From: Malassezia japonica
Lineage: Eukaryota; Basidiomycota; Malasseziomycetes; Malasseziales; Malasseziaceae
Length of the DNA stretch: 64,000 bases
Assembly (NCBI RefSeq): GCF_029542785.1
Contig: NC_083374.1
Coordinates: 124,001 to 188,000 of the forward strand
Direction: 5' to 3'
Shown piece by piece: positions 1 through 64,000 of the stretch; positions within the stretch are counted from its first letter, which is position 1, and the number at the start of each line of letters is the position of its first letter. The translations under genes were made by a program, and so were the position numbers. The notes beneath the pieces are model-generated. The model ran no database searches, had not been told where the DNA came from, and worked only from the letters and a program-made list of their open reading frames with translations.

Positions 1-2844
1 ATGAGCTCGAACGCGATACAGCGCATCCATAAGCTCCGCAACATGCGCGTGCCTCCCCGCTGGATTCCAGGCAAGTCGACGCAGCCCGGCGAGGTTGCGT
101 CGCCGAGTATAAGCGATACGGCGCCGGTCGAGGCGCAGGCGGACCCGCCGAGGCGGCCCTCGTCGCCGTTTGGCGGCCAGCGCGCCTCGTTCTCGGCCCT
201 GCGGCGCTCGCTCGAAAAGGGGACGCGGTCCGCGTCGATGCTCTCTGCACGCAACAGCAACGACTCATCCAGCGCGATCGACGCGTCGGACCTCGGCAAG
301 ACTCCGATCTCGCTCGACATCACCCTCAGCCAGCCGGCCAGCGCCGAACAGGACGAGGAGACGCCGGTCGACACGCCGTCGACCTCGTCCGCACAGGCGT
401 ACATACCTGCTACTGACCATACGCCGCCGGTGCTCCCGCCGGTCGAGACGTCGCCGCTGCAGACGCCGTCGTTCCGGTCGCCCGAGACGGGCACGGCTTC
501 GCTGCCGGACGAGCCCGCCCCGACGACCGCGGACGAGATGCACGCCCCGCCTGCGATTCCCGGCAGCGCAGACGCGAGGGATGCGCAAGGGACAGAGGCG
601 CCGTCCATCGCACTCGATGAGGGCGACACGTCGGCACACGACGTGCTCGTCGACGCACCGTCCGAGCCACTGTCGCGCAGCGAAGTGACGCAAGAGATGC
701 TTACCACGCCGTCGTCGTTCGCGACAATGGACACGGCGCAGGCGGACGTGTCGACCGACACGCGCTCCGAGGCCGAGCAGGCGCCGGAAGCGCACGCCGA
801 TAGCCTCGCTCCTACGCCGGCCAAGGGCACGGACGCGCCTGCGGCGCGCCTGGCGCCGACGCCGCAGGAGGGCGCTGCGGCGACCTCAGACGCACCTGCG
901 GATGCGGCCGAGGCAAAAGACGAGGCAGATATCTCGGCGAGCACCGACGTCGGCACGCCGGCGGCGGCGCTGCCCACTATGCCGTACACTGCGCCGACGA
1001 TCGACAGCGCGGCGGCCATGCCATGGCACACGTCGCCCGTAGCGACGCCGCCGGCCGTGGAGACCACAGAGACGGACGGCGCCGCAAAGGAGGCCGCCAA
1101 CGCCGAGGCGGCCCACGCCGAGGCGCCGGCCGAATCCACCCAGGCCGAGGCCCCGAGCGAGGTCGCGGCGTCCGAGGCGGCGCCCGCGCCCGGCACGTCG
1201 GCCGCGCCTGCTGCGCCTGCTGAAGTGGCCGCGTCGTCTTCCGAGCCCCCATCGGCGGACGCGCCGTCGGACGAGGCATTGTCGCCTGACTCGGGCACGC
1301 TTCCCACGATCCTCACACCTCCTACGCTAGAGACGCCCACCACTCCTCCTGCGCTCGAGCTGCCCTCGGGCCCCACTCCGTCTGCCTCGGCGACGCGCCT
1401 TGCCCCCCGCGAGGCCCCCGAGCTGCCGCGCACGTCGAGTGCCGTCGAGCTCCCCGTGAAGCCCGAGACGGATGCCCCCCACGCCGGCATGCTGGGCCAG
1501 ATCGGCAAACGCGGCTGGGACATGGTGCGTGGTTGGCGGCAGCCGCTGCCGAACGTGCGCAAAAACACGGTGCCAGGTGGTGCGCGGCTGGAGCCCGGGA
1601 AAGGCGAGTCGCGCCGCCGTTCGCTCTTTGTGCCGAATCTCGGTGCGGGCCCCAAGAACGAGGTGCGCCCCACCTCGACGCCGACCAAGATGTGGCTCGA
1701 CTGGCTCGAGTCCTCCAGCCCCTCGCTGGCTGGCTCCGGGTCGCGCAACAAGCTGCGTGGCCTGCGTTCGTCTACGTCGATGCTCACCACGTCGGCGAGT
1801 ATGCAGTCGCTGCGCCTCTCCCCCCGGCTGGGCGTGCCCGAGGAGGTGGGCGTGCCTGCCGCGCCGCTCTTTGGCATGCCGCTGCGCGACGCGGTGCTTG
1901 CGACCCGCCTGCTCGTCCCGGAGCTGAGTCTCGACGAGGAGGCGAAAGGCGTGCCGAGCCGTGCCGAGGCGCAGCAGTCGCTCGTGCCCCGCGTCGTCAC
2001 GCGGTGCATCCAGAGCCTGGAAAAGTGGGGTATGGACGAGGAAGGCATCTACCGCATTTCTGGGCGCTCGTCGCACTCGTCACGCCTGCGTGCGCTGTGG
2101 GACGTGCCCGGCGCGGACTTGAACATGGCCGAGATCAGCCCCGCGGACCTCGACGTGCACTCGGTGTGCAGCGTGCTGAAAATGTACCTGCGCGAGCTCC
2201 CCGAGCGCCTCATCCCCCAGGATCTCGCCCTGGAGATCGACAAAGTAATGAGCGAGCACCTGCCGACAGAGCGCGCGCCGGAAGAGCTGCGCTCCGGCGA
2301 GCTCTTGCTGCGCGACGACGCCGCGGCCGACGCGCTGGTCGCGGCGCTGGCGCCCTGCCTCGGCCGCATTCCGTGTGCGCAGTGGTACCTCTTGCGCGAG
2401 ATCGCCGAGCACCTCGGCCAGCTCACGCAGCCACCGACGGTCGTGCGCACCAAGATGCCGCTGTCGAACCTCACGTTGGTCCTCGCGCCGACGCTGCAGG
2501 TCTCGGGCGCGGTGTTTATGGCGCTCGTGCAGTTCCGCAGCCGCCTCTTTACGAGCGAAAACCGCCCTGTTTCCGACCCGCTCCTCGAGACCGGCGTCGA
2601 AGACAGCGCGGAGCCGGCCCCGCCGGCGGCCGAGGCTGCGGACAGCGCACCGACGTCGCCGCCGGGTGACGCGCCCCGAGCGCTCCCCCCTCTGTCGATG
2701 GCCCACGGGGTGCCGACCCTTTCTGCCGCAGGCGGCAGCGAAGGCGCCGCGCCCGCACTGGGTCACCCCATCGCCGACCGATTTGCGCAGCCGCGCAGCG
2801 ATCTGTTGACGTCGAGCTCCGACGCTTCGGCCACCCCACCGTAG
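1..2844 (+). CDS. RhoGAP-domain protein (possibly 5'-truncated by window edge)
   Basis: Predicted GTPase-activating protein for Rho/Cdc42-type GTPases, expected to act in cell polarity and cytokinesis. The first ~470 residues are low-complexity and rich in Ala, Pro, Glu and Ser, so probably disordered. The RhoGAP domain spans about residues 660-855. It carries the motif EEGIYRISG, with the presumed arginine finger at R685, followed by VLKMYLRELPERLIP. The ATG sits on base 1 of the window, so an upstream start or exon cannot be excluded. The C-terminal ~90 residues are again low-complexity. The stop lies only 18 bp before the next gene on the same strand. No intron is needed. Domain assignment is firm; the exact orthologue is not determined. 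Confidence 0.85.
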   Translation: MSSNAIQRIHKLRNMRVPPRWIPGKSTQPGEVASPSISDTAPVEAQADPPRRPSSPFGGQRASFSALRRSLEKGTRSASMLSARNSNDSSSAIDASDLGKTPISLDITLSQPASAEQDEETPVDTPSTSSAQAYIPATDHTPPVLPPVETSPLQTPSFRSPETGTASLPDEPAPTTADEMHAPPAIPGSADARDAQGTEAPSIALDEGDTSAHDVLVDAPSEPLSRSEVTQEMLTTPSSFATMDTAQADVSTDTRSEAEQAPEAHADSLAPTPAKGTDAPAARLAPTPQEGAAATSDAPADAAEAKDEADISASTDVGTPAAALPTMPYTAPTIDSAAAMPWHTSPVATPPAVETTETDGAAKEAANAEAAHAEAPAESTQAEAPSEVAASEAAPAPGTSAAPAAPAEVAASSSEPPSADAPSDEALSPDSGTLPTILTPPTLETPTTPPALELPSGPTPSASATRLAPREAPELPRTSSAVELPVKPETDAPHAGMLGQIGKRGWDMVRGWRQPLPNVRKNTVPGGARLEPGKGESRRRSLFVPNLGAGPKNEVRPTSTPTKMWLDWLESSSPSLAGSGSRNKLRGLRSSTSMLTTSASMQSLRLSPRLGVPEEVGVPAAPLFGMPLRDAVLATRLLVPELSLDEEAKGVPSRAEAQQSLVPRVVTRCIQSLEKWGMDEEGIYRISGRSSHSSRLRALWDVPGADLNMAEISPADLDVHSVCSVLKMYLRELPERLIPQDLALEIDKVMSEHLPTERAPEELRSGELLLRDDAAADALVAALAPCLGRIPCAQWYLLREIAEHLGQLTQPPTVVRTKMPLSNLTLVLAPTLQVSGAVFMALVQFRSRLFTSENRPVSDPLLETGVEDSAEPAPPAAEAADSAPTSPPGDAPRALPPLSMAHGVPTLSAAGGSEGAAPALGHPIADRFAQPRSDLLTSSSDASATPP

Positions 2845-2862
2845 ATAGCATGGGTAGCCAGG

Positions 2863-3849
2863 ATGTGGAGGACGACGATGAGCGACGCTTCGTTGGTCTA
2901 TGTCCCGTCGGAGCAGCGGCGCCCGGTGCGCCGCCGGCTGCCCAGCTTCTTTCCCGACGCGGGCAACCGCGATGTATGGCGCAGGCTAGTAGGCTGGGAT
3001 GCCGTCGACAACGGGCTGCAGGCGGTGCGCTTTGTGCTGCTGCTCGTCGACGCGCACTATCGCGTTGCGCCGCCCCGCACGCCGTGGGCCAAGGTCCGGC
3101 GCCCGTCGGTGTATTTGCTCACACAGACGCTGTCGAAGGCTTCGCGCGTCGCCCTCGGCAAGTGGCTCATGATTGTCAGCGAAGGCGTCGCAAACGTGCG
3201 CCGCATTGCGCTGATGGTCGTCTGGGCCTTTTCCGGCGTGTCTCACCTGCTCCGGCGGAGCAAGGCGGAGGAGGAGGAGGCACCGACCGTGACGGAGCGC
3301 TTCGAGACGCTCGGCGAGGTGCTCGGCAACGTCGCCGAGACGTGCGACGTCGCCGCGTTCCTCTCTGGCTCCGGCCTTTTTTGGGGCGTGTTTGGCCTGC
3401 GGCGCGAGCCGCGGGGGTGGGTGCAGCGCCGCCGCCGCGGCATCGAGCGCGTCGGGACGTACGTCGGGCTCCTCACGCTCGTCGTGCATGTGTACGTCCT
3501 CGCGCGCCGCAACCAGGAGATCGCCGAGGACATGGGCGAGAGCGTTAAGACGATGCAGATGCAGCTCGAGCAGTACGACGCGGCGGTCCAGCACGACGCG
3601 GCTGCGCCGCCGAGCGTCAAGGAAACCGTCACGCAAGAGTACAAGGACTATGTGCTGAACCGCCGACGCCTGCGGTGGCTCGGTATCGAGCGCACCTGCC
3701 TGTACTGCGACGCGTCCTTTACGCTCTTTGAGGCGTGGGCGCCCGATGCGGAGAAGGACCTGCTCGAGGCGTCCACCGGCCTGCTCGCCGCGGTGCTGCG
3801 CCTGCTGCGCCTGTGGAACGAGGCGCGCTTCGGGGCACTCGATATTTGA
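2863..3849 (+). CDS. PEX11-family peroxisomal membrane protein
   Basis: Probable peroxisome proliferation factor that remodels the peroxisomal membrane. The protein is 328 residues from the first ATG, or 323 from the ATG at 2878, which gives a cleaner MSDAS start. PEX11-like signatures are WDAVDNGLQAVRF near the N-terminus, an amphipathic stretch around LSKASRVALGKWL, and a hydrophobic C-terminal segment preceding a Cys-rich CLYCDASF region. It starts 18 bp after the RhoGAP stop and ends 10 bp before the convergent NOT3/5 stop. An intron-like 22-mer inside it (3105-3126) is judged to be coding, because splicing it would create an early stop. The family call rests on general pattern and is moderately secure. 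Confidence 0.7.
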   Translation: MWRTTMSDASLVYVPSEQRRPVRRRLPSFFPDAGNRDVWRRLVGWDAVDNGLQAVRFVLLLVDAHYRVAPPRTPWAKVRRPSVYLLTQTLSKASRVALGKWLMIVSEGVANVRRIALMVVWAFSGVSHLLRRSKAEEEEAPTVTERFETLGEVLGNVAETCDVAAFLSGSGLFWGVFGLRREPRGWVQRRRRGIERVGTYVGLLTLVVHVYVLARRNQEIAEDMGESVKTMQMQLEQYDAAVQHDAAAPPSVKETVTQEYKDYVLNRRRLRWLGIERTCLYCDASFTLFEAWAPDAEKDLLEASTGLLAAVLRLLRLWNEARFGALDI

Positions 3850-3859
3850 CTGCCTACTC

Positions 3860-5589
3860 CTAGTTATCCTCGAGCCACCGGTACTCGAACCGGAAGTCGC
3901 TCTTGCGCCGCTGGCACCATGACCCTTCCCAGTCAAAGTAGACGTACGCCCCTTGTTCATACTCGTCGGTAATCGCCTGCGGCTCCGAATGCCGCTGGAA
4001 CCAGGTGAGGTACTGCTTGTGGAAGCGCCACGACTGCTTCTTCAGCTCGCGCGCGGCGAGGTACTGGTGGTATGTGCCTTGCTGGTAGTAGAAGATGAAG
4101 AAGAGCGTGTCCACATCAAACTTGGCATACAGCGCGGGGTTATCAAAGATCGCCGCGGGCGTCTGGGGGTAGTAATGCGGCGTGGGGAAGGGATCCTTCG
4201 GGACATAGTACTTCGGGCTCTCGCTGTCCACCGGCTCGGGCGCTCCGCCGGCATAGCTCGTGTCGAGCGAGTGCTGCATGTGCGACATGTTCGCATCGCG
4301 CTGCAGCGATTTTTGCTTCGCCGACTCAAAGGACGTGACGAGGTCCGAGAGCGAGTCGGGCAGCCGCGCATCCGCGCCACTCCGCTCCGCAGGGCGTGCC
4401 TCGTCCGCAGGTGCAGCGGGCTCGGGGCGCTCGGCTTGTGCCTCGCTCGGCGCAGGGATGCCGGGCGGGGGGGACGAGGTCGACACCGCCGCCGCCGCCG
4501 CCGCCGCGTACCGGATGGGGGGGAGAGGCGCCGCACTCGCGGTGCGCGCAGGCTGCGCCACCGGCGACGCCGTCGCCGACTGCACCTTGCCTTGGTCGAA
4601 GTTGGTGACCACGCGCTCCTTGGCCGCCTCGGTCTTTTTCGCAGCGGCCTTCTTTGGCGCCTCCTCCTTGGGCTTGGGCGCCGGCGCCGGCGCGGGTGCG
4701 GGCGCCGGCGCAGGCGGCTCCTCCTTCTTGGGCTCCGGGGGCGTCGCGGGCTTGGGCGAGTCCTCCTTGACGGGCCGCGGCTCGTCGGCGGTGACCGACG
4801 TGTCGCCGTCCTCGTTGTCCTTCAGACCAAAGACCTCCTCTTCGTCGTCCAGGTTGAACTCGTCATAGATCCCGTCGTCCTCTTCAAAGCCCTCTTCCGC
4901 ATTGCTCTCGACAAAGTAGGAGATATCCTCCTTGATATCGTTGATGCGGTCCACGTCCAGCGTCCCGTTTTCGAGCATGCGCATCAGGATCTCGATGCGC
5001 GAAATATGCCACCCTCTCCGCTCGTTCAGGTGCTCCATCTGGCCGACGACGTCCTCCTTCGAGGAGCCCTTTTTGCTCTTCTTGGCCGTCGCGAGCGACT
5101 GCTCAATCTCCGCCTCGGCGCCTTCAATCTGCCGCGAGAGCTCGTCGACCATCGAGGTGAGCCACTGCTGCATCTCGACCTTGGCTTTTTCGCTGGGATC
5201 TAGCTTCGCAGCTGCAATGAGACCCTCCTTGGAGAAGGCTTTTGTCTTCATCTCTTTCTCGCACGCCTTGAACCGCTCCATTTGCTGCGTCAGTCGGGCC
5301 ACGTACCGTTTCAATCAGCCGCCGGTTCTCCATCAGCGGCTTCTTGTCCTTAATGTCATTGCTCTGGAGCCATGTCTTGATCTGGTCGCGGTGCCGCTGC
5401 AGCTTCTTGATCTGCGTCTTGAGGTCCGCTTCGAGCTTCTCTTTCTGGCCCTGGTTCGACGAGGTCTGGAGCTTGTCGTACAGGCCCTCAAAGACCTCGA
5501 CACCTTCCGAGACCTTTTTAAAGGTCCGATCGATTTCGGCTGGGGGTCAGTCGCCGCGCGCACGTACTCTGCAGCTTTCTCGCCGCCAT
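3860..5589 (-). CDS. NOT5: CCR4-NOT complex subunit NOT3/NOT5
   Basis: Subunit of the CCR4-NOT deadenylase complex in mRNA turnover and transcription. Exons are complement(3860..5284, 5307..5539, 5568..5589), giving 559 residues. The N-terminus MAARKLQTEIDR is rebuilt only when the 28-nt intron at 5540-5567 is removed. The join of ENRRLIET to [18 protein letters not shown] needs the 22-nt intron at 5285-5306. Both junctions match the highly conserved Not3 N-terminal coiled coil. The middle is Pro/Ala/Lys/Glu-rich. The C-terminal NOT box (about 430-559) includes [19 protein letters not shown] and ends [10 protein letters not shown]. It is divergent from bL19m with 102 bp between the starts. 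Confidence 0.95.
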
Positions 5590-5691
5590 CGTTCACGGAT
5601 CCCTGGAAAGCCAGCGCCGCAACCGCGCGCGCATCGCATGTGATCGGGAATATTTCGGGAAATGCCCTTTTGCAAAGTCTCTCTCGACGAC

Positions 5692-6403
5692 ATGCTCCGG
5701 ACACTGGCGGCGCGTGCCGTGCCGCGGGGGGCGTTTGCGCTGCCCCGCGCTCTTCCAGGCATGCAGCAGCGCTTGCTTTCTGCTTCGGCCGTGCGTGGCG
5801 AGGAGAAGGGTACGTCGATTGACTCACACAGCGCCGGCCTACCCTTTTGCGTCGCACGTCGTGACCCGCTCGCATGCGGCGCCGCGCGAGGACTCGGTGC
5901 GTGCCGCGCCACCTACGCCGCGGCACCCGTCGCGGGGTGTGATGCCGCGCGTCGACTCGCACCTCACGACCGAGATTGACCCGGACGAGAAGATCGCACG
6001 CCTTTTCTCGCGCCGCTCGCCGGAATGCGTCCCGCCGGGCTCGATCATGCTCGTTGAATCGTACCTGTCGGCGTCCAAGACGAACACGACGACGTTCTCG
6101 GGCGTGCTCATCGCCGTGCGCCGCGCGGGAATCGCAACGACCTTCCTCCTGCGCACGATTGCGCACAAGCTGGGCGTCGAGGCGCGCTTCTTTGCATACT
6201 CGCCCATGATTAAGGATATCCGCGTGATCCAGCGTGCGGATGCGCGCAAGGGCGAGCGTGGCCTGCTGCGTACGCGCCGCGCAAAGCTGTACTACATGCG
6301 CCGCCGCGACGACCGCCGCGTGAACTCGGTCGCGCACGTCGTCAAGCAGTTCCGCTCGAACGAGCTGCAGCAGGCGGACCGCGCACGTCGCCAGAAAAAG
6401 TAG
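5692..6403 (+). CDS. IMG1: Mitochondrial large-subunit ribosomal protein bL19m (IMG1 family)
   Basis: Protein of the mitochondrial large ribosomal subunit. Exons are 5692..5809 and 5832..6403, separated by a 22-nt GT-AG intron (5810-5831), giving 229 residues. The first ~35 residues are Arg/Ala/Leu-rich without acidic residues, as expected for a mitochondrial presequence, which is why the ATG at 5692 is preferred over the one at 5662. The core shows bL19 features: VPPGSIMLVES, FSGVLIAVRRAGIATTFLLR, FFAYSPMIKDIRVIQR and RRAKLYYMRRR. It is followed by 387 bp without a clear gene. Confidence 0.9.
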
Positions 6404-6790
6404 TGGAAGTGCTACGTACTACGATGTAGAAAGACATACCCTACGAGAAGAGAGAGAGACGAGTGGAGGATGCCGAAATTGGGCGAATTGACGGAAAGAG
6501 GTGGAGAAGGAAGGAGCGAGATGTAAACGACCGCTGGGAAGACGATGGCCCGCACGACAAGAGGATGCAGGTAGGCGGCATTCAGAACGTCTTGCGCAGG
6601 ATGGCGCACAGCGCCAACAAAAAAGCGCTGACATAGGATGTAGACAATCGAGGTGTCCATGATCCGCATCCATCCAGTACTATGTCCGTGTCCTCGTCCC
6701 ATTCTCGCGCCACGCCTCTCCCTGCACTGCGCGCCTCCCGCGCTCACACATAGGTATACACATTTCGTTACTATGGATCGTGGAGATACA
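6404..6790. other. Intergenic region without a supported gene
   Basis: This 387-bp stretch separates two mitoribosomal genes that converge on it. On the minus strand an open stretch starts MGRGHGHSTGWMRIMDTSIV (ATG at 6702) and runs through a T6 tract. Reading with one T fewer would end it as FLLALCAILRKTF with a stop, which resembles a small single-pass membrane peptide. There is no homology I recognise and no canonical intron, so I do not call a gene. Confidence 0.5.
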
Positions 6791-7150
6791 CTACCACGAC
6801 GCCTTTTCAACGCCCGGAAGGTCGCCGGCCAACGCCTTTTGGCGGAACTGGTACTGCGGTCAGCCACTACACATACACGACACAGACCAAAGTCGGTCAG
6901 AATACCACGTCCGCGCCCCGTCTCGGTGCACCGCTCCTTCACCGTCGCCGGGCGCGAGCGGTTCGGGAAGGTGTTCAGCTCGAGCTGCGCCATGTGACGC
7001 ACACGCGGAGGCAGGGTCGTGTTGCGTGCGATGTACTTGTACGCACGGCGCAACAGCTCGTTCGAGTGCACCGCGTGGCGCGCAGCCATATCGCGCCTGT
7101 CTGTCAGTCGGCACCACCTACAAGACGCGCGCATTCGGACGAACACCCAT
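6791..7150 (-). CDS. MRP2: Mitochondrial small-subunit ribosomal protein uS14m
   Basis: Zinc-free S14-type protein of the mitochondrial small ribosomal subunit. Exons are complement(6791..6853, 6877..7096, 7122..7150), giving 103 residues. The introns are 25 nt (7097-7121) and 23 nt (6854-6876). Splicing rebuilds [17 protein letters not shown] at the first junction and [19 protein letters not shown] at the second. Both are diagnostic of uS14, whose C-terminus is typically LPGVxKASW. The body reads [17 protein letters not shown] and [16 protein letters not shown]. The gene is divergent from 5-aminolevulinate synthase across 167 bp. Confidence 0.95.
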
Positions 7151-7175
7151 GGTCGGTCGCAAAGAGCGTGGCCAT

Positions 7176-7181
7176 CACGTG
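7176..7181. promoter_or_regulatory. CACGTG box between uS14m and ALAS
   Basis: A CACGTG palindrome (ATCACGTGGC context) lies in the 167-bp divergent promoter. An ATTGG (reverse CCAAT) lies at about 7219-7223, closer to the haem gene. Binding by a Cbf1-type bHLH factor and a HAP-type complex is inferred from the motifs only. Confidence 0.4.
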
Positions 7182-7317
7182 GCAACCACGCGAACGCCGC
7201 ACAAATTCCTGGGTGCTGATTGGCGCCGGGACATACAGGGGCCGCGCTGGCGGTTACTGCGTCGTTTTCGGCGCCCGGCGCTTCTCACCTTCGTATTATT
7301 GTGGTCTGTTCTTCACT

Positions 7318-9291
7318 ATGGACCCTACTCTTTCCCTCGCCATCCGGCGCTCCCGTGCGCTGTGCCCGTACATGAAGAGCATGCCAGCGGCTAAGCTCGG
7401 TGTTCTTGTGCGCCAGTACACGCACTCGAGTGGCAACGCTGCGCCGATTCTGCAGCAGGCGGGCCAGTGCCCGTACATGAGCCAGGCGATCGCCCAGTCC
7501 GACCGTACCGATACCGCGGACTCGGCGAGCACGACGCTCGGTGCGACGAGCAGCAGCATGAATGCGCCGCACCCTCTGACCAAGTCGTGGCTCGACCGTC
7601 ACCCCGGCGGCGTCTGTCCGGTGGGCCACTCGGTTGCCTCCTTCCAGCAGCGCCGCACGTACGCCTCGCAGAGCAAAGGCGCGCATGCCTCGCTCACGGC
7701 GACGCCGACGACCCACCCCGCTGCGCCGTTCGACTCGATGCAGTCGGCTGCGCCCCAGAAGCGCACGCCCGGCTCCGGTCTTGGCCGCATGCCCGTGCCG
7801 CCGCCGCAGCAGGGCCCCGGCTTCGACTTTGAGCAGTTCTACCACAAGGAGCTCGAGGCGAAGCACAACGAAAAGACCTACCGGTACTTTAACAACATCA
7901 ACCGCCTCGCGAGCAAGGCCCCCATGGGCCACCTTGCCGACAGCAAGGACCACGAGATCACGGTGTGGTGTTCGAACGACTACCAAAACATGTCGCGCCA
8001 CCCCCGTGTGCTTGCTGCGATGAAGGAGACGATCGATATGTACGGTGCTGGTGCGGGTGGCACGCGCAACATTGCAGGCCACAACAAGCACGTCGAGCGC
8101 ATCGAGTCGGTGCTCGCTCGTCTGCACCGCAAGGAAGGCGCGCTGGTCTTTGGCTCGTGCTACTCTGCGAACGATGCCGCGCTGACTGTGCTCGGCTCGA
8201 AGCTGCCGAACTGTGTGATTCTGAGTGACGCGAGCAACCACGCCTCGATGATCCAAGGCATCAAGCACAGTGGCGCGAAGAAGATGATCTATCGTCACAA
8301 CGACATGGAGGACCTCGAGGCGAAGCTGCAGTCGATCCCCGTCGACGTGCCCAAGATCATTGCCTTTGAGTCGGTCTACTCCATGTGCGGTACGGTGGGC
8401 CCGATCGAGAAGACGGTCGAGCTGGCGAAGAAGTACGGTGCGATTACCTTCCTGGACGAGGTGCACGCCGTCGGCATGTACGGCCCCCACGGTGCCGGTG
8501 TCGCCGAGCACCTGGACTGGATGCTGAATGCGACGATGGCGCCCGGCAAGCTCAAGGGCACGCTCATGGACCAGATTGACATTATCACGGGTACCCTCGG
8601 CAAGGCCTACGGCAATGTCGGTGGCTACATTGCCGGCTCCAGCCGCATGGTCGACCTGATCCGCTCGTTTGCTCCGCAGTTCATCTTCAGCACGACGCTC
8701 CCCCCCGCGGTGCTGACTGGTGCCTCGACCGCGATCGAGGTGCTGATGGAGTCGAACCACACCCGCCAGCTGCAGCAGATCCGCACGCGCGAGCTGAAGA
8801 ATGCGCTGCTGAGTGCCAACATCCCGCTCCAGAGCAACCCCTCCCACATTGTCCCGATCCTCGTCGGCTCCGCCGAAAAAGCTAAGATGGCCTCTGACCT
8901 GCTGCTGAACCAGCACCGCTGCTACGTCCAGCCGATCAACTACCCCACGGTCGGCATGGGCCTCGAGCGCCTGCGTGTGACGCCTACGCCCGAGCACACC
9001 TCGCAGCATGTGGCGCACCTCGTCGGCGCGCTGCAGCGGGTGTGGCAGCAGCTGGGCCTGCGCACCGTGAGCGACCTGCTCGCTGCGCCCCAGGACGGCT
9101 CGGACCCTCTCGCGGACCTTTTCCGCAAGTCGCAGTTTGAGGAAGACACGACGCCGCTGTGGAGCGACGCCATGCTGTCGCTTCCCAGCGAGCTGCTTAC
9201 CGGCAGCTCGTCGGCTGCGCTGCGCTGCCAGTGCAAGGCCTCGCCGGTCGAGCATCCCTTCTCGATGCACGGCGTGGCCGCGAGCGCTTAA
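7318..9291 (+). CDS. HEM1: 5-aminolevulinate synthase, mitochondrial
   Basis: Pyridoxal-phosphate enzyme that condenses glycine and succinyl-CoA to 5-aminolevulinate, the first step of haem synthesis in the mitochondrial matrix. It has 657 residues and no intron. The N-terminus is a presequence holding haem-regulatory-type CP motifs at C16-P17 and C51-P52 (both CPYM) and at C100-P101 (CPVG). The catalytic core begins near residue 165 with [15 protein letters not shown]. It includes [14 protein letters not shown], the cofactor aspartate in [17 protein letters not shown] and the Schiff-base lysine K429 in [13 protein letters not shown]. The ATG at 7318 is chosen because it opens the presequence after a non-coding divergent promoter. 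Confidence 0.97.
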
Positions 9292-9474
9292 AGCCGCACG
9301 TTGTATTTTCATTTCTACGCTCATAGAGCCCTTTGTGACTAGTTTTACTCCGCGGATTTCCTCGACGGACTTGTCCGGCGTATGACGCAAGTGGAGGCCT
9401 GACTCAGGGTTCGCTCAAATTTCAGGGTTCAGTTTGGCCATAAAAAAGGTCCGAGCTCTTGTCAAACTGCCACA

Positions 9475-11757
9475 ATGCGCTGGCGCGGGGCGCTCTGTAT
9501 AGCGGGCCTGGCCCTGGCAAAGGAGACGGCCGCGGCCGTGCTAGATATCCGGCACGGCAGTCACGAACATGCCGAGCCCGAGACCCACGCACAGGCCCTG
9601 CCACACACGCACGATGCTTCGCGACCGATGCCGGACGTGCCCAAGTTTTGCACGGTGCCAAGCTACGTGAACACGTCCACGGATTGCATTGCCATGGACA
9701 CGGTCGACTGGCTCATTCCTGTACACGACGCGGGCGCCACGCTGCGCCCGGCGCCGCGGCGCAATGCGTCTCACGGCCACGCACACGGCGGCGGCGCGCC
9801 ACCGATGCTCGCGCTGAACGAGACGCTGCTTTTCTCCAAAAAGGGGCCGGTTCCGCTCAGCTACATCGAGTGGGACTATGGCCTGGGCGCCGGCGAGCTC
9901 AAGGAGCTGCGCCGCTTTGCAAGCCTCCAAGCCGACCAGATCGCCGCGACGTGGCCCGACCGAGTCGTGATCGGCGCGGCTCATGGATACTGGCGCTCGC
10001 TCGCGGATCAGGACGATCCAAGGAGCTGGACGGCGCTCCGCGAGGATGTCCGCTCGCGCATCGGCGGGGACATGGGCGACACGGAGCCGGTGCGTCACCG
10101 TGCTCTGTGGGCTATGGCGGCGTTTGAGTACATTTTCGCGTGCTTTGTTCTGCTCCCGGTCCTGCTGTGCGTCCAGGCGGTCAAGTCGTCGCTGTCGCCG
10201 CTGCTTGCCGCGGCGTACCTCGCGACGCTCACGCTGGCGCTCATCACGGGGCGGCTGTACTTTGCGCTCTCGCCGTCGCTCTATCCTCCCAATGCTTTCG
10301 GGGGCATGGTGCGCGCCGTGTACGTCCTGTCGGTCGGCTGCTTTGCCTCGGAAGTCGTCCTGCTGGTGGGCCGCGTCGCGCGGATCGTGCGCGGCGTGCC
10401 CAAGTACGCGGGCAGCATGCACGGCATGCACGCTGCGCTGCGCCTCCTCCTGAACGGCAGCGAAGACGTGGCGAGCGCCCCTCTTTCCTCTGCTCCGATG
10501 CACTCGCGCCCGGTGCCCCAGTCGCGGGGCACCTCAAGCACCGATCAGACGCTCGGCGACTCGGTGTCGGGCGACGCGACACCCGGCGAGCACAAGCCCT
10601 ATACTGTGTTTGACTCGGACGACGCCGAGGCGCAGCTGCTCTCGTCGCCGGTCGCGAGCGACTTTCCGCCGCTGGACGAGGCGCCGCCCGTATCGTACTG
10701 GGACCGCCTGCACACGCGGCACCCCCGCGTGCTCGGCGCCGGGTCGCTGCTCTATACGGTCGTCTCGCGCGGCCTCGTCCCTCTTGCGTTTGCCACGCTG
10801 TACGTCGGCGTCGCGATCTACACCGGCTCGTGCCGCAAAAACTACAAGAACCCCTGCCTGGCCCACGGCATCAAAGGCGGTATCTTTTTCTGGTACGGCA
10901 TCTTGTCCTTTGCGCGGTACCTCGGCGCCTTTGGCGAGTACGGCTGGGCGTGGAACAAGCGCCCGACGCTCGGCAACTCGCAGCACAGCAGCGCCGCGCG
11001 CTGGCGCCGGACGATGCCCACGGCCGAGTTTGTCGAGTGCTTTGTCGTGTTCCTGTACGGCGCGTCGAACACATGGCTCGAGCGCCTGAGCTCCAAATCC
11101 ACCGATCCCTACACGGTGAAGCAAGTGCAGCACATTTCGATCGCCGTCATGTTCTGGTTCGTGGGCCTGGTCGGCATGGGCATCGAATCGAAAGCGCTGC
11201 GCTCGCTCATCGGCAGTGCCGTGGTGCACTCTCACCCCTCGTCGATGCCGGCTGCCGGCCAAAGTGCGGTCGAGGCGCAGACGCCCCCGCCCTCGTACGC
11301 GAGCTACTTTAATCCCTTCCCCGCGCTGGTGATTGGCGTGACGGGCGTCGCGATGGCCGCGCACCACCAGGACTATGTGTACGAGGTGCAGGTGCATATG
11401 CTGTGGGGCGTGATGCTCGCTGCGTTTGCCCTCTTTCGTATGCTGACCTACTTTTTGCTATGGCTGCGTCCCCCGTCGAGTATTTTGCCCGGAAGGCCCC
11501 CTACCGAGATCATCGCGAGCTTTGCGCTGACGTGCGGCGGCCTGCTCTTTATTCTGTCGAACGAGGAGGTATCGTTTGCTGCGATGCGCGCCAACTTTGG
11601 CGACTTTATGGCTATGCTCAATGTGGCGATTGCTGTCGTCGCCCTCGTCTTTTCGTGGTCCTTTGCGATCATGGTCGTCAAGGCGTGGGCACTGCGGCGC
11701 GAGCACCGGCTCCGCCCGTGGCTCCGCGCGGGCCTCCACGCGGGCCTCGCTGTATAA
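9475..11757 (+). CDS. YTP1-like multipass membrane protein
   Basis: A 760-residue integral membrane protein of the fungal Ytp1/DUF2427 type, whose biochemical role is unknown. The first ~20 residues form a probable signal peptide, followed by a His-rich luminal or extracellular stretch (HGSHEHAEPETHAQ, HGHAHGGG). About seven or more hydrophobic segments follow, from residue 215 to the C-terminus. The Ytp1-like half starts near SYWDRLHTRHPRVLGAGSLL and includes GIKGGIFFWYGILSFARYLG and ASNTWLERL. His-rich loops could bind metal, but this is inference. No intron is required. It lies 183 bp after HEM1 and 68 bp before the next gene, all on one strand. Confidence 0.8.
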   Translation: MRWRGALCIAGLALAKETAAAVLDIRHGSHEHAEPETHAQALPHTHDASRPMPDVPKFCTVPSYVNTSTDCIAMDTVDWLIPVHDAGATLRPAPRRNASHGHAHGGGAPPMLALNETLLFSKKGPVPLSYIEWDYGLGAGELKELRRFASLQADQIAATWPDRVVIGAAHGYWRSLADQDDPRSWTALREDVRSRIGGDMGDTEPVRHRALWAMAAFEYIFACFVLLPVLLCVQAVKSSLSPLLAAAYLATLTLALITGRLYFALSPSLYPPNAFGGMVRAVYVLSVGCFASEVVLLVGRVARIVRGVPKYAGSMHGMHAALRLLLNGSEDVASAPLSSAPMHSRPVPQSRGTSSTDQTLGDSVSGDATPGEHKPYTVFDSDDAEAQLLSSPVASDFPPLDEAPPVSYWDRLHTRHPRVLGAGSLLYTVVSRGLVPLAFATLYVGVAIYTGSCRKNYKNPCLAHGIKGGIFFWYGILSFARYLGAFGEYGWAWNKRPTLGNSQHSSAARWRRTMPTAEFVECFVVFLYGASNTWLERLSSKSTDPYTVKQVQHISIAVMFWFVGLVGMGIESKALRSLIGSAVVHSHPSSMPAAGQSAVEAQTPPPSYASYFNPFPALVIGVTGVAMAAHHQDYVYEVQVHMLWGVMLAAFALFRMLTYFLLWLRPPSSILPGRPPTEIIASFALTCGGLLFILSNEEVSFAAMRANFGDFMAMLNVAIAVVALVFSWSFAIMVVKAWALRREHRLRPWLRAGLHAGLAV

Positions 11758-11825
11758 CGATACCCATAGTGACTAATGCTGACACACCACAAAAAAGCTC
11801 TGGCCACACCTCGGTGCGAGCCAGG

Positions 11826-13853
11826 ATGGGGCAGGGCGCGGACCAGGGCGAGGTGCCCTCACCGCCGCCCGGCGTCAGAGCTGCATTACGGTCGCGCGGA
11901 CAGCAAGTACGGCACATGCGCACAATGAGCGGGCTGAGCATCGAGACCAAGAATGCACAGCCCGCAAGCGAGGTACGCACACTGCCCGCCAAACCGCCCA
12001 AGCGCCCGCTGCTGGGCGGCCTGTACTTTACCGATCTGCTCGTGTTCCTCATATCGCTCGCTGCGAATATCCTGCGTACGTGCGCCGTGGCAGAGATTTT
12101 GGACATGGTATGGTTCGGAATTGTGTACATCGGTACGTCGCGAAGCTCACCATCAGTCTTTCGTTTTCGGCATCAGCTGCAGGCACGCTGGAAGCTGAGC
12201 AAGCGCCAGATGCGCGCGGGGGGGAGCGCGCCGTGCTTCTTCTCGGTGTTTGTGCTGTGCGGCACACGCTTCGTCTTGTCACGATTTCCGTACATGCTGC
12301 CGCGCATCGCGCTATCGCAAGAGACCGCCGGGCCGCTCGTCCAGTGGCGCACCGGCGGGGGGGTCGCACACCTCGTGCGCCCGTACGACTGGGCGGACCA
12401 CGAGCCTTCGAGCCAGGCGCCCCTCCCTTCGCCAAGCATCCAGCGCGGATTCCGGGCGTATTGGATCCGCGGCGAGCGCTGGTCGACGCCCCCGACGCAT
12501 CCCCCCAAGGAGGGCCAGCGTCGCGCCGTGCTGCTCTTTGTGCACGGCGGCGGCTTTGCCCTCGGCTCTGTCGCGCTTTACACCGAGCCGATCCTGCGTG
12601 TCCTGGGCCATGTACAGAAGGCGAGCAGCGGCCGCGTGCACGCGGACTGCGTCGCGGTCGAGTACGACCTGGCGCCCGGCGTGCGCTTCCCGACGCCGCT
12701 ACTGCAGTGCCTGCGCTGCTACGCGCACCTCGTCGAGGTCGAGCACATCCCGCCCGAGCAGATTATTCTGTGTGGCGACAGCGCCGGGGGCGGGCTTGTG
12801 ATGTCGATGCTGCTCTGCCTTGCGAAACAGGCGCAGGATCCCCTGCTCGGCGAGCGCGACTGGAGTCGGCTGCCGGTGCCTGCGCGGGCGATGCTCATTA
12901 GCCCAGTGGTGGATATACGGCCGCAGCAGGCGTTTGCCTTTACGTCGCTCCGGCAGCAGGCCGCGGCGCCGGACCCTGCGGTGCGCCGCGCACTCGAGCG
13001 CCGTGCCACGTCGGACGCGGCGCCTGGCGCGCTCGATTTTCTCGCACCCGAGGCGCTGATGCACTACGCGCAGCTCTATGCCGGCGTCCTGCGCCGCCCG
13101 CGGCGTGCGCGCGGCCCCGCGAGCTGGCTGTGTGCCTACCTCGAGGAGCAGCAAATCACGCCCGGGATGATGAAGCCTGTGTCGACTGCCGCACACTATC
13201 TACACCACTTTCTCACGCATCCCCTCCTGCACAGTGCGCCACGGCCGGCGCGGTCCGACGCCGTGCCAAAGTATACGAGCACGCGCTCGGCGGTCGTGCC
13301 GCCCGACGAGTCGTGCAGCGACGCGATCGCCCGGCCGCATGCGCTGTACCGGACGTCGGCGCTGCTCGGCGTGCACACATCGCCGCAGGCGGTGCTTGCA
13401 ACACACACCCTTCTGAACCCTGGGCTTGGGGACTGGAGTGCGATCCACCTGCCCCGCGGCATCTTTGTGACATGGGGCCGCAACGAGGTGCTCGCCCACG
13501 ACATTGAGGCGTGGGTAGCACGCGTCCGTCTTGTGTGGGCGTCGCAGGAACGCGACACGGCGCTCCTCGAGACGGTTCCTGAAGTGGGTCATGGTGGCGT
13601 GCACATCTGGCCGTTTGTGTGGATGTACCTTGCTGCGCGGCAGAGCGAGCGGGAGCGTGGCCTGCGCACGCTCGCGCATGCGGTGCTCGGTCTGTACCCC
13701 GACGAGCTGTGTATGTCGCCGTCGGAGAGCGAGTACGACTTCTCGTCGCCCGCGTCGATGCCGAGCGACTACGAGGAGGAGCACAGTGCCGACTTTGCCG
13801 CGCAGGTAGCCTGGGAGCAAGAGCTGATGCGCATGGGCCTGCGCCCGCCATAA
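11826..13853 (+). CDS. Membrane-anchored alpha/beta hydrolase (HSL / steroid-deacetylase type)
   Basis: Probable lipid or sterol ester hydrolase. The N-terminal region carries hydrophobic segments (LLVFLISLAANIL and following). The catalytic domain contains the oxyanion motif VHGGGFALG, the nucleophile motif GDSAGGG (Ser about 311 in the spliced protein) and a likely acid and histidine near RNEVLAHD and GHGGVH. The order fits the hormone-sensitive lipase family and resembles membrane-bound Say1-type deacetylases. A 24-nt GTACGT...CTCAC...AG intron (12133-12156) is predicted. Being a multiple of three, it leaves the frame open either way, so the protein is 667 residues spliced or 675 unspliced. 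The start at 11826 is the first ATG after the upstream stop; 11926 is an alternative. Confidence 0.8.
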   Translation: MGQGADQGEVPSPPPGVRAALRSRGQQVRHMRTMSGLSIETKNAQPASEVRTLPAKPPKRPLLGGLYFTDLLVFLISLAANILRTCAVAEILDMVWFGIVYIGTSRSSPSVFRFRHQLQARWKLSKRQMRAGGSAPCFFSVFVLCGTRFVLSRFPYMLPRIALSQETAGPLVQWRTGGGVAHLVRPYDWADHEPSSQAPLPSPSIQRGFRAYWIRGERWSTPPTHPPKEGQRRAVLLFVHGGGFALGSVALYTEPILRVLGHVQKASSGRVHADCVAVEYDLAPGVRFPTPLLQCLRCYAHLVEVEHIPPEQIILCGDSAGGGLVMSMLLCLAKQAQDPLLGERDWSRLPVPARAMLISPVVDIRPQQAFAFTSLRQQAAAPDPAVRRALERRATSDAAPGALDFLAPEALMHYAQLYAGVLRRPRRARGPASWLCAYLEEQQITPGMMKPVSTAAHYLHHFLTHPLLHSAPRPARSDAVPKYTSTRSAVVPPDESCSDAIARPHALYRTSALLGVHTSPQAVLATHTLLNPGLGDWSAIHLPRGIFVTWGRNEVLAHDIEAWVARVRLVWASQERDTALLETVPEVGHGGVHIWPFVWMYLAARQSERERGLRTLAHAVLGLYPDELCMSPSESEYDFSSPASMPSDYEEEHSADFAAQVAWEQELMRMGLRPP

Positions 13854-13911
13854 ATGTAAAACAGACAATGCAATGAAGCCGGCTTGGCGCTACTCTACAG
13901 AAATTAATGAA

Positions 13912-15132
13912 TCACTCCATGGGATTGGTACGGCCGGCCTGCTCTTCGTCGTCGTCGTCGGTCGAGCACAGTCCACAGCCGAGGAGCAAGTCCGACCAGT
14001 ACCAGCGGCGGGACGGCGCCACGTCGTTTTCGCGCTGGTCCTCGCCAAAGTGCATCGAGGCGGCGGGCCCCTGGTAGTCGTTCTGGTCGGCAGCCAGCGG
14101 CATGTCGATGACGGCCGGGTGCATATCCGAAATAGCCCCTGCACTCATCGGCTCGCTGGCATTGTGCCGGGGCGAGGAAAAAGGGTCGCTCGGCGCTTTA
14201 CTGCTCACGACGTCTGCCTCGACCTCGTCCTGGTGTGCAGCCTCGGGAATCGCACTAATGACGCCCCGCCGTGTATGCGGCACGTAGGGTGCCGAGGTGT
14301 CGACAGTCAGCGCTTCTTCTGGGCGTTCTCCCCGCTTACGGTGCTGCACACTCGAAGCGCGCCCCACGGTGACGGTCGGGAAGTTGTGCGAGCGGATTTT
14401 TGCCATGGCAGAGGCCATGTTGGAGTCCAGTGCCTCGGGCGGGTAGGGCGCGTCCGCGGCAGGCACCGCGGCGTCGTATGCGGCCGCGGTTGTCGGGGGC
14501 TGTGCTCCTTCCGGCCGCACCGAGCCTGGATCTTTGTTTTCGTCAAAATCGTCAAACGAAACGGAGCCTAGGTCGCCAGTGCCTGGTTCCTGCTCGTAGA
14601 AGCTGTGCGACTGGTCCGCGCGGAGGGCCTGCTGTTCGCTGCTCTCGCCGACGCTGACAAACTGCCCCTCATCGCTGTCGACCGAGTCGTAGCGGTGCGG
14701 GCGTGGCGCGTCGGCGGTGTGGCCGTAGCTGCCCTGCATCTCAAACGTATTGTCCAAAGGAGCATGGGTATTCCGCGAGCGAAGGTGCGACGGCACACGC
14801 GACAATGAGCTGCTAAACTTGCGGACGAGCCCGCTCGAGCTGTTCGTCGGTACGGGGTTCCGCATAGTTGCGTGGCGTGAGTTTTTTCTGTGCAGCTTTT
14901 CTTGCTCGGCCCAGCGCCGGAGATTCATCTCTACATTGCGTGTCTCCTCCTCCTCCTCGTCCGTCTGGGCATAGGCAGGCTTTGGGTCAAACGTGCCTTC
15001 GGTGGCCACCTGCGCTACCGGCGAGCCGGTGCGCGGCGATATCGCATCCTCGGGATGAAGGAACCGCGCATTTTTGTGTGCAGGATCAGCCCCAGCGATT
15101 GCAGCAGCTGGCTCCTCAACCGCTACGTCCAT
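13912..15132 (-). CDS. Conserved fungal acidic protein of unknown function
   Basis: A 406-residue, largely disordered protein rich in Asp, Glu, Ser and Pro. The middle contains a basic segment (EMNLRRWAEQEKLHRKNSRH). The C-terminus is distinctive: a Trp/Cys patch (RRWYWSDLLLGCGLCS), an acidic run DDDDEEQ and the end AGRTNPME. That tail looks like a conserved short module seen at the end of uncharacterised fungal proteins, but I cannot name it. The Cys pair next to the hydrophobic patch might be acylated (inference). The ATG at 15132 is used because the frame upstream has only GTG. It converges on the hydrolase with 58 bp between stops. Confidence 0.7.
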   Translation of the reverse strand: MDVAVEEPAAAIAGADPAHKNARFLHPEDAISPRTGSPVAQVATEGTFDPKPAYAQTDEEEEETRNVEMNLRRWAEQEKLHRKNSRHATMRNPVPTNSSSGLVRKFSSSLSRVPSHLRSRNTHAPLDNTFEMQGSYGHTADAPRPHRYDSVDSDEGQFVSVGESSEQQALRADQSHSFYEQEPGTGDLGSVSFDDFDENKDPGSVRPEGAQPPTTAAAYDAAVPAADAPYPPEALDSNMASAMAKIRSHNFPTVTVGRASSVQHRKRGERPEEALTVDTSAPYVPHTRRGVISAIPEAAHQDEVEADVVSSKAPSDPFSSPRHNASEPMSAGAISDMHPAVIDMPLAADQNDYQGPAASMHFGEDQRENDVAPSRRWYWSDLLLGCGLCSTDDDDEEQAGRTNPME

Positions 15133-15188
15133 GTCCACTCCCGCCGCAGGTTAAGGCTCAAAAAACCGCGCCGCCGGTCTCCGACAGC

Positions 15189-15221
15189 CACGTGATCGGG
15201 AGGCGGCGATACATCCACGTG
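15189..15221. promoter_or_regulatory. Two CACGTG boxes in the COA5 divergent promoter
   Basis: CACGTG occurs at 15189-15194 and 15216-15221 in the ~110-bp space between the divergent acidic-protein gene and COA5. A Cbf1-type factor is the natural candidate binder. Function is inferred from motif and position only. Confidence 0.4.
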
Positions 15222-15244
15222 GGTTTTTCGCTCTGGCCTGCACG

Positions 15245-15533
15245 ATGCGGGGGGTGGTACGTGCTCTGGCTGACACAGTGTGACCATCTGCGTGCGGAAC
15301 TGGCCGAGTGCCTGATGCAGTCGGACTGCGTCCAGGTACAGGGACACACAGGAAAGGAGTGCCTTACCAACCACCTCAAGGAGCTCTCGCCAGAGTGCCA
15401 GCAGGCCTACCACGGCTTTGTCGACTGCAAGCGCTCCTTGCTCGACATGCGAAAACGATTCCGCGGCATCCCGGGAGCCGAATATAGCACGTCGTCTACG
15501 ACGTTCGCCGCACTGGACAAGCGGGGGACATAG
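15245..15533 (+). CDS. PET191: Cytochrome c oxidase assembly factor COA5/PET191
   Basis: Small intermembrane-space twin-CX9C protein needed for cytochrome c oxidase assembly. Exons are 15245..15256 (only 12 nt, MRGV) and 15279..15533, with a 22-nt intron between, giving 88 residues. After splicing, cysteines fall at 5, 15, 21, 32, 44 and 54. C5-x9-C15 and C44-x9-C54 form the two CX9C pairs. CDHLRAELAECLMQSDCVQV and FVDCKRSLLDMRKRFRG match PET191 closely. Without splicing C5 would be lost, which supports the junction. The TAG stop is immediately followed by the stop of the gene on the other strand. Confidence 0.95.
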
Positions 15534-17283
15534 CTACGAAGGAGGTAACGGCGGCAAGGGCGGCGAACTCCGGGGGGGAAGCATCGGCGCGTACGCAGGC
15601 GGCGGCGTCGACGCCCGGGGGGGTGCAGCCAGGGGGGAGGCATAGACAGGGGTGTGGGGCGACGGGACACGCACCGTGGACCGCGGCGACGGGACACGCG
15701 CAGGCACGCCGCCGGGCGACGTAGGGATCGTCAACGGCGAGAGCCTCATGGGCGACGACGCGCGGGGGGGCGTCGGCAGTGGCGACGATGCGCGAGGCAC
15801 GGCGTGGGGCGAGGCCAGGGGCGAGGCCAGGGGCGACGACGCGCGCGCGGGCGTCGCGGTGCGCGGCATGTCGAGCGATACGCTCGCCAAGCGGTTCGTG
15901 CCTTTTTGGGGAGTCGGAAGCGGGCGCCGCGTCGTCGGCGACGGCAGGGGGCGCGACGTGTCGATCGACGTGTTCCGGCCGTAGATCGCCTCGTGCGCAG
16001 ACAGCTCGGCGGCGTGGGGCGACATGAGCGCGGCCGCCGCCGCCTCGATCGCCTCGGCGTCCGTCGTGACGGCGCGCGTAGGCCGCTGCAGCATGTGCCG
16101 CGAGTGCCGCGACGCGTCCTCGTACGACGTGTCGTACGACGTGTCGTCCGGCGCGCGCCACGGCGAGAGCATGTCGGGCAGCGACGCAGCAGAGTCGTCG
16201 GCTGTGAGTGGCGGGAGCCACTGGCCGCTCGCCGAGTACGCGAAGCTCGAGCCGGGCAGCGTGCTCGGCGCGCTGGGCGAGCGGATCGGCGAGAGGCCGT
16301 ACGCGCCTGGCGACGGCGGCGCCGTGTCTGTGCTTGGCGCGCCTGGCGCAAGGAGCGGCAGACTATCGGAGCGCGGCACCGCGGCGCCGGGTGCAGGTGC
16401 GTGGGGCGAGCGGAGCGGCGGCGTGCGGACGCGCGGGGGGCTGTGCACGCCCCGCTGGTCGTACCTGCGCGGCGGCGGCAGGATCGTCGCCGGAGCGGGC
16501 GCAGCGCACGGCACCGAGTGGTGGCGTGCGGTGCTCGACGGGGACGTCGGCGCTACATTCTCCGTGGTCCAGGCGCGCGTCGGCACCGGGGGAACGCGGC
16601 GGTCCTGTCTGGCGTGCTCCGCGTGGGAATACGGGGGGGTATACGTGCCCGGCGGCGCGGTGAGGTGCCCTGGCTGGAGAAGCGGCGGCACGGTGCCTGA
16701 TGCGGAGCGTGGCGCGAGCACCTGTGAGGTAGACGTGGTGCGCACCGGCGTCGCGACGCGCACCGGACTGGCGGTGCGGATCGAGGAGCCCGGCGTGCCC
16801 GGCGTGGTCGGCGGCGGCCCCTGTCCCACGCTGCCGTACTTGGGTATGTCGAGCGAGTAAAATGTGAGCTCGACGTATACCTCGCCCGCGTACCGCTCGT
16901 TCTTGGTGAGTGGAATCCACTGGTCGTGCTCGCCGTGCTGCAGGACGTGGTCGAGGGCGAGCGTGCCCTCGCCGATCATGTCCGACTCCTTGTCGAGCGC
17001 AAAGCAGGCGATGCCGAGCGCGTGGCCGCTTGCGCCGTCCGGCGCAAGGGCGTTTTGCATGCCATCGTAGATCTCAAAGTGCAGCTGCTCGTCCCAGAGC
17101 GGGTGCTGCCCACCCCTTTTGTCCGGGCGCGTGCGCTGCGTGTCGTCGCCGACGGACAGCTCCGCATAGGGATCCTGCTTGCCTATCGAGCGCTTATTAG
17201 GCAAGTTTTTCTACATCAGACGCGCGACGTACCGCCTTCAGCACGACGCACACGAGCGTGCCACGATGGCGCCCTGGCGGCAT
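15534..17283 (-). CDS. C2-domain protein, Inn1/Fic1-like
   Basis: Predicted cytokinesis or polarity adaptor. Exons are complement(15534..17210, 17233..17283), giving 575 residues. The 22-nt intron (17211-17232) joins GTLVCVVLKA to KNLPNKRSIGKQDPY, which restores the first strands of a canonical C2 domain (about residues 7-125). The remaining ~440 residues are Pro/Ser/Thr/Arg-rich with many PPxxP-type stretches, as in fungal Inn1/Fic1 proteins that bind SH3 partners. That orthology is inferred. Its TAG stop abuts the COA5 stop. Its start lies 33 bp from the start of the divergent small mitochondrial gene. Confidence 0.85.
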
Positions 17284-17316
17284 GCGGAGAACGCTGACTA
17301 ATCACCTCCCGCCATC

Positions 17317-17673
17317 ATGATGGGAACGACGCTCTCCCTGCGTGTGGCCCCCCGCGCGGCGCGGGCGGTGCGTGTGCAGCGGTACTCGACCGAGCGCCCT
17401 ACCGGCTCGCCGATGCCTCCTCAAGCCGGCACGCCGGTCACGCCGCAGGCGGTGCCCCACCGCACGGCGGCGCAGCCAAGCAAGCACCGCCTGCTCTACT
17501 CTGAGATCTTCCCCCCCCTGCTGCGCGTGCTGGCGTACAGCACCGCGGCGTACTTTGCGCTGCACCTCACCTGGGGCCTGCTGCACCGCTCCGAGGAGGG
17601 CGCGTCGCAGGACGCGGAGCTCACGCACCTCCAGCGCGACATTCGCGCTGCGGCGGGTACCAAGGAAATCTAA
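17317..17673 (+). CDS. Small mitochondrial membrane protein, unknown function
   Basis: A 118-residue protein. The N-terminus (MMGTTLSLRVAPRAARAVRV) is Arg-rich with no acidic residues, like a mitochondrial presequence. A single hydrophobic helix follows around residues 66-86 (LLRVLAYSTAAYFALHL). A short charged tail, SEEGASQDAELTHLQRDIR, may form a helix. The topology suggests a single-pass inner-membrane protein, but I do not recognise the family. A real gene is supported by the clean ATG, the presequence-like start and the tight fit between the divergent C2 gene (33 bp) and the convergent IQGAP gene (50 bp). Confidence 0.7.
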   Translation: MMGTTLSLRVAPRAARAVRVQRYSTERPTGSPMPPQAGTPVTPQAVPHRTAAQPSKHRLLYSEIFPPLLRVLAYSTAAYFALHLTWGLLHRSEEGASQDAELTHLQRDIRAAAGTKEI

Positions 17674-17723
17674 TAACTCGCACAGTGCGCTACAGGGTAT
17701 CTCTTACGCATAGAACTCTGATG

Positions 17724-20700
17724 TTAGCCATAGAACATACTCTTGTTGATCAGCTGCACCAGCGCGTTCACGTCGAGCGTGATCGACTGGTCGAGCACGG
17801 CGATGGTGCGGTGGCCGTTGTACTGTGCCTCGAGCAGCTCCTCCATGCGCACGGCGCACGTCCCCGCCGGAACGTGCGAGACGGCGGCCTCGATGAGGAA
17901 CACGCCGAGCTCGTCGCTCGACAGCGTGAGGGAGACCTGGTCGATGGTCATGTTCGACGGCCCGTCGATCGCGACCAGCACGCCGCGGTCCATCAGGCGG
18001 CGTGCGGGGTACTTGTAGGACCCAAACTTGGGCATGGCGTTGGCCGCCTTGAGGCTGCGCTCGTGGAAGTACTGCTTCGAGAAGGGCAGCGTAAAGTTGT
18101 GGCTGCGCCGCTGCATCGTCTTCATCGTCTGGTCCGCATAGCGCTGGTACTCGGCGATCTGCGTCTGCATAAAGGCGTGGCGCTCGTGCAGCTTGTGCAG
18201 CGTGCCGGACAGCATCTGCTGCTCGGCGCGGCGCGCGTGGCGGCGGCGGTGGCGCAGGCGGATGTCGAGCGCAAGCGCGTCGAGCATCGCCTGGAAAGCA
18301 TCGCTGCGGCGCACCTTGCCCATCTTTTCCAGCTGCACGAGGTTCTCGAGGGCCATCGCCTTGAGCTCGGCAAAGGAGAGCTGCTGCATGTCGCACAGCT
18401 CCGTCCCGACCTGGGGGCGCGCAGCGTCCGCGGCGAGCGCTGCGTCCCACCGCGCCTCGTCCGCGTCGGTGACCGGCGCGAGGAAGAGCGTCAGGAGCGT
18501 CGGCGCGGTCTGCACCTTGAGCACAGCCAGCACCAAGCGCTTGGTCTCGACAAACAGCGCCTTGGCCTCTGCGCCGGGGTCGCGCACCCCGGCAAGCTCC
18601 TGCGAAAGCTCGAGCGGGATCTCTTCGCTGCGCGCCGCCTCGAGCTCGGCCGTGGGCGCGACCGGGGGCGGGCCGAGCTGCGCGAGGATCGTCTCGAGCG
18701 GGTCGTCGGCGCTCGTCGCGAGGTTCGACAGGTTGTTGCACAGCAGCTGGTGCACTGCATAGATCTCGTTTGGCGAGATGTAGATCAGTGGCTTGTGGCT
18801 GCTCGCCGCGTCCGTGTAGTCGTCCGTGCCAAACTCCAGCTCGGGGTCCTCGCACGTGTCGATCATGCCCTGCATCCAGCGCTGGAAGCGCGGCGCGGTC
18901 TGCAGCACGTACTCATTCAGCGGCTGCAGACGCGGCTGGTCGTCGCCAAACGGCACGCCGCGCGCGAGCTGCAGCAGCATCTGCGAGACGACCGCAAGGT
19001 TGCGGCGCGTGCGCGCCTCGAGCACCGGCGTGTCGTCCAGGACGCTCTCTGGCGCGACGACCGCGGGGTGGATGTAGCGGTAGTAGATCACCTCGCACAC
19101 CGCGCGGAGCGTCGCCTCGCGCGACTCGCCAAAGCGCTGCTCAAGCGCGCGGAAGAGCTCGCGTGCAATGTAGCGCATGCTGTACGGCATCTGCGGCGAC
19201 GCGGCGCGCAGCGCAGCAAAGAACTGCTCCGTGGCGGCGCGCAGCGCCTGGAGGTGCAGAATGTACAGGTTGCGCGTCCCCTGGTCGTTCAGCGCCTGGT
19301 CAAAGTCGGCGTCGGGCGCACGCGACGGGCGCACGCCGGTCGCCGCCTCCTCGCGCTCGTAGCTCAGGCGGTAGAGCACGCTGGGGTCGGTCTCCAGGTC
19401 GAGCTGCGCGTCGGTGACCATGTGCTGCACGACGGGCGCAAGGAGGTTGGCGAGGTACGCCTTTTCTTGCACGCCCCGCGAGTAGTGCACCAGCAGCTTT
19501 TGGAACGCGGCGTCGCACACGACAAACGCGTCGAGCGACGGCACGCCGCTCAGCTGCTCGCCAATGGCGCGCTGCAGCAGGCGGAGCAAGAGGTACTCCT
19601 CGCGCGGCTGCTGCGCGTAGCTAAAGAGCGTGAGCACGGTCTGCTCAAACTGCGCACGGTCCGCGTCAGGCAGCGTCGTCGAGGCGTTGGTAAGCACGAG
19701 GAGCTTGGCGAGGTACTCGGGCCGCGTCTGCAAGAGGTAAAAGAGGCCCGAGTACAGCTCGCGCTGGCGCGCCGTCGTGCGGTCCTGCGCCTCGGAGAAG
19801 GGGTCGCGCGCCTCGGCCAGCACCGAGTTGCGCTGGTACGCGTGGCCCAGCAGGCCGCGCTCCGTGCGCTCCTTCGCCGCCTCCTCGATCCCGATCTTGT
19901 TGCGGATGAGGATCGCGTTCTTTGTCTCGAGCTCCGACACGGTGTTTTCCGTGGCCTTGTTCTCCTTGATGCGCGCCACAATCGCGGCGCGCAGCTGCTC
20001 CACGGCGATCTCGTCGCGGTAGTCGGCGTCGCTATTATCAAGCAGGTGCGCAAACGCCTTGACGGCCGCGAGAGGAGGGCGCTCGGAGCGCAGCGCGCGG
20101 TAGTGCGCGCCTTGGATGTGCGCACGCACCACGCTCTGCACCGTGACAATGTCGCGCCGGTGCGCAAAGTAGTGGCCCCACCGCGCGCGGAAGCGGCGGC
20201 GGAGCAGCGTACCCCGCACCAGCGCCTGCAGGTGCACCGCCACCGGCTCGCTCTCGTACAGGTGCTGCGCCCACCAGCGGAACTCTTGGCGGACGAGCAT
20301 GCCGCGGATCGCGGCCTGGACGCCGGTCACGTCGGGCTGCACGTACTCCATCTCCTTGCGCAGTTCCTTGTGCTTGCGCCGCAGGAGCGCGGCACGCAGC
20401 GAGGACTGCATCTGGTTCACCGAGCGCACGACCGTCACCTCGCGGAACGCCGCGCGCATCTGGCCGTAGGAGCGGCGGGCGAGCGCGCCGCGCGCGTGCG
20501 CCTGGAACGTGGCAATGGCATCCATGTCGCCGCGCAGCGCCTGCACGCGCTGCAAGAGGCGCTGCTGCGCAAGCACCGTGCGCACGCACGCCTGCACCTG
20601 CACAAAGGTCTCGGTGCGGCGCTCGAGCGCGAGCAGCACGCCAAAGATGCGGCGGCGCTCGAGTGCGCCGCGTGCGTGCGCCTGGAAGGCGACAATCCCG

Positions 20701-22952
20701 CTCTCCGCCTCATCCAGGTCCATAAACTGCTGGTAAAACGCGCGGCGGAAGAGCTCGCCACGCAGCGCGGCCTGCAGGTGGACGAGCGTGCGGCCGCACT
20801 GCAGCGCCTCGTGCTGCGCGCGGACTTTCATGCGCTCCTTGCGCGCAAGCACGCCACGCGCCTGCGCCTGGAGTGCAATATACAGCGTCTCGAGCGCTTC
20901 GTGCTCGCTGCGCTTGGCCTTAAACGCGTTGCGTGCCAGCGCGCCGGAACACGCGGCGACCAGCGCCGGCGACCACTGCTGCAGCGCACGCTCGCGCTCG
21001 CGGCGCTCGCGGGCGGCCGTCTCGTCTGCGAGGCGGCGCAGGCGCTCTTCCGCGGCCTGCGTCTCGGCGCGGGCCTTGGCGAGCTCCTCGGCGTGCGCCT
21101 CGAGCTGGCGCTTGCGCTCCAGCTCAAACTCGAGCTCGCGCTGGAAGTGCTCCTGCTCGCGCGAGGCGCGCTCCAACGCCTCGCTGGCCAGGCGCTCCTT
21201 CTCGAGGGCCGCGAGGCGCGCCGCACGCTCCTCGCGCTCCTTGTCGAGGCGCTCTTCGCGCTCGCGCTCGCGGCGCTCGAGGCGCTCGATGCGCTCCTTC
21301 TCCGAGCGCTCCGCACGCGCCGCCCGCTCGCGCTCGCGCTCGAGCGCGGCGTCGTTGGCGCGCTGCGCGGCGAGCTCGCGGTGTGTCCGCTCGCGTTCGC
21401 GGCGGTACTCGTCCTCGCGGCGCTCGCGTTCGCGTTCGCGCTCGCGCTCGTCTTCGAGGCGGTGATCGCGGCGCTCTTTTTCGGCGCGCTGCGCACGGTC
21501 GGCACGCTGTTGCTCGAGCTCGCGATCGATGGCCCGCATCCGCTGATCGCGCTGCTCTTGGTGGCGCAGGCGCTCCTGCTGCAGCTCGTCGCGCTGGCGC
21601 TGGCGCTCGAGCTCGCGCTCCTCGTCCTTGCGCTTGCGCTCCTCGGCCTGCTCCTGCTTCTTGCGCTCGCGCTCGCGCTGGAGCTGCTGCGCGCGCTCGC
21701 GGACCTCGTTGGGAATGGTGCGCTGCAAATCCGACTTGCGGCGCGGCTCGGCACGCGCGCGCGCCAGGGCGTCCTGTGCGCGCTGGTTCGGCGCGCGCTG
21801 GGAGAGCGCGGCGGGCGCGTGTGTCTCCTGGACCTCGGCCTTGGGCGTCGGGCGCGGCGCGCGCTCCGGCTTGATCCAGTCGTTGTCAGCCTTGCGTGCG
21901 ACAGTCTGTGCGCTGCCTGCGCCCATCTCCTGTGCGAGCGCCTGGCCGACGCCGGTGAAGCTCGGCATGGTGCCGCCCTGCGCGTCGAGGCTCTTTTGCG
22001 TCTTGTTCAGCTGCTCGGGGTTGAACTCGAGCTTGCCGACGAGGTCGTCGACCTTGTCCGAGCGGCCGTAGTGCGCCATAAAGTGGCTGAGCGCGTGCAG
22101 GCAGTAGACCACCTTGGGAAAGTTCTTCTTCTCGTACAAATCCGTCAACTCGAAGCGGAAGCAGTTGGGAAGCCGAATCTTGTCCGCAAACATAAAGTAG
22201 TAGTTGATGTTGTCCGTGTGCCGGAACTGGAGCTTGGGGTGCACAAAGATGCGCGGCACGCACTCTGGCTCAAAGTGCTTTGCGAGCTTGGCGAGGGCAA
22301 TGCCGTTGCGCATCTCCTCGCCCATGTTGGCGATATCGCCGCCGAGCGACTCGCCGATGCAACGCTCGATCCACTGCTGCGCCTCGGTGCAGTGGCACAG
22401 GTAGTCGTATGCCTGGACGTTGTCGCGTTCCGACTCCATCCAGCGCGTCGCGGGCAGCGGCGGGGCGGCCTCCTTGGGCGCCGTCTGCGCGAGGCTCTGG
22501 CGCGAAAGGCGGATGCGACCCGAGCCGAACTCGCTGTCCTTGCGGTTCGACTTGGAGCGCACCATAACCGAGGACTCGGTCGAGGCCGGGTTCGAAAACA
22601 TGCGCTTTGCCGACGCAAAGCTCGTCTCGCTCGCCTTCGCCCGCGGCGTCGGGGTGCGCGCGGGCGGCTCTTGCCGCTCCGCGCGCGCGCGCTGCACGAA
22701 TGGGTTGGCGTTCAGTCCGTTTTCCTTCGTAGGCGGCTCGGTACTGCGCGCAGACCGCGTCGGGAGAGGGTACGCGCGCGCATTCTTTTCCACCGGCTCG
22801 CTGTTTTGATCCTGTTCTTTGGGGGGTACGGGGCGCAGCTTGGCCAGCATACCCACCTTGCCTTGCTGCGCTGCAGGCTCCAAAAGAGCCTTCCGCTGAG
22901 CGACGTTCGACTGCAGCGGCTCACGCAGCGGCGTGCGGTGCGGCACGCTCAT
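17724..22952 (-). CDS. IQG1: IQGAP-type protein (IQG1/Rng2)
   Basis: Scaffold for the contractile ring, linking actin, calmodulin/myosin light chains and small GTPases. It has 1742 residues with no intron. Domains in order: a basic disordered N-terminus; a calponin-homology domain at about 175-290 (MRNGIALAKLAKHFEP, FRHTDNINYYFMFAD); an extremely Arg/Glu-rich coiled coil at about 430-640; a long run of IQ motifs at about 670-950 (ALQAQARGVLARK, QAHARGALERRR); a RasGAP-related domain at about 1070-1300 (YRYIHPAVVAPE); and a RasGAP C-terminal domain ending near 1650. The ATG at 22952 is used because the frame upstream offers only GTG. A CACGTG palindrome lies ~60 bp upstream. Confidence 0.95.
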   Translation of the reverse strand: MSVPHRTPLREPLQSNVAQRKALLEPAAQQGKVGMLAKLRPVPPKEQDQNSEPVEKNARAYPLPTRSARSTEPPTKENGLNANPFVQRARAERQEPPARTPTPRAKASETSFASAKRMFSNPASTESSVMVRSKSNRKDSEFGSGRIRLSRQSLAQTAPKEAAPPLPATRWMESERDNVQAYDYLCHCTEAQQWIERCIGESLGGDIANMGEEMRNGIALAKLAKHFEPECVPRIFVHPKLQFRHTDNINYYFMFADKIRLPNCFRFELTDLYEKKNFPKVVYCLHALSHFMAHYGRSDKVDDLVGKLEFNPEQLNKTQKSLDAQGGTMPSFTGVGQALAQEMGAGSAQTVARKADNDWIKPERAPRPTPKAEVQETHAPAALSQRAPNQRAQDALARARAEPRRKSDLQRTIPNEVRERAQQLQRERERKKQEQAEERKRKDEERELERQRQRDELQQERLRHQEQRDQRMRAIDRELEQQRADRAQRAEKERRDHRLEDERERERERERREDEYRRERERTHRELAAQRANDAALERERERAARAERSEKERIERLERREREREERLDKEREERAARLAALEKERLASEALERASREQEHFQRELEFELERKRQLEAHAEELAKARAETQAAEERLRRLADETAARERRERERALQQWSPALVAACSGALARNAFKAKRSEHEALETLYIALQAQARGVLARKERMKVRAQHEALQCGRTLVHLQAALRGELFRRAFYQQFMDLDEAESGIVAFQAHARGALERRRIFGVLLALERRTETFVQVQACVRTVLAQQRLLQRVQALRGDMDAIATFQAHARGALARRSYGQMRAAFREVTVVRSVNQMQSSLRAALLRRKHKELRKEMEYVQPDVTGVQAAIRGMLVRQEFRWWAQHLYESEPVAVHLQALVRGTLLRRRFRARWGHYFAHRRDIVTVQSVVRAHIQGAHYRALRSERPPLAAVKAFAHLLDNSDADYRDEIAVEQLRAAIVARIKENKATENTVSELETKNAILIRNKIGIEEAAKERTERGLLGHAYQRNSVLAEARDPFSEAQDRTTARQRELYSGLFYLLQTRPEYLAKLLVLTNASTTLPDADRAQFEQTVLTLFSYAQQPREEYLLLRLLQRAIGEQLSGVPSLDAFVVCDAAFQKLLVHYSRGVQEKAYLANLLAPVVQHMVTDAQLDLETDPSVLYRLSYEREEAATGVRPSRAPDADFDQALNDQGTRNLYILHLQALRAATEQFFAALRAASPQMPYSMRYIARELFRALEQRFGESREATLRAVCEVIYYRYIHPAVVAPESVLDDTPVLEARTRRNLAVVSQMLLQLARGVPFGDDQPRLQPLNEYVLQTAPRFQRWMQGMIDTCEDPELEFGTDDYTDAASSHKPLIYISPNEIYAVHQLLCNNLSNLATSADDPLETILAQLGPPPVAPTAELEAARSEEIPLELSQELAGVRDPGAEAKALFVETKRLVLAVLKVQTAPTLLTLFLAPVTDADEARWDAALAADAARPQVGTELCDMQQLSFAELKAMALENLVQLEKMGKVRRSDAFQAMLDALALDIRLRHRRRHARRAEQQMLSGTLHKLHERHAFMQTQIAEYQRYADQTMKTMQRRSHNFTLPFSKQYFHERSLKAANAMPKFGSYKYPARRLMDRGVLVAIDGPSNMTIDQVSLTLSSDELGVFLIEAAVSHVPAGTCAVRMEELLEAQYNGHRTIAVLDQSITLDVNALVQLINKSMFYG

Positions 22953-23006
22953 CGTCGTCGTACGCGATGGCAAACGAATAAACACCAACACGCCGCACCG
23001 CGTTTT

Positions 23007-23018
23007 GATCACGTGATC
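23007..23018. promoter_or_regulatory. GATCACGTGATC palindrome upstream of IQG1
   Basis: A perfect 12-bp palindrome centred on CACGTG lies between the zeta-COP stop (23022) and the IQG1 start (22952). It is the best-formed member of the CACGTG series in this window. Regulatory function is inferred. Confidence 0.45.
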
Positions 23019-23021
23019 TAC

Positions 23022-23693
23022 CTACAAGCCCGAGAGGCGCTGGCCTATGCGGTCGCGGAAGTTGGAGTAGGCATTGAGCAGGGCTGGGTGAGCTGGGCGA
23101 CGTACTCTGCTCGGTGATTTGCACCTCGATCGCGTCGGGGCGAGGACGCGTCACGCGGTTCGCGACCGCGGCGCTGTCGGTCTCGAGAATGACGCTGCGT
23201 GAGCTTCGCAACGTACCCGTCGTCGACGCTCTCGTCAATCGCGAGCGTGACCAAATCGAGGTTGTCGAGGATCGTCCGCTTATCGATCTGGCTCTGTAGA
23301 AGGACAGACAACGTTTCGTAGAGCGACGTAAGAAAACTGTGCATCATCAGCTCGTTCTCGCGCTCGGGCGCAATCACCACGAGGAACACGTCGTAGGTCG
23401 ACTTGAATAGCACAAGGTTGCCGTCGTACTGGAACAAATCGCCAGACGCACGGCGCGCCTTGTCCCACACCGCGTGCTCCAGCGCACGCTGCTCCTTGGC
23501 CGTCTGGTAGGGGTTCTTGGCCGTCAGCGCCCCAAGGCCGGGGGTCGGCACGGGAGGCGGCGCATCGCTCCCGTTCTCCTGGGGGGGCTGGTAGTATTTC
23601 GCGAGGACCCGGTTCCCTTCCGAATCGAGAAGGAGCACTGCATTAGCAGGGATACGTACCCGCCCGCGTCGTATACAGCGTCAGGTTCATCAT
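23022..23693 (-). CDS. RET3: Coatomer subunit zeta
   Basis: Small subunit of the COPI coat for retrograde Golgi-ER transport. Exons are complement(23022..23083, 23106..23194, 23217..23637, 23660..23693), giving 201 residues. All three introns are exactly 22 nt (23084-23105, 23195-23216, 23638-23659). Splicing yields NLTLYTTRAVLLLDSEGNRV, AIDESVDDGVILETDSAAVA and ITEQTLLNAYSNFRDRIGQR. Each continues the longin-like zeta-COP fold across a junction. Two adjacent ATGs (23693, 23690) could start translation. The gene begins 25 bp after the stop of the TBC gene on the same strand. Confidence 0.95.
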
Positions 23694-23718
23694 GGAGGGG
23701 AGGCGACGGCTGACTAAA

Positions 23719-24931
23719 CTACGGGGGGAGGCGCAGCGCGAGGAGCACCGACAGGAGACTGCCGCCGAGCAGCAGCGAGAGCGAGGAGAGGAAAAAGAGG
23801 GGGTGCGGATGCCGCCGCGCGAGGTGGGGGAGGAGGCGGCGCAGCACGAGCGCGCGGGGGACGCGCGCGACGCGCGCGCTCTGCTTTTCGGCCCACACGT
23901 CGGGCACTTGGGGCGTCATTTCAATGTCCAACACCAGCGCACTGGCGGGCAGCGCCGCGATCTCGAGCGCGCGCGCATCCGTAGACATGTGGGGTGTCTC
24001 GGTAAAGAGCACACTGCAGCTCGCAAGGATCCTCGGCGCGTGCACGGCGGGGCACGCGAGGGGGTAGGCGCGCTGCAGCGCATCGGCGGCCGCGAGCACC
24101 TCGTGCCGCGACGCGTCCGTGTCCAGTGGGGGGACCTTGGCAAGGGTGTGGTGCAGCTGCGCCATGTCCATCGCCTCGATCTCGCCGTGCGCCGCGTCGG
24201 CCACGGCCTCTTTGTGCTGGAGGAGGAGCACGGCGCTTATGTACAGAATGCTCCCGGGGCCGTGCGTAAAGACGTAGTCGAGGATGCACTGTGCGCTGTG
24301 CACGTCGGCGATTTCGTGCGTGAGCAGTGTGAGGACCCACGAGAGGGCGACGACCATCTGCGACGGCATAAACGCGCGCTCAAGCGCAAGCGCATAGGGC
24401 AGGTCGGCCGCACGCAAGACTTTCCGCACAATCTTTAGCTGGCCGAGCACCGGCTCGAGGTTGGCGGCCATCGCGTCGCGCACGACGTGCAGTGCAATGC
24501 AGTCGACAGCGAGCTGCGCGGTCGTCGCGGTGCGGTCGTCGGGCCACACGCCCTCGCCCTCGTCCCCAGAGAGCGTCAGGAGGACGACCGAGGCGAGGTC
24601 GTGAAAGCCTTGGTAGTAGTGCAGTGCGGGGTACCTGCGCAGCGTCCCGCAGACGACCGCATGTAGCTGTACACGCCGCCGCTCGCGGTCGTGCACGTCG
24701 TACATGGAAAAGCTGCGCTTGACGTCCAGCGCGACCTGCCCCTCGTCTCGGTGCGCTGCGAGCGCAGCTCGGCTCGGCAGCATCGCCTGGGGGCACGTCT
24801 CGGGCGTGTCGCACGCAGCGCCCAGCAGCGCGAGCCTGCATTAGCCAAAGCACCTACCATGCATCCCTACGTCGCACGCCCGCCGCGTCCCAGCCGCCGT
24901 GCGCCGCGGCCTGCGCCGCCCATTCCGCCAT
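23719..24931 (-). CDS. TBC-domain Rab GTPase-activating protein (GYP8/TBC1D20-like)
   Basis: Probable RabGAP anchored to ER or Golgi membranes. Exons are complement(23719..24835, 24858..24931), giving 396 residues. The 22-nt intron (24836-24857) joins RRRDAW to LALLG, the start of a TBC domain. Further signatures are GQVALDVKRSFSMYD (IxxDxxR-like), HYYQGFHDLASVVL (YxQG-like) and a C-terminal hydrophobic anchor around residues 370-394. The combination of a short TBC protein and a tail anchor matches Gyp8/TBC1D20. The start lies 80 bp from the divergent RHEB start. Confidence 0.88.
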
Positions 24932-25011
24932 GGTAACCGTGCGCGCGTCGCGGGCAAGTGGAGGCGGCCTAGGAGGCTGCTGCGCTCGGGACGCCTTGTC
25001 TCCCCTCCCCC

Positions 25012-25656
25012 ATGGCGTCGAACAGTGCGCAGAACCTGCGCAAGAAGCGAAAGATTGCCGTGCTTGGCTCGCGGTCCGTGGGTGCGTATTCTTTCTAATG
25101 CAGGCAAATCTTCGTTGGTCGTGCGCTTTGTCGAGGATGCGTTTGTCGACTCGTACTACCCCACGATTGAGAATGTGTTTGAAAAGACGATCAAGTACAA
25201 AGGCCAAGAGTTCTACTGCGACATTGTCGACACGGCCGGGCAGGACGAGTACTCGATTTTGAACTCGAAGCATGCGATCGGTATCCACGGCTACGTGCTC
25301 GTGTACTCGATCGCGTCGCGGGCCTCGTTCGAGATGATCCAGACGGTCTACGACAAGATCCTCAACTACACTGGCACGGCGACCATCCCGTGCGTGCTCG
25401 TGGGCCAGAAGAGCGATCTGCACGCGCAGCGGTACGTATCGCGACTTATGCAGCCAAGTGCCCGAGGCCGAGGGCAAGGAGCTCGCGCAGCAGCTCAAGT
25501 GCGGCTGGGTCGAGACCAGTGCGCGGCACAATACCAACGTCGGTGCGTGTTTCTGCTAATGTAGCCAAGGTGTTTGAGTTGATGATTGGTGAGATCGAAA
25601 AGTCGTCAAGCCCGACCGGCGCCGAGCCTCAGCCGAGCAAGTGCTGTGTTATGTAG
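25012..25656 (+). CDS. RHB1: RHEB small GTPase
   Basis: Ras-like GTPase upstream of TORC1 signalling. Exons are 25012..25081, 25104..25431, 25454..25542 and 25565..25656, giving 192 residues. All three introns are 22 nt. The first intron interrupts the P-loop: splicing gives GSRSVGKSS, which retains the Rheb-type Arg where Ras has Gly12. The effector loop is SYYPTIENVF, switch II is DTAGQDEYS and the base-recognition motifs are VGQKSD (unusual N to Q) and ETSAR. The C-terminal CCVM is a CAAX farnesylation box. The protein has the usual family length. Confidence 0.96.
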
Positions 25657-25700
25657 TGGGTAGCTTTGCTTGTTGCCGCATGATTTGGGTGGGCGTGCCG

Positions 25701-25770
25701 TGCGACACGCTCGCGCAATGCGATACGCACGCACAATGCGACACGCTCGCACAATGCGGTACGCGACGCT
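25701..25770. repeat. 18-bp tandem repeat upstream of the polyol dehydrogenase
   Basis: Three imperfect 18-bp units (25701-25718, 25719-25736, 25737-25754) of the type TGCGACACGCTCGCRCAA, followed by a decayed fourth. It occupies the 200-bp gap between RHEB and the dehydrogenase. No coding potential is seen. Confidence 0.75.
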
Positions 25771-25856
25771 GCGCCACGACACGCGGCCGACACGCGACCG
25801 ACACGAGCACCACCTCCCATCGGGGAGCCCGTGCGCCTTAGTCAGAATTTTCGACG

Positions 25857-27049
25857 ATGTCTCTGGAAAACAGCCTGCCGACGCCGCCCGCCAAGGGCAA
25901 CGTCTCGTACGTGCTGCAAGAGATCGAAAAGACCGTGTTTGAGGACCGCCCCGTGGCCGAGCTGCAGCCGAACGAGGTGCGCGTCAACATCCGCCAGACC
26001 GGTCTGTGCGGCTCCGACTGCCACTACAAGTCGCACGGGCGCATTGGCGACTTTATCCTGCGCGCGCCGATGGTGCTCGGCCACGAGTCGTCCGGCATCG
26101 TCACGGCCGTCGGCGCGGCGGTGACCGACCGCAAGGTCGGCGACCGCGTCGCGCTCGAGCCCGGCGTGCCGTGCTGTGCGTGTGCGCGCTGCCTGGCGGG
26201 CGACTACAACCAATGCGAGAAGCTGGTGTTTGCCGCCACGCCGCCGTACGACGGCACGCTCGCGACGTACTACAACCTGCACGCGGCGTTTGCGCACCCC
26301 ATACCCGACGCAATGTCCCTCGAGGCCGCGTCGCTGATGGAGCCGCTCAGCGTCGCGGTCCACGCGGCGGTGTCGCGCGGCGGCGTGCGTGCGCTCGAGA
26401 ACGTGCTCGTCTTTGGCGCAGGACCGGTCGGCCTGCTCGCCGCGGCGGTCGCGCGGGCCTACGGCGCTAAGCGCGTGTACGTACCCCTACTCACCCAGCG
26501 TGTCTGTCGACATTGTCGACGAAAAGCTCGCGTTTGCGCAGGAGTTCTGTGCGACGTCGACCTTTAAGCCCTCGCCGCCCCACGCGAACGAGGCCGGGAT
26601 GGAGTGCTCGCGCCGCAACGCGCGCGAGCTCATCGACTCGCTCGGCGAGGACGTCGCGGCGAACGATGGCTTCGACCTGGCGCTGGAGGCGACCGGCGCG
26701 CAGTCGTGCATGCAGACCGCGTGCTTCGCCACACGTCCGCTCGGCCGCATCGTCTCGGTACGTCGCACTACTAACCCAGATCGGCATGGGCAACCCCGAG
26801 ATCGTGCTGCCGATCACCTACATCCTGGTGCGCGAGGTGCAGCTCCTCGGCTCGTTCCGCTACGCGGCCGGCGACTACGACAAGTCGATCGCGCTCGCGG
26901 CGACCGGCAAGGTCGACGTGACGCGCCTCGTTACGCACCGCTACCTCTTCCACGACGCGGACAAGGCCTTTGAGGCGACCGCGCGCGGCAAGGGCGAGGA
27001 CGGCAAGTCGTGCATCAAGGTGCAGATCTGCCAGGGCGCGGCCAAGTAG
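25857..27049 (+). CDS. XYL2: Zinc-dependent polyol (xylitol/sorbitol) dehydrogenase
   Basis: Medium-chain dehydrogenase that oxidises polyols such as xylitol or sorbitol to ketoses with NAD. Exons are 25857..26476, 26499..26757 and 26780..27049, giving 382 residues. Both introns are 22 nt. The catalytic zinc ligand is C51 in [13 protein letters not shown], with GHESSG next. A structural zinc loop reads [17 protein letters not shown]. The Rossmann motif is [19 protein letters not shown]. An insertion around [17 protein letters not shown] lies after the nucleotide fold. The exact substrate cannot be read from the sequence. A PPR gene follows 29 bp later. Confidence 0.92.
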
Positions 27050-27078
27050 AAAAGGCAGAATGGTGGAGGTTCTTCTGC

Positions 27079-29037
27079 ATGCATCGATGCGTCGTGCGTG
27101 CGATGGGGGCCGCGGCGGGGCGTGCATACGCACGCCCCGCCGCGCGCCCCTTGACGCAGCATGCCGCGCCGGTGGGGCGGCAGCGCAGCGAGCGCCTCGC
27201 GACGCTCTACGGCGCGCTCGCGCGGGCCGAGCCGGCGGCCGTCTATGACGCATTTCTGGGCGTCGAGGAGGCCAAGACGCCGCTCGCCGCCGCCGAGTAC
27301 CGCCATATCCTGCAGGTGCTGCTCGAGGCACAGCCGACCACGCGCCAGACCACCGACCAGATCCTTGTGCTGGTCGAGCACGTAAAGCGCGCACAACGCA
27401 TGTATGCGCAGGCCACGTCGCCCAACGATGTGCTGGTGCGCGATGAGCTGACTGCGCTTTTGCAGGATGCCTACCTGTGGAACACGCTGCTGTCGAGCGC
27501 GCGTGGGCGGCAGCGGCGGACGCCGCCGAGTTTGCTGCTCGAGCTACTCGATCTGTTTATTGCCGCCGAGCAGAGTGCAGGGGGAGGGCGCGGGACAAGG
27601 AAAGAAGGGGAGGAGGATGGGCTCCAGGCCCTTTACCGTGCAGGGATATCGAATGCAGGGGTGCCGAGCGACGTGCCGAGTGACGTGCCGAGTGACGTGC
27701 CGAGCGACGTGCCGAGTGACGTACGGAGCGACGTGCCGAGCGACGTGCCGAGCGATCTACCAAGGGCAATGCCAAGCGACGCGCCAAATACCATGCCAGG
27801 CGGCGCGCCAAGCCCCGACTCGACGAGCACCGCCCCTTTCACCACCGAAACGTCTGTCACGGTCCCATTGCATTCGGATGGGAAATGCAGCCCATCCGAT
27901 GCCAGTCTCCACGCATCCCCCTCCCCCACCTCGCGTCCCCCTTTTCCCAGCACCGTCTCGTTCAATATCCTGCTGCATGCCATTGCACGCAGCGCCTCTG
28001 GCGCGCCGAACCGCCAACAAAAGCCCTTGTCGTCTCTCGCCGCCGTCCGCCGCGAGCTCGCGGCGGGGCGCTATACCCGCGCCGACGCCATCTCCTTCTT
28101 TCGCCTCGTCTGGCGCCGCCTGTGCGAGGCCGGCACGCCGTCGGCCGCCTCGTGGGCGATCCGTGCCCTGTTCTTTGCGCAGCTCGAGCACGAGCAAGGC
28201 ATGCACGACTGCATGCGGGCGATGGTCGCTGCCGGCGCATGCTCGACGGCCTCGGTGAATACGGCGCTCGGTGCGTACGCCGCGCGGCACCGCGATGCGT
28301 CGGCGGACCTGTGCGCCGTGTACGAGGCGCTGCGCTACAACCAGCTTCTCGACGAGCTGCGGCGTGTCGGCCATGCTGCGCGCCCCCCCGCGCAGTCCGA
28401 TCCGGCGGTGCGGCGCGTGCTTGGCGTCGACGCCGTCCCCCCCGACGTGCTGCCCGACCGCGCGACGTACGCGCTGCTAGTGCGCCTGCTTACCCAGCGC
28501 GGCGACCTGAGCGGCGCGCTGCGTGTGCTGCACGACATGGTCGTCACGCCGAGCGCGCCTCCTACGACCTCCCTCCCCCGCCCGTACGTATCGCTGGGCG
28601 AGTCGGATGCCCATGGCATGGCGCCGAGTGTCGACGTGTACCATGCGTTCTTTTCCGCCTTTGCCAAGTACGGCGTGCCGGCCGACGTGCGGCAGCGCGG
28701 CGCGGCGCCGCACGAGTGGGAGTGGGCCGCCCCCGACACGCTCTGGAACGTGCACACGCTCGCCGAGCTCTTTGAGGGCTACCTGCGTGTGGACCCCCTT
28801 CATACCCCCCCCCGGCGCTCGCGGCGGCGGCCGAGCCAGGCGCCTGCGCCCACGCCGCACCAGCTGTACCAGGTGCTGCTTGCGCTGCAGCGCGTCGGCC
28901 ACGGGCACCACGCGTGGGTCTGTGCGCAGTGGCGGCGGCTTGTCGCCAAGTTTGACGACCCGAGCCACTGGTACGACTTTCGCGTGGATGCGCGGCTTGC
29001 GGCGAGTCTCGCGGCGCTTGGGTGTCCTATTTCGTAG
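27079..29037 (+). CDS. PPR-type mitochondrial protein
   Basis: A 652-residue helical-repeat protein, likely an organellar RNA-binding factor. The N-terminus MHRCVVRAMGAAAGRAYARP is presequence-like. Recognisable pentatricopeptide-like repeats include TYALLVRLLTQRGDLSGALR and VDVYHAFFSAFAKYGV, and SFNILLHAIARS is another repeat start. Between helices lies a VPSD tandem repeat encoded by eight 12-bp units. The ATG at 27079 is the first one in frame after the dehydrogenase stop; 27103 is an alternative. Its last 11 bases overlap the 3' end of the convergent GCP3 gene. The specific target transcript is unknown. Confidence 0.75.
   Translation: MHRCVVRAMGAAAGRAYARPAARPLTQHAAPVGRQRSERLATLYGALARAEPAAVYDAFLGVEEAKTPLAAAEYRHILQVLLEAQPTTRQTTDQILVLVEHVKRAQRMYAQATSPNDVLVRDELTALLQDAYLWNTLLSSARGRQRRTPPSLLLELLDLFIAAEQSAGGGRGTRKEGEEDGLQALYRAGISNAGVPSDVPSDVPSDVPSDVPSDVRSDVPSDVPSDLPRAMPSDAPNTMPGGAPSPDSTSTAPFTTETSVTVPLHSDGKCSPSDASLHASPSPTSRPPFPSTVSFNILLHAIARSASGAPNRQQKPLSSLAAVRRELAAGRYTRADAISFFRLVWRRLCEAGTPSAASWAIRALFFAQLEHEQGMHDCMRAMVAAGACSTASVNTALGAYAARHRDASADLCAVYEALRYNQLLDELRRVGHAARPPAQSDPAVRRVLGVDAVPPDVLPDRATYALLVRLLTQRGDLSGALRVLHDMVVTPSAPPTTSLPRPYVSLGESDAHGMAPSVDVYHAFFSAFAKYGVPADVRQRGAAPHEWEWAAPDTLWNVHTLAELFEGYLRVDPLHTPPRRSRRRPSQAPAPTPHQLYQVLLALQRVGHGHHAWVCAQWRRLVAKFDDPSHWYDFRVDARLAASLAALGCPIS
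27661..27756 (+). repeat. 12-bp minisatellite inside the PPR gene (VPSD repeat)
   Basis: Eight units of GTGCCGAGYGAC-type sequence, all in frame, encode VPSD-type tetrapeptides with one VRSD and one ending in L/I. Units differ at few positions, so the array is probably young and may vary in length between strains. Confidence 0.9.
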
Positions 29038-31132
29038 TGCGCGTCGCGTCGTCGCGGCCGCGGCGGTAGTATACATTAAAGTTCCAGCGGCGTGCCAGGT
29101 CGCGCACCGTCAGGTTCGGGTGCCGCTCGAGCACGCTGATCATGGCCGGCATGCGCTCGGCGAACGTGGCGTGCGCCGTGTCCAGGCGCTCGGTCGCGTT
29201 GCGCAACGTGCGCTCCGCCGACTCGAGCGTGCCCAGGTCCGAGGCGAGGCGCTCCATCTCTTTCGCGGCGTAGTACGTCAGCTCGCCGAGTGCCGCGCAG
29301 TACGCAAGCACCGTGTCGAGCTGCGCACGTACCTCGTCGGCGAGCTGCTCGGCGTGCGAGCGCTTGCCGCCGCGCAGGAGCGCGTTCGAGATGAGCGTAT
29401 GGAGGTAGGTGCGGTGCGTCTCGATGAGCTGGTCGAGGTCGCCCGGGTGCTGCGTAAAGGCCTGCTCGAGCGCGTGCCACGAATAGGCAATCACCTCGAG
29501 CTGGTTGAAGCCCTGCAGCTGGCGCACAAAGTGGATCATCTCGCTCAGGCGCACATTCGCGCGCTGGAGCAAGGCAAAGAGCCGCGCGCGGGGCCCGAGG
29601 TGCTCGTCGCGCAGCACGCGGTTCTGTGCGTCGAGCACGTCCGCCCACGCCGCATCCACCGCGGTCTCGGCGCGCTTAATCTTCCACAGGTAGTTGAACA
29701 GGATCTGGTAGCCGGCCATGGCGCTCGCGTCGAGCACCGCGCTGACCGGCGACTCGACGCGGTACTCGAGCGTAAAGGTGTCCCAGCCCGTGTCCCCTTG
29801 CGAGAACTCGAGCGAGCGCGCGTCGAGGCGGCGCAGGATATCGGGATCGTCAAACTGCGCGTTCGATGCGCGGATCGCCGTCTCGAGCGCGGCAGAGAGG
29901 TTGTGCTGGTAGATCGTGTGCGCGGGCCGCGCGAGGCTCGGGCCGAGCGACGCCATGAGCGCGTCGGCAAAGTCGCCCTTGGTGAGCATCAGGTACTCTT
30001 TGAGCGCACGCAGGTGCTCCCAGAGGCGGAACTTGTGCAAAAAGGTGTGCACCAAGCGCTCGTTTGCCGCGTCGTACACCGCGTCGATCGCGTGCTCGAG
30101 GCCGGTCATGTCCGAGTACCGCAGCGTCCGCTCGTGGTTCGTCGACTGGAGCGACGCGTGCATCGCCGCCCACTCGCTCTCGCCGCAGCTGCAGCGGATA
30201 AAGTTGAGCGAGCGCCCGGTCGAGAAAATCTTGCGCGCAAAGTGCTCGCTCAGGAAACTCGGCAGCTGGTCGCTGCGCAGCACAAACTTGCTATGCCACA
30301 CGTCGGCGGCGTTTGTCTGCTCGTCCGCCGCCGCCTCGTCCGCGGGCCGCGCGCGGCGCACCGGCTCGGGGTGCTGCAGCGCGATAAAGAACTCGCCCGA
30401 GGGGTCGTCGAGCTCGCCATCGTAGATCCAGCGAGACAGGCACCGGAAAAAGGGGCGCGAGACGTGGTCGAGGAGCGTCGAGGTAAACTGGCGGATGAAC
30501 GGATCGCCGGTCAGCGTGTACGCGTGGATCGTCGAGACGAGCGCACCGCCGTGCACGCCGCGGCACGACTCGACGATCGTGCTCATCATGCGCATGCGCA
30601 GCAGCGGCTCGCGCGTCTGCTGCACGAGCCCTTGCAGGGTCAGCGGCTGCGCCTCGCCGCCCTCCGTCAGCACCGTCCACTGCGTCTCGAGCGCGGCGAC
30701 CATCGCATAGTACTCAGTGAGCTCAGACGCGAGAAAGTGGCACAGGCTCTGCGTAATGAGGCGTGTCTCGCTCGCCTGCGCGTGTGCGTCGACAAAGTCG
30801 CGCACGCGCACATAGAGCTGGCCGAGCTCGGCGAGGCGGTGGATGCGGTCCTGCACCGGCGCAGGAATCGTCCCACAGCCCTCGTCAAACTCGAGGCGCA
30901 ACACCTGCTGGCCCGCACTGTGCGCCAGCGCGCCGTCGTCGCGCGCCGCCTGCCACTCGGTGCGCAGATGCACATGACTGCCGCTGATGCCTTGCAGCAG
31001 GTAGAGCACGTCGCGCAGCAACGCCTGCTCGGGCACATGCGATTGTCCTTCCTTGGCACGCAGTCGCTCGAGCAGCGCCGCGCGGGGGACGCGCTCGCCA
31101 GGCTGCACGTCGCGCACCCGCACCACCTGCAT
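29027..31132 (-). CDS. Gamma-tubulin complex component 3 (Alp6/Spc98)
   Basis: Component of the gamma-tubulin complex that nucleates microtubules at the spindle pole body. It has 701 residues with no intron, shorter than most GCP3 proteins. GRIP1 motif: FRCLSRWIYDGELDDPSGEFF. GRIP2 region: YLMLTKGDFADALMASL, RPAHTIYQHNLSAALETA and LEFSQGDTGWDTFTLEYRV, all typical of GCP3 rather than GCP2. The shortness comes from a reduced N-terminal extension. The stop lies inside the 3' end of the convergent PPR gene (11-bp overlap). The start is 64 bp from the divergent AMSH start. Confidence 0.93.
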   Translation of the reverse strand: MQVVRVRDVQPGERVPRAALLERLRAKEGQSHVPEQALLRDVLYLLQGISGSHVHLRTEWQAARDDGALAHSAGQQVLRLEFDEGCGTIPAPVQDRIHRLAELGQLYVRVRDFVDAHAQASETRLITQSLCHFLASELTEYYAMVAALETQWTVLTEGGEAQPLTLQGLVQQTREPLLRMRMMSTIVESCRGVHGGALVSTIHAYTLTGDPFIRQFTSTLLDHVSRPFFRCLSRWIYDGELDDPSGEFFIALQHPEPVRRARPADEAAADEQTNAADVWHSKFVLRSDQLPSFLSEHFARKIFSTGRSLNFIRCSCGESEWAAMHASLQSTNHERTLRYSDMTGLEHAIDAVYDAANERLVHTFLHKFRLWEHLRALKEYLMLTKGDFADALMASLGPSLARPAHTIYQHNLSAALETAIRASNAQFDDPDILRRLDARSLEFSQGDTGWDTFTLEYRVESPVSAVLDASAMAGYQILFNYLWKIKRAETAVDAAWADVLDAQNRVLRDEHLGPRARLFALLQRANVRLSEMIHFVRQLQGFNQLEVIAYSWHALEQAFTQHPGDLDQLIETHRTYLHTLISNALLRGGKRSHAEQLADEVRAQLDTVLAYCAALGELTYYAAKEMERLASDLGTLESAERTLRNATERLDTAHATFAERMPAMISVLERHPNLTVRDLARRWNFNVYYRRGRDDATRTTK

Positions 31133-31196
31133 GGTTGTTTGGGCTCGCGTTGGTATTTCCCCAATCCCATCGGGCCTCCACTACCTCCACTCCGCG

Positions 31197-33723
31197 ATGG
31201 GCCTCGCGACCCGAGGCCGCGATGGCCACGGCACGCATACGAACCGGCTTACGGTGCCGACGAACCAGATCAGTTTCTTGGGCGATCCCGCGCCACAGAG
31301 TGCGGCGGTGCATGCGCCGGTGCGCCTTCCCGCGAGTCCGGAGGAGCTCGATGCACACCTGCACTCGCTGCGGGACGAGCTTAAGTTTTCGAGTGCGATT
31401 CCGGTGGGCCAGTGGATCCGCAAGGCGGATCTGTTGAAACGGCAGGCCGACCAGCATCACACGGCTGGGGATCTCGAGGAACAGTACAAATGGTACGTTG
31501 TTTTGCTCACACAGCCTATCAAAATGCGCACGGTACGCCGGTTTCCTGACGCAGCATCCTCGTCGACCTCATTCCGAACGAGCACACGGGGTACGCACGC
31601 CTCGACAAAGAGGTACGTCGCGCGACTGACACAGGCAAAAGCACGGGTACAGCGCGTACGTGGCTCGACTTACGCAGAACGCCGACACGATCCAGAATCT
31701 CGTCTCGCTCACACGCGACACGCTGCGCGAGGTGCGCGAAGACGCCATGGAGGAGCGGGGGCCCGTGTCGCCGCAGTCGGCGTCGCGGGGGGCACCGGCG
31801 CGCCCGTCGCTGCGCACCGCAGAGAGCCCCCCCAAGGCGGACCAGCGCTCGCCGGGGACGAAACGCGTCTCGTTTGCGACAGAGGAAGAGGCAGCGGCGC
31901 CGTCGCCGACACGCAAAGGACTACGCGGCGTCCTCTCCTTCTCTGGGCGCAGGCGCAACAATGACGAGGCAGAGCCGGGGCCGAGCGCATGGCCGTGGGG
32001 GCGCACGGCACAGCAGGCGCCCAAGGCGAAGCCCAGCCGCTTTTCGCTCGCACCACGCACGCCGGACGCGGCAGAGGCGCAGGCGAGCGTGCCGCCCGCT
32101 GCCGACGAAAAGAAGCTCAAGCCCAAGACGAGCCGCTCGTTGCTGACGGCGCGCGCGCCGGCCGATACGCCGCTCTGTGACAAGACCGTCGAAGAGCGGG
32201 CCGGCGTGGACCACCATGCCGACGAGAAGCCCGCCGACGACCACGGCACAAAAGACACGGCGAGCGAGGCACGTCTGTCGGCTCCGGAAAGCGAGACGAG
32301 CCCGCTCAGAGACGAGACGAGTCCATTGGCACGAGACGCGAACTCGCTCGGCAGGGTGTCCAGCCCGCTCGGCACGGAGCCTGCACTGCTCGACAAGCAG
32401 AGGGAGCGCAGGGAGCGCAAGGAGCGCAAGGAGCGCAAGGAGCGCAAGGAGCGCAAGGAACGCAAAGAGCCGCGCGAGCCGCGCGAGCCTCGAGAGCGCA
32501 AGGAGCGCAAGGAGCCGCGCGAGCGCAAGGAGCCCCGAGAGCGGCACAAGCGCCCCGAAAAAGACGTGCCGCCGCAGCTCGCCCCCCTCGAGCTGCCGAC
32601 GTCGCCCATCGCGATCCCGATGCCGAAGGACTCGCCGAGCAAGCACGCACTCGCATCGCCGCACCGCCTGACGGGCCCCGAGGAAAAGAGCCTCGTGAGC
32701 CCGCTGGCCAAGTCGGCGAAAGGGCCCCGTCCGCTCGAGGCCAAGCCTCTTGCTCCCATGGCGATGCCTGCATCGCTTGTCGCGGTGCCTGAGCGCGCGC
32801 CCGACCTATACACGGCCGTGTCGCAGCACATGTCGCCGCATCAGCAACAGCAAGGCTTTGTCCCAACGGCCGATGCGCAGGCCAAGTCGCAAGAGGCCGT
32901 AGCGCGCCTGCTCGGCTCGGATCCGCCCCGCACGCTCGACATGCGCCTGCGCGATGCTGCCGCGTCGATCGTGCGTACGCCGTCGCCCCTCTCGCGCCCC
33001 CAGCGCCCCCCCGGCCCACGGAGCACGGCGACAAAAGGGCGCTGGGGCGCGCTCTTTTCCTCCAGCCAGCCCCCCCTGCCGAAGGAGGAGCTGCCGGGGG
33101 CGGCGGAGCATGCGGTGCTCACGACCGGCACGCCCGCCTCGGCGGTGCCCGCGACCGAGGCCGGCGCGAAGCTGCGGCAGGTCGTCCTGCCGACGGCCCT
33201 TATCACCACTTTCCTCGCGCATGCTGAGCCCAACACCCGCGCGGACCGCGAGACGTGCGGCCTTTTGCTAGGGAGCGAGCGCGAGGGCGCACTGCACGTC
33301 ACCGACCTCGTGCTCCCTGCCCAGACCGGCACGAGCGACTCGTGCACGGCCGGGAGCGAGGAAGAGACGACCGCGCTGCAGATTGAGCGTGGCCTAATGA
33401 CCCTCGGCTGGATCCACACGCACCCGTCGCAGAGCTGCTTCCTCTCCTCGCTCGATCTGCACACCCAGGCGGGCTACCAGGCGCTGCTCGACGAGGCCAT
33501 CGCCGTGGTCTGTGCGCCGCAGCACCAGCCTGATCTGGGCATCTTTCGGCTGACGAATCCGCCGGGCCTCCGGTACATTCTGCAGTGCACGCAGCCTGCG
33601 CCGTTCCACGCGCATGTGGCCGCGGCGGATGAGGACCTGCCGCTGTACACCGATGCGACGCACGGACATGTCAAGCTGGATAGCGGCGCGGGCGCCACGG
33701 TGGTCATTCACGACCTGCGCTAG
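31197..33723 (+). CDS. AMSH/Sst2-type JAMM deubiquitinase
   Basis: Endosomal zinc protease that cleaves Lys63-linked ubiquitin chains. Exons are 31197..31492, 31515..31532 (18 nt), 31555..31612, 31635..31655 (21 nt) and 31678..33723, giving 812 residues. Four 22-nt introns lie within 185 bp. Removing all four gives a continuous USP8-dimerisation/MIT-like N-terminus through ARILVDLIPNEHTGYARL. The middle is disordered with KERKE repeats. The C-terminal MPN domain has E656 in ETCGLLLG and the JAMM motif HTHPSQSCFLSSLD (H711, H713, S721, D724), all intact. The stop lies 15 bp from the convergent LIM gene stop. Confidence 0.92.
32404..32535 (+). repeat. 9-bp GAGCGCAAG-type repeat inside AMSH
   Basis: An imperfect run of GAGCGCAAG-type units encodes alternating Glu, Arg and Lys, broken by EPREPRE stretches. 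It probably forms a charged single helix or linker between the N-terminal domain and the protease domain. Confidence 0.7.
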
Positions 33724-33738
33724 CTATGTACAGATACC

Positions 33739-35481
33739 CTAGTTCGCACGACGCATCCACGCTTGGTAGCAGTCCAAGTCGCACGGCGCGCCGTCCGGCC
33801 CCTGAAAGACCGGCGCGTCGTGCAGCGGCGCGCGGCAGCGCGTGCAGACGAAGCAGTCAGGGTGCCAGTCTGCGCGCAGCGCACGCACCACGTCGTGCTC
33901 AATCGGCAGGCGGCACGCCTTGCACTTGGGCTTGTGCAGCCGCGTGTGGCACTTTTCGCAGTAGGGGTGCGCACCCTGTACAAAGAACGGCTTGCCGGCG
34001 TACCCCTCGTCGGTATCGACGCTCGCGTCAGGCTTGGGCGACGGCAAATCCTTGGGATCCAGGAATGGATCGCCGCAGCTCGCGCAGAAAAAGTGCAGCT
34101 CGTGGTACGAGCGCTCGCCGAGCTGCGCGTCGTCGATCGTGACGAACCGCTCCTCGACAATCGGCGTCTGGCAGTGGAAGCAGCGGCGCGCAAAGAGCTC
34201 GTGAAAATCGAGGTGGCAGTACGGACGGCCGTCGTGCTCGTAGAACGAGACGTGCTCAAGCGGCGTCGTGCACTGCGCACAGACAAAGCACCGCGCGTGC
34301 CACGCATGGTTCATTGCATGCACCATCGCACCGCCGATCCACTTGTCACAGCCGTGGCACGTCTGGTGGATGCCAGCCGACACGCGCACCCCGGCACGGT
34401 CCGCGGCCGAGGTACGCGACGCACGCTGCGCATGCGGAACAGAGATATCGTCAAAGGAGACCGTCGCATCGTGTGCCTCGCTGGGGTCCATCATGGCGTC
34501 GGTCATGACCTCGCCATCAATCATAATCATCGGCACAGGAGGACCGCCGGGGATTGCGGGGGTCATGGGATAGGGACGCATAGAGCGCACAGGCGACGGC
34601 GTACGTGCAATGCGGGGGATATTCGCCTCGGGCGTCCGGCAGCGTGTCGGCGTCTCGGGGCGGTCGGGGTGCAGCGACTCGAGCGGCGTCGTGGGACGCG
34701 GCTCGGGCGTGCGCGACGGCGGCGGGGGCGTGCGCGGGGGCGTCGCAGGTGGCCGCGCACCGCGCGGCGATACAGGCCGCTCGCTCACGGGTGTCGTCGG
34801 CCGCTCGCCTACGGGCGTCACCGGCCGTCGGGGCGAGTCGCTAAACACGTCGTCCGACGGCATCGGACGGCCGCCTTTGAGCGGCGACGCCGCACGCGCA
34901 ATGACCGGAACAGGCGCCTGCGGTGTCACGGGCCGCGGCGGTACGCGCCTCGCAAGCGGACTCTCGCGGCCAGCGCGGATCGCATGCATGCTTTGAGGAC
35001 TCGGCAACGGACGCCCCTGCTCGACGCTCGGCAGCGGGCGGGGGCTGCTGCGTCCCGTGTGTGGCGAAAAGGGCGTCACACGCACCGGGGTCATTCCCGC
35101 CGTGCGCACGAGCTGCGGCGCGGTGCTGCTCTCTGAGAGCTCGTCGCGATTCTCCCAGCGCCGTTCGCTGAGCGGGGTCGGCGGCGCGGGCAGCGGCCGC
35201 CCCTTTTCGGGCGTATCCATCCTGCGTCGCTGCCCCATGCGCGACGGCGATCCAAGCTCCATGAGCTCTTCCGCGCGTTTCCGGAGGCTCTCGCTCTTGC
35301 TCAGGGGTGTTGCCGGCCGGCTGCGGGTCGGGCTGGGGGTGCTGGGCTTTGGGGGAACAGGCGGGGGCGTCTCTACACCCCCCCTAAACACCTCATATGC
35401 GCTCGGAGAAGCGCACACGCCACCCAGCGGCCTGGGAAGCGGGCGCTGCCGCACCGATGGCCCCGGCGCACTCGGCTGCAT
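33739..35481 (-). CDS. LIM-domain protein, paxillin (Pxl1)-like
   Basis: A 580-residue protein with a long Pro/Ser/Arg-rich N-terminus and three LIM zinc-binding domains at the C-terminus. LIM1 starts near residue 373 (CHGCDKWIGG), LIM2 near 433 (CFHCQTPI) and LIM3 near 521 (CKACRLPIEHD). Each has the Cys/His spacing of the family. The layout resembles fungal paxillin-like Pxl1, which acts at the cytokinetic ring and in Rho signalling; that orthology is inferred. The N-terminus MQPSAPGPSVRQRPLPRP is the first Met after the divergent promoter. No intron is visible. It is divergent from a mitochondrial gene across 78 bp. Confidence 0.85.
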   Translation of the reverse strand: MQPSAPGPSVRQRPLPRPLGGVCASPSAYEVFRGGVETPPPVPPKPSTPSPTRSRPATPLSKSESLRKRAEELMELGSPSRMGQRRRMDTPEKGRPLPAPPTPLSERRWENRDELSESSTAPQLVRTAGMTPVRVTPFSPHTGRSSPRPLPSVEQGRPLPSPQSMHAIRAGRESPLARRVPPRPVTPQAPVPVIARAASPLKGGRPMPSDDVFSDSPRRPVTPVGERPTTPVSERPVSPRGARPPATPPRTPPPPSRTPEPRPTTPLESLHPDRPETPTRCRTPEANIPRIARTPSPVRSMRPYPMTPAIPGGPPVPMIMIDGEVMTDAMMDPSEAHDATVSFDDISVPHAQRASRTSAADRAGVRVSAGIHQTCHGCDKWIGGAMVHAMNHAWHARCFVCAQCTTPLEHVSFYEHDGRPYCHLDFHELFARRCFHCQTPIVEERFVTIDDAQLGERSYHELHFFCASCGDPFLDPKDLPSPKPDASVDTDEGYAGKPFFVQGAHPYCEKCHTRLHKPKCKACRLPIEHDVVRALRADWHPDCFVCTRCRAPLHDAPVFQGPDGAPCDLDCYQAWMRRAN

Positions 35482-35525
35482 CACGCCAAAACGCTCGCGA
35501 GCCGCCGACGCGTCCAGGCGAAGAT

Positions 35526-35531
35526 CACGTG
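35526..35531. promoter_or_regulatory. CACGTG box in LIM / mitochondrial-gene promoter
   Basis: CACGTG in a GATCACGTGATT context, in the 78-bp divergent promoter. It matches the other intergenic copies. Function is inferred from recurrence. Confidence 0.4.
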
Positions 35532-35559
35532 ATTTCCACCGAACTTCCTTCTCCTGACG

Positions 35560-36222
35560 ATGGTGGGCAGCGGAAGTGTGCGTGCGTTGCGTGCCGCTGC
35601 GCCGAGCGCGCGCGCGTTTAGCACAAGCAGCGTTACGAGTCTGTCGCGCCGTGCGAACCGATTGAATAAGCGCAAGAAAGACGAGGCGCTCCACCAGGCC
35701 GTCTCGCTCTACCACCTCACCCCCAGCTTCTTCCCGCTGGCCCCTGCTGAGAAGGACGCCGAGCTGGGCGATGCGGTGACGGAAAGCATTCTTGGCCAGT
35801 TCTATGGCGAGCGCGATGGCCGGCCTTTTGTGCAGTTCGCCACGACGTCGGAGCTCTTGCACCAGCACAACCAAGATGTGCAGACCGGCCGCAAGGACAC
35901 GCTCGGCGAGCTCGATATGTACGATACCCTGCGCATCCAGCACACGCTCGCGTCGGACGTCTCTGGACGTCCGCAGGCGTCTGCGGAGCCGGCCGAGGGG
36001 CCGGTGCGTGTGCGCCAGCACTTTGTGCACCAGCCGAGCGCATACACGACGCGCCGCGCGCGCGATGCGGCGGGACACGGCGACCTATACAGCAACGAGG
36101 AGATGTCGACGCGCAGTGCGCAGGTCCGCGACGCGCTCTTTGGCACCGTCGCCGGCGAGCTGCCCGGCCTCGACGTGGTGCGCGAGCGCGAGCGCAAGTG
36201 GCAGGGCGACGAGGAGAAGTAG
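35560..36222 (+). CDS. Probable mitochondrial protein of unknown function
   Basis: A 220-residue protein. The N-terminus (VRALRAAAPSARAFSTSSV) is a textbook mitochondrial presequence with an RAFSTSS-like cleavage region. The mature part begins with a basic RRANRLNKRKKDEAL helix and contains LYHLTPSFFPL and ELDMYDTLRIQHTL. The basic start, size and neighbourhood would suit a fungal-specific mitoribosomal protein, but I do not recognise the family. It is followed by ~160 bp and then the tRNA gene. No intron is visible. Confidence 0.7.
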   Translation: MVGSGSVRALRAAAPSARAFSTSSVTSLSRRANRLNKRKKDEALHQAVSLYHLTPSFFPLAPAEKDAELGDAVTESILGQFYGERDGRPFVQFATTSELLHQHNQDVQTGRKDTLGELDMYDTLRIQHTLASDVSGRPQASAEPAEGPVRVRQHFVHQPSAYTTRRARDAAGHGDLYSNEEMSTRSAQVRDALFGTVAGELPGLDVVRERERKWQGDEEK

Positions 36223-36381
36223 AGATGCCAAAAAATGTTTTATCGAGACGTGCGTGAGCCTGTGGTGCGGTGTGGTATCATGGTGTCGTGGTGTCGTGGT
36301 GCGCCGAGCCAGTGCTGGGCTTGGCCGCCCCCCGTAGTATCCCGTTATCTAGCCACTCTCACCTCTTTGCTTCCATCGGTT

Positions 36382-36463
36382 GCGCCAATGGTTTAGTGGT
36401 AAAATACAGCTTTGCCATCCCAAAGATGTAGCTGTGCCGGGGGTTCGATTCCCCCTTGGCGCA
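36382..36463 (+). tRNA. tRNA-Gly (anticodon GCC) with an 11-nt intron
   Basis: The acceptor stem GCGCCAA pairs with TTGGCGC and A73 follows. The D arm has GGTTTAGTGGTAAAA, and the T arm is GGGGG-TTCGATT-CCCCC. The anticodon stem CAGCT pairs with AGCTG, with loop TTGCCA and then T after an 11-nt intron at 36418-36428, right after position 37. The mature length is 71 nt, normal for tRNA-Gly. A T6 run at 36466-36471 is the likely polymerase III terminator. Confidence 0.95.
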
Positions 36464-36465
36464 CA

Positions 36466-36471
36466 TTTTTT
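36466..36471 (+). terminator. Polymerase III T-run after tRNA-Gly
   Basis: Six consecutive T residues lie three bases after the tRNA 3' end, the standard signal for polymerase III termination. Confidence 0.8.
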
Positions 36472-36559
36472 ATTTCGCACGCATACCGATGGCCACGTGG
36501 CATCGCGCGCCGCGTCGCAGGGGTCGCGAGCGCCTTCGACGCCGACGAGGGCAGCCAGG

Positions 36560-39031
36560 ATGAGCACGAGCACAACAGGCCCCATCCTGCCTGTGGTAAA
36601 CATTAACGTAAATTACGATGAAGAACGTGAGAAGATTGCCGACTTTATCGAGCACTTCAAGGCGCCTGCGTCTACGATCCCGTCGCTGTCCCACGTCGGC
36701 CCCCAGCGGACGAGCGGCGACGAGGCGCCGGCGCAGCTGATTGAGCGTGAGCTGGAGGACGAGGGCGAGGATGCGCTCGATGCGACGAATGATACGCTGA
36801 TGATGGACTCGTTTGACGAGGACCCTTCGCGCCCTGCCGCACGTCGCAGCGGCATTGTGGAAAAGTACATGGTGCAGCTGCAGCGCATCGCGAACCGCGA
36901 CCAGGAGATGCTTACCATTGAGCTGGATGATGTCGCGCAGTTCAAGAGCTCGTCCGGGCGCTTTACGGGTGCGGCGCTTGTTGCTGCGATCCGTGGCAAT
37001 GCATGGCACTACCTCGACCTCTTTTACGAGGTGATTGACCGCCTGCTCCCGGACCCCGACCGCGACATTTCCGACAAGGACGATGTGCTGGATGTCATCC
37101 GGCACCAGCGCCTGCAGCGCAATGCGCTAAACGAGGAGCAGGAAGAGTCGGCGGGCGACGTCCCCGACGTGTTCCCTCCGAGCCTCTTGCGCCGCTACCG
37201 CCTCTACTTCCAGCCGCTGAAGCAGGACGCGCCGATGGCCGTGCGTGATATCCGCGGGACAAACATCGGCAAGCTGCTTACCGTGCGCGGTATTGTGACG
37301 CGTATTTCGGACGTCAAGCCGAGCATCCAAGTCGATGCGTACGCGTGCGACATTTGCGGTGCCGAGGTCTTTCAGGAGATCACCGGGCGGCAGTACATGC
37401 CGCTCACCTTTTGCACGAGCAAGGTCTGCATGACGAACAAGACGCGTGCGCCGCTCTACCCCCAAGTGCGTGCGAGCAAGTTTGTCGCCTTCCAGGAGGT
37501 CAAGATCCAAGAGATGACCGACCAGGTCCCGGTCGGCCACATCCCCCGCTCGATGACGATCCACCTCTATGGCCGTCTTACGCGCAAGCTGAGCCCCGGT
37601 GACATTGTCGACATTGGCGGCATCTTTTTACCGCTGCCCTACACAGGTTTCCGCGGGATCCGCGCCGGTCTTTTGACGGATACCTACCTCGACGCGCAGC
37701 ACATCCGGCAGCTGAAGCGGTCCTACCAGGACCTGGATACCTCGCCGGACATGGAGGCGGAGATCGAGGCGCTGCGTGCGGACCCCTCGCTGTATGCGCG
37801 CCTTGCGTCGAGCATTGCGCCCGAGATTTACGGGCACGAGGACGTGAAAAAGGCGCTGCTGCTTCTCCTCGTCGGCGGCTGCAACAAGGCGATGGGCGAC
37901 GGACTAAAGATCCGTGGCGACATCAACGTGTGTCTGATGGGCGACCCCGGTGTGGCCAAGTCGCAGCTGCTCAAGTACATTGCCAAAGTTGCCCCCCGCG
38001 GCCTCTATACGACCGGCCGCGGCTCGTCCGGTGCCGGTCTCACTGCGGCGGTGATGCGCGACCCTGTCACGGACGAGATGGTGCTCGAAGGCGGCGCGCT
38101 CGTCCTTGCCGACAACGGCATTGCGTGCATCGACGAGTTTGACAAGATGGAAGAGTCGGACCGCACGGCGATCCACGAGGTGATGGAGCAGCAGACGATC
38201 TCCATCTCCAAGGCTGGCATTAATACGACGCTCAACGCGCGGACGTCGATCCTGGCCGCGGCGAATCCGCTGTACGGCCGCTACAACCCCCGTGTGTCGC
38301 CCGTGGACAACATCAACTTGCCCGCAGCGCTCTTGTCGCGTTTCGATATCCTGTACCTGATCCTCGACACGCCCTCGCGCGAGGCCGACGAGCGCCTGGC
38401 CGAGCACGTCACCTACGTGCACATGCACAGCGCGCCGCCGGTGCAGGACCAGGACGCGGTGCCGCCGCCGGTGCTGCGCCACTTTATCGGCGCCGCGCGC
38501 CAGATCAGGCCGACGATCCCCTCGGACGTGGCCGAGTTTATCGTCAGTGCCTATGTCCAGCTGCGTGCGCAGCACAAGCAGGACGAGGAGCGCGAGACGG
38601 CGTTTACGTACACCTCTGCGCGTACGCTCCTCGGCGTCGTGCGTCTCGCGCAGGCGCTTGCGCGCCTGCGTTTCGCGACCGAGGTCGAGAACGGCGACGT
38701 GGAAGAGGCGCTGCGCCTGATGGACGTGAGCAAGGCCTCGCTCTACACCTCGGGCCGCCGGCGCGGCGAGCTCGGCGACGACCAGAGCCCCGTGTCCAAG
38801 ATTTTCCGCATCCTGCGCGAGATGGCGCACCAGGCCGGCGCCGAGAGCAGCGACATGCTCGGCCGCCCGCATGCCGGCATGCAGGGCGCGATGGGTGAGC
38901 TGCACCTCGGTGCGGTCCGCGACCGCGTGCTGCACAGCGGCTTTGTCGAGGACCAGCTGCAAGAGACGCTGCAAGAGTACGCGTCGCTCGGCGTCATCCA
39001 GCAGGTCGGCAACCGCATCGTATTCCTGTAG
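36560..39031 (+). CDS. MCM7: DNA replication licensing factor MCM7
   Basis: Subunit of the MCM2-7 replicative helicase. It has 823 residues and no intron. The N-terminus has [20 protein letters not shown] and the MCM7-specific [15 protein letters not shown] zinc finger begins at C263 ([11 protein letters not shown]) but its second half reads CTSKVC. The AAA+ core has Walker [10 protein letters not shown] with K467, Walker [16 protein letters not shown] and the arginine finger in LLSRFD. The C-terminus is a winged-helix-like segment ([21 protein letters not shown]). The start at 36560 is the first ATG after the tRNA in this frame. The stop lies 12 bp from the convergent NDC1 stop. Confidence 0.96.
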
Positions 39032-39043
39032 ACACATTCATTA

Positions 39044-40876
39044 CTACTTTTCGAATCCATACGGGGCAAACGTCTGCACAATCCGCTGGCCACTCTGGCT
39101 CAGCGCGGTATCGAGGGTGGCGTACGCGACGTGCCACGTCGTCTGCAGCTCGTTGTAAAAGGGCGCGTAGGACGTGCTAAAAGTCGCGGCGTCCGCGCCG
39201 ACCTCTTTCAGCGCGCCGCGCACGACCTGCGCCTCGCGCACGAGCTGGTTGTCCGCCTCGAGCGCCTGGCGCTCGACGCTGCGGCGCAGCATCTGCAGGC
39301 GCTCGTGCGCGTGCAGCAAGGCCTGGACGACGCGCCCAATGTCCTTTTGGACGCTGCCGTACTTGTCCTCAGAGAGCGACGCGTCGACGAGGTGCTCCAT
39401 CGCGAGCGCCGCCCAGCACACGACCGCGCGGGGCGCCAGGAGCTCCGCGTCGAGGACCAGCGCAGGCGACGGCGCGGCAAACGCAAGGTGCAGCGCCTGG
39501 GGGAGCAGCGCGTGCTTCGCGTCGCTGGGAATCAGCGCAAGGAGCGCACGCAGCGCGGCGTGCGCGCCGTACGCGGCGATGCGCACAAACTTGAACAGCG
39601 CCGTGTCGGCGGCGGGAGGCGCGGGCGCGGGCGCGGGTGCCTTTTTCTCGGCAGGCGCGGGGGCGGGCGCGTCGGCGAGCGCGCGCCAGACGCTGGGCCG
39701 CGACGCGGCGGCTTGGGGCTTGGCCTCCTGCTTGGCCTCCTTCTTTGGCGCCTCTTTCAGGAACGCGTCCAGGCGGTAGATGCACGCGGTGTACACGCCG
39801 TTCCACGCGACTGGGCGGCCGTGCAGGCGCTGCACGTCGTCAAAGAGGACGGCGCGCCGCTGCTTGTCGTACATGGCGATGCGTGCAAGCTCGCTGTACG
39901 CGTGTGCCACAAAGAACGGGTGCACGTCGTTGAGCCCGCCGAGCAGCGCGGCGTTTGGATCGCGCGCACGCGCCGAGAGCATCGGCAAAGGGTGCGTCCA
40001 GTACACGTCAAAGAGCGTGTACACCACCGCAAACAGCGTAAGGAGCAGCAACGCGACAGGAAGCACGGTCGCGAGCATGTGCCACGGGCGAAACACGACG
40101 CGGAACGACGGCACAATGTACGGCCGCACGACCGTCTGCACGCCGACGATGCGCAGCACGCTCGCCCAGAACGCGTCGCGCACCAGCACATACACGAGGA
40201 ACGGCACGGCAAGCACCGGGACAAGGAGCCACGCGTGCGGCACGCGGCGGCCGAGCGTCGAGAGCGTGCGCTCGCGCAGTGTCGTCGGCCTCAGCACAAT
40301 GTCCGGATCAAAGGCAGGCACGTCCCAGCACGCGCGCGGCGTGCGCCATGCGTCGCTCACCGCGTACAGTGCGCCGGCCCATGCGGCGGTGAAGAGGAGC
40401 ACGAGGAATGTCTCGTTGATATAGTAGGCCTGGTGCGACTCGACAAACACGGTCGGCGCGATGGCACACCCCCAGCCGTAGGCGTGCGTCGCGGTGCCCG
40501 CGTAGAGCATCGCGCCGAGCGCCGCACGCACGCCGTGGCGGAGGGCGCGCCCCCACACCTCTGGCGAGCGCACAACATCGAGCAGATGCCCGCCCCGCGA
40601 CGACGGCGGCTGCTTCACTATGACCTTGGGTGCCTGGATCATGCGCGTGCGGCGCTCGAGGAGCGTCGGCAAAGCGACCAGCGCCACGAGCGCGACCGTG
40701 CCCCCGGCGACGACCGGGCGTGCGAGCGCGCGGACGGAAAATAGCGCAATGCTCAAAAGGATATGAGTCGCGAGCGCCGTAAGGAACAGGATGCGCTCCT
40801 GCCGCGAGCGCATCGCCTGCTTCAGCAGGGTGCGGTACGTCGCCCCCGGCGCCGGGGCAGGCATTGCAGGCACCAT
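39044..40876 (-). CDS. NDC1: Nucleoporin NDC1
   Basis: Transmembrane nucleoporin that anchors nuclear pores and spindle pole bodies in the nuclear envelope. It has 610 residues and no intron. The N-terminal half holds about six hydrophobic segments (for example ILFLTALATHILLSIALFSV and LLLLTLFAVVYTLF). The C-terminal half is soluble, with FFVAHAYSELARIAMYDKQR, a Pro/Ala/Lys-rich linker and VVCWAALAMEHLVDASLSED near the end, as in Ndc1/NDC1-Nup proteins. The start could be 40876 or 40864. It is divergent from the mitoribosomal gene across 54 bp containing a CACGTG at 40897. Confidence 0.88.
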   Translation of the reverse strand: MVPAMPAPAPGATYRTLLKQAMRSRQERILFLTALATHILLSIALFSVRALARPVVAGGTVALVALVALPTLLERRTRMIQAPKVIVKQPPSSRGGHLLDVVRSPEVWGRALRHGVRAALGAMLYAGTATHAYGWGCAIAPTVFVESHQAYYINETFLVLLFTAAWAGALYAVSDAWRTPRACWDVPAFDPDIVLRPTTLRERTLSTLGRRVPHAWLLVPVLAVPFLVYVLVRDAFWASVLRIVGVQTVVRPYIVPSFRVVFRPWHMLATVLPVALLLLTLFAVVYTLFDVYWTHPLPMLSARARDPNAALLGGLNDVHPFFVAHAYSELARIAMYDKQRRAVLFDDVQRLHGRPVAWNGVYTACIYRLDAFLKEAPKKEAKQEAKPQAAASRPSVWRALADAPAPAPAEKKAPAPAPAPPAADTALFKFVRIAAYGAHAALRALLALIPSDAKHALLPQALHLAFAAPSPALVLDAELLAPRAVVCWAALAMEHLVDASLSEDKYGSVQKDIGRVVQALLHAHERLQMLRRSVERQALEADNQLVREAQVVRGALKEVGADAATFSTSYAPFYNELQTTWHVAYATLDTALSQSGQRIVQTFAPYGFEK

Positions 40877-40896
40877 CCGAGTGGTGTTGGCAAAGC

Positions 40897-40902
40897 CACG
40901 TG
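40897..40902. promoter_or_regulatory. CACGTG box between NDC1 and the mS42/43 gene
   Basis: CACGTG in a GCCACGTGGC palindrome inside the 54-bp divergent promoter, so it may serve both genes. Function is inferred. Confidence 0.4.
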
Positions 40903-40930
40903 GCACCGAAGAAGCCCTTCGTTTTCTGCC

Positions 40931-41827
40931 ATGGCCGGGCGGATGTGGTCTTCGGGCGCGCGCGCGGTGCGCGGTGCGGCGCAGACGCGGCAGCTGCACC
41001 AGCTTCCTCCGATGCTTCCTGCGCTGTCGGAGGGGTGCGAGCCTTTCCTGTCGAAGCGCACGACGCAGCTGCTGTGGACGCAGTGGCAGGCGGGTCTCTT
41101 GCAGCGCCTCAACGACGAGGTGCAAAGCACGCCGCTCGCTGCCGAGTCGGTCGTCGAGACGGTGATGGGCACCGCGCGCGACCGCGCACAGGTACTTGCA
41201 TTTAACCATGCGTCGCTGGCGCTGAACAACAGCTTCTTCCTGTCGGGCCTCTTGCCGAAGGACAAGCAGCCGAACAAAGAGTACCCGCAGCCCTCGACGC
41301 ACACCGGCGTCATTCCCACGTTCTACGGCAAGACGCTCGCGACGGCGATCGCCGACCAGTACGGCTCGCTGCCGCAGTTCAAGCTCGCGTTCGCCGCGGC
41401 GGGCATGGGCAGCGTGTCGAACGGATACCTCTGGCTCGTGAAGGACGAGCACGGGCGCCTGGGTATCGTGCCGACGTACGGCGCAGGCACCATCCTCGTG
41501 CACCAGCGCCAGCAGACCGGCCCGCGCGACTTGGCGGCGGGCGTGCAGGACGGCCGCACGTCGCCGGACGCCGCGGCCGAGACCGCGCAAAAAGACGAGG
41601 CGCCGACGCCGGCGCCGCGTGCGCAGAACCGCTTCGAGAGCCTCGCGCAGAGCTCGGCGTCGGGCGCGATTGGGAACAATGTATACCCGCTGTTCTGCGC
41701 CAGCCTGTTTGAGCACGCATGGCTCGGCGACTATGGCTTCTGGGGCAAGGAGCGCTACCTGTCGAACTTTTTCGACTGCATCAACTGGGAGCGCGCCGAG
41801 CAGCTCTGGGGCGAAGATCGCATGTAG
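40931..41827 (+). CDS. RSM26: Mitoribosomal small-subunit protein mS42/mS43 (SOD-like fold)
   Basis: A 298-residue protein with an iron/manganese superoxide dismutase fold that serves as a structural protein of the fungal mitochondrial small subunit. It has a presequence (WSSGARAVRGAAQTRQLHQL). A helical region FNHASLALNNSFFLSGL corresponds to the SOD helix carrying a metal-binding His. Near the C-terminus LFEHAWLGDYG aligns with the SOD DxWEHAYY motif but lacks the metal-binding Asp, which argues against enzymatic dismutase. A disordered insert (TSPDAAAETAQKDEAPTP) sits before it. No intron is visible. Choice between mS42 (Rsm26) and mS43 (Mrp1) is uncertain. Confidence 0.85.
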   Translation: MAGRMWSSGARAVRGAAQTRQLHQLPPMLPALSEGCEPFLSKRTTQLLWTQWQAGLLQRLNDEVQSTPLAAESVVETVMGTARDRAQVLAFNHASLALNNSFFLSGLLPKDKQPNKEYPQPSTHTGVIPTFYGKTLATAIADQYGSLPQFKLAFAAAGMGSVSNGYLWLVKDEHGRLGIVPTYGAGTILVHQRQQTGPRDLAAGVQDGRTSPDAAAETAQKDEAPTPAPRAQNRFESLAQSSASGAIGNNVYPLFCASLFEHAWLGDYGFWGKERYLSNFFDCINWERAEQLWGEDRM

Positions 41828-42145
41828 GCGTAAAAGAGTTTTCCACTAGTGGGGACCAGGGCGTGTCCTGGGCGTGATGCATAGAGGCAGACGGTCGGGC
41901 GCCGCTCATCCGCGCAGGCTGTGTGCACTTTGACATGTTTGGTGGCACACCACGGCACTCGCTGTGCTGTGCCACGGGCCACCACCGTGCTGCAACACCG
42001 TGCCGCGCCACCGTGCCGCACCACCGCACCGCACCTTGATGCCACGCGCCGCTGCCAGCACAATTCGCGCGCCTCCGCACCGCGACGGGGAATTAATCAT
42101 ATAACCTACACAGCCCCGCTCCTACCTGCTCGCCTTGTTCCTGGC
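41828..42145. other. Intergenic region without a gene
   Basis: 318 bp between the mS42/43 stop and the next start. It contains a CACCGTGCYGC-like short imperfect repeat around 41980-42035 and an AT-rich patch (AATTAATCATATAA) at about 42091-42104 that could act as a core promoter. No coding frame is convincing. Confidence 0.6.
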
Positions 42146-42955
42146 ATGACGCGTCCGCAGTGCGAGTCGCCCGTACGCCTTGCGGCGGACTCGGCGCCCA
42201 CCGCGCACGCGTCAGCGACACCGAGCCGGAGGCCCCCCCCCGGCCGCAGCATCTCGATCGCTACCGACGTCAAGTCGCCGCTGAACCACCGCCATCCGCT
42301 CCGTCCGCAGGATGGTGCGGCGCCGGCCCTCGGCCAGAGTCCCCCTGCGCTGGTGCAGCGCGGGAGCCCTGCCCCCGTCTCGCCGAGCGCGAGTTCGACG
42401 TGGGCGAACGGCGCGCGGCCGTGGAGTCCGACGCACACTCGCAATCTCGGCCGCGCCGCCGCCTATGCGGCGCAGAGCATTGTCGATGTCGTCGCGCGCT
42501 CTCTCTCGCCCACGCTACAGGCGTCCACGCTGTTCGAGTCGCCGACCGTCATGTCGCCGACGCAGATGACGCCGTTCCACGAGCTGATTGACGGCGGCAG
42601 CCGCACCGAATCGCCCGAGGCGTTTCTGCATGCCAAGCAGCGCGCCACGGTCTCGAAGCGCACGCGGCGACGCAACACACCCGACCTTCAGCCCCGTACG
42701 CAACCCGAGCGCATGCACAGCGTCGACTCGGAGCATGCGGCGGTCCGCATGATCTCGTCCCGGGCACAGACGCCGGCCGAAGAGTACATCGCACGCCACC
42801 CCCTGGCCGCGCGGCCGATCCAGCCGCCGAGCGAGCATACCATTTCGATGCACTCGTCGATCGTTGCGCCCCAAGCGCGCCGCGGCGCCGTGTGGCTGCG
42901 TGCGCGCCGTGCCCGGCGCCGCGCCGCCCCCGCTGGTCGCGCGAACGGCTGCTGA
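42146..42955 (+). CDS. Disordered N-terminal segment, probably of the TVP38-like gene
   Basis: A 269-codon frame rich in Ser, Pro, Arg and Ala (ATPSRRPPPGRSISIATDV; SPTVMSPTQMTPFHEL). Its composition is that of a fungal disordered N-terminus, and most of it looks like genuine coding sequence. Its last ~30 codons turn Arg/Ala-rich, and the better-looking continuation (APRRPRWSRERLL) is in another frame. Joining the two frames needs one extra base or an intron of 3n+2 length, and no splice sites fit. It may thus be the 5' part of the next gene, split by an indel, or a separate short gene ending 5 bp before it. Confidence 0.5.
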   Translation: MTRPQCESPVRLAADSAPTAHASATPSRRPPPGRSISIATDVKSPLNHRHPLRPQDGAAPALGQSPPALVQRGSPAPVSPSASSTWANGARPWSPTHTRNLGRAAAYAAQSIVDVVARSLSPTLQASTLFESPTVMSPTQMTPFHELIDGGSRTESPEAFLHAKQRATVSKRTRRRNTPDLQPRTQPERMHSVDSEHAAVRMISSRAQTPAEEYIARHPLAARPIQPPSEHTISMHSSIVAPQARRGAVWLRARRARRRAAPAGRANGC

Positions 42956-42960
42956 GCGCG

Positions 42961-44178
42961 ATGCACCAGTTTGGAGCGACGCTGCAGCTGCTTGTGCACC
43001 CCCGCGAGCTCGCGGCGTGTGTCTGGCGGCGCGGCGCGGCGCAGGCCCGGTACTGGGACGAGGCCTTCCGCGAGCCAGACACCGGCGCTCGGTGCTGGCA
43101 CCCGCCGTGGCTCCATGCGTACATCCCCCTGATGATCTGGCTCGGGGTGACGCTCGCGAGCACCGCGATAGTCGTCGTCTTCCACTCGGCCGTCTTTGGC
43201 ATGCTGGACGCACTGTCTGTCGCGCTGCGGCGCCGCGGCGTCGTGGGCCGCGTCCTGTTTGGCGTGATGATCTTTGTAACGACCTTCCCCCCCTTCCCCC
43301 TGTATTCTACCCTGGTCGTCCTGTCGGGCTTTGCGTTCGGCATGTGGCAGGGATTCATGGTGAGCTATGTCGCGGCGCTGCTGGGCGCGCTGACCGTCTT
43401 TTCGCTCTCGCGCTCCTTCCTGCACGGCTGGATGACGCGCCTGCTGCGAGCGAGCGGCGGCCTGAGCAAGGTGGTGCGTGCGATCGAGAAGCAGCCGCGG
43501 CTCTTGTTCCTGGTGCGCCTCGCGCCCTATCCCTACAACCTGCTCAACACGCTCCTCGCGAGCTCGACGGTGCTGACGCTGCGGACGTACATGCTGTGCA
43601 CGGCGTGTGCGCTTCCGAAGCTCATGGTGCACACCGCGCTTGGCGCGTCGATCAAGAGCTTTGCGCAGTACCACGCGCCCGCATCGAGCGGCAACATGGG
43701 CGTGCTCGTCGCAGAGACACACGAGCCCGAAAAAGAGCGCGCCGAGACCGTGCGCCAGGTGGCCAGCTTTGTGGGTATCGCGCTGTGTATCGGCATCTTT
43801 TTCTATATCTACCACGTCACCTCCCGCGCAGTCGACGATCTCGAGGACAAGAGCGAGGGCGAGGCCGCCGCGGAGCTCGACGAACTGCTCGGCACGTCGG
43901 AGGAGCTCGAGTCGGACAAGGACGAGGCGCCCTACTCGCCGAGCCAGGCAACGCCGATCGAGCCGACGTGGGTGCACCCCGCGCTGCAGCGGCGCCGCAG
44001 TACTCCGCTCTTTGCGCCAGAGAGCGCCGAAGCAAAAGACGTACTCTACGCGCCGAGCGTCTATGCCCCGTCGGAGCTCGGGCGGAGCGCGAGCCTGCAC
44101 CAGGCGCGGCGGCCGCTGTCGATCGCCGAGCAGATCGACGAGATGGAACGCGCCGCGGAGGCGCATGGATCAAGGTAA
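42961..44178 (+). CDS. TVP38: TVP38/TMEM64-family (SNARE-associated, VTT domain) membrane protein
   Basis: Golgi membrane protein of the DedA/VTT superfamily. From the ATG at 42961 it has 405 residues. Core signatures are a hydrophobic helix at PLMIWLGVTLASTAIVVVF, the re-entrant-loop motif VTTFPPFPLYSTLVVLSGFAFG, and FLVRLAPYPYNLLNTLLAS, all typical of TVP38. A late helix FVGIALCIGIFFYIYHV is followed by an acidic and Ser-rich cytosolic tail. The frame stays open upstream of the ATG (RPRWSRERLLSAMHQF), suggesting that the true N-terminus is longer and that the upstream frame belongs to it. See the frameshift finding. Confidence 0.8.
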   Translation: MHQFGATLQLLVHPRELAACVWRRGAAQARYWDEAFREPDTGARCWHPPWLHAYIPLMIWLGVTLASTAIVVVFHSAVFGMLDALSVALRRRGVVGRVLFGVMIFVTTFPPFPLYSTLVVLSGFAFGMWQGFMVSYVAALLGALTVFSLSRSFLHGWMTRLLRASGGLSKVVRAIEKQPRLLFLVRLAPYPYNLLNTLLASSTVLTLRTYMLCTACALPKLMVHTALGASIKSFAQYHAPASSGNMGVLVAETHEPEKERAETVRQVASFVGIALCIGIFFYIYHVTSRAVDDLEDKSEGEAAAELDELLGTSEELESDKDEAPYSPSQATPIEPTWVHPALQRRRSTPLFAPESAEAKDVLYAPSVYAPSELGRSASLHQARRPLSIAEQIDEMERAAEAHGSR

Positions 44179-44452
44179 TAATGTTGGTAGACTACTATCT
44201 ATAAGCCTTCATCGACGTATCTGAGGCTGATAGCGAAGGAATACCATTACTCTCCGCAAGGCAAGAACAACCAAGCCCAAACCGCATTAATGACGCACAT
44301 ACGTGGATGTAGTATGCACGGGATAAGGAGCGGGCGTGCACTGAGGCTGACATTCGACGCGCAACGGCGCACTGCTGCTGTGAGACACACACTGGATTTC
44401 GTCTATCTTTTCTTCATGGCGGGTAAAAGAAACCCTCCACTTTATTTTCACC

Positions 44453-45217
44453 ATGGCACGCCCAGAATACATTATCGAGCACATGGAGGAGGAGGAGCCG
44501 GGGGCGCCGGCCAAGTTCCCGCCGTGGGCGCTGCTCGAGTACCGTCATATGCTATACCATGTCGGCGCAGGCTCGACCGTGCACTTTACGTCGCTGTCCG
44601 AGGCGTCGCTCGACGCGCTGGAAGAGGCGTTCGCGCAGCCCCTGCGCCCGCTCACGCAGGAGCCGGCCAAGTTTGAGCTGCACTCCAAGTCCATCACGAC
44701 GCTCGCCAAGGAGCGCAACTGGGCGCTGGAGCAGATCTGCCTGCTCGATCCCAAGGCGCCGCTGCCGCTCTCGGTGTGCGACGCGGGGATCCACACTTCC
44801 TCCGCCGAGGCCGCGGGGAAGAAGCAAAAGCCCTTTACGCACTTTCTCTTTGGCGGCATCCTCGGCGACGACCCGCCGCGCGACCGCACCGCGTCGCTGC
44901 GCGAGCTCGGCTTCCCCGGCCGCCATCTCGGCAGCGTCCAGATGTCGACCGACACCGCGCTCGGCGTGACGAAGCGCGTCGTGGAGGACGGCGCGCGCCT
45001 CGGCCTTGCCGAGATCGAGGGCGCAGCGGGCGCAGACACGGCGCAGGACGGTGTCTCGTCGCTGACGTTTATCGACTCGCCGACGCTCGACTTTGGCCGC
45101 GGCGAGTCGGTCGAGCTGCCGTACCGCTACTTGGACGCGGGCGAGAAGCAGCCGCTCATGGCGCCGGGCATGCGGGCGATCATCTACAACGACTTTAACC
45201 GCTCGTTTGAGTTCTAG
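44453..45217 (+). CDS. SFM1: SPOUT-type protein arginine methyltransferase SFM1
   Basis: Homologue of yeast Sfm1, which methylates an arginine of ribosomal protein uS3. It has 254 residues and no intron. It starts with YIIEHMEEEEPG and WALLEYRHML, then QICLLDPKAPLPLS. The SPOUT knot appears as HFLFGGILGDDPPRDRTASL and QMSTDTALGVTK, with VELPYRYLD near the end; these match Sfm1 step by step. Upstream there is a 274-bp gap with little structure. Its TAG stop overlaps the stop of the convergent Hikeshi gene within a shared CTAG. Confidence 0.93.
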   Translation: MARPEYIIEHMEEEEPGAPAKFPPWALLEYRHMLYHVGAGSTVHFTSLSEASLDALEEAFAQPLRPLTQEPAKFELHSKSITTLAKERNWALEQICLLDPKAPLPLSVCDAGIHTSSAEAAGKKQKPFTHFLFGGILGDDPPRDRTASLRELGFPGRHLGSVQMSTDTALGVTKRVVEDGARLGLAEIEGAAGADTAQDGVSSLTFIDSPTLDFGRGESVELPYRYLDAGEKQPLMAPGMRAIIYNDFNRSFEF

Positions 45218-45854
45218 CTGTCTCCCTCGGCCCGTAGCAGGAAACTAATGCCTTGTGACTGTAGCTTGCGCTGGAACTGGTCGAGCCACCGCTGGAGAAG
45301 CGGCACGGCCTGCGGCGCCGAGTCCGGCGCAAAGCTCGAGAGGTACGAAAAGACGTTTTGTGCTGCGTGAGCGGGGCGACGTACCGATCGGCGCAGCGAG
45401 CTGCGCGGCCTCGGCGGCCTGCGCCTCGGGGCCCGAGCGCGACAAGACCACGGCATTCGCCGCGGGCTTCGAGGACGAGAGCGTCTGCATCTGGCGCTCG
45501 AGCTCGTCGAGCGTCTCGAACGCGAGGCCGAGCGAGGCGGTGATCGGCACCGCGCTCTGCTGGCGCTTGGGGTCGCGCACACGAAAGATGGCCGACGGCT
45601 TGGTATTTTGCAGGCTGCGTTAGTCTTCCCACGTACCAGCCCAGCAGCTGCCAGTGCGGCTCCTGGTCGCCCAGCTGGGGCCACATCAGGTGCACGGTCG
45701 CGCCGTAGCCCTCCGGAAACGCCTGCTCGCCGGTCATGAACACGACAATATGGTTGATGAGCTCGGCATTCTCCAGCGGGAACACGGCGTGCGTCGCGTC
45801 AATCTGCTGGGGAGGCGGCAGCGGCAGCCGCCCGGCCACCACACACGAAAACAT
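45214..45854 (-). CDS. OPI10: Hikeshi/OPI10-family protein
   Basis: Homologue of human Hikeshi, the nuclear import carrier for Hsp70, and of yeast Opi10. Exons are complement(45214..45362, 45385..45614, 45637..45854), giving 198 residues. Both introns are 22 nt. The N-terminus MFSCVVAGRLPLPPPQQIDA and the motifs INHIVVFMTGEQAFPEGYGA and HWQLLG-CLQNTKPSAIFRV (across the first junction) are diagnostic. The last exon reads QNVFSYLSSFAPDS and QRWLDQFQRKL. The start lies just 30 bp from the divergent ribokinase start. Confidence 0.94.
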
Positions 45855-45884
45855 GGAGGTCGAATCGGGCTCCGATCGGCAACG

Positions 45885-46880
45885 ATGGGCGAAGCACGGT
45901 GCATTGTGCGGAGCAGCATCAACATTGACGAGACCTTCCAGGTGCCGCACATTGTGCGCCCTGGCGAGACGATCTCCTCCTCGGGCATGTGGTCGCGCCC
46001 GGGCGGCAAGGGCGCCAACGTCGCGGCGACGCTCGGCCTCGCCGGCGCCAAGGTCACGATGCTCGGGGCGGTCGGCGAGGAGGCCACCTGGCCGCTCGAC
46101 CACCTCGCCAAGCACGGCGTCGAGGTCAAGAGCGTGCACCGCTGCAAGGAGACGCCGACCGGGCGTGCCTTTATCCAGATCTCGTCCGAGGACGGCGAGA
46201 ACTCGATCGTGCTCCTGAAAGGCGCCAACTTTGAGCAGGCGCCTGAACTCGACGACCCCGAGGCGTGGCTCAAGGACGCGACGCACGTCATGCTCCAGAA
46301 CGAGATCCCGCTGGACGTGACGAGCGCCTACGCCAAGCACGCCGAGCAGCACAAGACGGCCAAGGACGGGAAGCGGGTATGCACCGTCTTTAACCCCTCG
46401 CCGATGCTGTCCAAGGAGGAGCTGCAGGCTTTCCCATGGGGCGGCATCGATGTCCTGATCGTCAACGAGGGCGAGGCCGCCGACCTGCTCGAGGCGATCG
46501 GTGGCGAGAAGAGTGCGTCGCCGGTCAAGGGCCTCGCGGCGCTCCCTGCGCTGTCTTCGGTCGAGTGGCTCGTCGTGACGCAGGGCGCCCGCGGCTTTCT
46601 CGCCGGCGTCCAGGTCGGCGATGAGCGCGCGTACATCGACCTCCCGGCGTCGCGCCCGGAAAAGGTGGTGAACACGACCGGAGCGGGCGACACGTTTGCG
46701 GGCTATCTCGTGGCGGGCCTGATGGAGGCCCACAATGCCAAAGAGGCCACTACGAAAGAGAGCGCCGAGCGCATCCTCAAGCGCGCCGGCGTCGCCGCGT
46801 CGATGGCCGTCGAGGTCGACGGCGCGATGGAGAGCATCCCCGACCTCGCCGCCGTCCAGGCCCGTGCGGAGCGCCTCTAG
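45885..46880 (+). CDS. RBK1: Ribokinase
   Basis: PfkB-family sugar kinase that phosphorylates D-ribose. It has 331 residues and no intron. N-terminal RSSINIDETF replaces the usual GSxNxD. The substrate motif GGKGANVAATLGLAGAKV (positions ~40-57) follows. The catalytic signature NTTGAGDTFAGYLVAGL contains the base D269. VNEGEAADLL also fits the family. A slight oddity is Arg instead of Gly in the first glycine position. It starts 30 bp from the divergent Hikeshi gene and ends 35 bp before the WD40 gene on the same strand. Confidence 0.93.
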   Translation: MGEARCIVRSSINIDETFQVPHIVRPGETISSSGMWSRPGGKGANVAATLGLAGAKVTMLGAVGEEATWPLDHLAKHGVEVKSVHRCKETPTGRAFIQISSEDGENSIVLLKGANFEQAPELDDPEAWLKDATHVMLQNEIPLDVTSAYAKHAEQHKTAKDGKRVCTVFNPSPMLSKEELQAFPWGGIDVLIVNEGEAADLLEAIGGEKSASPVKGLAALPALSSVEWLVVTQGARGFLAGVQVGDERAYIDLPASRPEKVVNTTGAGDTFAGYLVAGLMEAHNAKEATTKESAERILKRAGVAASMAVEVDGAMESIPDLAAVQARAERL

Positions 46881-46915
46881 TACACACCTCCATAGAGAAA
46901 CGCGCCTCCACTACC

Positions 46916-48427
46916 ATGGCGACGCGTTCGCAAGGCGCGGGGCCGATGGTCGTCCGCGGCACCGTCACGCCGAGCAGGGCGTCGCGGTTCTTTTTGCCGC
47001 GCGTACAGGAAGCGCCACACACACCGGAGACGCCGGCGTTGTCAATTTCGTTTTCCACGCCGTATATGCCGACGCCCAGCACGCCGAGCGAGCCGGACTC
47101 GCTGCGCGTACGGGTTGTGGACTCGGACTCGGACGCGGACGTGCCGCTGTCGCCGTGTCTGGGGCGCAAGCGGCGGAAAATGGTACAAGAGCCCAGGATC
47201 CCGTTTGCCTTGCAAGGGCAGAGCCGGGGGCCGCGGTGGGCGCAGCGAACATATACCCAGGAAAAACGGTCGACGCACGCCTTCTTCTCGCGCATGGCGA
47301 CGCGTACAGAGCACCCGTACTACGTCGAGTCGACCGTGCCGCATGCCATGGCGAGCCCGCTGTGCGCGACATACATGCACGCGGCGCGCGACGTCGACGA
47401 TCCCCTGCCTTGCCTGGCCGTCGGCGACGACGAAGGGCGCATCCACCTCCTCGATACCCAAACCCCCTCGGACTCGCTCGAGAAAAGTACGTCGCGGTGC
47501 TAACCCAGGCTTTGTCAAGCACACGACGCAGCCGCTCGTGCACGGCTCCGTCTTTGCCGCCGAATGGCGCAGCGACGACCACGTCCTGGCGATCGGCGGC
47601 AGCGACTACTCGGTGTCTGCGTGGGACGTGCAGCACGAGCTGTGTGTCGCGCACTACGACGCACACAACGGGAGCGCACGCGCACTTGCGTGGGACCCCG
47701 ACGACCGCCGCTTGCTCGCGAGCGGCGCACGCGACGGCGCCATCTACCTGTGGGACCTCCGGCAGAGCGCCGCGGCCGTGCATATCCACAAAGCGCACGG
47801 CATGCCACGCACACGCCGCGGCACACGCGTCGCGGGCGTCACCTCGCTTGCGTATGTCAACGGGCAGCTGGCGAGCAGCTGCAGCGAGAATGGCGTCGTA
47901 AAGATGTGGGACCTCCGCTCGGCGCAAGCGCCCCGCATGACAAGTAGCGACCTGTCGGTCGGCCGCGCCGGGAACACGCGCCCCCACGGTGTCTCGTCGC
48001 TCGCGTATGCGCCGACGCGCCGCCGTCTCTATGCTGCATGCACGGATGGATGGTACGTTTTTTCATTATTTCTGACGCAGTGTGTACGTCCTCGACCCGA
48101 GTCTCGAGGCCGATGCGCTTCCGCCGTACGAGCCGCGGTCGCTGTACCATGCCGTGCAGCGCCGCAACACGCTGTACGCGCGTGCCGCGCTGTACGACGA
48201 GCGCTACCTTGCGCTTGGTTGCAATACCGGCGACATTGTCGTCTGGGACACGGATGCGGCCCATGCCGCCGTCCTCCCCCGTGCCCACGAAGAAAAGTAC
48301 GTCGAGCGACTAACGCAGTGCCGAAGTCAATGCCGTCTCGTGGATGCATGGCCCCCGTGGCCCGACGCTGGCCTCGGCGAGCGACGACCAGACCGTACGC
48401 GTGTGGGAACCGGGTCACTCTGTATAG
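46916..48427 (+). CDS. WD40-repeat protein, CDT2/DTL-like
   Basis: Exons are 46916..47486, 47509..48052, 48081..48296 and 48319..48427, giving 479 residues. Introns are 22, 28 and 22 nt. After a ~120-residue disordered, basic N-terminus come at least six WD40 blades (for example AWDPDDRRLLASGARDGAIY, LWDLRQS, VVKMWDLRSA, DIVVWDTDA, ASASDDQTVRVWEPG). The order and sequence resemble Cdt2/DTL, the substrate receptor of the CRL4 ubiquitin ligase, but the match is only by impression and other WD40 families are possible. Each intron junction restores a beta-propeller strand. Its stop abuts the stop of the convergent THR4 gene. Confidence 0.85.
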
Positions 48428-50005
48428 CTACTGGAATCCTTCCTTCTCGATAATCTCCTTGGTGCGCGTGATGAGCTTCTCGAGCTTGGTGGCGCCCGTG
48501 TCGGCCTGGTCGACCTGCGTGACGCGGCGCTCGCGCTCGAGGAGGCCGTACATCTCCTTCGGAAGCACCTCTTCGTTGAAGAAGCGCGTCGCCGATGCCT
48601 CGTCGGATGCCGAGGCGATCGACGAGACGACCGCCTCGGAGAACTTGGCCGGATGCGCGGTCGAGAGGATGATCTGCGGGAAGGCCTCGTTCTTTGTGAG
48701 GCGGTTTGCGGCCTCGAACGCGACGGCGGTGTGCGGGTCGATGAGGTACGACTCGCGGCCGTCGTTCGGGCGGTAGTAGCGCAAAATTGCCGCGCGCGTC
48801 TCGTCGTTCGACACGCGTTCTGCGACAAAGTCCTTGCGCGCGAGGGCGAGCTGCTTCTCGGAGACCTGCATGGTGCCTTTCGAGCGGAGCGAGTCCATCC
48901 ACTCGACGACCTGGACGCCCGCGTCGCGCACGGCCTCCTTCTCGTCCTTGGCGTCGGCGGTGTCGTGCGCGAGGTACCAGAGCAGGCGCTCAAAGTTGGA
49001 CGAGACCATAATGTCCATCGCCGGCGAGAGCGTCGCGTGCACTTCGCCGCTGCCCTGCTCCTTCTCGTAGCGGCCGGTGGACCAGAAGCGCTGCAGGATA
49101 TCGTTCTCGTTGGTCGCCACGGCGAGCGAGCGCATGGGCAGGCCGAGGCGCTTGGCGAAGTAGCCCGCGAGGATGTCGCCAAAGTTGCCGGTGGGAACGA
49201 CAAACTGCACCTTGTCCATGTCGACCTCGGGCGACTGGCGGCGCAGCTGGAAATACGCCGCAAAGTAGTACACGATCTGGGAGAGGATGCGCGCCCAGTT
49301 GATGCTGTTAATCGCGCCGAGGTGGTGCTGCGCGTTGAACGGCGCGTCGGAGAAAAGCGCCTTGACAATGTCCTGGCAGTCGTCAAACGTGCCGTCGACC
49401 GCGAGGTTGTGCACGTTCTCGTCCATCACCGTGGTCATCTGCGCCTCCTGGATCGGGCTCACGCGCCCCTTGGGGTGTAAGATGAAGATTTGGATGTTGG
49501 CCTTGGAGCGCAGGCCGGCGATGGCGGCGCTGCCGGTATCGCCCGAAGTCGCGCCGACGACGGTGATCGTGTGCGCGTGCTCCTTGCCCTCAGCCTTGTT
49601 GCGGCGCACGAGGAAGTACTCGAAAAAGTTGCCGAGGAGCTGCAGCGCGACGTCCTTGAACGCAAACGTCGGGCCGTGCCAGAGCTCGAGGCAGTACTCG
49701 TTCTCCGAGACGCGCTTGAGCGGTGTCACGTTCTCGTGGCGGAACGTCGCATAGGACTTCTCAATGAGCTTGCGCAGGTCCTCGGGCGGGATACCACCCT
49801 CCTCGGCCGTCGGCGGGACAAAGAGCGAGACGAGGCGGAAGGACAGCTCCACAAAGCTCAGGTCCTTCCACGCCGTCTGCCAGTCCGCAGGAAGCTGGGG
49901 AATGGTCTCGGGGATGTACAGGCCGCCGTTCGGGGCCAGGCCTTTGAGCACAGCCTCCTCAAACGTGAGCCGGCTGTCGCCGCCGCGCGTGCTAAAGTAC
50001 TTCAT
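48428..50005 (-). CDS. THR4: Threonine synthase
   Basis: PLP enzyme converting O-phosphohomoserine to threonine, the last step of threonine synthesis. It has 525 residues and no intron. Start MKYFSTRGGDSRLTFEEAVL; the Schiff-base lysine is K117 in HGPTFAFKDVALQLLGNFF. Further motifs are VVGATSGDTGSAAI, GAINSINWARILSQIVYYF and VVPTGNFGDILAGY. All are typical of fungal-type threonine synthase. The TAG stop is directly adjacent to the WD40 stop. The divergent promoter shared with riboflavin kinase is 45 bp and carries two CACGTG boxes. Confidence 0.96.
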   Translation of the reverse strand: MKYFSTRGGDSRLTFEEAVLKGLAPNGGLYIPETIPQLPADWQTAWKDLSFVELSFRLVSLFVPPTAEEGGIPPEDLRKLIEKSYATFRHENVTPLKRVSENEYCLELWHGPTFAFKDVALQLLGNFFEYFLVRRNKAEGKEHAHTITVVGATSGDTGSAAIAGLRSKANIQIFILHPKGRVSPIQEAQMTTVMDENVHNLAVDGTFDDCQDIVKALFSDAPFNAQHHLGAINSINWARILSQIVYYFAAYFQLRRQSPEVDMDKVQFVVPTGNFGDILAGYFAKRLGLPMRSLAVATNENDILQRFWSTGRYEKEQGSGEVHATLSPAMDIMVSSNFERLLWYLAHDTADAKDEKEAVRDAGVQVVEWMDSLRSKGTMQVSEKQLALARKDFVAERVSNDETRAAILRYYRPNDGRESYLIDPHTAVAFEAANRLTKNEAFPQIILSTAHPAKFSEAVVSSIASASDEASATRFFNEEVLPKEMYGLLERERRVTQVDQADTGATKLEKLITRTKEIIEKEGFQ

Positions 50006-50022
50006 GGAGGGAGAAGGTTGCA

Positions 50023-50038
50023 CACGTGGCCCCACGTG
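50023..50038. promoter_or_regulatory. Paired CACGTG boxes, THR4-FMN1 divergent promoter
   Basis: CACGTG at 50023-50028 and 50033-50038, ten bases apart, within the 45-bp promoter. Two boxes one helical turn apart could hold two bHLH dimers on the same face. Function is inferred. Confidence 0.45.
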
Positions 50039-50050
50039 TTCCCTCCTGCC

Positions 50051-50563
50051 ATGACGCGCCCCGCGCTCTGTGGTGCGGCGACGCCGGAAGCGCCGTTCCC
50101 CGTCTACTTGCAAGGAACCGTCGAGCATGGGTTTGGACGGGGCAGCAAGGACCTGAACTGCCCCACGGCGAACCTCCCGGTCTCGGCGCTGCACGCCGAG
50201 CAGGCCAAGCACCACCTGGAGCAGACCGGCGTCTACTTTGGCTACGCCCAGGTGCGCTTCCCTGCCGACGCTGCGCTCCCGCAGGAGGACCGCGTGGTGC
50301 ACCCGATGGTCATGTCGGTGGGCTGGAATCCGCACTTTAAGAACAAGGAAAAGTCGGTCGAGGTGCACATCATGCACACATTCCACGGCGACTTTTACGG
50401 CCAAGAGATGCGGGTCGTGGTCCTGGGCTACATCCGCCCTGAGCTGGAATACAAGTCGCTCGACGCGCTCATCGAGGACATCGAGACCGACAAGCGCGTC
50501 GGCGAGGCCTCGGCCGCACGCCCTGCGTACGCGGCCTACCGCAACGATCCCCTATTCCACTAG
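50051..50563 (+). CDS. FMN1: Riboflavin kinase
   Basis: Converts riboflavin to FMN. It has 170 residues and no intron, a normal size for the fungal monofunctional enzyme. Motifs in order: GTVEHGFGRGSKDLNCPTAN (flavokinase PTAN signature), QTGVYFGYAQV, MVMSVGWNPHFKNKEKSVE (with the conserved NPxFxN...E) and HGDFYGQEMRVVVLGYIRPE. All catalytic positions expected from the family are visible. It shares a 45-bp divergent promoter with threonine synthase. Confidence 0.96.
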   Translation: MTRPALCGAATPEAPFPVYLQGTVEHGFGRGSKDLNCPTANLPVSALHAEQAKHHLEQTGVYFGYAQVRFPADAALPQEDRVVHPMVMSVGWNPHFKNKEKSVEVHIMHTFHGDFYGQEMRVVVLGYIRPELEYKSLDALIEDIETDKRVGEASAARPAYAAYRNDPLFH

Positions 50564-50605
50564 GTGGCTACCGAGCAGTGTATGTACAAAAGGATCCAGG
50601 TACGA

Positions 50606-52264
50606 TTAGGCAGGTCGGGCGGTGCCTTGCTCCTGCTGCACTTGCAGCTGGATCGACTCGTCCAGGTCGAGCAGCTGGCCCTGGCTGTCGTTCACAATAT
50701 CCGCATAGGCCATAAACGAGAGACGTTTGCGCTCACTCGAGGTGCCGGGCACCTGCAAGTGCGGCGAAAATGGGTCGCCGTCGGCACCCGCCGGCGGCGC
50801 CGTGTGTCGGGGGAGGGGGGAGCGCGGCGTGATGGCCGGCGCGGGCAGTGGCGTCGTCGACGAGCGCGCACTGGCGCTCGGCGAGGTACGGGGAAGCGAG
50901 CCCGGCAGCGGAGACACCGCGAGGCGCGACGGCGGCGTCGACGACACGGTCGGCGGCGAGCGCTCGCCTTCGCGGTCGAGCACCATGTAGCGGAACGCGT
51001 TCGGCGAGGCGTACGCTGACACCGACGAGCGGTCGCGCGGCGCGCGCGGCGCGTCGTCGGGTTGGAGCGCAAAGTAGGAGCCTTGGGGCGAGGCCATCGA
51101 GCCCGGCGTAGCGATCGCCGGCTGCTCGCTCGGCGTTGTGGCGAGGTGCGCAAAGGCGTCGGCAAGCCCGCCGAAGCTGTGTCCCATCGTCGCCACGTCG
51201 TTGCCTGCAATGATCGCTCCGTCGATGCTCAGACTCGGGCTCGTCGCAGGCTGAATCGAGTATGACCGCGCGCTGGGTGTGAGAGGGCTGCCGGCATGCA
51301 GAGGACTGCGCCGCTCGCGCTCCGAGTGCGAGTCGGAGCGGAGGCGGCCGGGCATGGACGTAAACACGTTCGACGCGTCCGACAGCGGCCGGCGGTGGCC
51401 GTGCTGCCGGCCGTACTGCTGCTGCCGCGTGCGCGTGTCGAACGAATTCTCGCGCGAGCTCTGGCCGCCGCTCAGGTTCCGGGGGCGGCCGCGCACGTCG
51501 CGGCTCGGCGTCCACTGCCCGGACTGCGACGCGGTGGGCATCGTACGAAAGCCCGTGTTCGGCGAGCGCGGCGGCGACGGGGCGTATGCGGGGTGCTCGG
51601 GCTGGATGATCTCGAGCGTGCCCGACTCTTCGACAATCGCGCTCGCCGCGTCGTCGAGGACCGGCGGAACGGCCACGTCGATGGCCTCTTGTGGCGAGCG
51701 CGCGTGGTGCACTGGCTCGATATCGCGCTCAAAGATGCTCGGCTCTGGCGACATGCGCTGCTGCGCATGCGTGAGCGAGGGGGGTATCAGGCGCGATGGC
51801 GTCTGTGGCGCCCCAAGGCGCTCCGATACGGGGCTCAGGCCCAGCATCGAACCGCTCAGCGGCGCGCGCGTCTCGCTGGGGGGGGGGAAGTACGGCGAGG
51901 GGTCGCTGTTGCTGTGCTGGGGAAGGGGCGCGGCAGGGCTAAAGGGCGGCGCAAGCGACGAGGGGTACAGGCCCATTGCGTTCGACGCACGCTGCGGATC
52001 ATCCGGCAGCTCGTTCGCCCACGTCAACAGCGGTGATGCGGCGCTTCCTCCGGGTGTGTGCGACGGGGGCATCTGCGACGGCGAGGGGTGCAGCGCCGAG
52101 GTGAATTTGAGCGGGCTCAGGGGAATGCGTCCGGGAGCATCGGCGCGTGTGATCCCGCCGCCCCGGACGGGCGTCGAGGTGGCGCGATCAGGGGTCCGTG
52201 CCGAAGGGGGCTGCGGCTGCGGGGACCGCGTTGGTTCACGCAGCGCGTCCGATTGTCTATCCAT
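50606..52264 (-). CDS. Ser/Pro-rich fungal protein of unknown function
   Basis: A 552-residue, almost entirely disordered protein with many SP/TP sites, probably heavily phosphorylated. The only part that looks conserved is near the C-terminus: SERKRLSFMAYADIVND, a short motif also present in uncharacterised fungal Ser-rich proteins as RLSFxxYADI. No membrane segment or catalytic motif is seen. The ATG at 52264 is the first Met of the frame that is not antisense to the next gene. It converges with FMN1 at a distance of 42 bp and has a 519-bp upstream region. Confidence 0.7.
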   Translation of the reverse strand: MDRQSDALREPTRSPQPQPPSARTPDRATSTPVRGGGITRADAPGRIPLSPLKFTSALHPSPSQMPPSHTPGGSAASPLLTWANELPDDPQRASNAMGLYPSSLAPPFSPAAPLPQHSNSDPSPYFPPPSETRAPLSGSMLGLSPVSERLGAPQTPSRLIPPSLTHAQQRMSPEPSIFERDIEPVHHARSPQEAIDVAVPPVLDDAASAIVEESGTLEIIQPEHPAYAPSPPRSPNTGFRTMPTASQSGQWTPSRDVRGRPRNLSGGQSSRENSFDTRTRQQQYGRQHGHRRPLSDASNVFTSMPGRLRSDSHSERERRSPLHAGSPLTPSARSYSIQPATSPSLSIDGAIIAGNDVATMGHSFGGLADAFAHLATTPSEQPAIATPGSMASPQGSYFALQPDDAPRAPRDRSSVSAYASPNAFRYMVLDREGERSPPTVSSTPPSRLAVSPLPGSLPRTSPSASARSSTTPLPAPAITPRSPLPRHTAPPAGADGDPFSPHLQVPGTSSERKRLSFMAYADIVNDSQGQLLDLDESIQLQVQQEQGTARPA

Positions 52265-52783
52265 ATCGCCACAGAGGCTTGTGCACAATGAGCGTTGCGA
52301 AAAGGTGCCAAGCTTCGTGCGCCTAAAGAGTCCAATGCCGTGGCGCGATGCACGGAACACAGCCTCTATGATGACTAAATCGGACCGCGCACAGATGCGG
52401 CCGAAGCGCGCGAGGAAGCGCGCGGAGGCGCTGGGGGCAACGGGCAAGAGGGCGTTCGCGAGTGGTACGTAACGGTACGGCGCGGCGTTAGGGTCAATGG
52501 TGCGTGTGGATGGCCGTAGAAGACGTACGAGGGTGCGTTGTGCGTGGCGCGCGAGGCGGCGGCGATGCGCGATCGCACCCGTCGCACGCACAGTACCAGC
52601 GAGACTGGTACGAGACCGATCCAAGACTGCGTATGGCCCCACTCCACCTTGGCCGACGACACCCCACCGCGCGCAGGTCGCCGCGCGCCTCGCACCGTAA
52701 CCCCCCGCGGCGGTGGGGCGCGCCCTCCCGAAGCACGTGACTTTCTTCGTCGCGGGCAGAGGCGTCGCTTCCCCTCCCACAGG
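52265..52783. other. Long intergenic region (519 bp), no gene seen
   Basis: Divergent promoter between the Ser/Pro-rich gene and the SR-protein gene. It is GC-rich, contains a CACCCCACC...GGTGGGG inverted pair (about 52661-52718) able to fold, and a CACGTG at 52734-52739 just 45 bp before the SR-protein start. The end CCTCCCACAG before the ATG resembles a 3' splice site, so a 5'-UTR intron is possible. No frame here resembles a protein. Confidence 0.55.
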
Positions 52784-53898
52784 ATGTCTGAACCCTCGGC
52801 ACGCCTGTACATCGGCCGGCTCCCCCAGGGATGCCTGCGCGAAGACATTTCTGACCTGTTCCGTGGCCTGGGACGCATCGTCGATGTGCGTGTCCTGAAC
52901 GGATTCGGGTTCGTCGAGTTTGACGACCCCCGCGACGCGGAGCTCGCGGTGCGCGACTTTGACGGCACCATGTTTATGGGCGACCGCATCATTGTGCAGT
53001 TTGCCAAGCAGCCGCAGCGCCGCGGTGACGAATTTGGCCGCGGCGGCCGCGAGCGCGAGCGCGACCCCTACGGCGCGCCGCGTGGCTACGACCGCTACGA
53101 GTCGCGTCCCCCCCGCCGTGGCCCCCGCCGCGGCGACTTTAGGATCGTGGTGTTCAACCTCCCCCCGGGCACGAGCTGGCAGGACCTGAAGGATATCGGT
53201 CGCGAGCACGGCCACGTCGTGTACTCGGACATTAATCCCTCGCGCCCCGACGAAGGCGCGCTCGAGTTCGAACACCGCGACGACTACGAGCGTGCCCTCG
53301 CCAAGATCGAGGGCACCGAGCTGCGTGGTGCGCTGCTGCGCGCCGAGCCGGACGGCGAGCCGCCCGCCGACCGCGAGCGCAGCCCCGCCCCCGAGTCGCG
53401 CTGGCGCGACGGCGGGCTTCCCCGCGCGACGGCGACCGCTGGGGCCGCGACGCGCGTCCCCCGCCGCCGATGCGTGACGACCGCGACTACCGCGACGACC
53501 GTGCGCCGCGCGACTACCGTGACGAGCGTGCGCCGCCCCGTGACGACTACCGGGACGACCGCGCGCCGCTCCCGCCCCGCGACGACTACCGCGAAGAGCG
53601 TGCGCCGCTCCCGCCTCGTGACGACTACCGCGAAGAGCGCGCACCGCTCCCGCCTCGTGACGACTACCGCGAAGAGCGCGCACCGCTCCCGCCTCGTGAC
53701 GACGACGAGCGTGCGCCACTCCCGCCTCGCGACGACGAGCGCGAGCCGCTGCCGCCCCGCGACGAGTCCGCTGCGCCGGTCGAGGAGCACGCGCCCGCGC
53801 CCCCCAGCGAGGACACACCTGCGCCCAGCGAGGAGCACGCACCGCCCCCCCCTCCCGACAGCGAGCCTGCGGCCCCGACCGAGGCGCCGCCGTCCTAA
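52784..53898 (+). CDS. SR-type RNA-binding protein (two RRMs, RD-rich tail) with an apparent frameshift
   Basis: Splicing or mRNA-export factor of the SR family, about 370 residues. RRM1 begins at residue 8 ([24 protein letters not shown]) and RRM2 near residue 121 ([20 protein letters not shown]). A basic RG/RD linker joins them. The coding frame is clear to about 53410 (PESRWRDGG). From there the good frame is another one, running [14 protein letters not shown] and then [13 protein letters not shown] repeats to a stop at 53896-53898. No GT-AG pair fits, so one base seems to be missing near GGCGGGCTTCCCC. Staying in the first frame gives a Thr/Arg-rich tail to 53905, which the repeat pattern argues against. 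Confidence 0.8.
53542..53697 (+). repeat. 39-bp minisatellite in the SR-protein tail
   Basis: Four 39-bp units (starting at 53542, 53581, 53620 and 53659), each encoding [13 protein letters not shown] or a close variant. Differences between units fall at third codon positions of this frame (CGT/CGC, GCG/GCA, CCC/CCT), which marks it as the translated one. Confidence 0.85.
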
Positions 53899-53960
53899 TC
53901 CGTAGCGTCACATGCATAATTCCCCGTGCATACTTCCTGCGCGCCGCGCGCGCGACGACC

Positions 53961-55939
53961 ATGGACCGTGGGCAGCGTGGCCGGCCTGTGATGGTGTACC
54001 CCGGCGGTGGGCCGACGCCGCCGCGGCCTGTCGAGACGAATGTGCATGCGAGCTCTTCCTCGGGTCCGGTGCTACCCGGCGGGACGAGCTGGGTGCTCGG
54101 CACGAGCAGCGAGCCGATGCGTCCTCAGGTGCCGATCGCCAAAGCGCAGGCGATGTACTCGACCTATGCGAGCCAGATGCGTGCGGGCGCGACGATGCTT
54201 ATGCAGCCGATCCAGCGGCATCCGCACGATGATCTGGACCGTGCGGAGCGGTCTGAGCACCGCAGCCGGTATGCGAGCGCCGTGTACTACGGCGAGGACA
54301 ATAGCGACGACGACGACGACTATCAAGACTCGGACGACGAGTACGGCTCGGCCCGCCGCAAGCGGCGACGTGCCGGTACGACGAGCGAGTCGCGTGCGAC
54401 TGACAGCCCCGACGTGCAGAATCCGGGCGACGTGGAGAGCGAGGCGGAGCTCCGGCCGCCGGGCTCGCAGCTCGGCCTGCCGGTGCCGTGCAATCGTTTG
54501 GTGGTGCGGCGGGCGGCGCGCACGCCGCACCAGTACTTTTCCGATGCGCAGCTCACGCAGCATGCGAACGGCGCCGAGGTGCTCGTGCCGATCCGGATCG
54601 AGTTCCACACGGACACGCACCGCATCAAGGACGTATTCCTGTGGAACATCCACGAGCGCCTCATTACGCCGTACCAGTTTGCGCAAATCTTCCTCCAGGA
54701 CCTCGCGCTGCCCCTGACGCCGTACGCGGTCCAGATCGAGAGCATGATTATTCAGCAGCTCTCGGACGCGATGCCGCTGCTGGACGAGGCGGACGTCGAC
54801 GGCCTCGGGCGCATCATCGACATGAAGACGTCTGCGCGCGAGCGCAAGCGTGCCGAGGCCGAGGCCGAGGCGCAGCGGCGCAGGATCGCGGCGGCCAACA
54901 TGCAGGCGGGCGATGCGTTGCCGGAAAAGCGCAAGCGCGGCCGGCCGCGCAAGTACCCCCTGCCTGGCACAGACACCGCCGCGCCGTCGCCCACGCCCCC
55001 GGTCGAGACGCCGGTCGCGTTTGTGCCCGAGCCTCTGGCGCGCGACTCGCCGGCAGAGGCGAGCGACAAGCCGCCGGTTCCGACCGACCCCAAGGCGCAG
55101 GAAAAGGCGCGCGTGCGCGAGGCGCTGGCGAGCGTCGAGGCCGAGGACGATCTGCGTGTGATTGTCGAGTACGAGGTGCAGATCCTGCGCCATATCCTGC
55201 GCGACCGTCTCGAGTGGGACCTCTCGTCGGAGCTCACGCCGGAAGCGTTTGCAATGGCGCTCACGCGCGACCTCGGCCTCACGTCCGAGAGCGGCGTGCT
55301 GATCTCGCATGCGGTGCGTGAGCAGCTCCTCAAGCACCGCCGTGCCGCGCTCGAGCTCGGTCTGTTTGGCAGCGGCAAGATTTACCGCTGCACGATGGAC
55401 GAGCTGGTGCAGGTCTACAAAGACGAGGCTGCCGAGGTCCAGGCCGCGAACCGCGAGCTGGACACGAGTGCAGGCGACCACACGGGCGACCACACGGGCG
55501 ACCACACGGGCGACCACGCCGAGCGCCGCGCAGTCGAAGCGGCAAACGCACTCGAGACCGACGTACCCGCGCGCGACGACGACGTCCTTGCGCCGCCCAA
55601 CACGCGCAGCCGGCGCATTGCCGCCGGCGCGGCCGCGAGCGACTCGTCGCTCTCGGTGCCCTTTATTATTCCCGACAAGACGCTTCCGCTGGCCGTGCGC
55701 AAAGAGCAGGCGCTCGCGACACTACGGGATCTACTTGCGCTCGGCCCGCGCCCCCTCGAGGGCGTGTGGCGCGACTTTCACGATGCGCCCGACTTTGGGC
55801 CCCTGCTCGAGTTCCTCAGCGAGGCCGAGATGGAAAAGATGGAAGAGGCCGACATGCGCGCCAGCCGGTACGTGCTCCTACTGACCTCCACAGACGCAAT
55901 CGGCGCGACGCGCAGCGGCACGGCCGCACGCGGCGGTAA
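53961..55939 (+). CDS. SNF5/SFH1 subunit of a SWI/SNF-type chromatin remodeller
   Basis: Exons are 53961..55867 and 55894..55939, giving 650 residues. The 26-nt intron (55868-55893) leads to a short basic end, [15 protein letters not shown]; without splicing the frame would run on into the eS1 gene. Two SNF5 repeats are clear: [20 protein letters not shown] (near residue 211) and [20 protein letters not shown] (near 400). Between them an AT-hook, KRGRPRKYP, lies near residue 330. An acidic stretch precedes the first repeat and a GDHT tandem repeat follows the second. Choice between Snf5 and Sfh1 is open. Confidence 0.88.
55473..55520 (+). repeat. 12-bp GDHT minisatellite in the SNF5 gene
   Basis: Three perfect GGCGACCACACG units plus a fourth variant, in frame, encode [16 protein letters not shown]. 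Confidence 0.85.
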
Positions 55940-55991
55940 CACGTGGTGGTCACGTGTAATAGTTGTACGTAGTTCCCACGATGATCACGTG
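55940..55991. promoter_or_regulatory. Three CACGTG boxes in the eS1 promoter
   Basis: CACGTG at 55940-55945, 55951-55956 and 55986-55991, within the 115 bp between SNF5 and eS1. Cbf1 is known to bind ribosomal protein promoters in Candida albicans; whether that applies here is inference. Confidence 0.5.
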
Positions 55992-56054
55992 TCCATCCAC
56001 GCCGGGGGGGGTAAGAATCGGCCAGCAGCGCAGCTTCCAACCAACTTGTTCACC

Positions 56055-56875
56055 ATGGCTGTCGGCAAGAACAAGAAGCTCTCCAAGGGCAAGGGTAATA
56101 AGAAGCGTGTGGTCGACCCCTTCACTCGTAAGGAGTGGTACGACATCAAGGCCCCCGTCTTCTTCGAGAACCGCAACGTTGGCAAGACCATTGTCAACCG
56201 TTCGCAGGGTCTGAGTACGTATCTTTTTTTTGGTCCTTTTGCTAACCGACAGAGAACGCCTCGGATGCGCTCAAGGGCCGTATCCTCGAGCAGTCGCTCG
56301 CGGACCTCAACAAGGACGACGAGCAGGCGTTCCGCAAGTTCTCGCTCCGCGTCGACGAGGTCCAGGGCCGCAACTGTCTGACCAACTTCTACGGCATGGA
56401 CTTCACCCAGGACAAGCTCCGCTCGCTTGTCCGCAAGTGGCAGACTCTCATTGAGTGCCACCAGGACGTGAAGACCACCGACGGCTACCTCCTCCGTGTC
56501 TTTGCCATTGGCTTCACTCGCCGCCGTGCGAACCAGGTGAAGAAGACGACCTACGCCAAGTCGTCGCAGATCCGCGCCATCCGCAAGAAGATGTTCGAGG
56601 TCATCCAGCGCGAGTCGTCGGACTGCGACCTCCGCCAGTTTGTCGCCAAGCTCATCCCCGAGGTCATGGGCCGCGAGATTGAGAAGAGCACTCAGGGCAT
56701 CTACCCCCTGAAGGATGTGTACATCCGCAAGGTCAAGGTGCTCAAGCGCCCCAAGTTCGACCTTGGCAAGCTCTACGAGCTCCACGGTGGTGCTGCGGTG
56801 GTTGGTGCTGAGGACACTGGCTCGAAGATCAAGTCGGGCGAGTTCAAGGAGCCTGAGGTCCAGGCTTCGGTCTAA
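56055..56875 (+). CDS. RPS1: Ribosomal protein eS1 (RPS1/S3a)
   Basis: Cytosolic small-subunit ribosomal protein. Exons are 56055..56214 and 56253..56875, giving 260 residues. The 38-nt intron (56215-56252) is the longest in the window and carries T-rich tracts. Splicing joins NRSQGL to [19 protein letters not shown]. Conserved parts include [39 protein letters not shown] and [20 protein letters not shown]. Codon use is visibly more biased than in the neighbours (mainly C-ending codons plus GGT, GTT, ATT), as expected for a highly expressed gene. Confidence 0.97.
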
Positions 56876-57246
56876 AAACGGAGATACCTAGCGTACGCCC
56901 AGCATTCGCCGCTGGTCCGCTGTGCCGTGTCTCGATCATGACGCAAGTGTGCACGTGTAATGAATGGAGCAGGGCTCTTCAGCGGATCCATATAGACTGG
57001 CGCTGTGGTCGATAGTCTCCAACAACGTGTTCATTAAGACGTACAGACAGTAGCGACTGCGGGACAGCACTCTAGTGGCTAAGATATAAAGAGCACGGCC
57101 CTCGGAGAAGGGGCACGGCACAGGCCCTGGCAAGGGGAAGGGGGGGTGGCTCCTACGGCCCTCTCCCAAGAGGGGGCCCTTTCCTCTTTCTTCCTTTCTT
57201 CTCGGGCCAGCCGCAGCGGCCACGCGCTCCTCCACTCCTCCACACG
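56876..57246. other. Intergenic region between eS1 and SND2
   Basis: 371 bp. It holds the eS1 3' region, a CACGTG at 56952-56957, a TATAAA at 57085-57090, a CCCTCTCCCAAGAGGG hairpin near 57159 and a pyrimidine-rich tract (about 57177-57205) shortly before the SND2 ATG. No small-RNA signature or coding frame was convincing. Confidence 0.55.
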
Positions 57247-57808
57247 ATGGCCAAAGGCGCACAGAAGCGCATTGCTTCGGGCAACGCAAGTGCCGTGTCG
57301 ACGCTCGCATACGGCTTTGTGATCTCCAACACAGTCCACCTGCTGCTCAACTTTTGGCTGTGGCGCACGCCTGCGACGACGCACTGGCGCCCGGTCGCCA
57401 TGTACGTCGTGACCGAGGCGATTGCGGCCGTGCTGGGCCTCCAGCTGGCGGCGATGGGCCGCGCGGGCGACGACCTGAGCCAGAGTGGGCTGACCGCGTA
57501 CATGTTTGACGTGGTGTACATCACCTGGTTTGTGCACGTCACGACCGCGCTGATTTCGCGCTACTTCTGGTGGACGTATGCCGTGGTACGTACTGCTCCT
57601 CACACAGATCCCCGCGTACGCCCTCTACCTCTTGTATACCCATATCCTCGTGCCGTTCGTCTTTGGCGGCAAGTCGCCGCTGAGCCGCGGCACGAGCGCA
57701 CCTGCGCCCGCTCCCGCCGCCGAGGAGCCGCAGGTGAGCAAGCGCCAGGCGAAGCAGCAGGCGCGCAGCGCTCGTGGTCCCCGCATGCAGACGCGTCGGG
57801 GTGGATAG
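57247..57808 (+). CDS. SND2: SND2/TMEM208 ER-targeting membrane protein
   Basis: Small ER membrane protein of the SND pathway for tail-proximal membrane-protein insertion. Exons are 57247..57585 and 57608..57808, giving 179 residues, with a 22-nt intron (57586-57607). Signatures: MAKGAQKRIASGN start, hydrophobic helices around VHLLLNFWLW and YVVTEAIAAVLGLQL, then YMFDVVYITWFVHVTTALIS and, after the junction, IPAYALYLLYTHI. The tail is basic (KRQAKQQARSARGP), as in TMEM208. It ends 28 bp from the convergent FHL1 gene. Confidence 0.9.
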
Positions 57809-57836
57809 ATACATCCGTGGATCGTAGCTGCTACAT

Positions 57837-60311
57837 CTATGGGGAAGACGGTTTGGGCGGGCTCTGTCCCGCCGGGCTCTGCGCCGCTGGGCTCTGCGCC
57901 GCCGGGCTCTGCGCCGCCGGGCTCGGTGCCGCCGGGCGTGCGTCGCCCGTCTTCTTCTTCTTGTTCTTCTTCTGCATGGCGAGGCGGTTCGCAAGCTGCA
58001 GCAGCTCGAGCTGCCCCGGCGTAAGCTTCACGGTACCGCCCGCTGCACCCGACTGCTGCTTCTGCAGCAAACCAATCAGGCCCGCGGCCTCAGGGTGCGC
58101 AGCGAGCGCCGAAAGCGCCGCAAGCGGATCCGACTTTTCGGCGTTCGGTCCGGGATTAGTGGGTATACTGGGCACGGGTGTAGTGCTTGTGCTCGGCGCG
58201 GCCTGTGTGGGCGGCGCGGCCTGCGCGGCAGGCAGCAGCGCGGCGGGCGTCGCCTCCTTGGGCTGCGTGGGCTGCAGGGCATCTGAGGGCGAAATCGGGA
58301 TACGCGGCACCTTGGGCGGCTCGAGGCGCTGGTCGTACACGCTCGGCTGCGGCGCCGCGGGCGGGAGCGGCGGCGGGCTGCCTGCGGCGCTCTTGGCAGC
58401 GACCGGGGGGCTCGCCGCGGTGCTCTTGCTCGCCGGCGGGTTCGGAGCGGCCTTGCCGGCCAGCGGCGGGCTCGGCCCCGGTGTGCCCTTGGCCGCGTCA
58501 GGCTTCTTCATCTTCTCCTTGAGGTGCGAAACGAGGTAGGCCTGGAGCACCTGGAGCGCCTGCTGCGCGCCGAGCCCCTCGATGTGCTGCAGTTGCTCCG
58601 GGGTGAGGTGCCCAAACACCTTGGGGCTGAGGTATAGCTTGCCCTGGTGGTGTGCGATCGGCGGCGTCTCGAGCAGCGACTCGATCGAGCCCGGGACGTT
58701 CTTGGCGCGTGCCGCATTCGCGTCGCCCGTGCCCGGGGGAATGCCGACGACGAGGGGAATGCGCGGCAGCGGCTTCTCGGCCTTCTCGGGAGCCGCACGG
58801 GTATCGTCGGCTCGCGGAGCCGATGCACTGGGCGCAGGCGGCGCAGGCTCGGGCTGCGCGACGCTGCGTGTCGCCTCGTGTGCCTTGGCGACGTCGCTAG
58901 TCGCCAGTGTATAAAAGATGCCCTTGCCGTGCTCGTCGGGGCGGCGGGGAATCTTGACAAACTCGCGCGAGGTGCCAATCGTGTGGCGGATCGAGCTCTG
59001 CCAGTCGCGCCCCGTCTTGCGGCCGTTCTGGCCGAACCAGGGATAGGTATTCTGCAGCCATTCGTAGACTTCTTGCAAGGTGAACTTGCTGCCCTTGCGC
59101 AGGCACGACTCGGACGTGAGCGCGTTTGTGATGAGCTCGACGTTGGTCAGCTCCGGCTTCTGGAACGAGCCGCTTGGCACCGGCGAGCCGACATGCGTCG
59201 CAGCGGTCGCCAGCGCAGAGAGCGACGAGGGCGGCCCGGCGCTCGCTTCGGGCGCGGGCGATTCTTCCACGGAGGGCGTGTCGGCGTCGAGGTCGATGAC
59301 CTGCGGCTCCGTCTTGCCCTTGCCCTTGCCCTTGCCCTTGCCGCGCGCCGGCTTCAGCGCCTCGATGCCGATCGGCGTGCCGACCGGGAGCGGCGCGCTG
59401 GCCTCGTCGGTGCCACGTCGCCGTTTGGACATGTCGGTGTCCTGGTCGTCGTGCGGGCGCTTCTTGGCGTCCTTGCGTGACGGCGAGATCTTGGAGCGCG
59501 GCTTCAGCACGAGCTTGGGGCCGGGCGACTCGGTCGACGGCCCGCTGGTCGTCGCCGGCTTCTCGGCGTCTACATCCGAGAGCTCCGAGGAGGAGGAGGA
59601 GGAAGAGGGGGCGTCCTCGGCCTCGACCTCGCTCTCTTCTGCCTCGGACAGGAATCCGTCCTGCGCCGAGGCGGGCGGGGGAAGGACAAAGTAGAACACA
59701 CGCTCTGCAATCTGGATCTTGGTCCGGCGCCCCAGCGGCACGACGCCGTTCATGCGCACCCATACGTCGTCGACGAATGCGCCGTTGCGGCCGAGCACTT
59801 CGAGCAGAAAGCGCCCTTGGGCCGGAGCCCCCTCGTCGCTCGGCGCGGGCTCCTCGGCGCCGCTCGGCGAGGCGGACGCCGACGCACCGCTCGGCATCAT
59901 CGGCGAGAGGTTCATAGGGTTCTGGTAAAAGTGCGGCTGGACCGAGTAAAAGATGCGCGCATGCAAGCGCGAGATCGACTTGAGCGGCCCGAGGTCCACG
60001 TCCACGTCGCCTTTGCGCCATGTCTGGGGCGCACGCATCGGGAGTGGGGCGCCGTTTTGGAGCTGCCCCGGTCGCCGCCCGATCGTCACTTCCAGCGTCT
60101 GTACATAGTACGAAAAGCCCGGAAACTCGAGCTTCGCATAGGCGCGGATCGGCCCTTCTGGCGCGGGCTGCGCCGCCTCGTCGGAAGCGGGCCATGCATC
60201 GCTGCGCTCCGTTTTGGGCACAACATCCGCCCTCTGCCCCGACGCGCCGCTACTCGCGGCGGTGGGACTGAGTGCAAAGGATGCTGGCAGACTTGCGGTC
60301 GATGCCGACAT
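57837..60311 (-). CDS. FHL1: FHA- and forkhead-domain transcription factor (FHL1-like)
   Basis: Homologue of Fhl1, which controls ribosomal protein genes in yeasts. It has 824 residues from the ATG at 60311; an in-frame ATG at 60437 would add 42. The FHA domain spans about residues 60-205 (KSISRLHARIFYS, GRNGAFVDDVWV) and is split by a disordered insertion. The forkhead domain lies at about 388-462 (FTLQEVYEWLQNTYPWF, DWQSSIRHTIGTSREFVK). A KGKGKGKGK stretch and a Pro/Ala-rich C-terminus surround them. That the window also contains a ribosomal protein gene is coincidental. Confidence 0.92.
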   Translation of the reverse strand: MSASTASLPASFALSPTAASSGASGQRADVVPKTERSDAWPASDEAAQPAPEGPIRAYAKLEFPGFSYYVQTLEVTIGRRPGQLQNGAPLPMRAPQTWRKGDVDVDLGPLKSISRLHARIFYSVQPHFYQNPMNLSPMMPSGASASASPSGAEEPAPSDEGAPAQGRFLLEVLGRNGAFVDDVWVRMNGVVPLGRRTKIQIAERVFYFVLPPPASAQDGFLSEAEESEVEAEDAPSSSSSSSELSDVDAEKPATTSGPSTESPGPKLVLKPRSKISPSRKDAKKRPHDDQDTDMSKRRRGTDEASAPLPVGTPIGIEALKPARGKGKGKGKGKTEPQVIDLDADTPSVEESPAPEASAGPPSSLSALATAATHVGSPVPSGSFQKPELTNVELITNALTSESCLRKGSKFTLQEVYEWLQNTYPWFGQNGRKTGRDWQSSIRHTIGTSREFVKIPRRPDEHGKGIFYTLATSDVAKAHEATRSVAQPEPAPPAPSASAPRADDTRAAPEKAEKPLPRIPLVVGIPPGTGDANAARAKNVPGSIESLLETPPIAHHQGKLYLSPKVFGHLTPEQLQHIEGLGAQQALQVLQAYLVSHLKEKMKKPDAAKGTPGPSPPLAGKAAPNPPASKSTAASPPVAAKSAAGSPPPLPPAAPQPSVYDQRLEPPKVPRIPISPSDALQPTQPKEATPAALLPAAQAAPPTQAAPSTSTTPVPSIPTNPGPNAEKSDPLAALSALAAHPEAAGLIGLLQKQQSGAAGGTVKLTPGQLELLQLANRLAMQKKNKKKKTGDARPAAPSPAAQSPAAQSPAAQSPAGQSPPKPSSP

Positions 60312-60474
60312 GCACGCACGAATGCACTCCCACTGCGCTGTGCGCCGCTGAAGCACCTCGCCGCGCTCGGGTCGTCGCCTCAAAAAACCGCGCGGCGCGC
60401 TGCATATCCGGGCGCATGCCACATGGGATTGATGCATCGGACATCGGGGAATGATGCGCTACCTGGACCGTGCT

Positions 60475-60951
60475 CTACGAGGCGCGCCGGCGCTGCTTCT
60501 TTTTCTTGTTCTGCTTCTTGCGGCGCTCCTTGTCCCATTTGGACTGGAGCACACTGGGGGCGAGTGCGCGCGAGGCGCTTTGGGGGGTGCGTGCCCAGTC
60601 CTTTTTTACGAGCCACTCGAGGCGCTGCGAGAGGAGCCGCCGCGCAATGACGCGGTTCTGCTCGCGGCTGCGCGTCGCCTGGCAGGTGATACGGAGGGCG
60701 GTGGGGATGTGAACGAGCTCGACGTTCGTTGCGAGCTTATTGATTGCCTGGCCGCCGGGCCCCGAGCCGCGGATGAAGCGCTCGGTCAGGTGAGTCTCGT
60801 CGAGGACGACGGGCATCTTTTTCGAGCCATCCGGCGCGAATTCGTAGGCGCCCTCGACGAACCACGGGGGGAGCGTGCCTGGGGGCACGGTGGATGGGGA
60901 TGTGTCCTCGTGCAATGCGCTGGCGGGCGTCTCGTCGGCAAACTCCTCCAT
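60475..60951 (-). CDS. Mitochondrial release-factor-like ribosome rescue protein (MTRFR/Rso55 type)
   Basis: Short class-I release-factor-like protein, 158 residues, lacking codon-recognition domains. The GGQ motif is at 66-68 (RGSGPGGQAINKLATNVEL), followed by QATRSREQNRVIARRLLSQR and a strongly basic C-terminus (KERRKKQNKKKKQRRR) that in this family enters the mRNA channel. The chosen ATG at 60951 gives an acidic N-terminus without a clear presequence. An alternative upstream start or exon is possible. It lies 17 bp after the stop of the next gene on the same strand. Confidence 0.88.
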   Translation of the reverse strand: MEEFADETPASALHEDTSPSTVPPGTLPPWFVEGAYEFAPDGSKKMPVVLDETHLTERFIRGSGPGGQAINKLATNVELVHIPTALRITCQATRSREQNRVIARRLLSQRLEWLVKKDWARTPQSASRALAPSVLQSKWDKERRKKQNKKKKQRRRAS

Positions 60952-60968
60952 CGCCTCACTAGCTGTTG

Positions 60969-61741
60969 TCAGGCTGTGAATACGTACAGTCCCACTTCGC
61001 TCTCGAGCCACTCCAGTGTATCCTCGGCGCCGTGCTCGAGCGATGCCCACTCGTACCGATCCAGGCTCTCGTCGGCCTCTTCCTCGCGCTGGTGCTCGAT
61101 GCGGTGGACTTCGAACCACGGCACGCCTTCCTGCGCCTGTGCGGCGAGTTCGTCGGCGGTCCACACGACGCGCACCGGAAAGTGCGCCTCAAAATCGAAC
61201 TCGGGCAGCGCCGTCCGAAAGAGGCTGGGGTAGCGCTGCGCCGCGCGCTGCATCGACAGCGGAGGATTGATCAGCTGCAGCGCCGACAGAGGGTGCGATG
61301 AAGCGTACGTCTCGGCCACCGCACACGCCGGCCCTTGTGCGATGAGCGCGGGCGGAAATGGCATCGGGCCGATCTCGGCTGGGGGGTTGCGGAGGAGCGA
61401 TACCATGTCTGCGTTAGCTATGCGACGTGCCATTTTCCATAAGCGCCAGCACCTCGGACGCGGACTTCTCGCTTGCATCCTTCACATCGAGATCGAGCAG
61501 GAGGGACGTAAAGCCCCGCTGCTGCGCGAGCCGGAGCAGCGGCGCAAATTGCCTGGGTCAGCCGAGCGACGTACTCTTCTGCCATTTTCTCGCCCGTCCA
61601 CGTCGGCGCGGCGACAAAGAGCAGCGGCGTAGGTACCTCGCGCGCCGCCTTGTCGCCCGCCGGAAAACTGCGCAGGGTCGAGATGCGGCGTACGCACCCC
61701 GGCGCCCAGCGCGCGCCCGAGCGCAGGCCTGAAAGCAGCAT
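60969..61741 (-). CDS. Mitochondrial alpha/beta-hydrolase-like protein, probably non-catalytic
   Basis: Exons are complement(60969..61408, 61431..61552, 61575..61741), giving 242 residues. Both introns are 22 nt; the second (61409-61430) has GC instead of GT at its 5' end. The N-terminus MLLSGLRSGARWAPGCVRRI is presequence-like. The protein resembles a short alpha/beta hydrolase: TPLLFVAAPTWTG, GFTSLLLDLDV, then PALIAQGPACAVAETYASSH where the nucleophile elbow GxSxG should be. The Ser is replaced by Ala, so the enzyme is likely inactive or does something else. The family is otherwise unknown to me. Confidence 0.75.
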
Positions 61742-61763
61742 GACAACCGGTCAGTGCGTACGT

Positions 61764-61769
61764 CACGTG
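61764..61769. promoter_or_regulatory. CACGTG box, pseudo-hydrolase / AMMECR1 promoter
   Basis: CACGTG in GTCACGTGCC within the 86-bp divergent promoter. It belongs to the recurrent series. Confidence 0.4.
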
Positions 61770-61827
61770 CCGGTACGTCGGCGTAACGCCGCGCGATCGG
61801 CCACTACGGGTCTTTGGTGTGGCGTTG

Positions 61828-62575
61828 ATGAATGGCTCACCGCCCGTTAAGGGATCGTGTGAAGCGCTGAATGAACACTGCTACTATTGCTTTCAGGTGC
61901 TTGCAGCAGCACTAGGCGTGGATGATCCACCGACGATTGTTCCATTTCCGGACGCGCAAGAAAAAGTGTATGTACTGCGTCTGACCCAGACCGCTTTTTG
62001 TCTCGTGGAATACGCGCGCAGAGTCAAAGTTACGGCAGCCCCCGCTGCGTGGGTGCCTAGGAACCTTTCGGCCACAGGAGCTGCTCCCGGGCCTGATCCA
62101 CTTTGCGAAGCAGTCCGCCTTTCACGACCACCGCTTCAATCCGATTACCGCAGCAGAGCTGCCGCAGCTCGAGTGCTCCGTCAGTCTCTTGAGCCCATTT
62201 GAGCCGTGCGACAACTACCTGGACTGGAAGCTTGGCGTGCACGGCGTCTACCTGTGTATTAAGAACCCTGCGCTGGACGAGGAGTACGCCGAGCGCACCA
62301 AGACCCGCCGCTCCGAAGAGAAGGAGGAGCTTACCGTGACGTTCCTCCCTGAAGTCGCGCTCTCCCAGGGATGGTCCAAGCTAGAGACCATCGACAAGGC
62401 CATCCGCAAGGCGGGGTGGAACGGCAAGATCACGGAGCAGATGCGCGAGTCTTTGCGCGTGTACCGATACAGCAGCCACAAGGCGACCGTTACATGGGGC
62501 GAGTTTGATACCTGGAGGCGATTAGAGAACGATCCTATCACGCGAGTAATCAGTATTCCTCGAGTATCGACCTAA
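61828..62575 (+). CDS. AMMECR1-domain protein
   Basis: Widely conserved protein of unknown biochemical role. Exons are 61828..61967 and 61990..62575, giving 241 residues. The 22-nt intron (61968-61989, GTATGT start) joins DAQEKV to PLFVSWNT. The hallmark LRGCLGTF (family LRGCIGTF) is present, as are FHDHRFNPITAAELPQLECS, DYLDWKLGVHGV-type sequence (NYLDWKLGVHGVYL) and TFLPEVALSQGW. The N-terminus HCYYCFQVLAAAL fits the family. A GTG precedes the chosen ATG. It converges with the IVY1-like gene (57 bp between stops). Confidence 0.92.
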
Positions 62576-62632
62576 TCAACCGTAATAGATACCCAATTTG
62601 CGAATGATACGAGTAGGGGGTATAGGGGACAT

Positions 62633-63856
62633 CTACTCCCACACGCCTTTGTCGCTCGGCCACTGGCTCGGCGAGACGGGGGGGCGGCGCGCAGCCTGCT
62701 CCGGCGTCGACGGCTCCTCTTTGTCGACATGCAATTTGCTCTCGAGGTCGTCCGCGACCTCATCGCCGCTCTGGGCAGTGCGCTCGGCGCTGTACCCAAA
62801 GAGCGAACCGTACGAGGGCTGTGCATGAATCTGGCTCGCGAGAAAGGCACGCGTCGGCGTCGAGTCCTCGGCCTCGTCAGAGACCGGCGTCCGCGGCGAG
62901 AAGAGCGCGCCGCGGCCGGGCGCCTCGTCCGGCGCGTGCCGCGACGAGCTGGGGGCATCGGCAGGCTCCGCGGACTCGGTCGGGACGCGGGGCAGACCTG
63001 TGGCTGGCGTCGATGTCTCCGAGTCGAGACGCACGCTGCTGCTGGCCGCCGTCGAGGGCGGCAGGATCGTAAAGAGCTCGTCGCCGCGCTTCGGCGGGCC
63101 GTACGAGTTAAAGGGGTCGGGAATCGCGGCGGTAATCGACTCCAGCACGGGATCGGAGCCGGACTTGGACGTGAGGCGCTCCGCAATCTCGGTCTGTGCC
63201 CGAACGAGCAGGCCGACCTTGGAGGCGAGGTACTCCCACGTCTGCTCTTCGTACTCGAGCGCATCCGTATAGTGCTGTGCCTTGATCTCTTCGAGCTCGT
63301 TCAGCTTCTCTTGGAGCTCGCTCAGCATCAGGCGAAAGCTGTTGAGGTCGCGCTTGCGCCGCCGCTCCTCTTTCTGGTACTTGGTCTCGATCTCTTTCAG
63401 CAGGCGGCTCTTTTCGGCGATCGCCTTCTCGTGCGTCACCTGCCGCTCGCGCACGGTGGTACGGTACACGTCGAGCTGGTCCAGCAGAGGGATCGAAAAC
63501 TCTTTCCAGAACGTGTCACAGAGCACTTGCTCGTAGTTCGACTTGAGATAGTGCAGGCCACCGGCGGCCTGGAAGGCGGGGCCCATGGCGTGTGCACCCT
63601 TTACACGCGAGCAGTCCTCCAGCGCCTCGGCCAGCTCGGACGATGCTTTGGACATGGCAAGCATCGTCGAAGTGTACGCTTTGGAGGCGCCCAGCAGGCG
63701 CTCGTAGGCCTGCAGCGATGCGCCAATGTCGGCGCGGCGGATATAGACGTCAGGGCAGTTGGGCAGCGTGATCGACGAAGCTTGCGTCAGGCCGCTCGAG
63801 CTCCGCACCGACGGCGCGTACGACGGCGCCTCGGATGGGCCTCCGCTCCGGTGCAT
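62633..63856 (-). CDS. IVY1-like BAR-type phospholipid-binding protein
   Basis: A 407-residue protein with an N-terminal ~230-residue helical region. It begins with VYIRRADIGASLQAYERLL, then SKASSELAEALEDCSRVKG and a coiled coil (LKEIETKYQKEERRRKRDL). This matches the fungal Ivy1 family, which binds phospholipids and Ypt7 at the vacuole or endosome. The rest is Ser/Pro/Glu-rich. The ATG at 63856 is the first Met of the frame. The 144 bp between it and the window end hold no visible gene. Confidence 0.85.
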   Translation of the reverse strand: MHRSGGPSEAPSYAPSVRSSSGLTQASSITLPNCPDVYIRRADIGASLQAYERLLGASKAYTSTMLAMSKASSELAEALEDCSRVKGAHAMGPAFQAAGGLHYLKSNYEQVLCDTFWKEFSIPLLDQLDVYRTTVRERQVTHEKAIAEKSRLLKEIETKYQKEERRRKRDLNSFRLMLSELQEKLNELEEIKAQHYTDALEYEEQTWEYLASKVGLLVRAQTEIAERLTSKSGSDPVLESITAAIPDPFNSYGPPKRGDELFTILPPSTAASSSVRLDSETSTPATGLPRVPTESAEPADAPSSSRHAPDEAPGRGALFSPRTPVSDEAEDSTPTRAFLASQIHAQPSYGSLFGYSAERTAQSGDEVADDLESKLHVDKEEPSTPEQAARRPPVSPSQWPSDKGVWE

Positions 63857-64000
63857 CTTACAAACAACCAGAAAATTGGGCCTCGCGTAATGGTCCCTGC
63901 GGTGGAGAATATTGCAAATAAGCACGCCGCGGGGCAAGCGAGCGACCTGCTAGGTCACGCCGCCAACAAGGGCCCCAATTGTTTATTGCCTGTACGCGTC

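Follow-up and report, generated by a model that had tools for sequence, protein, structure and literature searches.

In the skin yeast Malassezia japonica, a basidiomycete, thousands of introns appear to measure exactly 22 nt, and the three splicing signals lie in them at one spacing. By sequence these are very short U2-type spliceosomal introns, present throughout the genome. What is fixed in them is the geometry, the distances from donor to branch A and from branch A to the last G each being at a minimum, and not the total length. In the 64-kb window analyzed (M. japonica C5:124001-188000, both strands) we placed 33 introns in 19 genes. GT-AG ends were found in 32 of the 33, and 25 are exactly 22 nt (24 GT-AG and the one probable GC-AG intron); the other eight measure 23, 23, 24, 25, 26, 28, 28 and 38 nt. 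An earlier note had counted 32 introns in 18 genes; its figure of 25 at exactly 22 nt agrees with ours, and the one further 23-nt intron may be the one that an IQGAP-like gene has at its 3' end (17718..17740, -). The layout of a motif-type 22-nt intron is a GTACGT-like donor, 7 nt, CTNAY, 1 nt and YAG; the presumed branch A is then nucleotide 17, followed 5 nt later by the last G. We denote by X the number of nt between the donor GTRNGY and CTNAY and by Y the number between CTNAY and YAG; the strict 22-nt motif is X7,Y1. We infer splicing and the branch A from reading frames, homologs and the motif. Support was obtained for 24 of the 33 junctions, 21 of which lie within Pfam matches (five of these matches score below the curated cut-off) and 3 more of which are backed by homolog alignment, while motif and frame are the sole basis for 9.

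Removal of three 22-nt introns from the zeta-COP gene (23022-23693), at 23638..23659, 23195..23216 and 23084..23105 (all -), yields a protein identical to the independently annotated NCBI M. japonica protein P0001. The first of these introns was also called by a decoder blind to the motif, and the second lies within the Clat_adaptor_s match. Both introns of the NOT5-like gene (3860-5589) fall within the Pfam Not3 match. At intron 1 (28 nt, X11,Y3; 5540..5567, -) eight of nine aligned homologs share the start Met and are ungapped across the junction, and at intron 2 (22 nt, motif X7,Y1; 5285..5306, -) eight of nine aligned homologs have no gap, the ninth beginning later. An alternative donor at 5563, giving a 24-nt intron, was rejected because it would disrupt the frame shared with the homologs. 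The AMSH-like gene (31131-33723) carries four 22-nt introns bearing the motif, at 31493..31514 (ungapped against M. furfur P0153), 31533..31554, 31613..31634 and 31656..31677 (all +), the last three likewise supported by P0153. They enclose two microexons, one of 18 nt (31515..31532, +) that is ungapped in P0153 and missing from the M. brasiliensis P0151 annotation, and one of 21 nt (31635..31655, +) found in both proteins.

Many of the remaining 22-nt introns interrupt conserved domains. The three introns of the RHEB-like gene (25012-25656), at 25082..25103, 25432..25453 and 25543..25564 (all +), lie within the Ras match, the first and third bearing the motif and the second called by the motif-blind decoder. 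Motif-bearing introns were likewise placed at 26477..26498 and 26758..26779 (both +) within the ADH_zinc_N match of a sorbitol-dehydrogenase-like gene (25857-27049), at 45615..45636 and 45363..45384 (both -) within the Hikeshi-like_N and Hikeshi-like_C matches, respectively, of a Hikeshi-like gene (45214-45854), at 17211..17232 (-) within the C2 match of a C2-domain gene (15534-17283), at 57586..57607 (+; also called motif-blind) within the TMEM208_SND2 match of TMEM208/SND2 (57247-57808), and at 61968..61989 (+) within the AMMECR1 match of AMMECR1 (61828-62575). For the AMMECR1 gene model, a separate frame-closure run chose a different, shorter frame. The motif-bearing intron of a RabGAP-TBC gene (24836..24857, -) is barely within the start of the RabGAP-TBC match, and that of COA5/PET191 (15245-15533; 15257..15278, +) is positioned immediately before the Pet191_N match, which begins at residue 5 of the protein and profile position 4. 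In a WD40 gene (46916-48427) a single frame closes across all three junctions: intron 1 (47487..47508, +; 22 nt, motif, also called motif-blind) within propeller matches below cut-offs, intron 2 (48053..48080, +; 28 nt, X13,Y1, motif and frame) within a propeller match below cut-off, and intron 3 (48297..48318, +; 22 nt, motif).

Longer spacings are seen in the 38-nt intron of eS1/RPS3A (56215..56252, +; X21,Y3), called motif-blind and within the Ribosomal_S3Ae match, and in the uS14m-like gene (6791-7150), with intron 2 (6854..6876, -; 23 nt, X7,Y2) within the Ribosomal_S14 match and intron 1 (7097..7121, -; 25 nt, X8,Y3) outside it but closing the frame. Also outside the respective Pfam matches are the 22-nt intron of a bL19m-like gene (5662-6403; 5810..5831, +; motif X7,Y1, frame closing; Ribosomal_L19), the 24-nt intron of an alpha/beta hydrolase (Abhydrolase_3) gene (12133..12156, +; X7,Y3, motif and frame) and the 3'-proximal 26-nt intron of a gene assigned by Pfam to SNF5 (53961-55939; 55868..55893, +; X7,Y5). 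The IQGAP-like intron mentioned above (23 nt, X7,Y2) gives the spliced C-terminus LINKKFYA, with a RasGAP_C match upstream. A Pfam search with the hydrolase-like gene (60969-61741) gave no match; its intron 1 (61553..61574, -; 22 nt) bears the motif and was called motif-blind. Intron 2 of this gene (61409..61430, -) is the probable GC-AG intron, a 22-mer of the form GCACGT-N7-CTAAC-GCAG at which the frame closes; GC-AG 22-mers show no excess across the genome.

We compared the composite motif with chance. GTRNGY-N7-CTNAY-N-YAG matches 24 times in the 64 kb, both strands counted, against a mean of 0.07 and a maximum of 1 in 60 order-3 Markov sequences, and in a grid of spacings the 22-nt cell holds these 24 against ~0.04 expected per cell. 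Raw GT...AG counts show no excess at 22 nt, indicating that the signal is the composite motif together with the coding frame and not GT-AG alone. Genome-wide (8.43 Mb) the strict motif gave 3308 matches versus 17 for the reversed-pattern control; these are pattern matches, and in a 264-kb sample 103 such matches compare with 94 decoder-called introns of that geometry. The donor is GTACGT in 70 of the 103. With 45, 90 and 150 nt of flank on each side considered, the reading frame runs on across the excised 22 nt at 90/103, 89/103 and 81/103 sites, respectively, and at 32/32, 72/77 and 70/81 where both flanks are clear; in control GTN18AG strings lacking the motif the frame continues in 152/900. 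The decoder blind to motif and length, applied to the same 264 kb, again peaked at 22 nt, with 41 of 127 introns (a count that includes noise) followed by 8 at 23 nt. Of these 41 blind 22-mers, 39 carry the motif, against a base rate of 103/1657 for all GTN18AG; CTNAY is at the fixed position in 39/41, and an A occupies position 17 in 41/41. Their spacer has C at position 9 in 71% and G or T at position 8 in 88%.

Among 170 motif-bearing introns in the 264 kb, 97 measure 22 nt, a single one (a 21-mer) falls below that and 72 are longer, 30 of them exceeding 30 nt with a tail reaching 100 nt; the share 97/170 may be overstated because the motif weights were set after 22-nt introns had been seen. 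The proposal that 22 nt is both mode and floor is thus borne out, with 1/170 below 22 in the sample, alongside the genome-wide excess. The description of these introns as locked at exactly 22 nt goes too far, the total length not being fixed. The internal partition is far more constant: 103 of 104 motif solutions totaling 22 nt share X7,Y1, and the one exception, scored X2,Y6, yet carries TTCAC at X7. The X7,Y1 cell contains 103 motif solutions versus 8 at X8,Y1 and 7 at X7,Y2, and Y is 1 in 103 of the 115 matches having X=7. X and Y tend to be minimal jointly or relaxed jointly (2x2 table 103, 11, 19, 15; Fisher p 2e-5), as expected if introns differ in their degree of erosion.

We therefore favor, with a probability of about 0.7, the explanation that U2-type introns have shrunk to the smallest size that the M. 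japonica spliceosome tolerates, and that 22 nt is the sum of two steric floors. Donor, branch site and acceptor form one composite unit with little between them. In the proposed mode of splicing, intron definition, the spliceosome would bring the two intron ends together as a pair. U1 and then U6 would occupy the donor and U2 the CTNAY, and the first AG past the branch would be taken as acceptor. Neither of two steric limits, one on the distance from donor to branch and one on that from branch to acceptor, could be crossed, and a putative deletion bias in a compact genome would have pushed most introns against both. Since most introns would be pressed against both limits, 22 nt would be two floors added, with no measuring of overall length involved. 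For other taxa, introns have been proposed to erode until they reach a functional threshold (PMC10245619). The position-specific spacer bases at positions 8 and 9 are not predicted by simple erosion and count against it, as does the search for U1 in the genome, which found none. A preferred spacing would yield a pattern similar to that of steric limits.

Such a preference, in which the spliceosome favors an exact spacing (branch A at 17, last G at +5) and selection acts from both sides and not only from below, is a possible but clearly less probable alternative. The sharpness of the X7,Y1 cell, the position-specific spacer bases and the invariant A at position 17 of the motif-blind 22-mers all fit it; the distribution, however, is one-sided, and the 72 longer introns of up to 100 nt indicate that longer spacings are tolerated. 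An extended form of this idea, a spliceosome built on a fixed two-part ruler with a co-evolved U1 rewritten to pair with GUACGU, we consider doubtful; it draws on the absence of a U1 match. The Rfam search of the genome found U2 and U6 snRNAs with their usual core strings, but no U1. The canonical U1 5' end is AUACUUACC. Since the donor consensus, GUACGU, carries a C at +4, the canonical 5' end would not pair there. The genome contains the exact ATACTTACC 13 times versus 18 for the reversed pattern, and neither these nor the six ATACGTACCTG sites showed a U1 match. The U2 snRNA carries GTGTAGTATCTG, able to pair with the branch site, and Slu7, Prp18 and a U2AF65-like gene were found in the genome. 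With Slu7, Prp18, U2AF65-like, U2 and U6 all present, the tested parts gave no sign of the suggested adaptation of the spliceosome to a fixed minimal intron.

Selection on reading frame seems very unlikely to have set the length. As 22 divided by three leaves remainder 1, every retained intron would shift the frame and lead to nonsense-mediated decay; yet the 73 non-22 motif introns comprise 22 at multiples of three, 32 with remainder 2 and 19 with remainder 1, so that multiples of three are not clearly underrepresented, and no distinct peaks appear at 19, 20 or 25. We give still less weight to an introner-like origin, by which copies of one 22-nt unit spread to many genes and the introns are equally long through shared ancestry. 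Their uniform length and common signals agree with copying, as does a spacer identity of 0.325 versus 0.262 in a composition shuffle, but that excess could stem from position-specific base preferences, and the 4 repeated spacers among 103 are inside the range of a column shuffle (mean 1.7, maximum 6). Finally, chance GT...AG strings in GC-rich coding sequence, placed so as to close frames, would account for the unraised raw counts at 22; against the 24 motif matches where 0.07 are expected, the 3308 versus 17 genome-wide and the identity of spliced zeta-COP with an independently annotated protein, this can practically be dismissed.

Among known short-intron systems, Stentor coeruleus has introns of 15-16 nt (8173/8806 at 15 nt) that are AU-rich and lack a strong branch consensus. 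Its entries for Slu7 and Prp18 read N/A (PMC9505925), an absence not common to every length-locked system. Near-constant length and a fixed branch A (the 10th position in most 15-nt Stentor introns; PMC9505925) are shared with M. japonica, which differs in its GC-rich genome, in a strong consensus for each of the three sites and in having both factors. The parasite Mikrocytos mackini has 224 introns of 16-17 nt and a reduced spliceosome (PMC10245619); uniform length and highly conserved sequence are similar, and erosion to a threshold was proposed there, whereas M. japonica is a yeast with thousands of matches that keeps the tested second-step factors. Introns of the Bigelowiella natans nucleomorph, 18-21 nt in size as cited in PMC10245619 and PMC2483917, are likewise very short and narrow in size range, but their donor is mostly GT(A) with no branch signature (PMC2483917), in contrast to GTACGT and CTNAY. 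Near-uniform length across nearly all introns marks the class of Stentor, Mikrocytos and B. natans, and M. japonica, with 97/170 at 22 nt, falls short of it. Encephalitozoon cuniculi introns average 35.8 nt and many in Trichomonas vaginalis are about 25 nt (PMC2483917), with a Trichomonas minimum of 23 nt and 63 active introns in T. vaginalis (PMC12316389). These too are short and keep conserved donor and branch sequences, but both parasites are intron-poor; M. japonica has 3308 matches at a single length. A short, fixed branch-to-AG distance without a 3' polypyrimidine tract is known from Yarrowia, Giardia and Trichomonas, which are counted as intron-poor (PMC2483917); in M. japonica the donor-to-branch distance is also single-valued in most introns. 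Within the genus, M. sympodialis is classed as intron-poor (PMC8476143) and "very short introns" have been published for Malassezia (PMC7426719). Reported lengths, short likewise, are a mean of 37.2 and median of 30 nt in M. restricta (n=2150) and 68.1 and 40 nt in M. arunalokei (n=1354; PMC9241646), and a mean of 76 or 79 nt in M. globosa (PMC4634964). The passages of this literature at hand do not mention a fixed 22-nt geometry; a modal length can escape notice when means and medians are reported.

The 22-nt introns appear close to the smallest known in any organism and bear on the question of minimum intron length and of which internal spacing sets the limit. By our reading the donor-to-branch distance is 17 in M. 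japonica, versus about 50 nt reported to be needed for human splicing (PMC6692369). Genomes of this kind will be misannotated by gene finders whose minimum intron length exceeds 22 nt or that pass over 18-nt exons. In the M. brasiliensis AMSH-like protein, the residues encoded by one such exon are missing. The published tiny-intron systems we draw on come for the most part from ciliates, one nucleomorph and reduced parasites, where loss of spliceosome parts or a weak consensus can act as a confounder. With thousands of introns at two minima, a strong consensus and second-step factors kept, both spacing limits would be testable base by base in M. japonica.

Malassezia is a basidiomycete genus of the Ustilaginomycotina, and the M. 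japonica assembly comprises 8,433,779 bases in 9 contigs; the window corresponds to C5:124001-188000. We scanned both strands of the window for a donor GTRNGY, a spacer of X nt, a branch motif CTNAY, a gap of Y nt and an acceptor YAG. The cell X = 7, Y = 1, which gives an intron of 22 nt with the presumed branch A at position 17 and the last G 5 nt on, had 24 matches, against about 0.04 expected per cell. In 60 order-3 Markov runs the fixed 22-nt motif occurred on average 0.07 times per sequence, with a maximum of 1. At 61409-61430 (minus strand), a GC-AG version of this layout closes the frame of a hydrolase-like gene and is the probable 25th 22-nt intron of the window; GC-AG 22-mers as a class showed no excess genome-wide (34 vs 39 in the control). 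The remaining introns measure 23 nt (6854-6876 and 17718-17740), 24 nt (12133-12156), 25 nt (7097-7121), 26 nt (55868-55893), 28 nt (5540-5567 and 48053-48080) and 38 nt (56215-56252). The window total is 33 introns in 19 genes, one more of each than the 32 in 18 counted in an earlier note, whose observation is right and larger in number than it claimed, though less strict. A 34th candidate of 25 nt in the hydrolase-like gene (60963-60987, minus strand) sits on a stop codon, and since its spliced and unspliced readings both stop within a few residues, it was omitted. Raw counts of GT...AG lengths in the window show no excess at 22 nt and were therefore dropped as evidence. Choosing the longest frame erred for several genes, including bL19m, uS14m, COA5 and TMEM208, where a codon score was right; for AMMECR1 the codon score selected a wrong short frame.

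Support for the junctions came from protein comparison. The spliced zeta-COP product is identical over 201 residues to the NCBI M. japonica protein, and 21 of the 33 junctions fall within a Pfam match when junction positions are compared with Pfam ranges: three each in AMSH and RHEB, two each in NOT5, Hikeshi, WD40 and sorbitol dehydrogenase, and one each in uS14m, TMEM208, AMMECR1, eS1, TBC, C2 and zeta-COP. Five of the 21 (WD40, two; AMSH, three) lie in matches under the curated cut-off. Homolog alignments, which took in 9 of 120 listed relatives for NOT5 and 8 of 30 for zeta-COP, bring three further junctions (zeta-COP, two; AMSH, one), so that 24 of 33 are supported; no M. japonica NOT5 is named among the NOT5 relatives listed. 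The other nine, in bL19m, uS14m (intron 1), an alpha/beta hydrolase, COA5, IQGAP, WD40 (intron 3), SNF5 and, twice, the 61-kb hydrolase, stand on motif and frame. The names RHEB, AMSH, IQGAP and sorbitol dehydrogenase, and the mitochondrial "m" of bL19m and uS14m, go beyond the labels of Pfam or NCBI and are presumed from resemblance. Of six genes put forward earlier as having junctions backed by family signatures, Hikeshi, COA5/PET191 and Not3/5 match the Pfam families of those names; the match is to Ras for RHEB and to Ribosomal_S14 for uS14m, and NCBI itself supplies the name zeta-COP. The COA5 match begins directly after the junction, and the uS14m domain contains one junction of its gene's two.

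The AMSH-like gene (plus strand) contains exons of 18 nt (31515-31532) and 21 nt (31635-31655) among four 22-nt introns. Its Pfam match, at 19 bits against a cut-off of 24.6, is lost when the two microexons are omitted. Both are kept, gap-free, in P0153 of M. furfur. In P0151 of M. brasiliensis the 7-residue microexon is present but the 6-residue one is missing, a gap that looks like an annotation skip. Elsewhere in the window, a tRNA at 36382-36463 (plus strand), which we take from its sequence to resemble tRNA-Gly(GCC), spans 82 nt against a 71-position model, and its anticodon arm probably contains a tRNA intron of very small size. A tRNA of locus L038 (1797-1879, minus strand) also has an insertion at the anticodon arm. 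At 60475-60951 (minus strand) lies a short, peptide-release-factor-like gene with an RF-1 domain.

Genome-wide, the strict 22-nt pattern occurs 1681 + 1627 = 3308 times, against 13 + 4 = 17 for the reversed pattern. Further counts were made in a 264-kb sample consisting of the window, C1:200001-300000 and C2:200001-300000, picked by place. Removal of the 22 nt left a continuing frame at 90 of 103 sites with 45-nt flanks (32/32 where both flanks were clear), at 89 of 103 with 90-nt flanks (72/77) and at 81 of 103 with 150-nt flanks (70/81). Among 900 non-motif GTN18AG controls, the frame continued on removal in 152 and 616 read straight through. Four of the 14 sites discordant at 90 nt are AMSH introns, with neighbouring introns in their flanks; five of the 14 are confident, two of these in AMSH.

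The same length emerged from a two-strand gene finder that used codon usage, GT...AG only and a flat length prior. In the window, a first pass with a high intron cost placed 1 of 7 introns at 22 nt, and five lower costs gave 8/22, 9/27, 10/35, 10/49 and 10/93; we quote the middle one, 10/35. Blind to motif and length, the finder chose 22 nt most often in the 264 kb (41 of 127 introns), followed by 23 nt (8), and the motif is present in 39 of these 41, compared with 103 of all 1657 GTN18AG. Ten introns under 22 nt in this run, scattered as single or double counts, look like noise.

To separate length from geometry, we used a motif-scored, length-flat decoder (maximum length 140 nt, weights set after the 22-nt introns had been seen). 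It returned 190 introns in 264 kb, and with 20 weak ones excluded, 170 scored well for the motif. Of these, 97 measure 22 nt, 1 measures 21, 42 fall between 23 and 30, and 30 are longer, up to 100 nt. These counts indicate that 22 nt is the mode and the floor, as had been claimed, but not that introns are locked at it, since 72 of the 170 are longer. Scaling the 3308 sites by 97/170 gives a rough inference of about 5,800 introns in the genome. A few introns may be shorter than 22 nt: when the branch was allowed closer than 7 nt to a GTACGT donor, there were 131 matches vs 47 in the control, and among 100 such places listed 58 are 22 nt, 30 are 23-26 nt and 12 are under 22 nt. Among 104 motif solutions of 22 nt, 103 have X = 7 and Y = 1, and the remaining one has TTCAC at the expected branch place. 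A shorter X offset by a longer Y is practically absent; the two spacings are minimal together or relaxed together (2x2 counts 103, 11, 19, 15; Fisher p 2e-5). Such a pattern suggests that each spacing has a minimum of its own and that the introns have been eroded to differing degrees. At donors with two solutions, 6 of 6 in the 264 kb contain a second CTNAY further downstream.

Base frequencies from the 41 motif-blind 22-mers show C at positions 4 (80%), 9 (71%), 11 (59%) and 20 (98%), G or T at 8 (88%), and A or G at 13 (73%). Position 17 is always A, preceded by a free base; pyrimidines are common upstream of the branch, and a single free base separates the branch motif from YAG. The 7-nt spacer is thus not neutral filler, and its bases at positions 8-11 were not accounted for by U2 or U6 pairing when compared by eye. 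A true ruler, that is, a spliceosome preferring exactly this spacing, might be read from the uniform 22-mers and their patterned spacer; set beside the many longer introns carrying the same motif, we consider it unlikely. Length selection acting through the reading frame is disfavoured, because lengths of 3n show no clear deficit in the 264-kb sample.

Going by yeast work, a branch-to-acceptor gap of 5 nt may make Slu7 and Prp18 dispensable, and their loss would then be expected. Neither is lost: Slu7 matches at E 2e-91, and Prp18 matches twice, at E 2e-18 and at 1e-8, the weaker match containing one stop, which could be an intron read through. A U2AF65-like gene is also present (E 4e-66; 224 bits, below the cut-off of 310). 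By eye, the U2 snRNA at C2:763486-763677 carries GTGTAGTATCTG and the U6 snRNA at C9:407313-407417 carries ACAGAGA. A whole-genome search with RF00003 gave no U1 snRNA at E 0.001 or 10 (41 of 132 candidates scored; no control genome gave a match over the cut-off either, so that a U1 gene may still be present), and there was no Rfam U1 match at thirteen ATACTTACC sites, several of which look like branch-acceptor ends of introns, or at six ATACGTACCTG sites. It is conceivable, though unlikely, that U1 is co-adapted to these introns. Smu1 and RED are required for short donor-branch distances, according to an excerpted source (PMC6692369).

In the excerpts available, Malassezia is described as having genes with very short introns (2020 review, PMC7426719) and few intron-containing genes (PMC3744415), and M. 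sympodialis is put among intron-poor species (PMC8476143). Introns of M. restricta have a mean of 37.2 and a median of 30 nt (n=2150; PMC9241646), with an AUGUSTUS intron minimum of 15 nt in its genome annotation (PMC6473144); those of M. globosa average 76 or 79 nt (PMC4634964). A 2025 paper places the 23 nt of Trichomonas among the shortest known, with only Stentor (15) and Bigelowiella (18) comparable (PMC12316389); excerpts on Stentor (PMC9505925), Mikrocytos (PMC10245619) and 3' intron structure (2008 survey, PMC2483917) served for comparison. These portions of the open literature do not mention an intron fixed at 22 nt for Malassezia, and a printed statement to that effect may exist. Introns of 22 nt are already in public annotation, since the NCBI zeta-COP protein uses three, even if their geometry is undescribed. 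The likely mechanism is that U2-type introns of M. japonica would have been eroded, to unequal extents, down to two steric minima.
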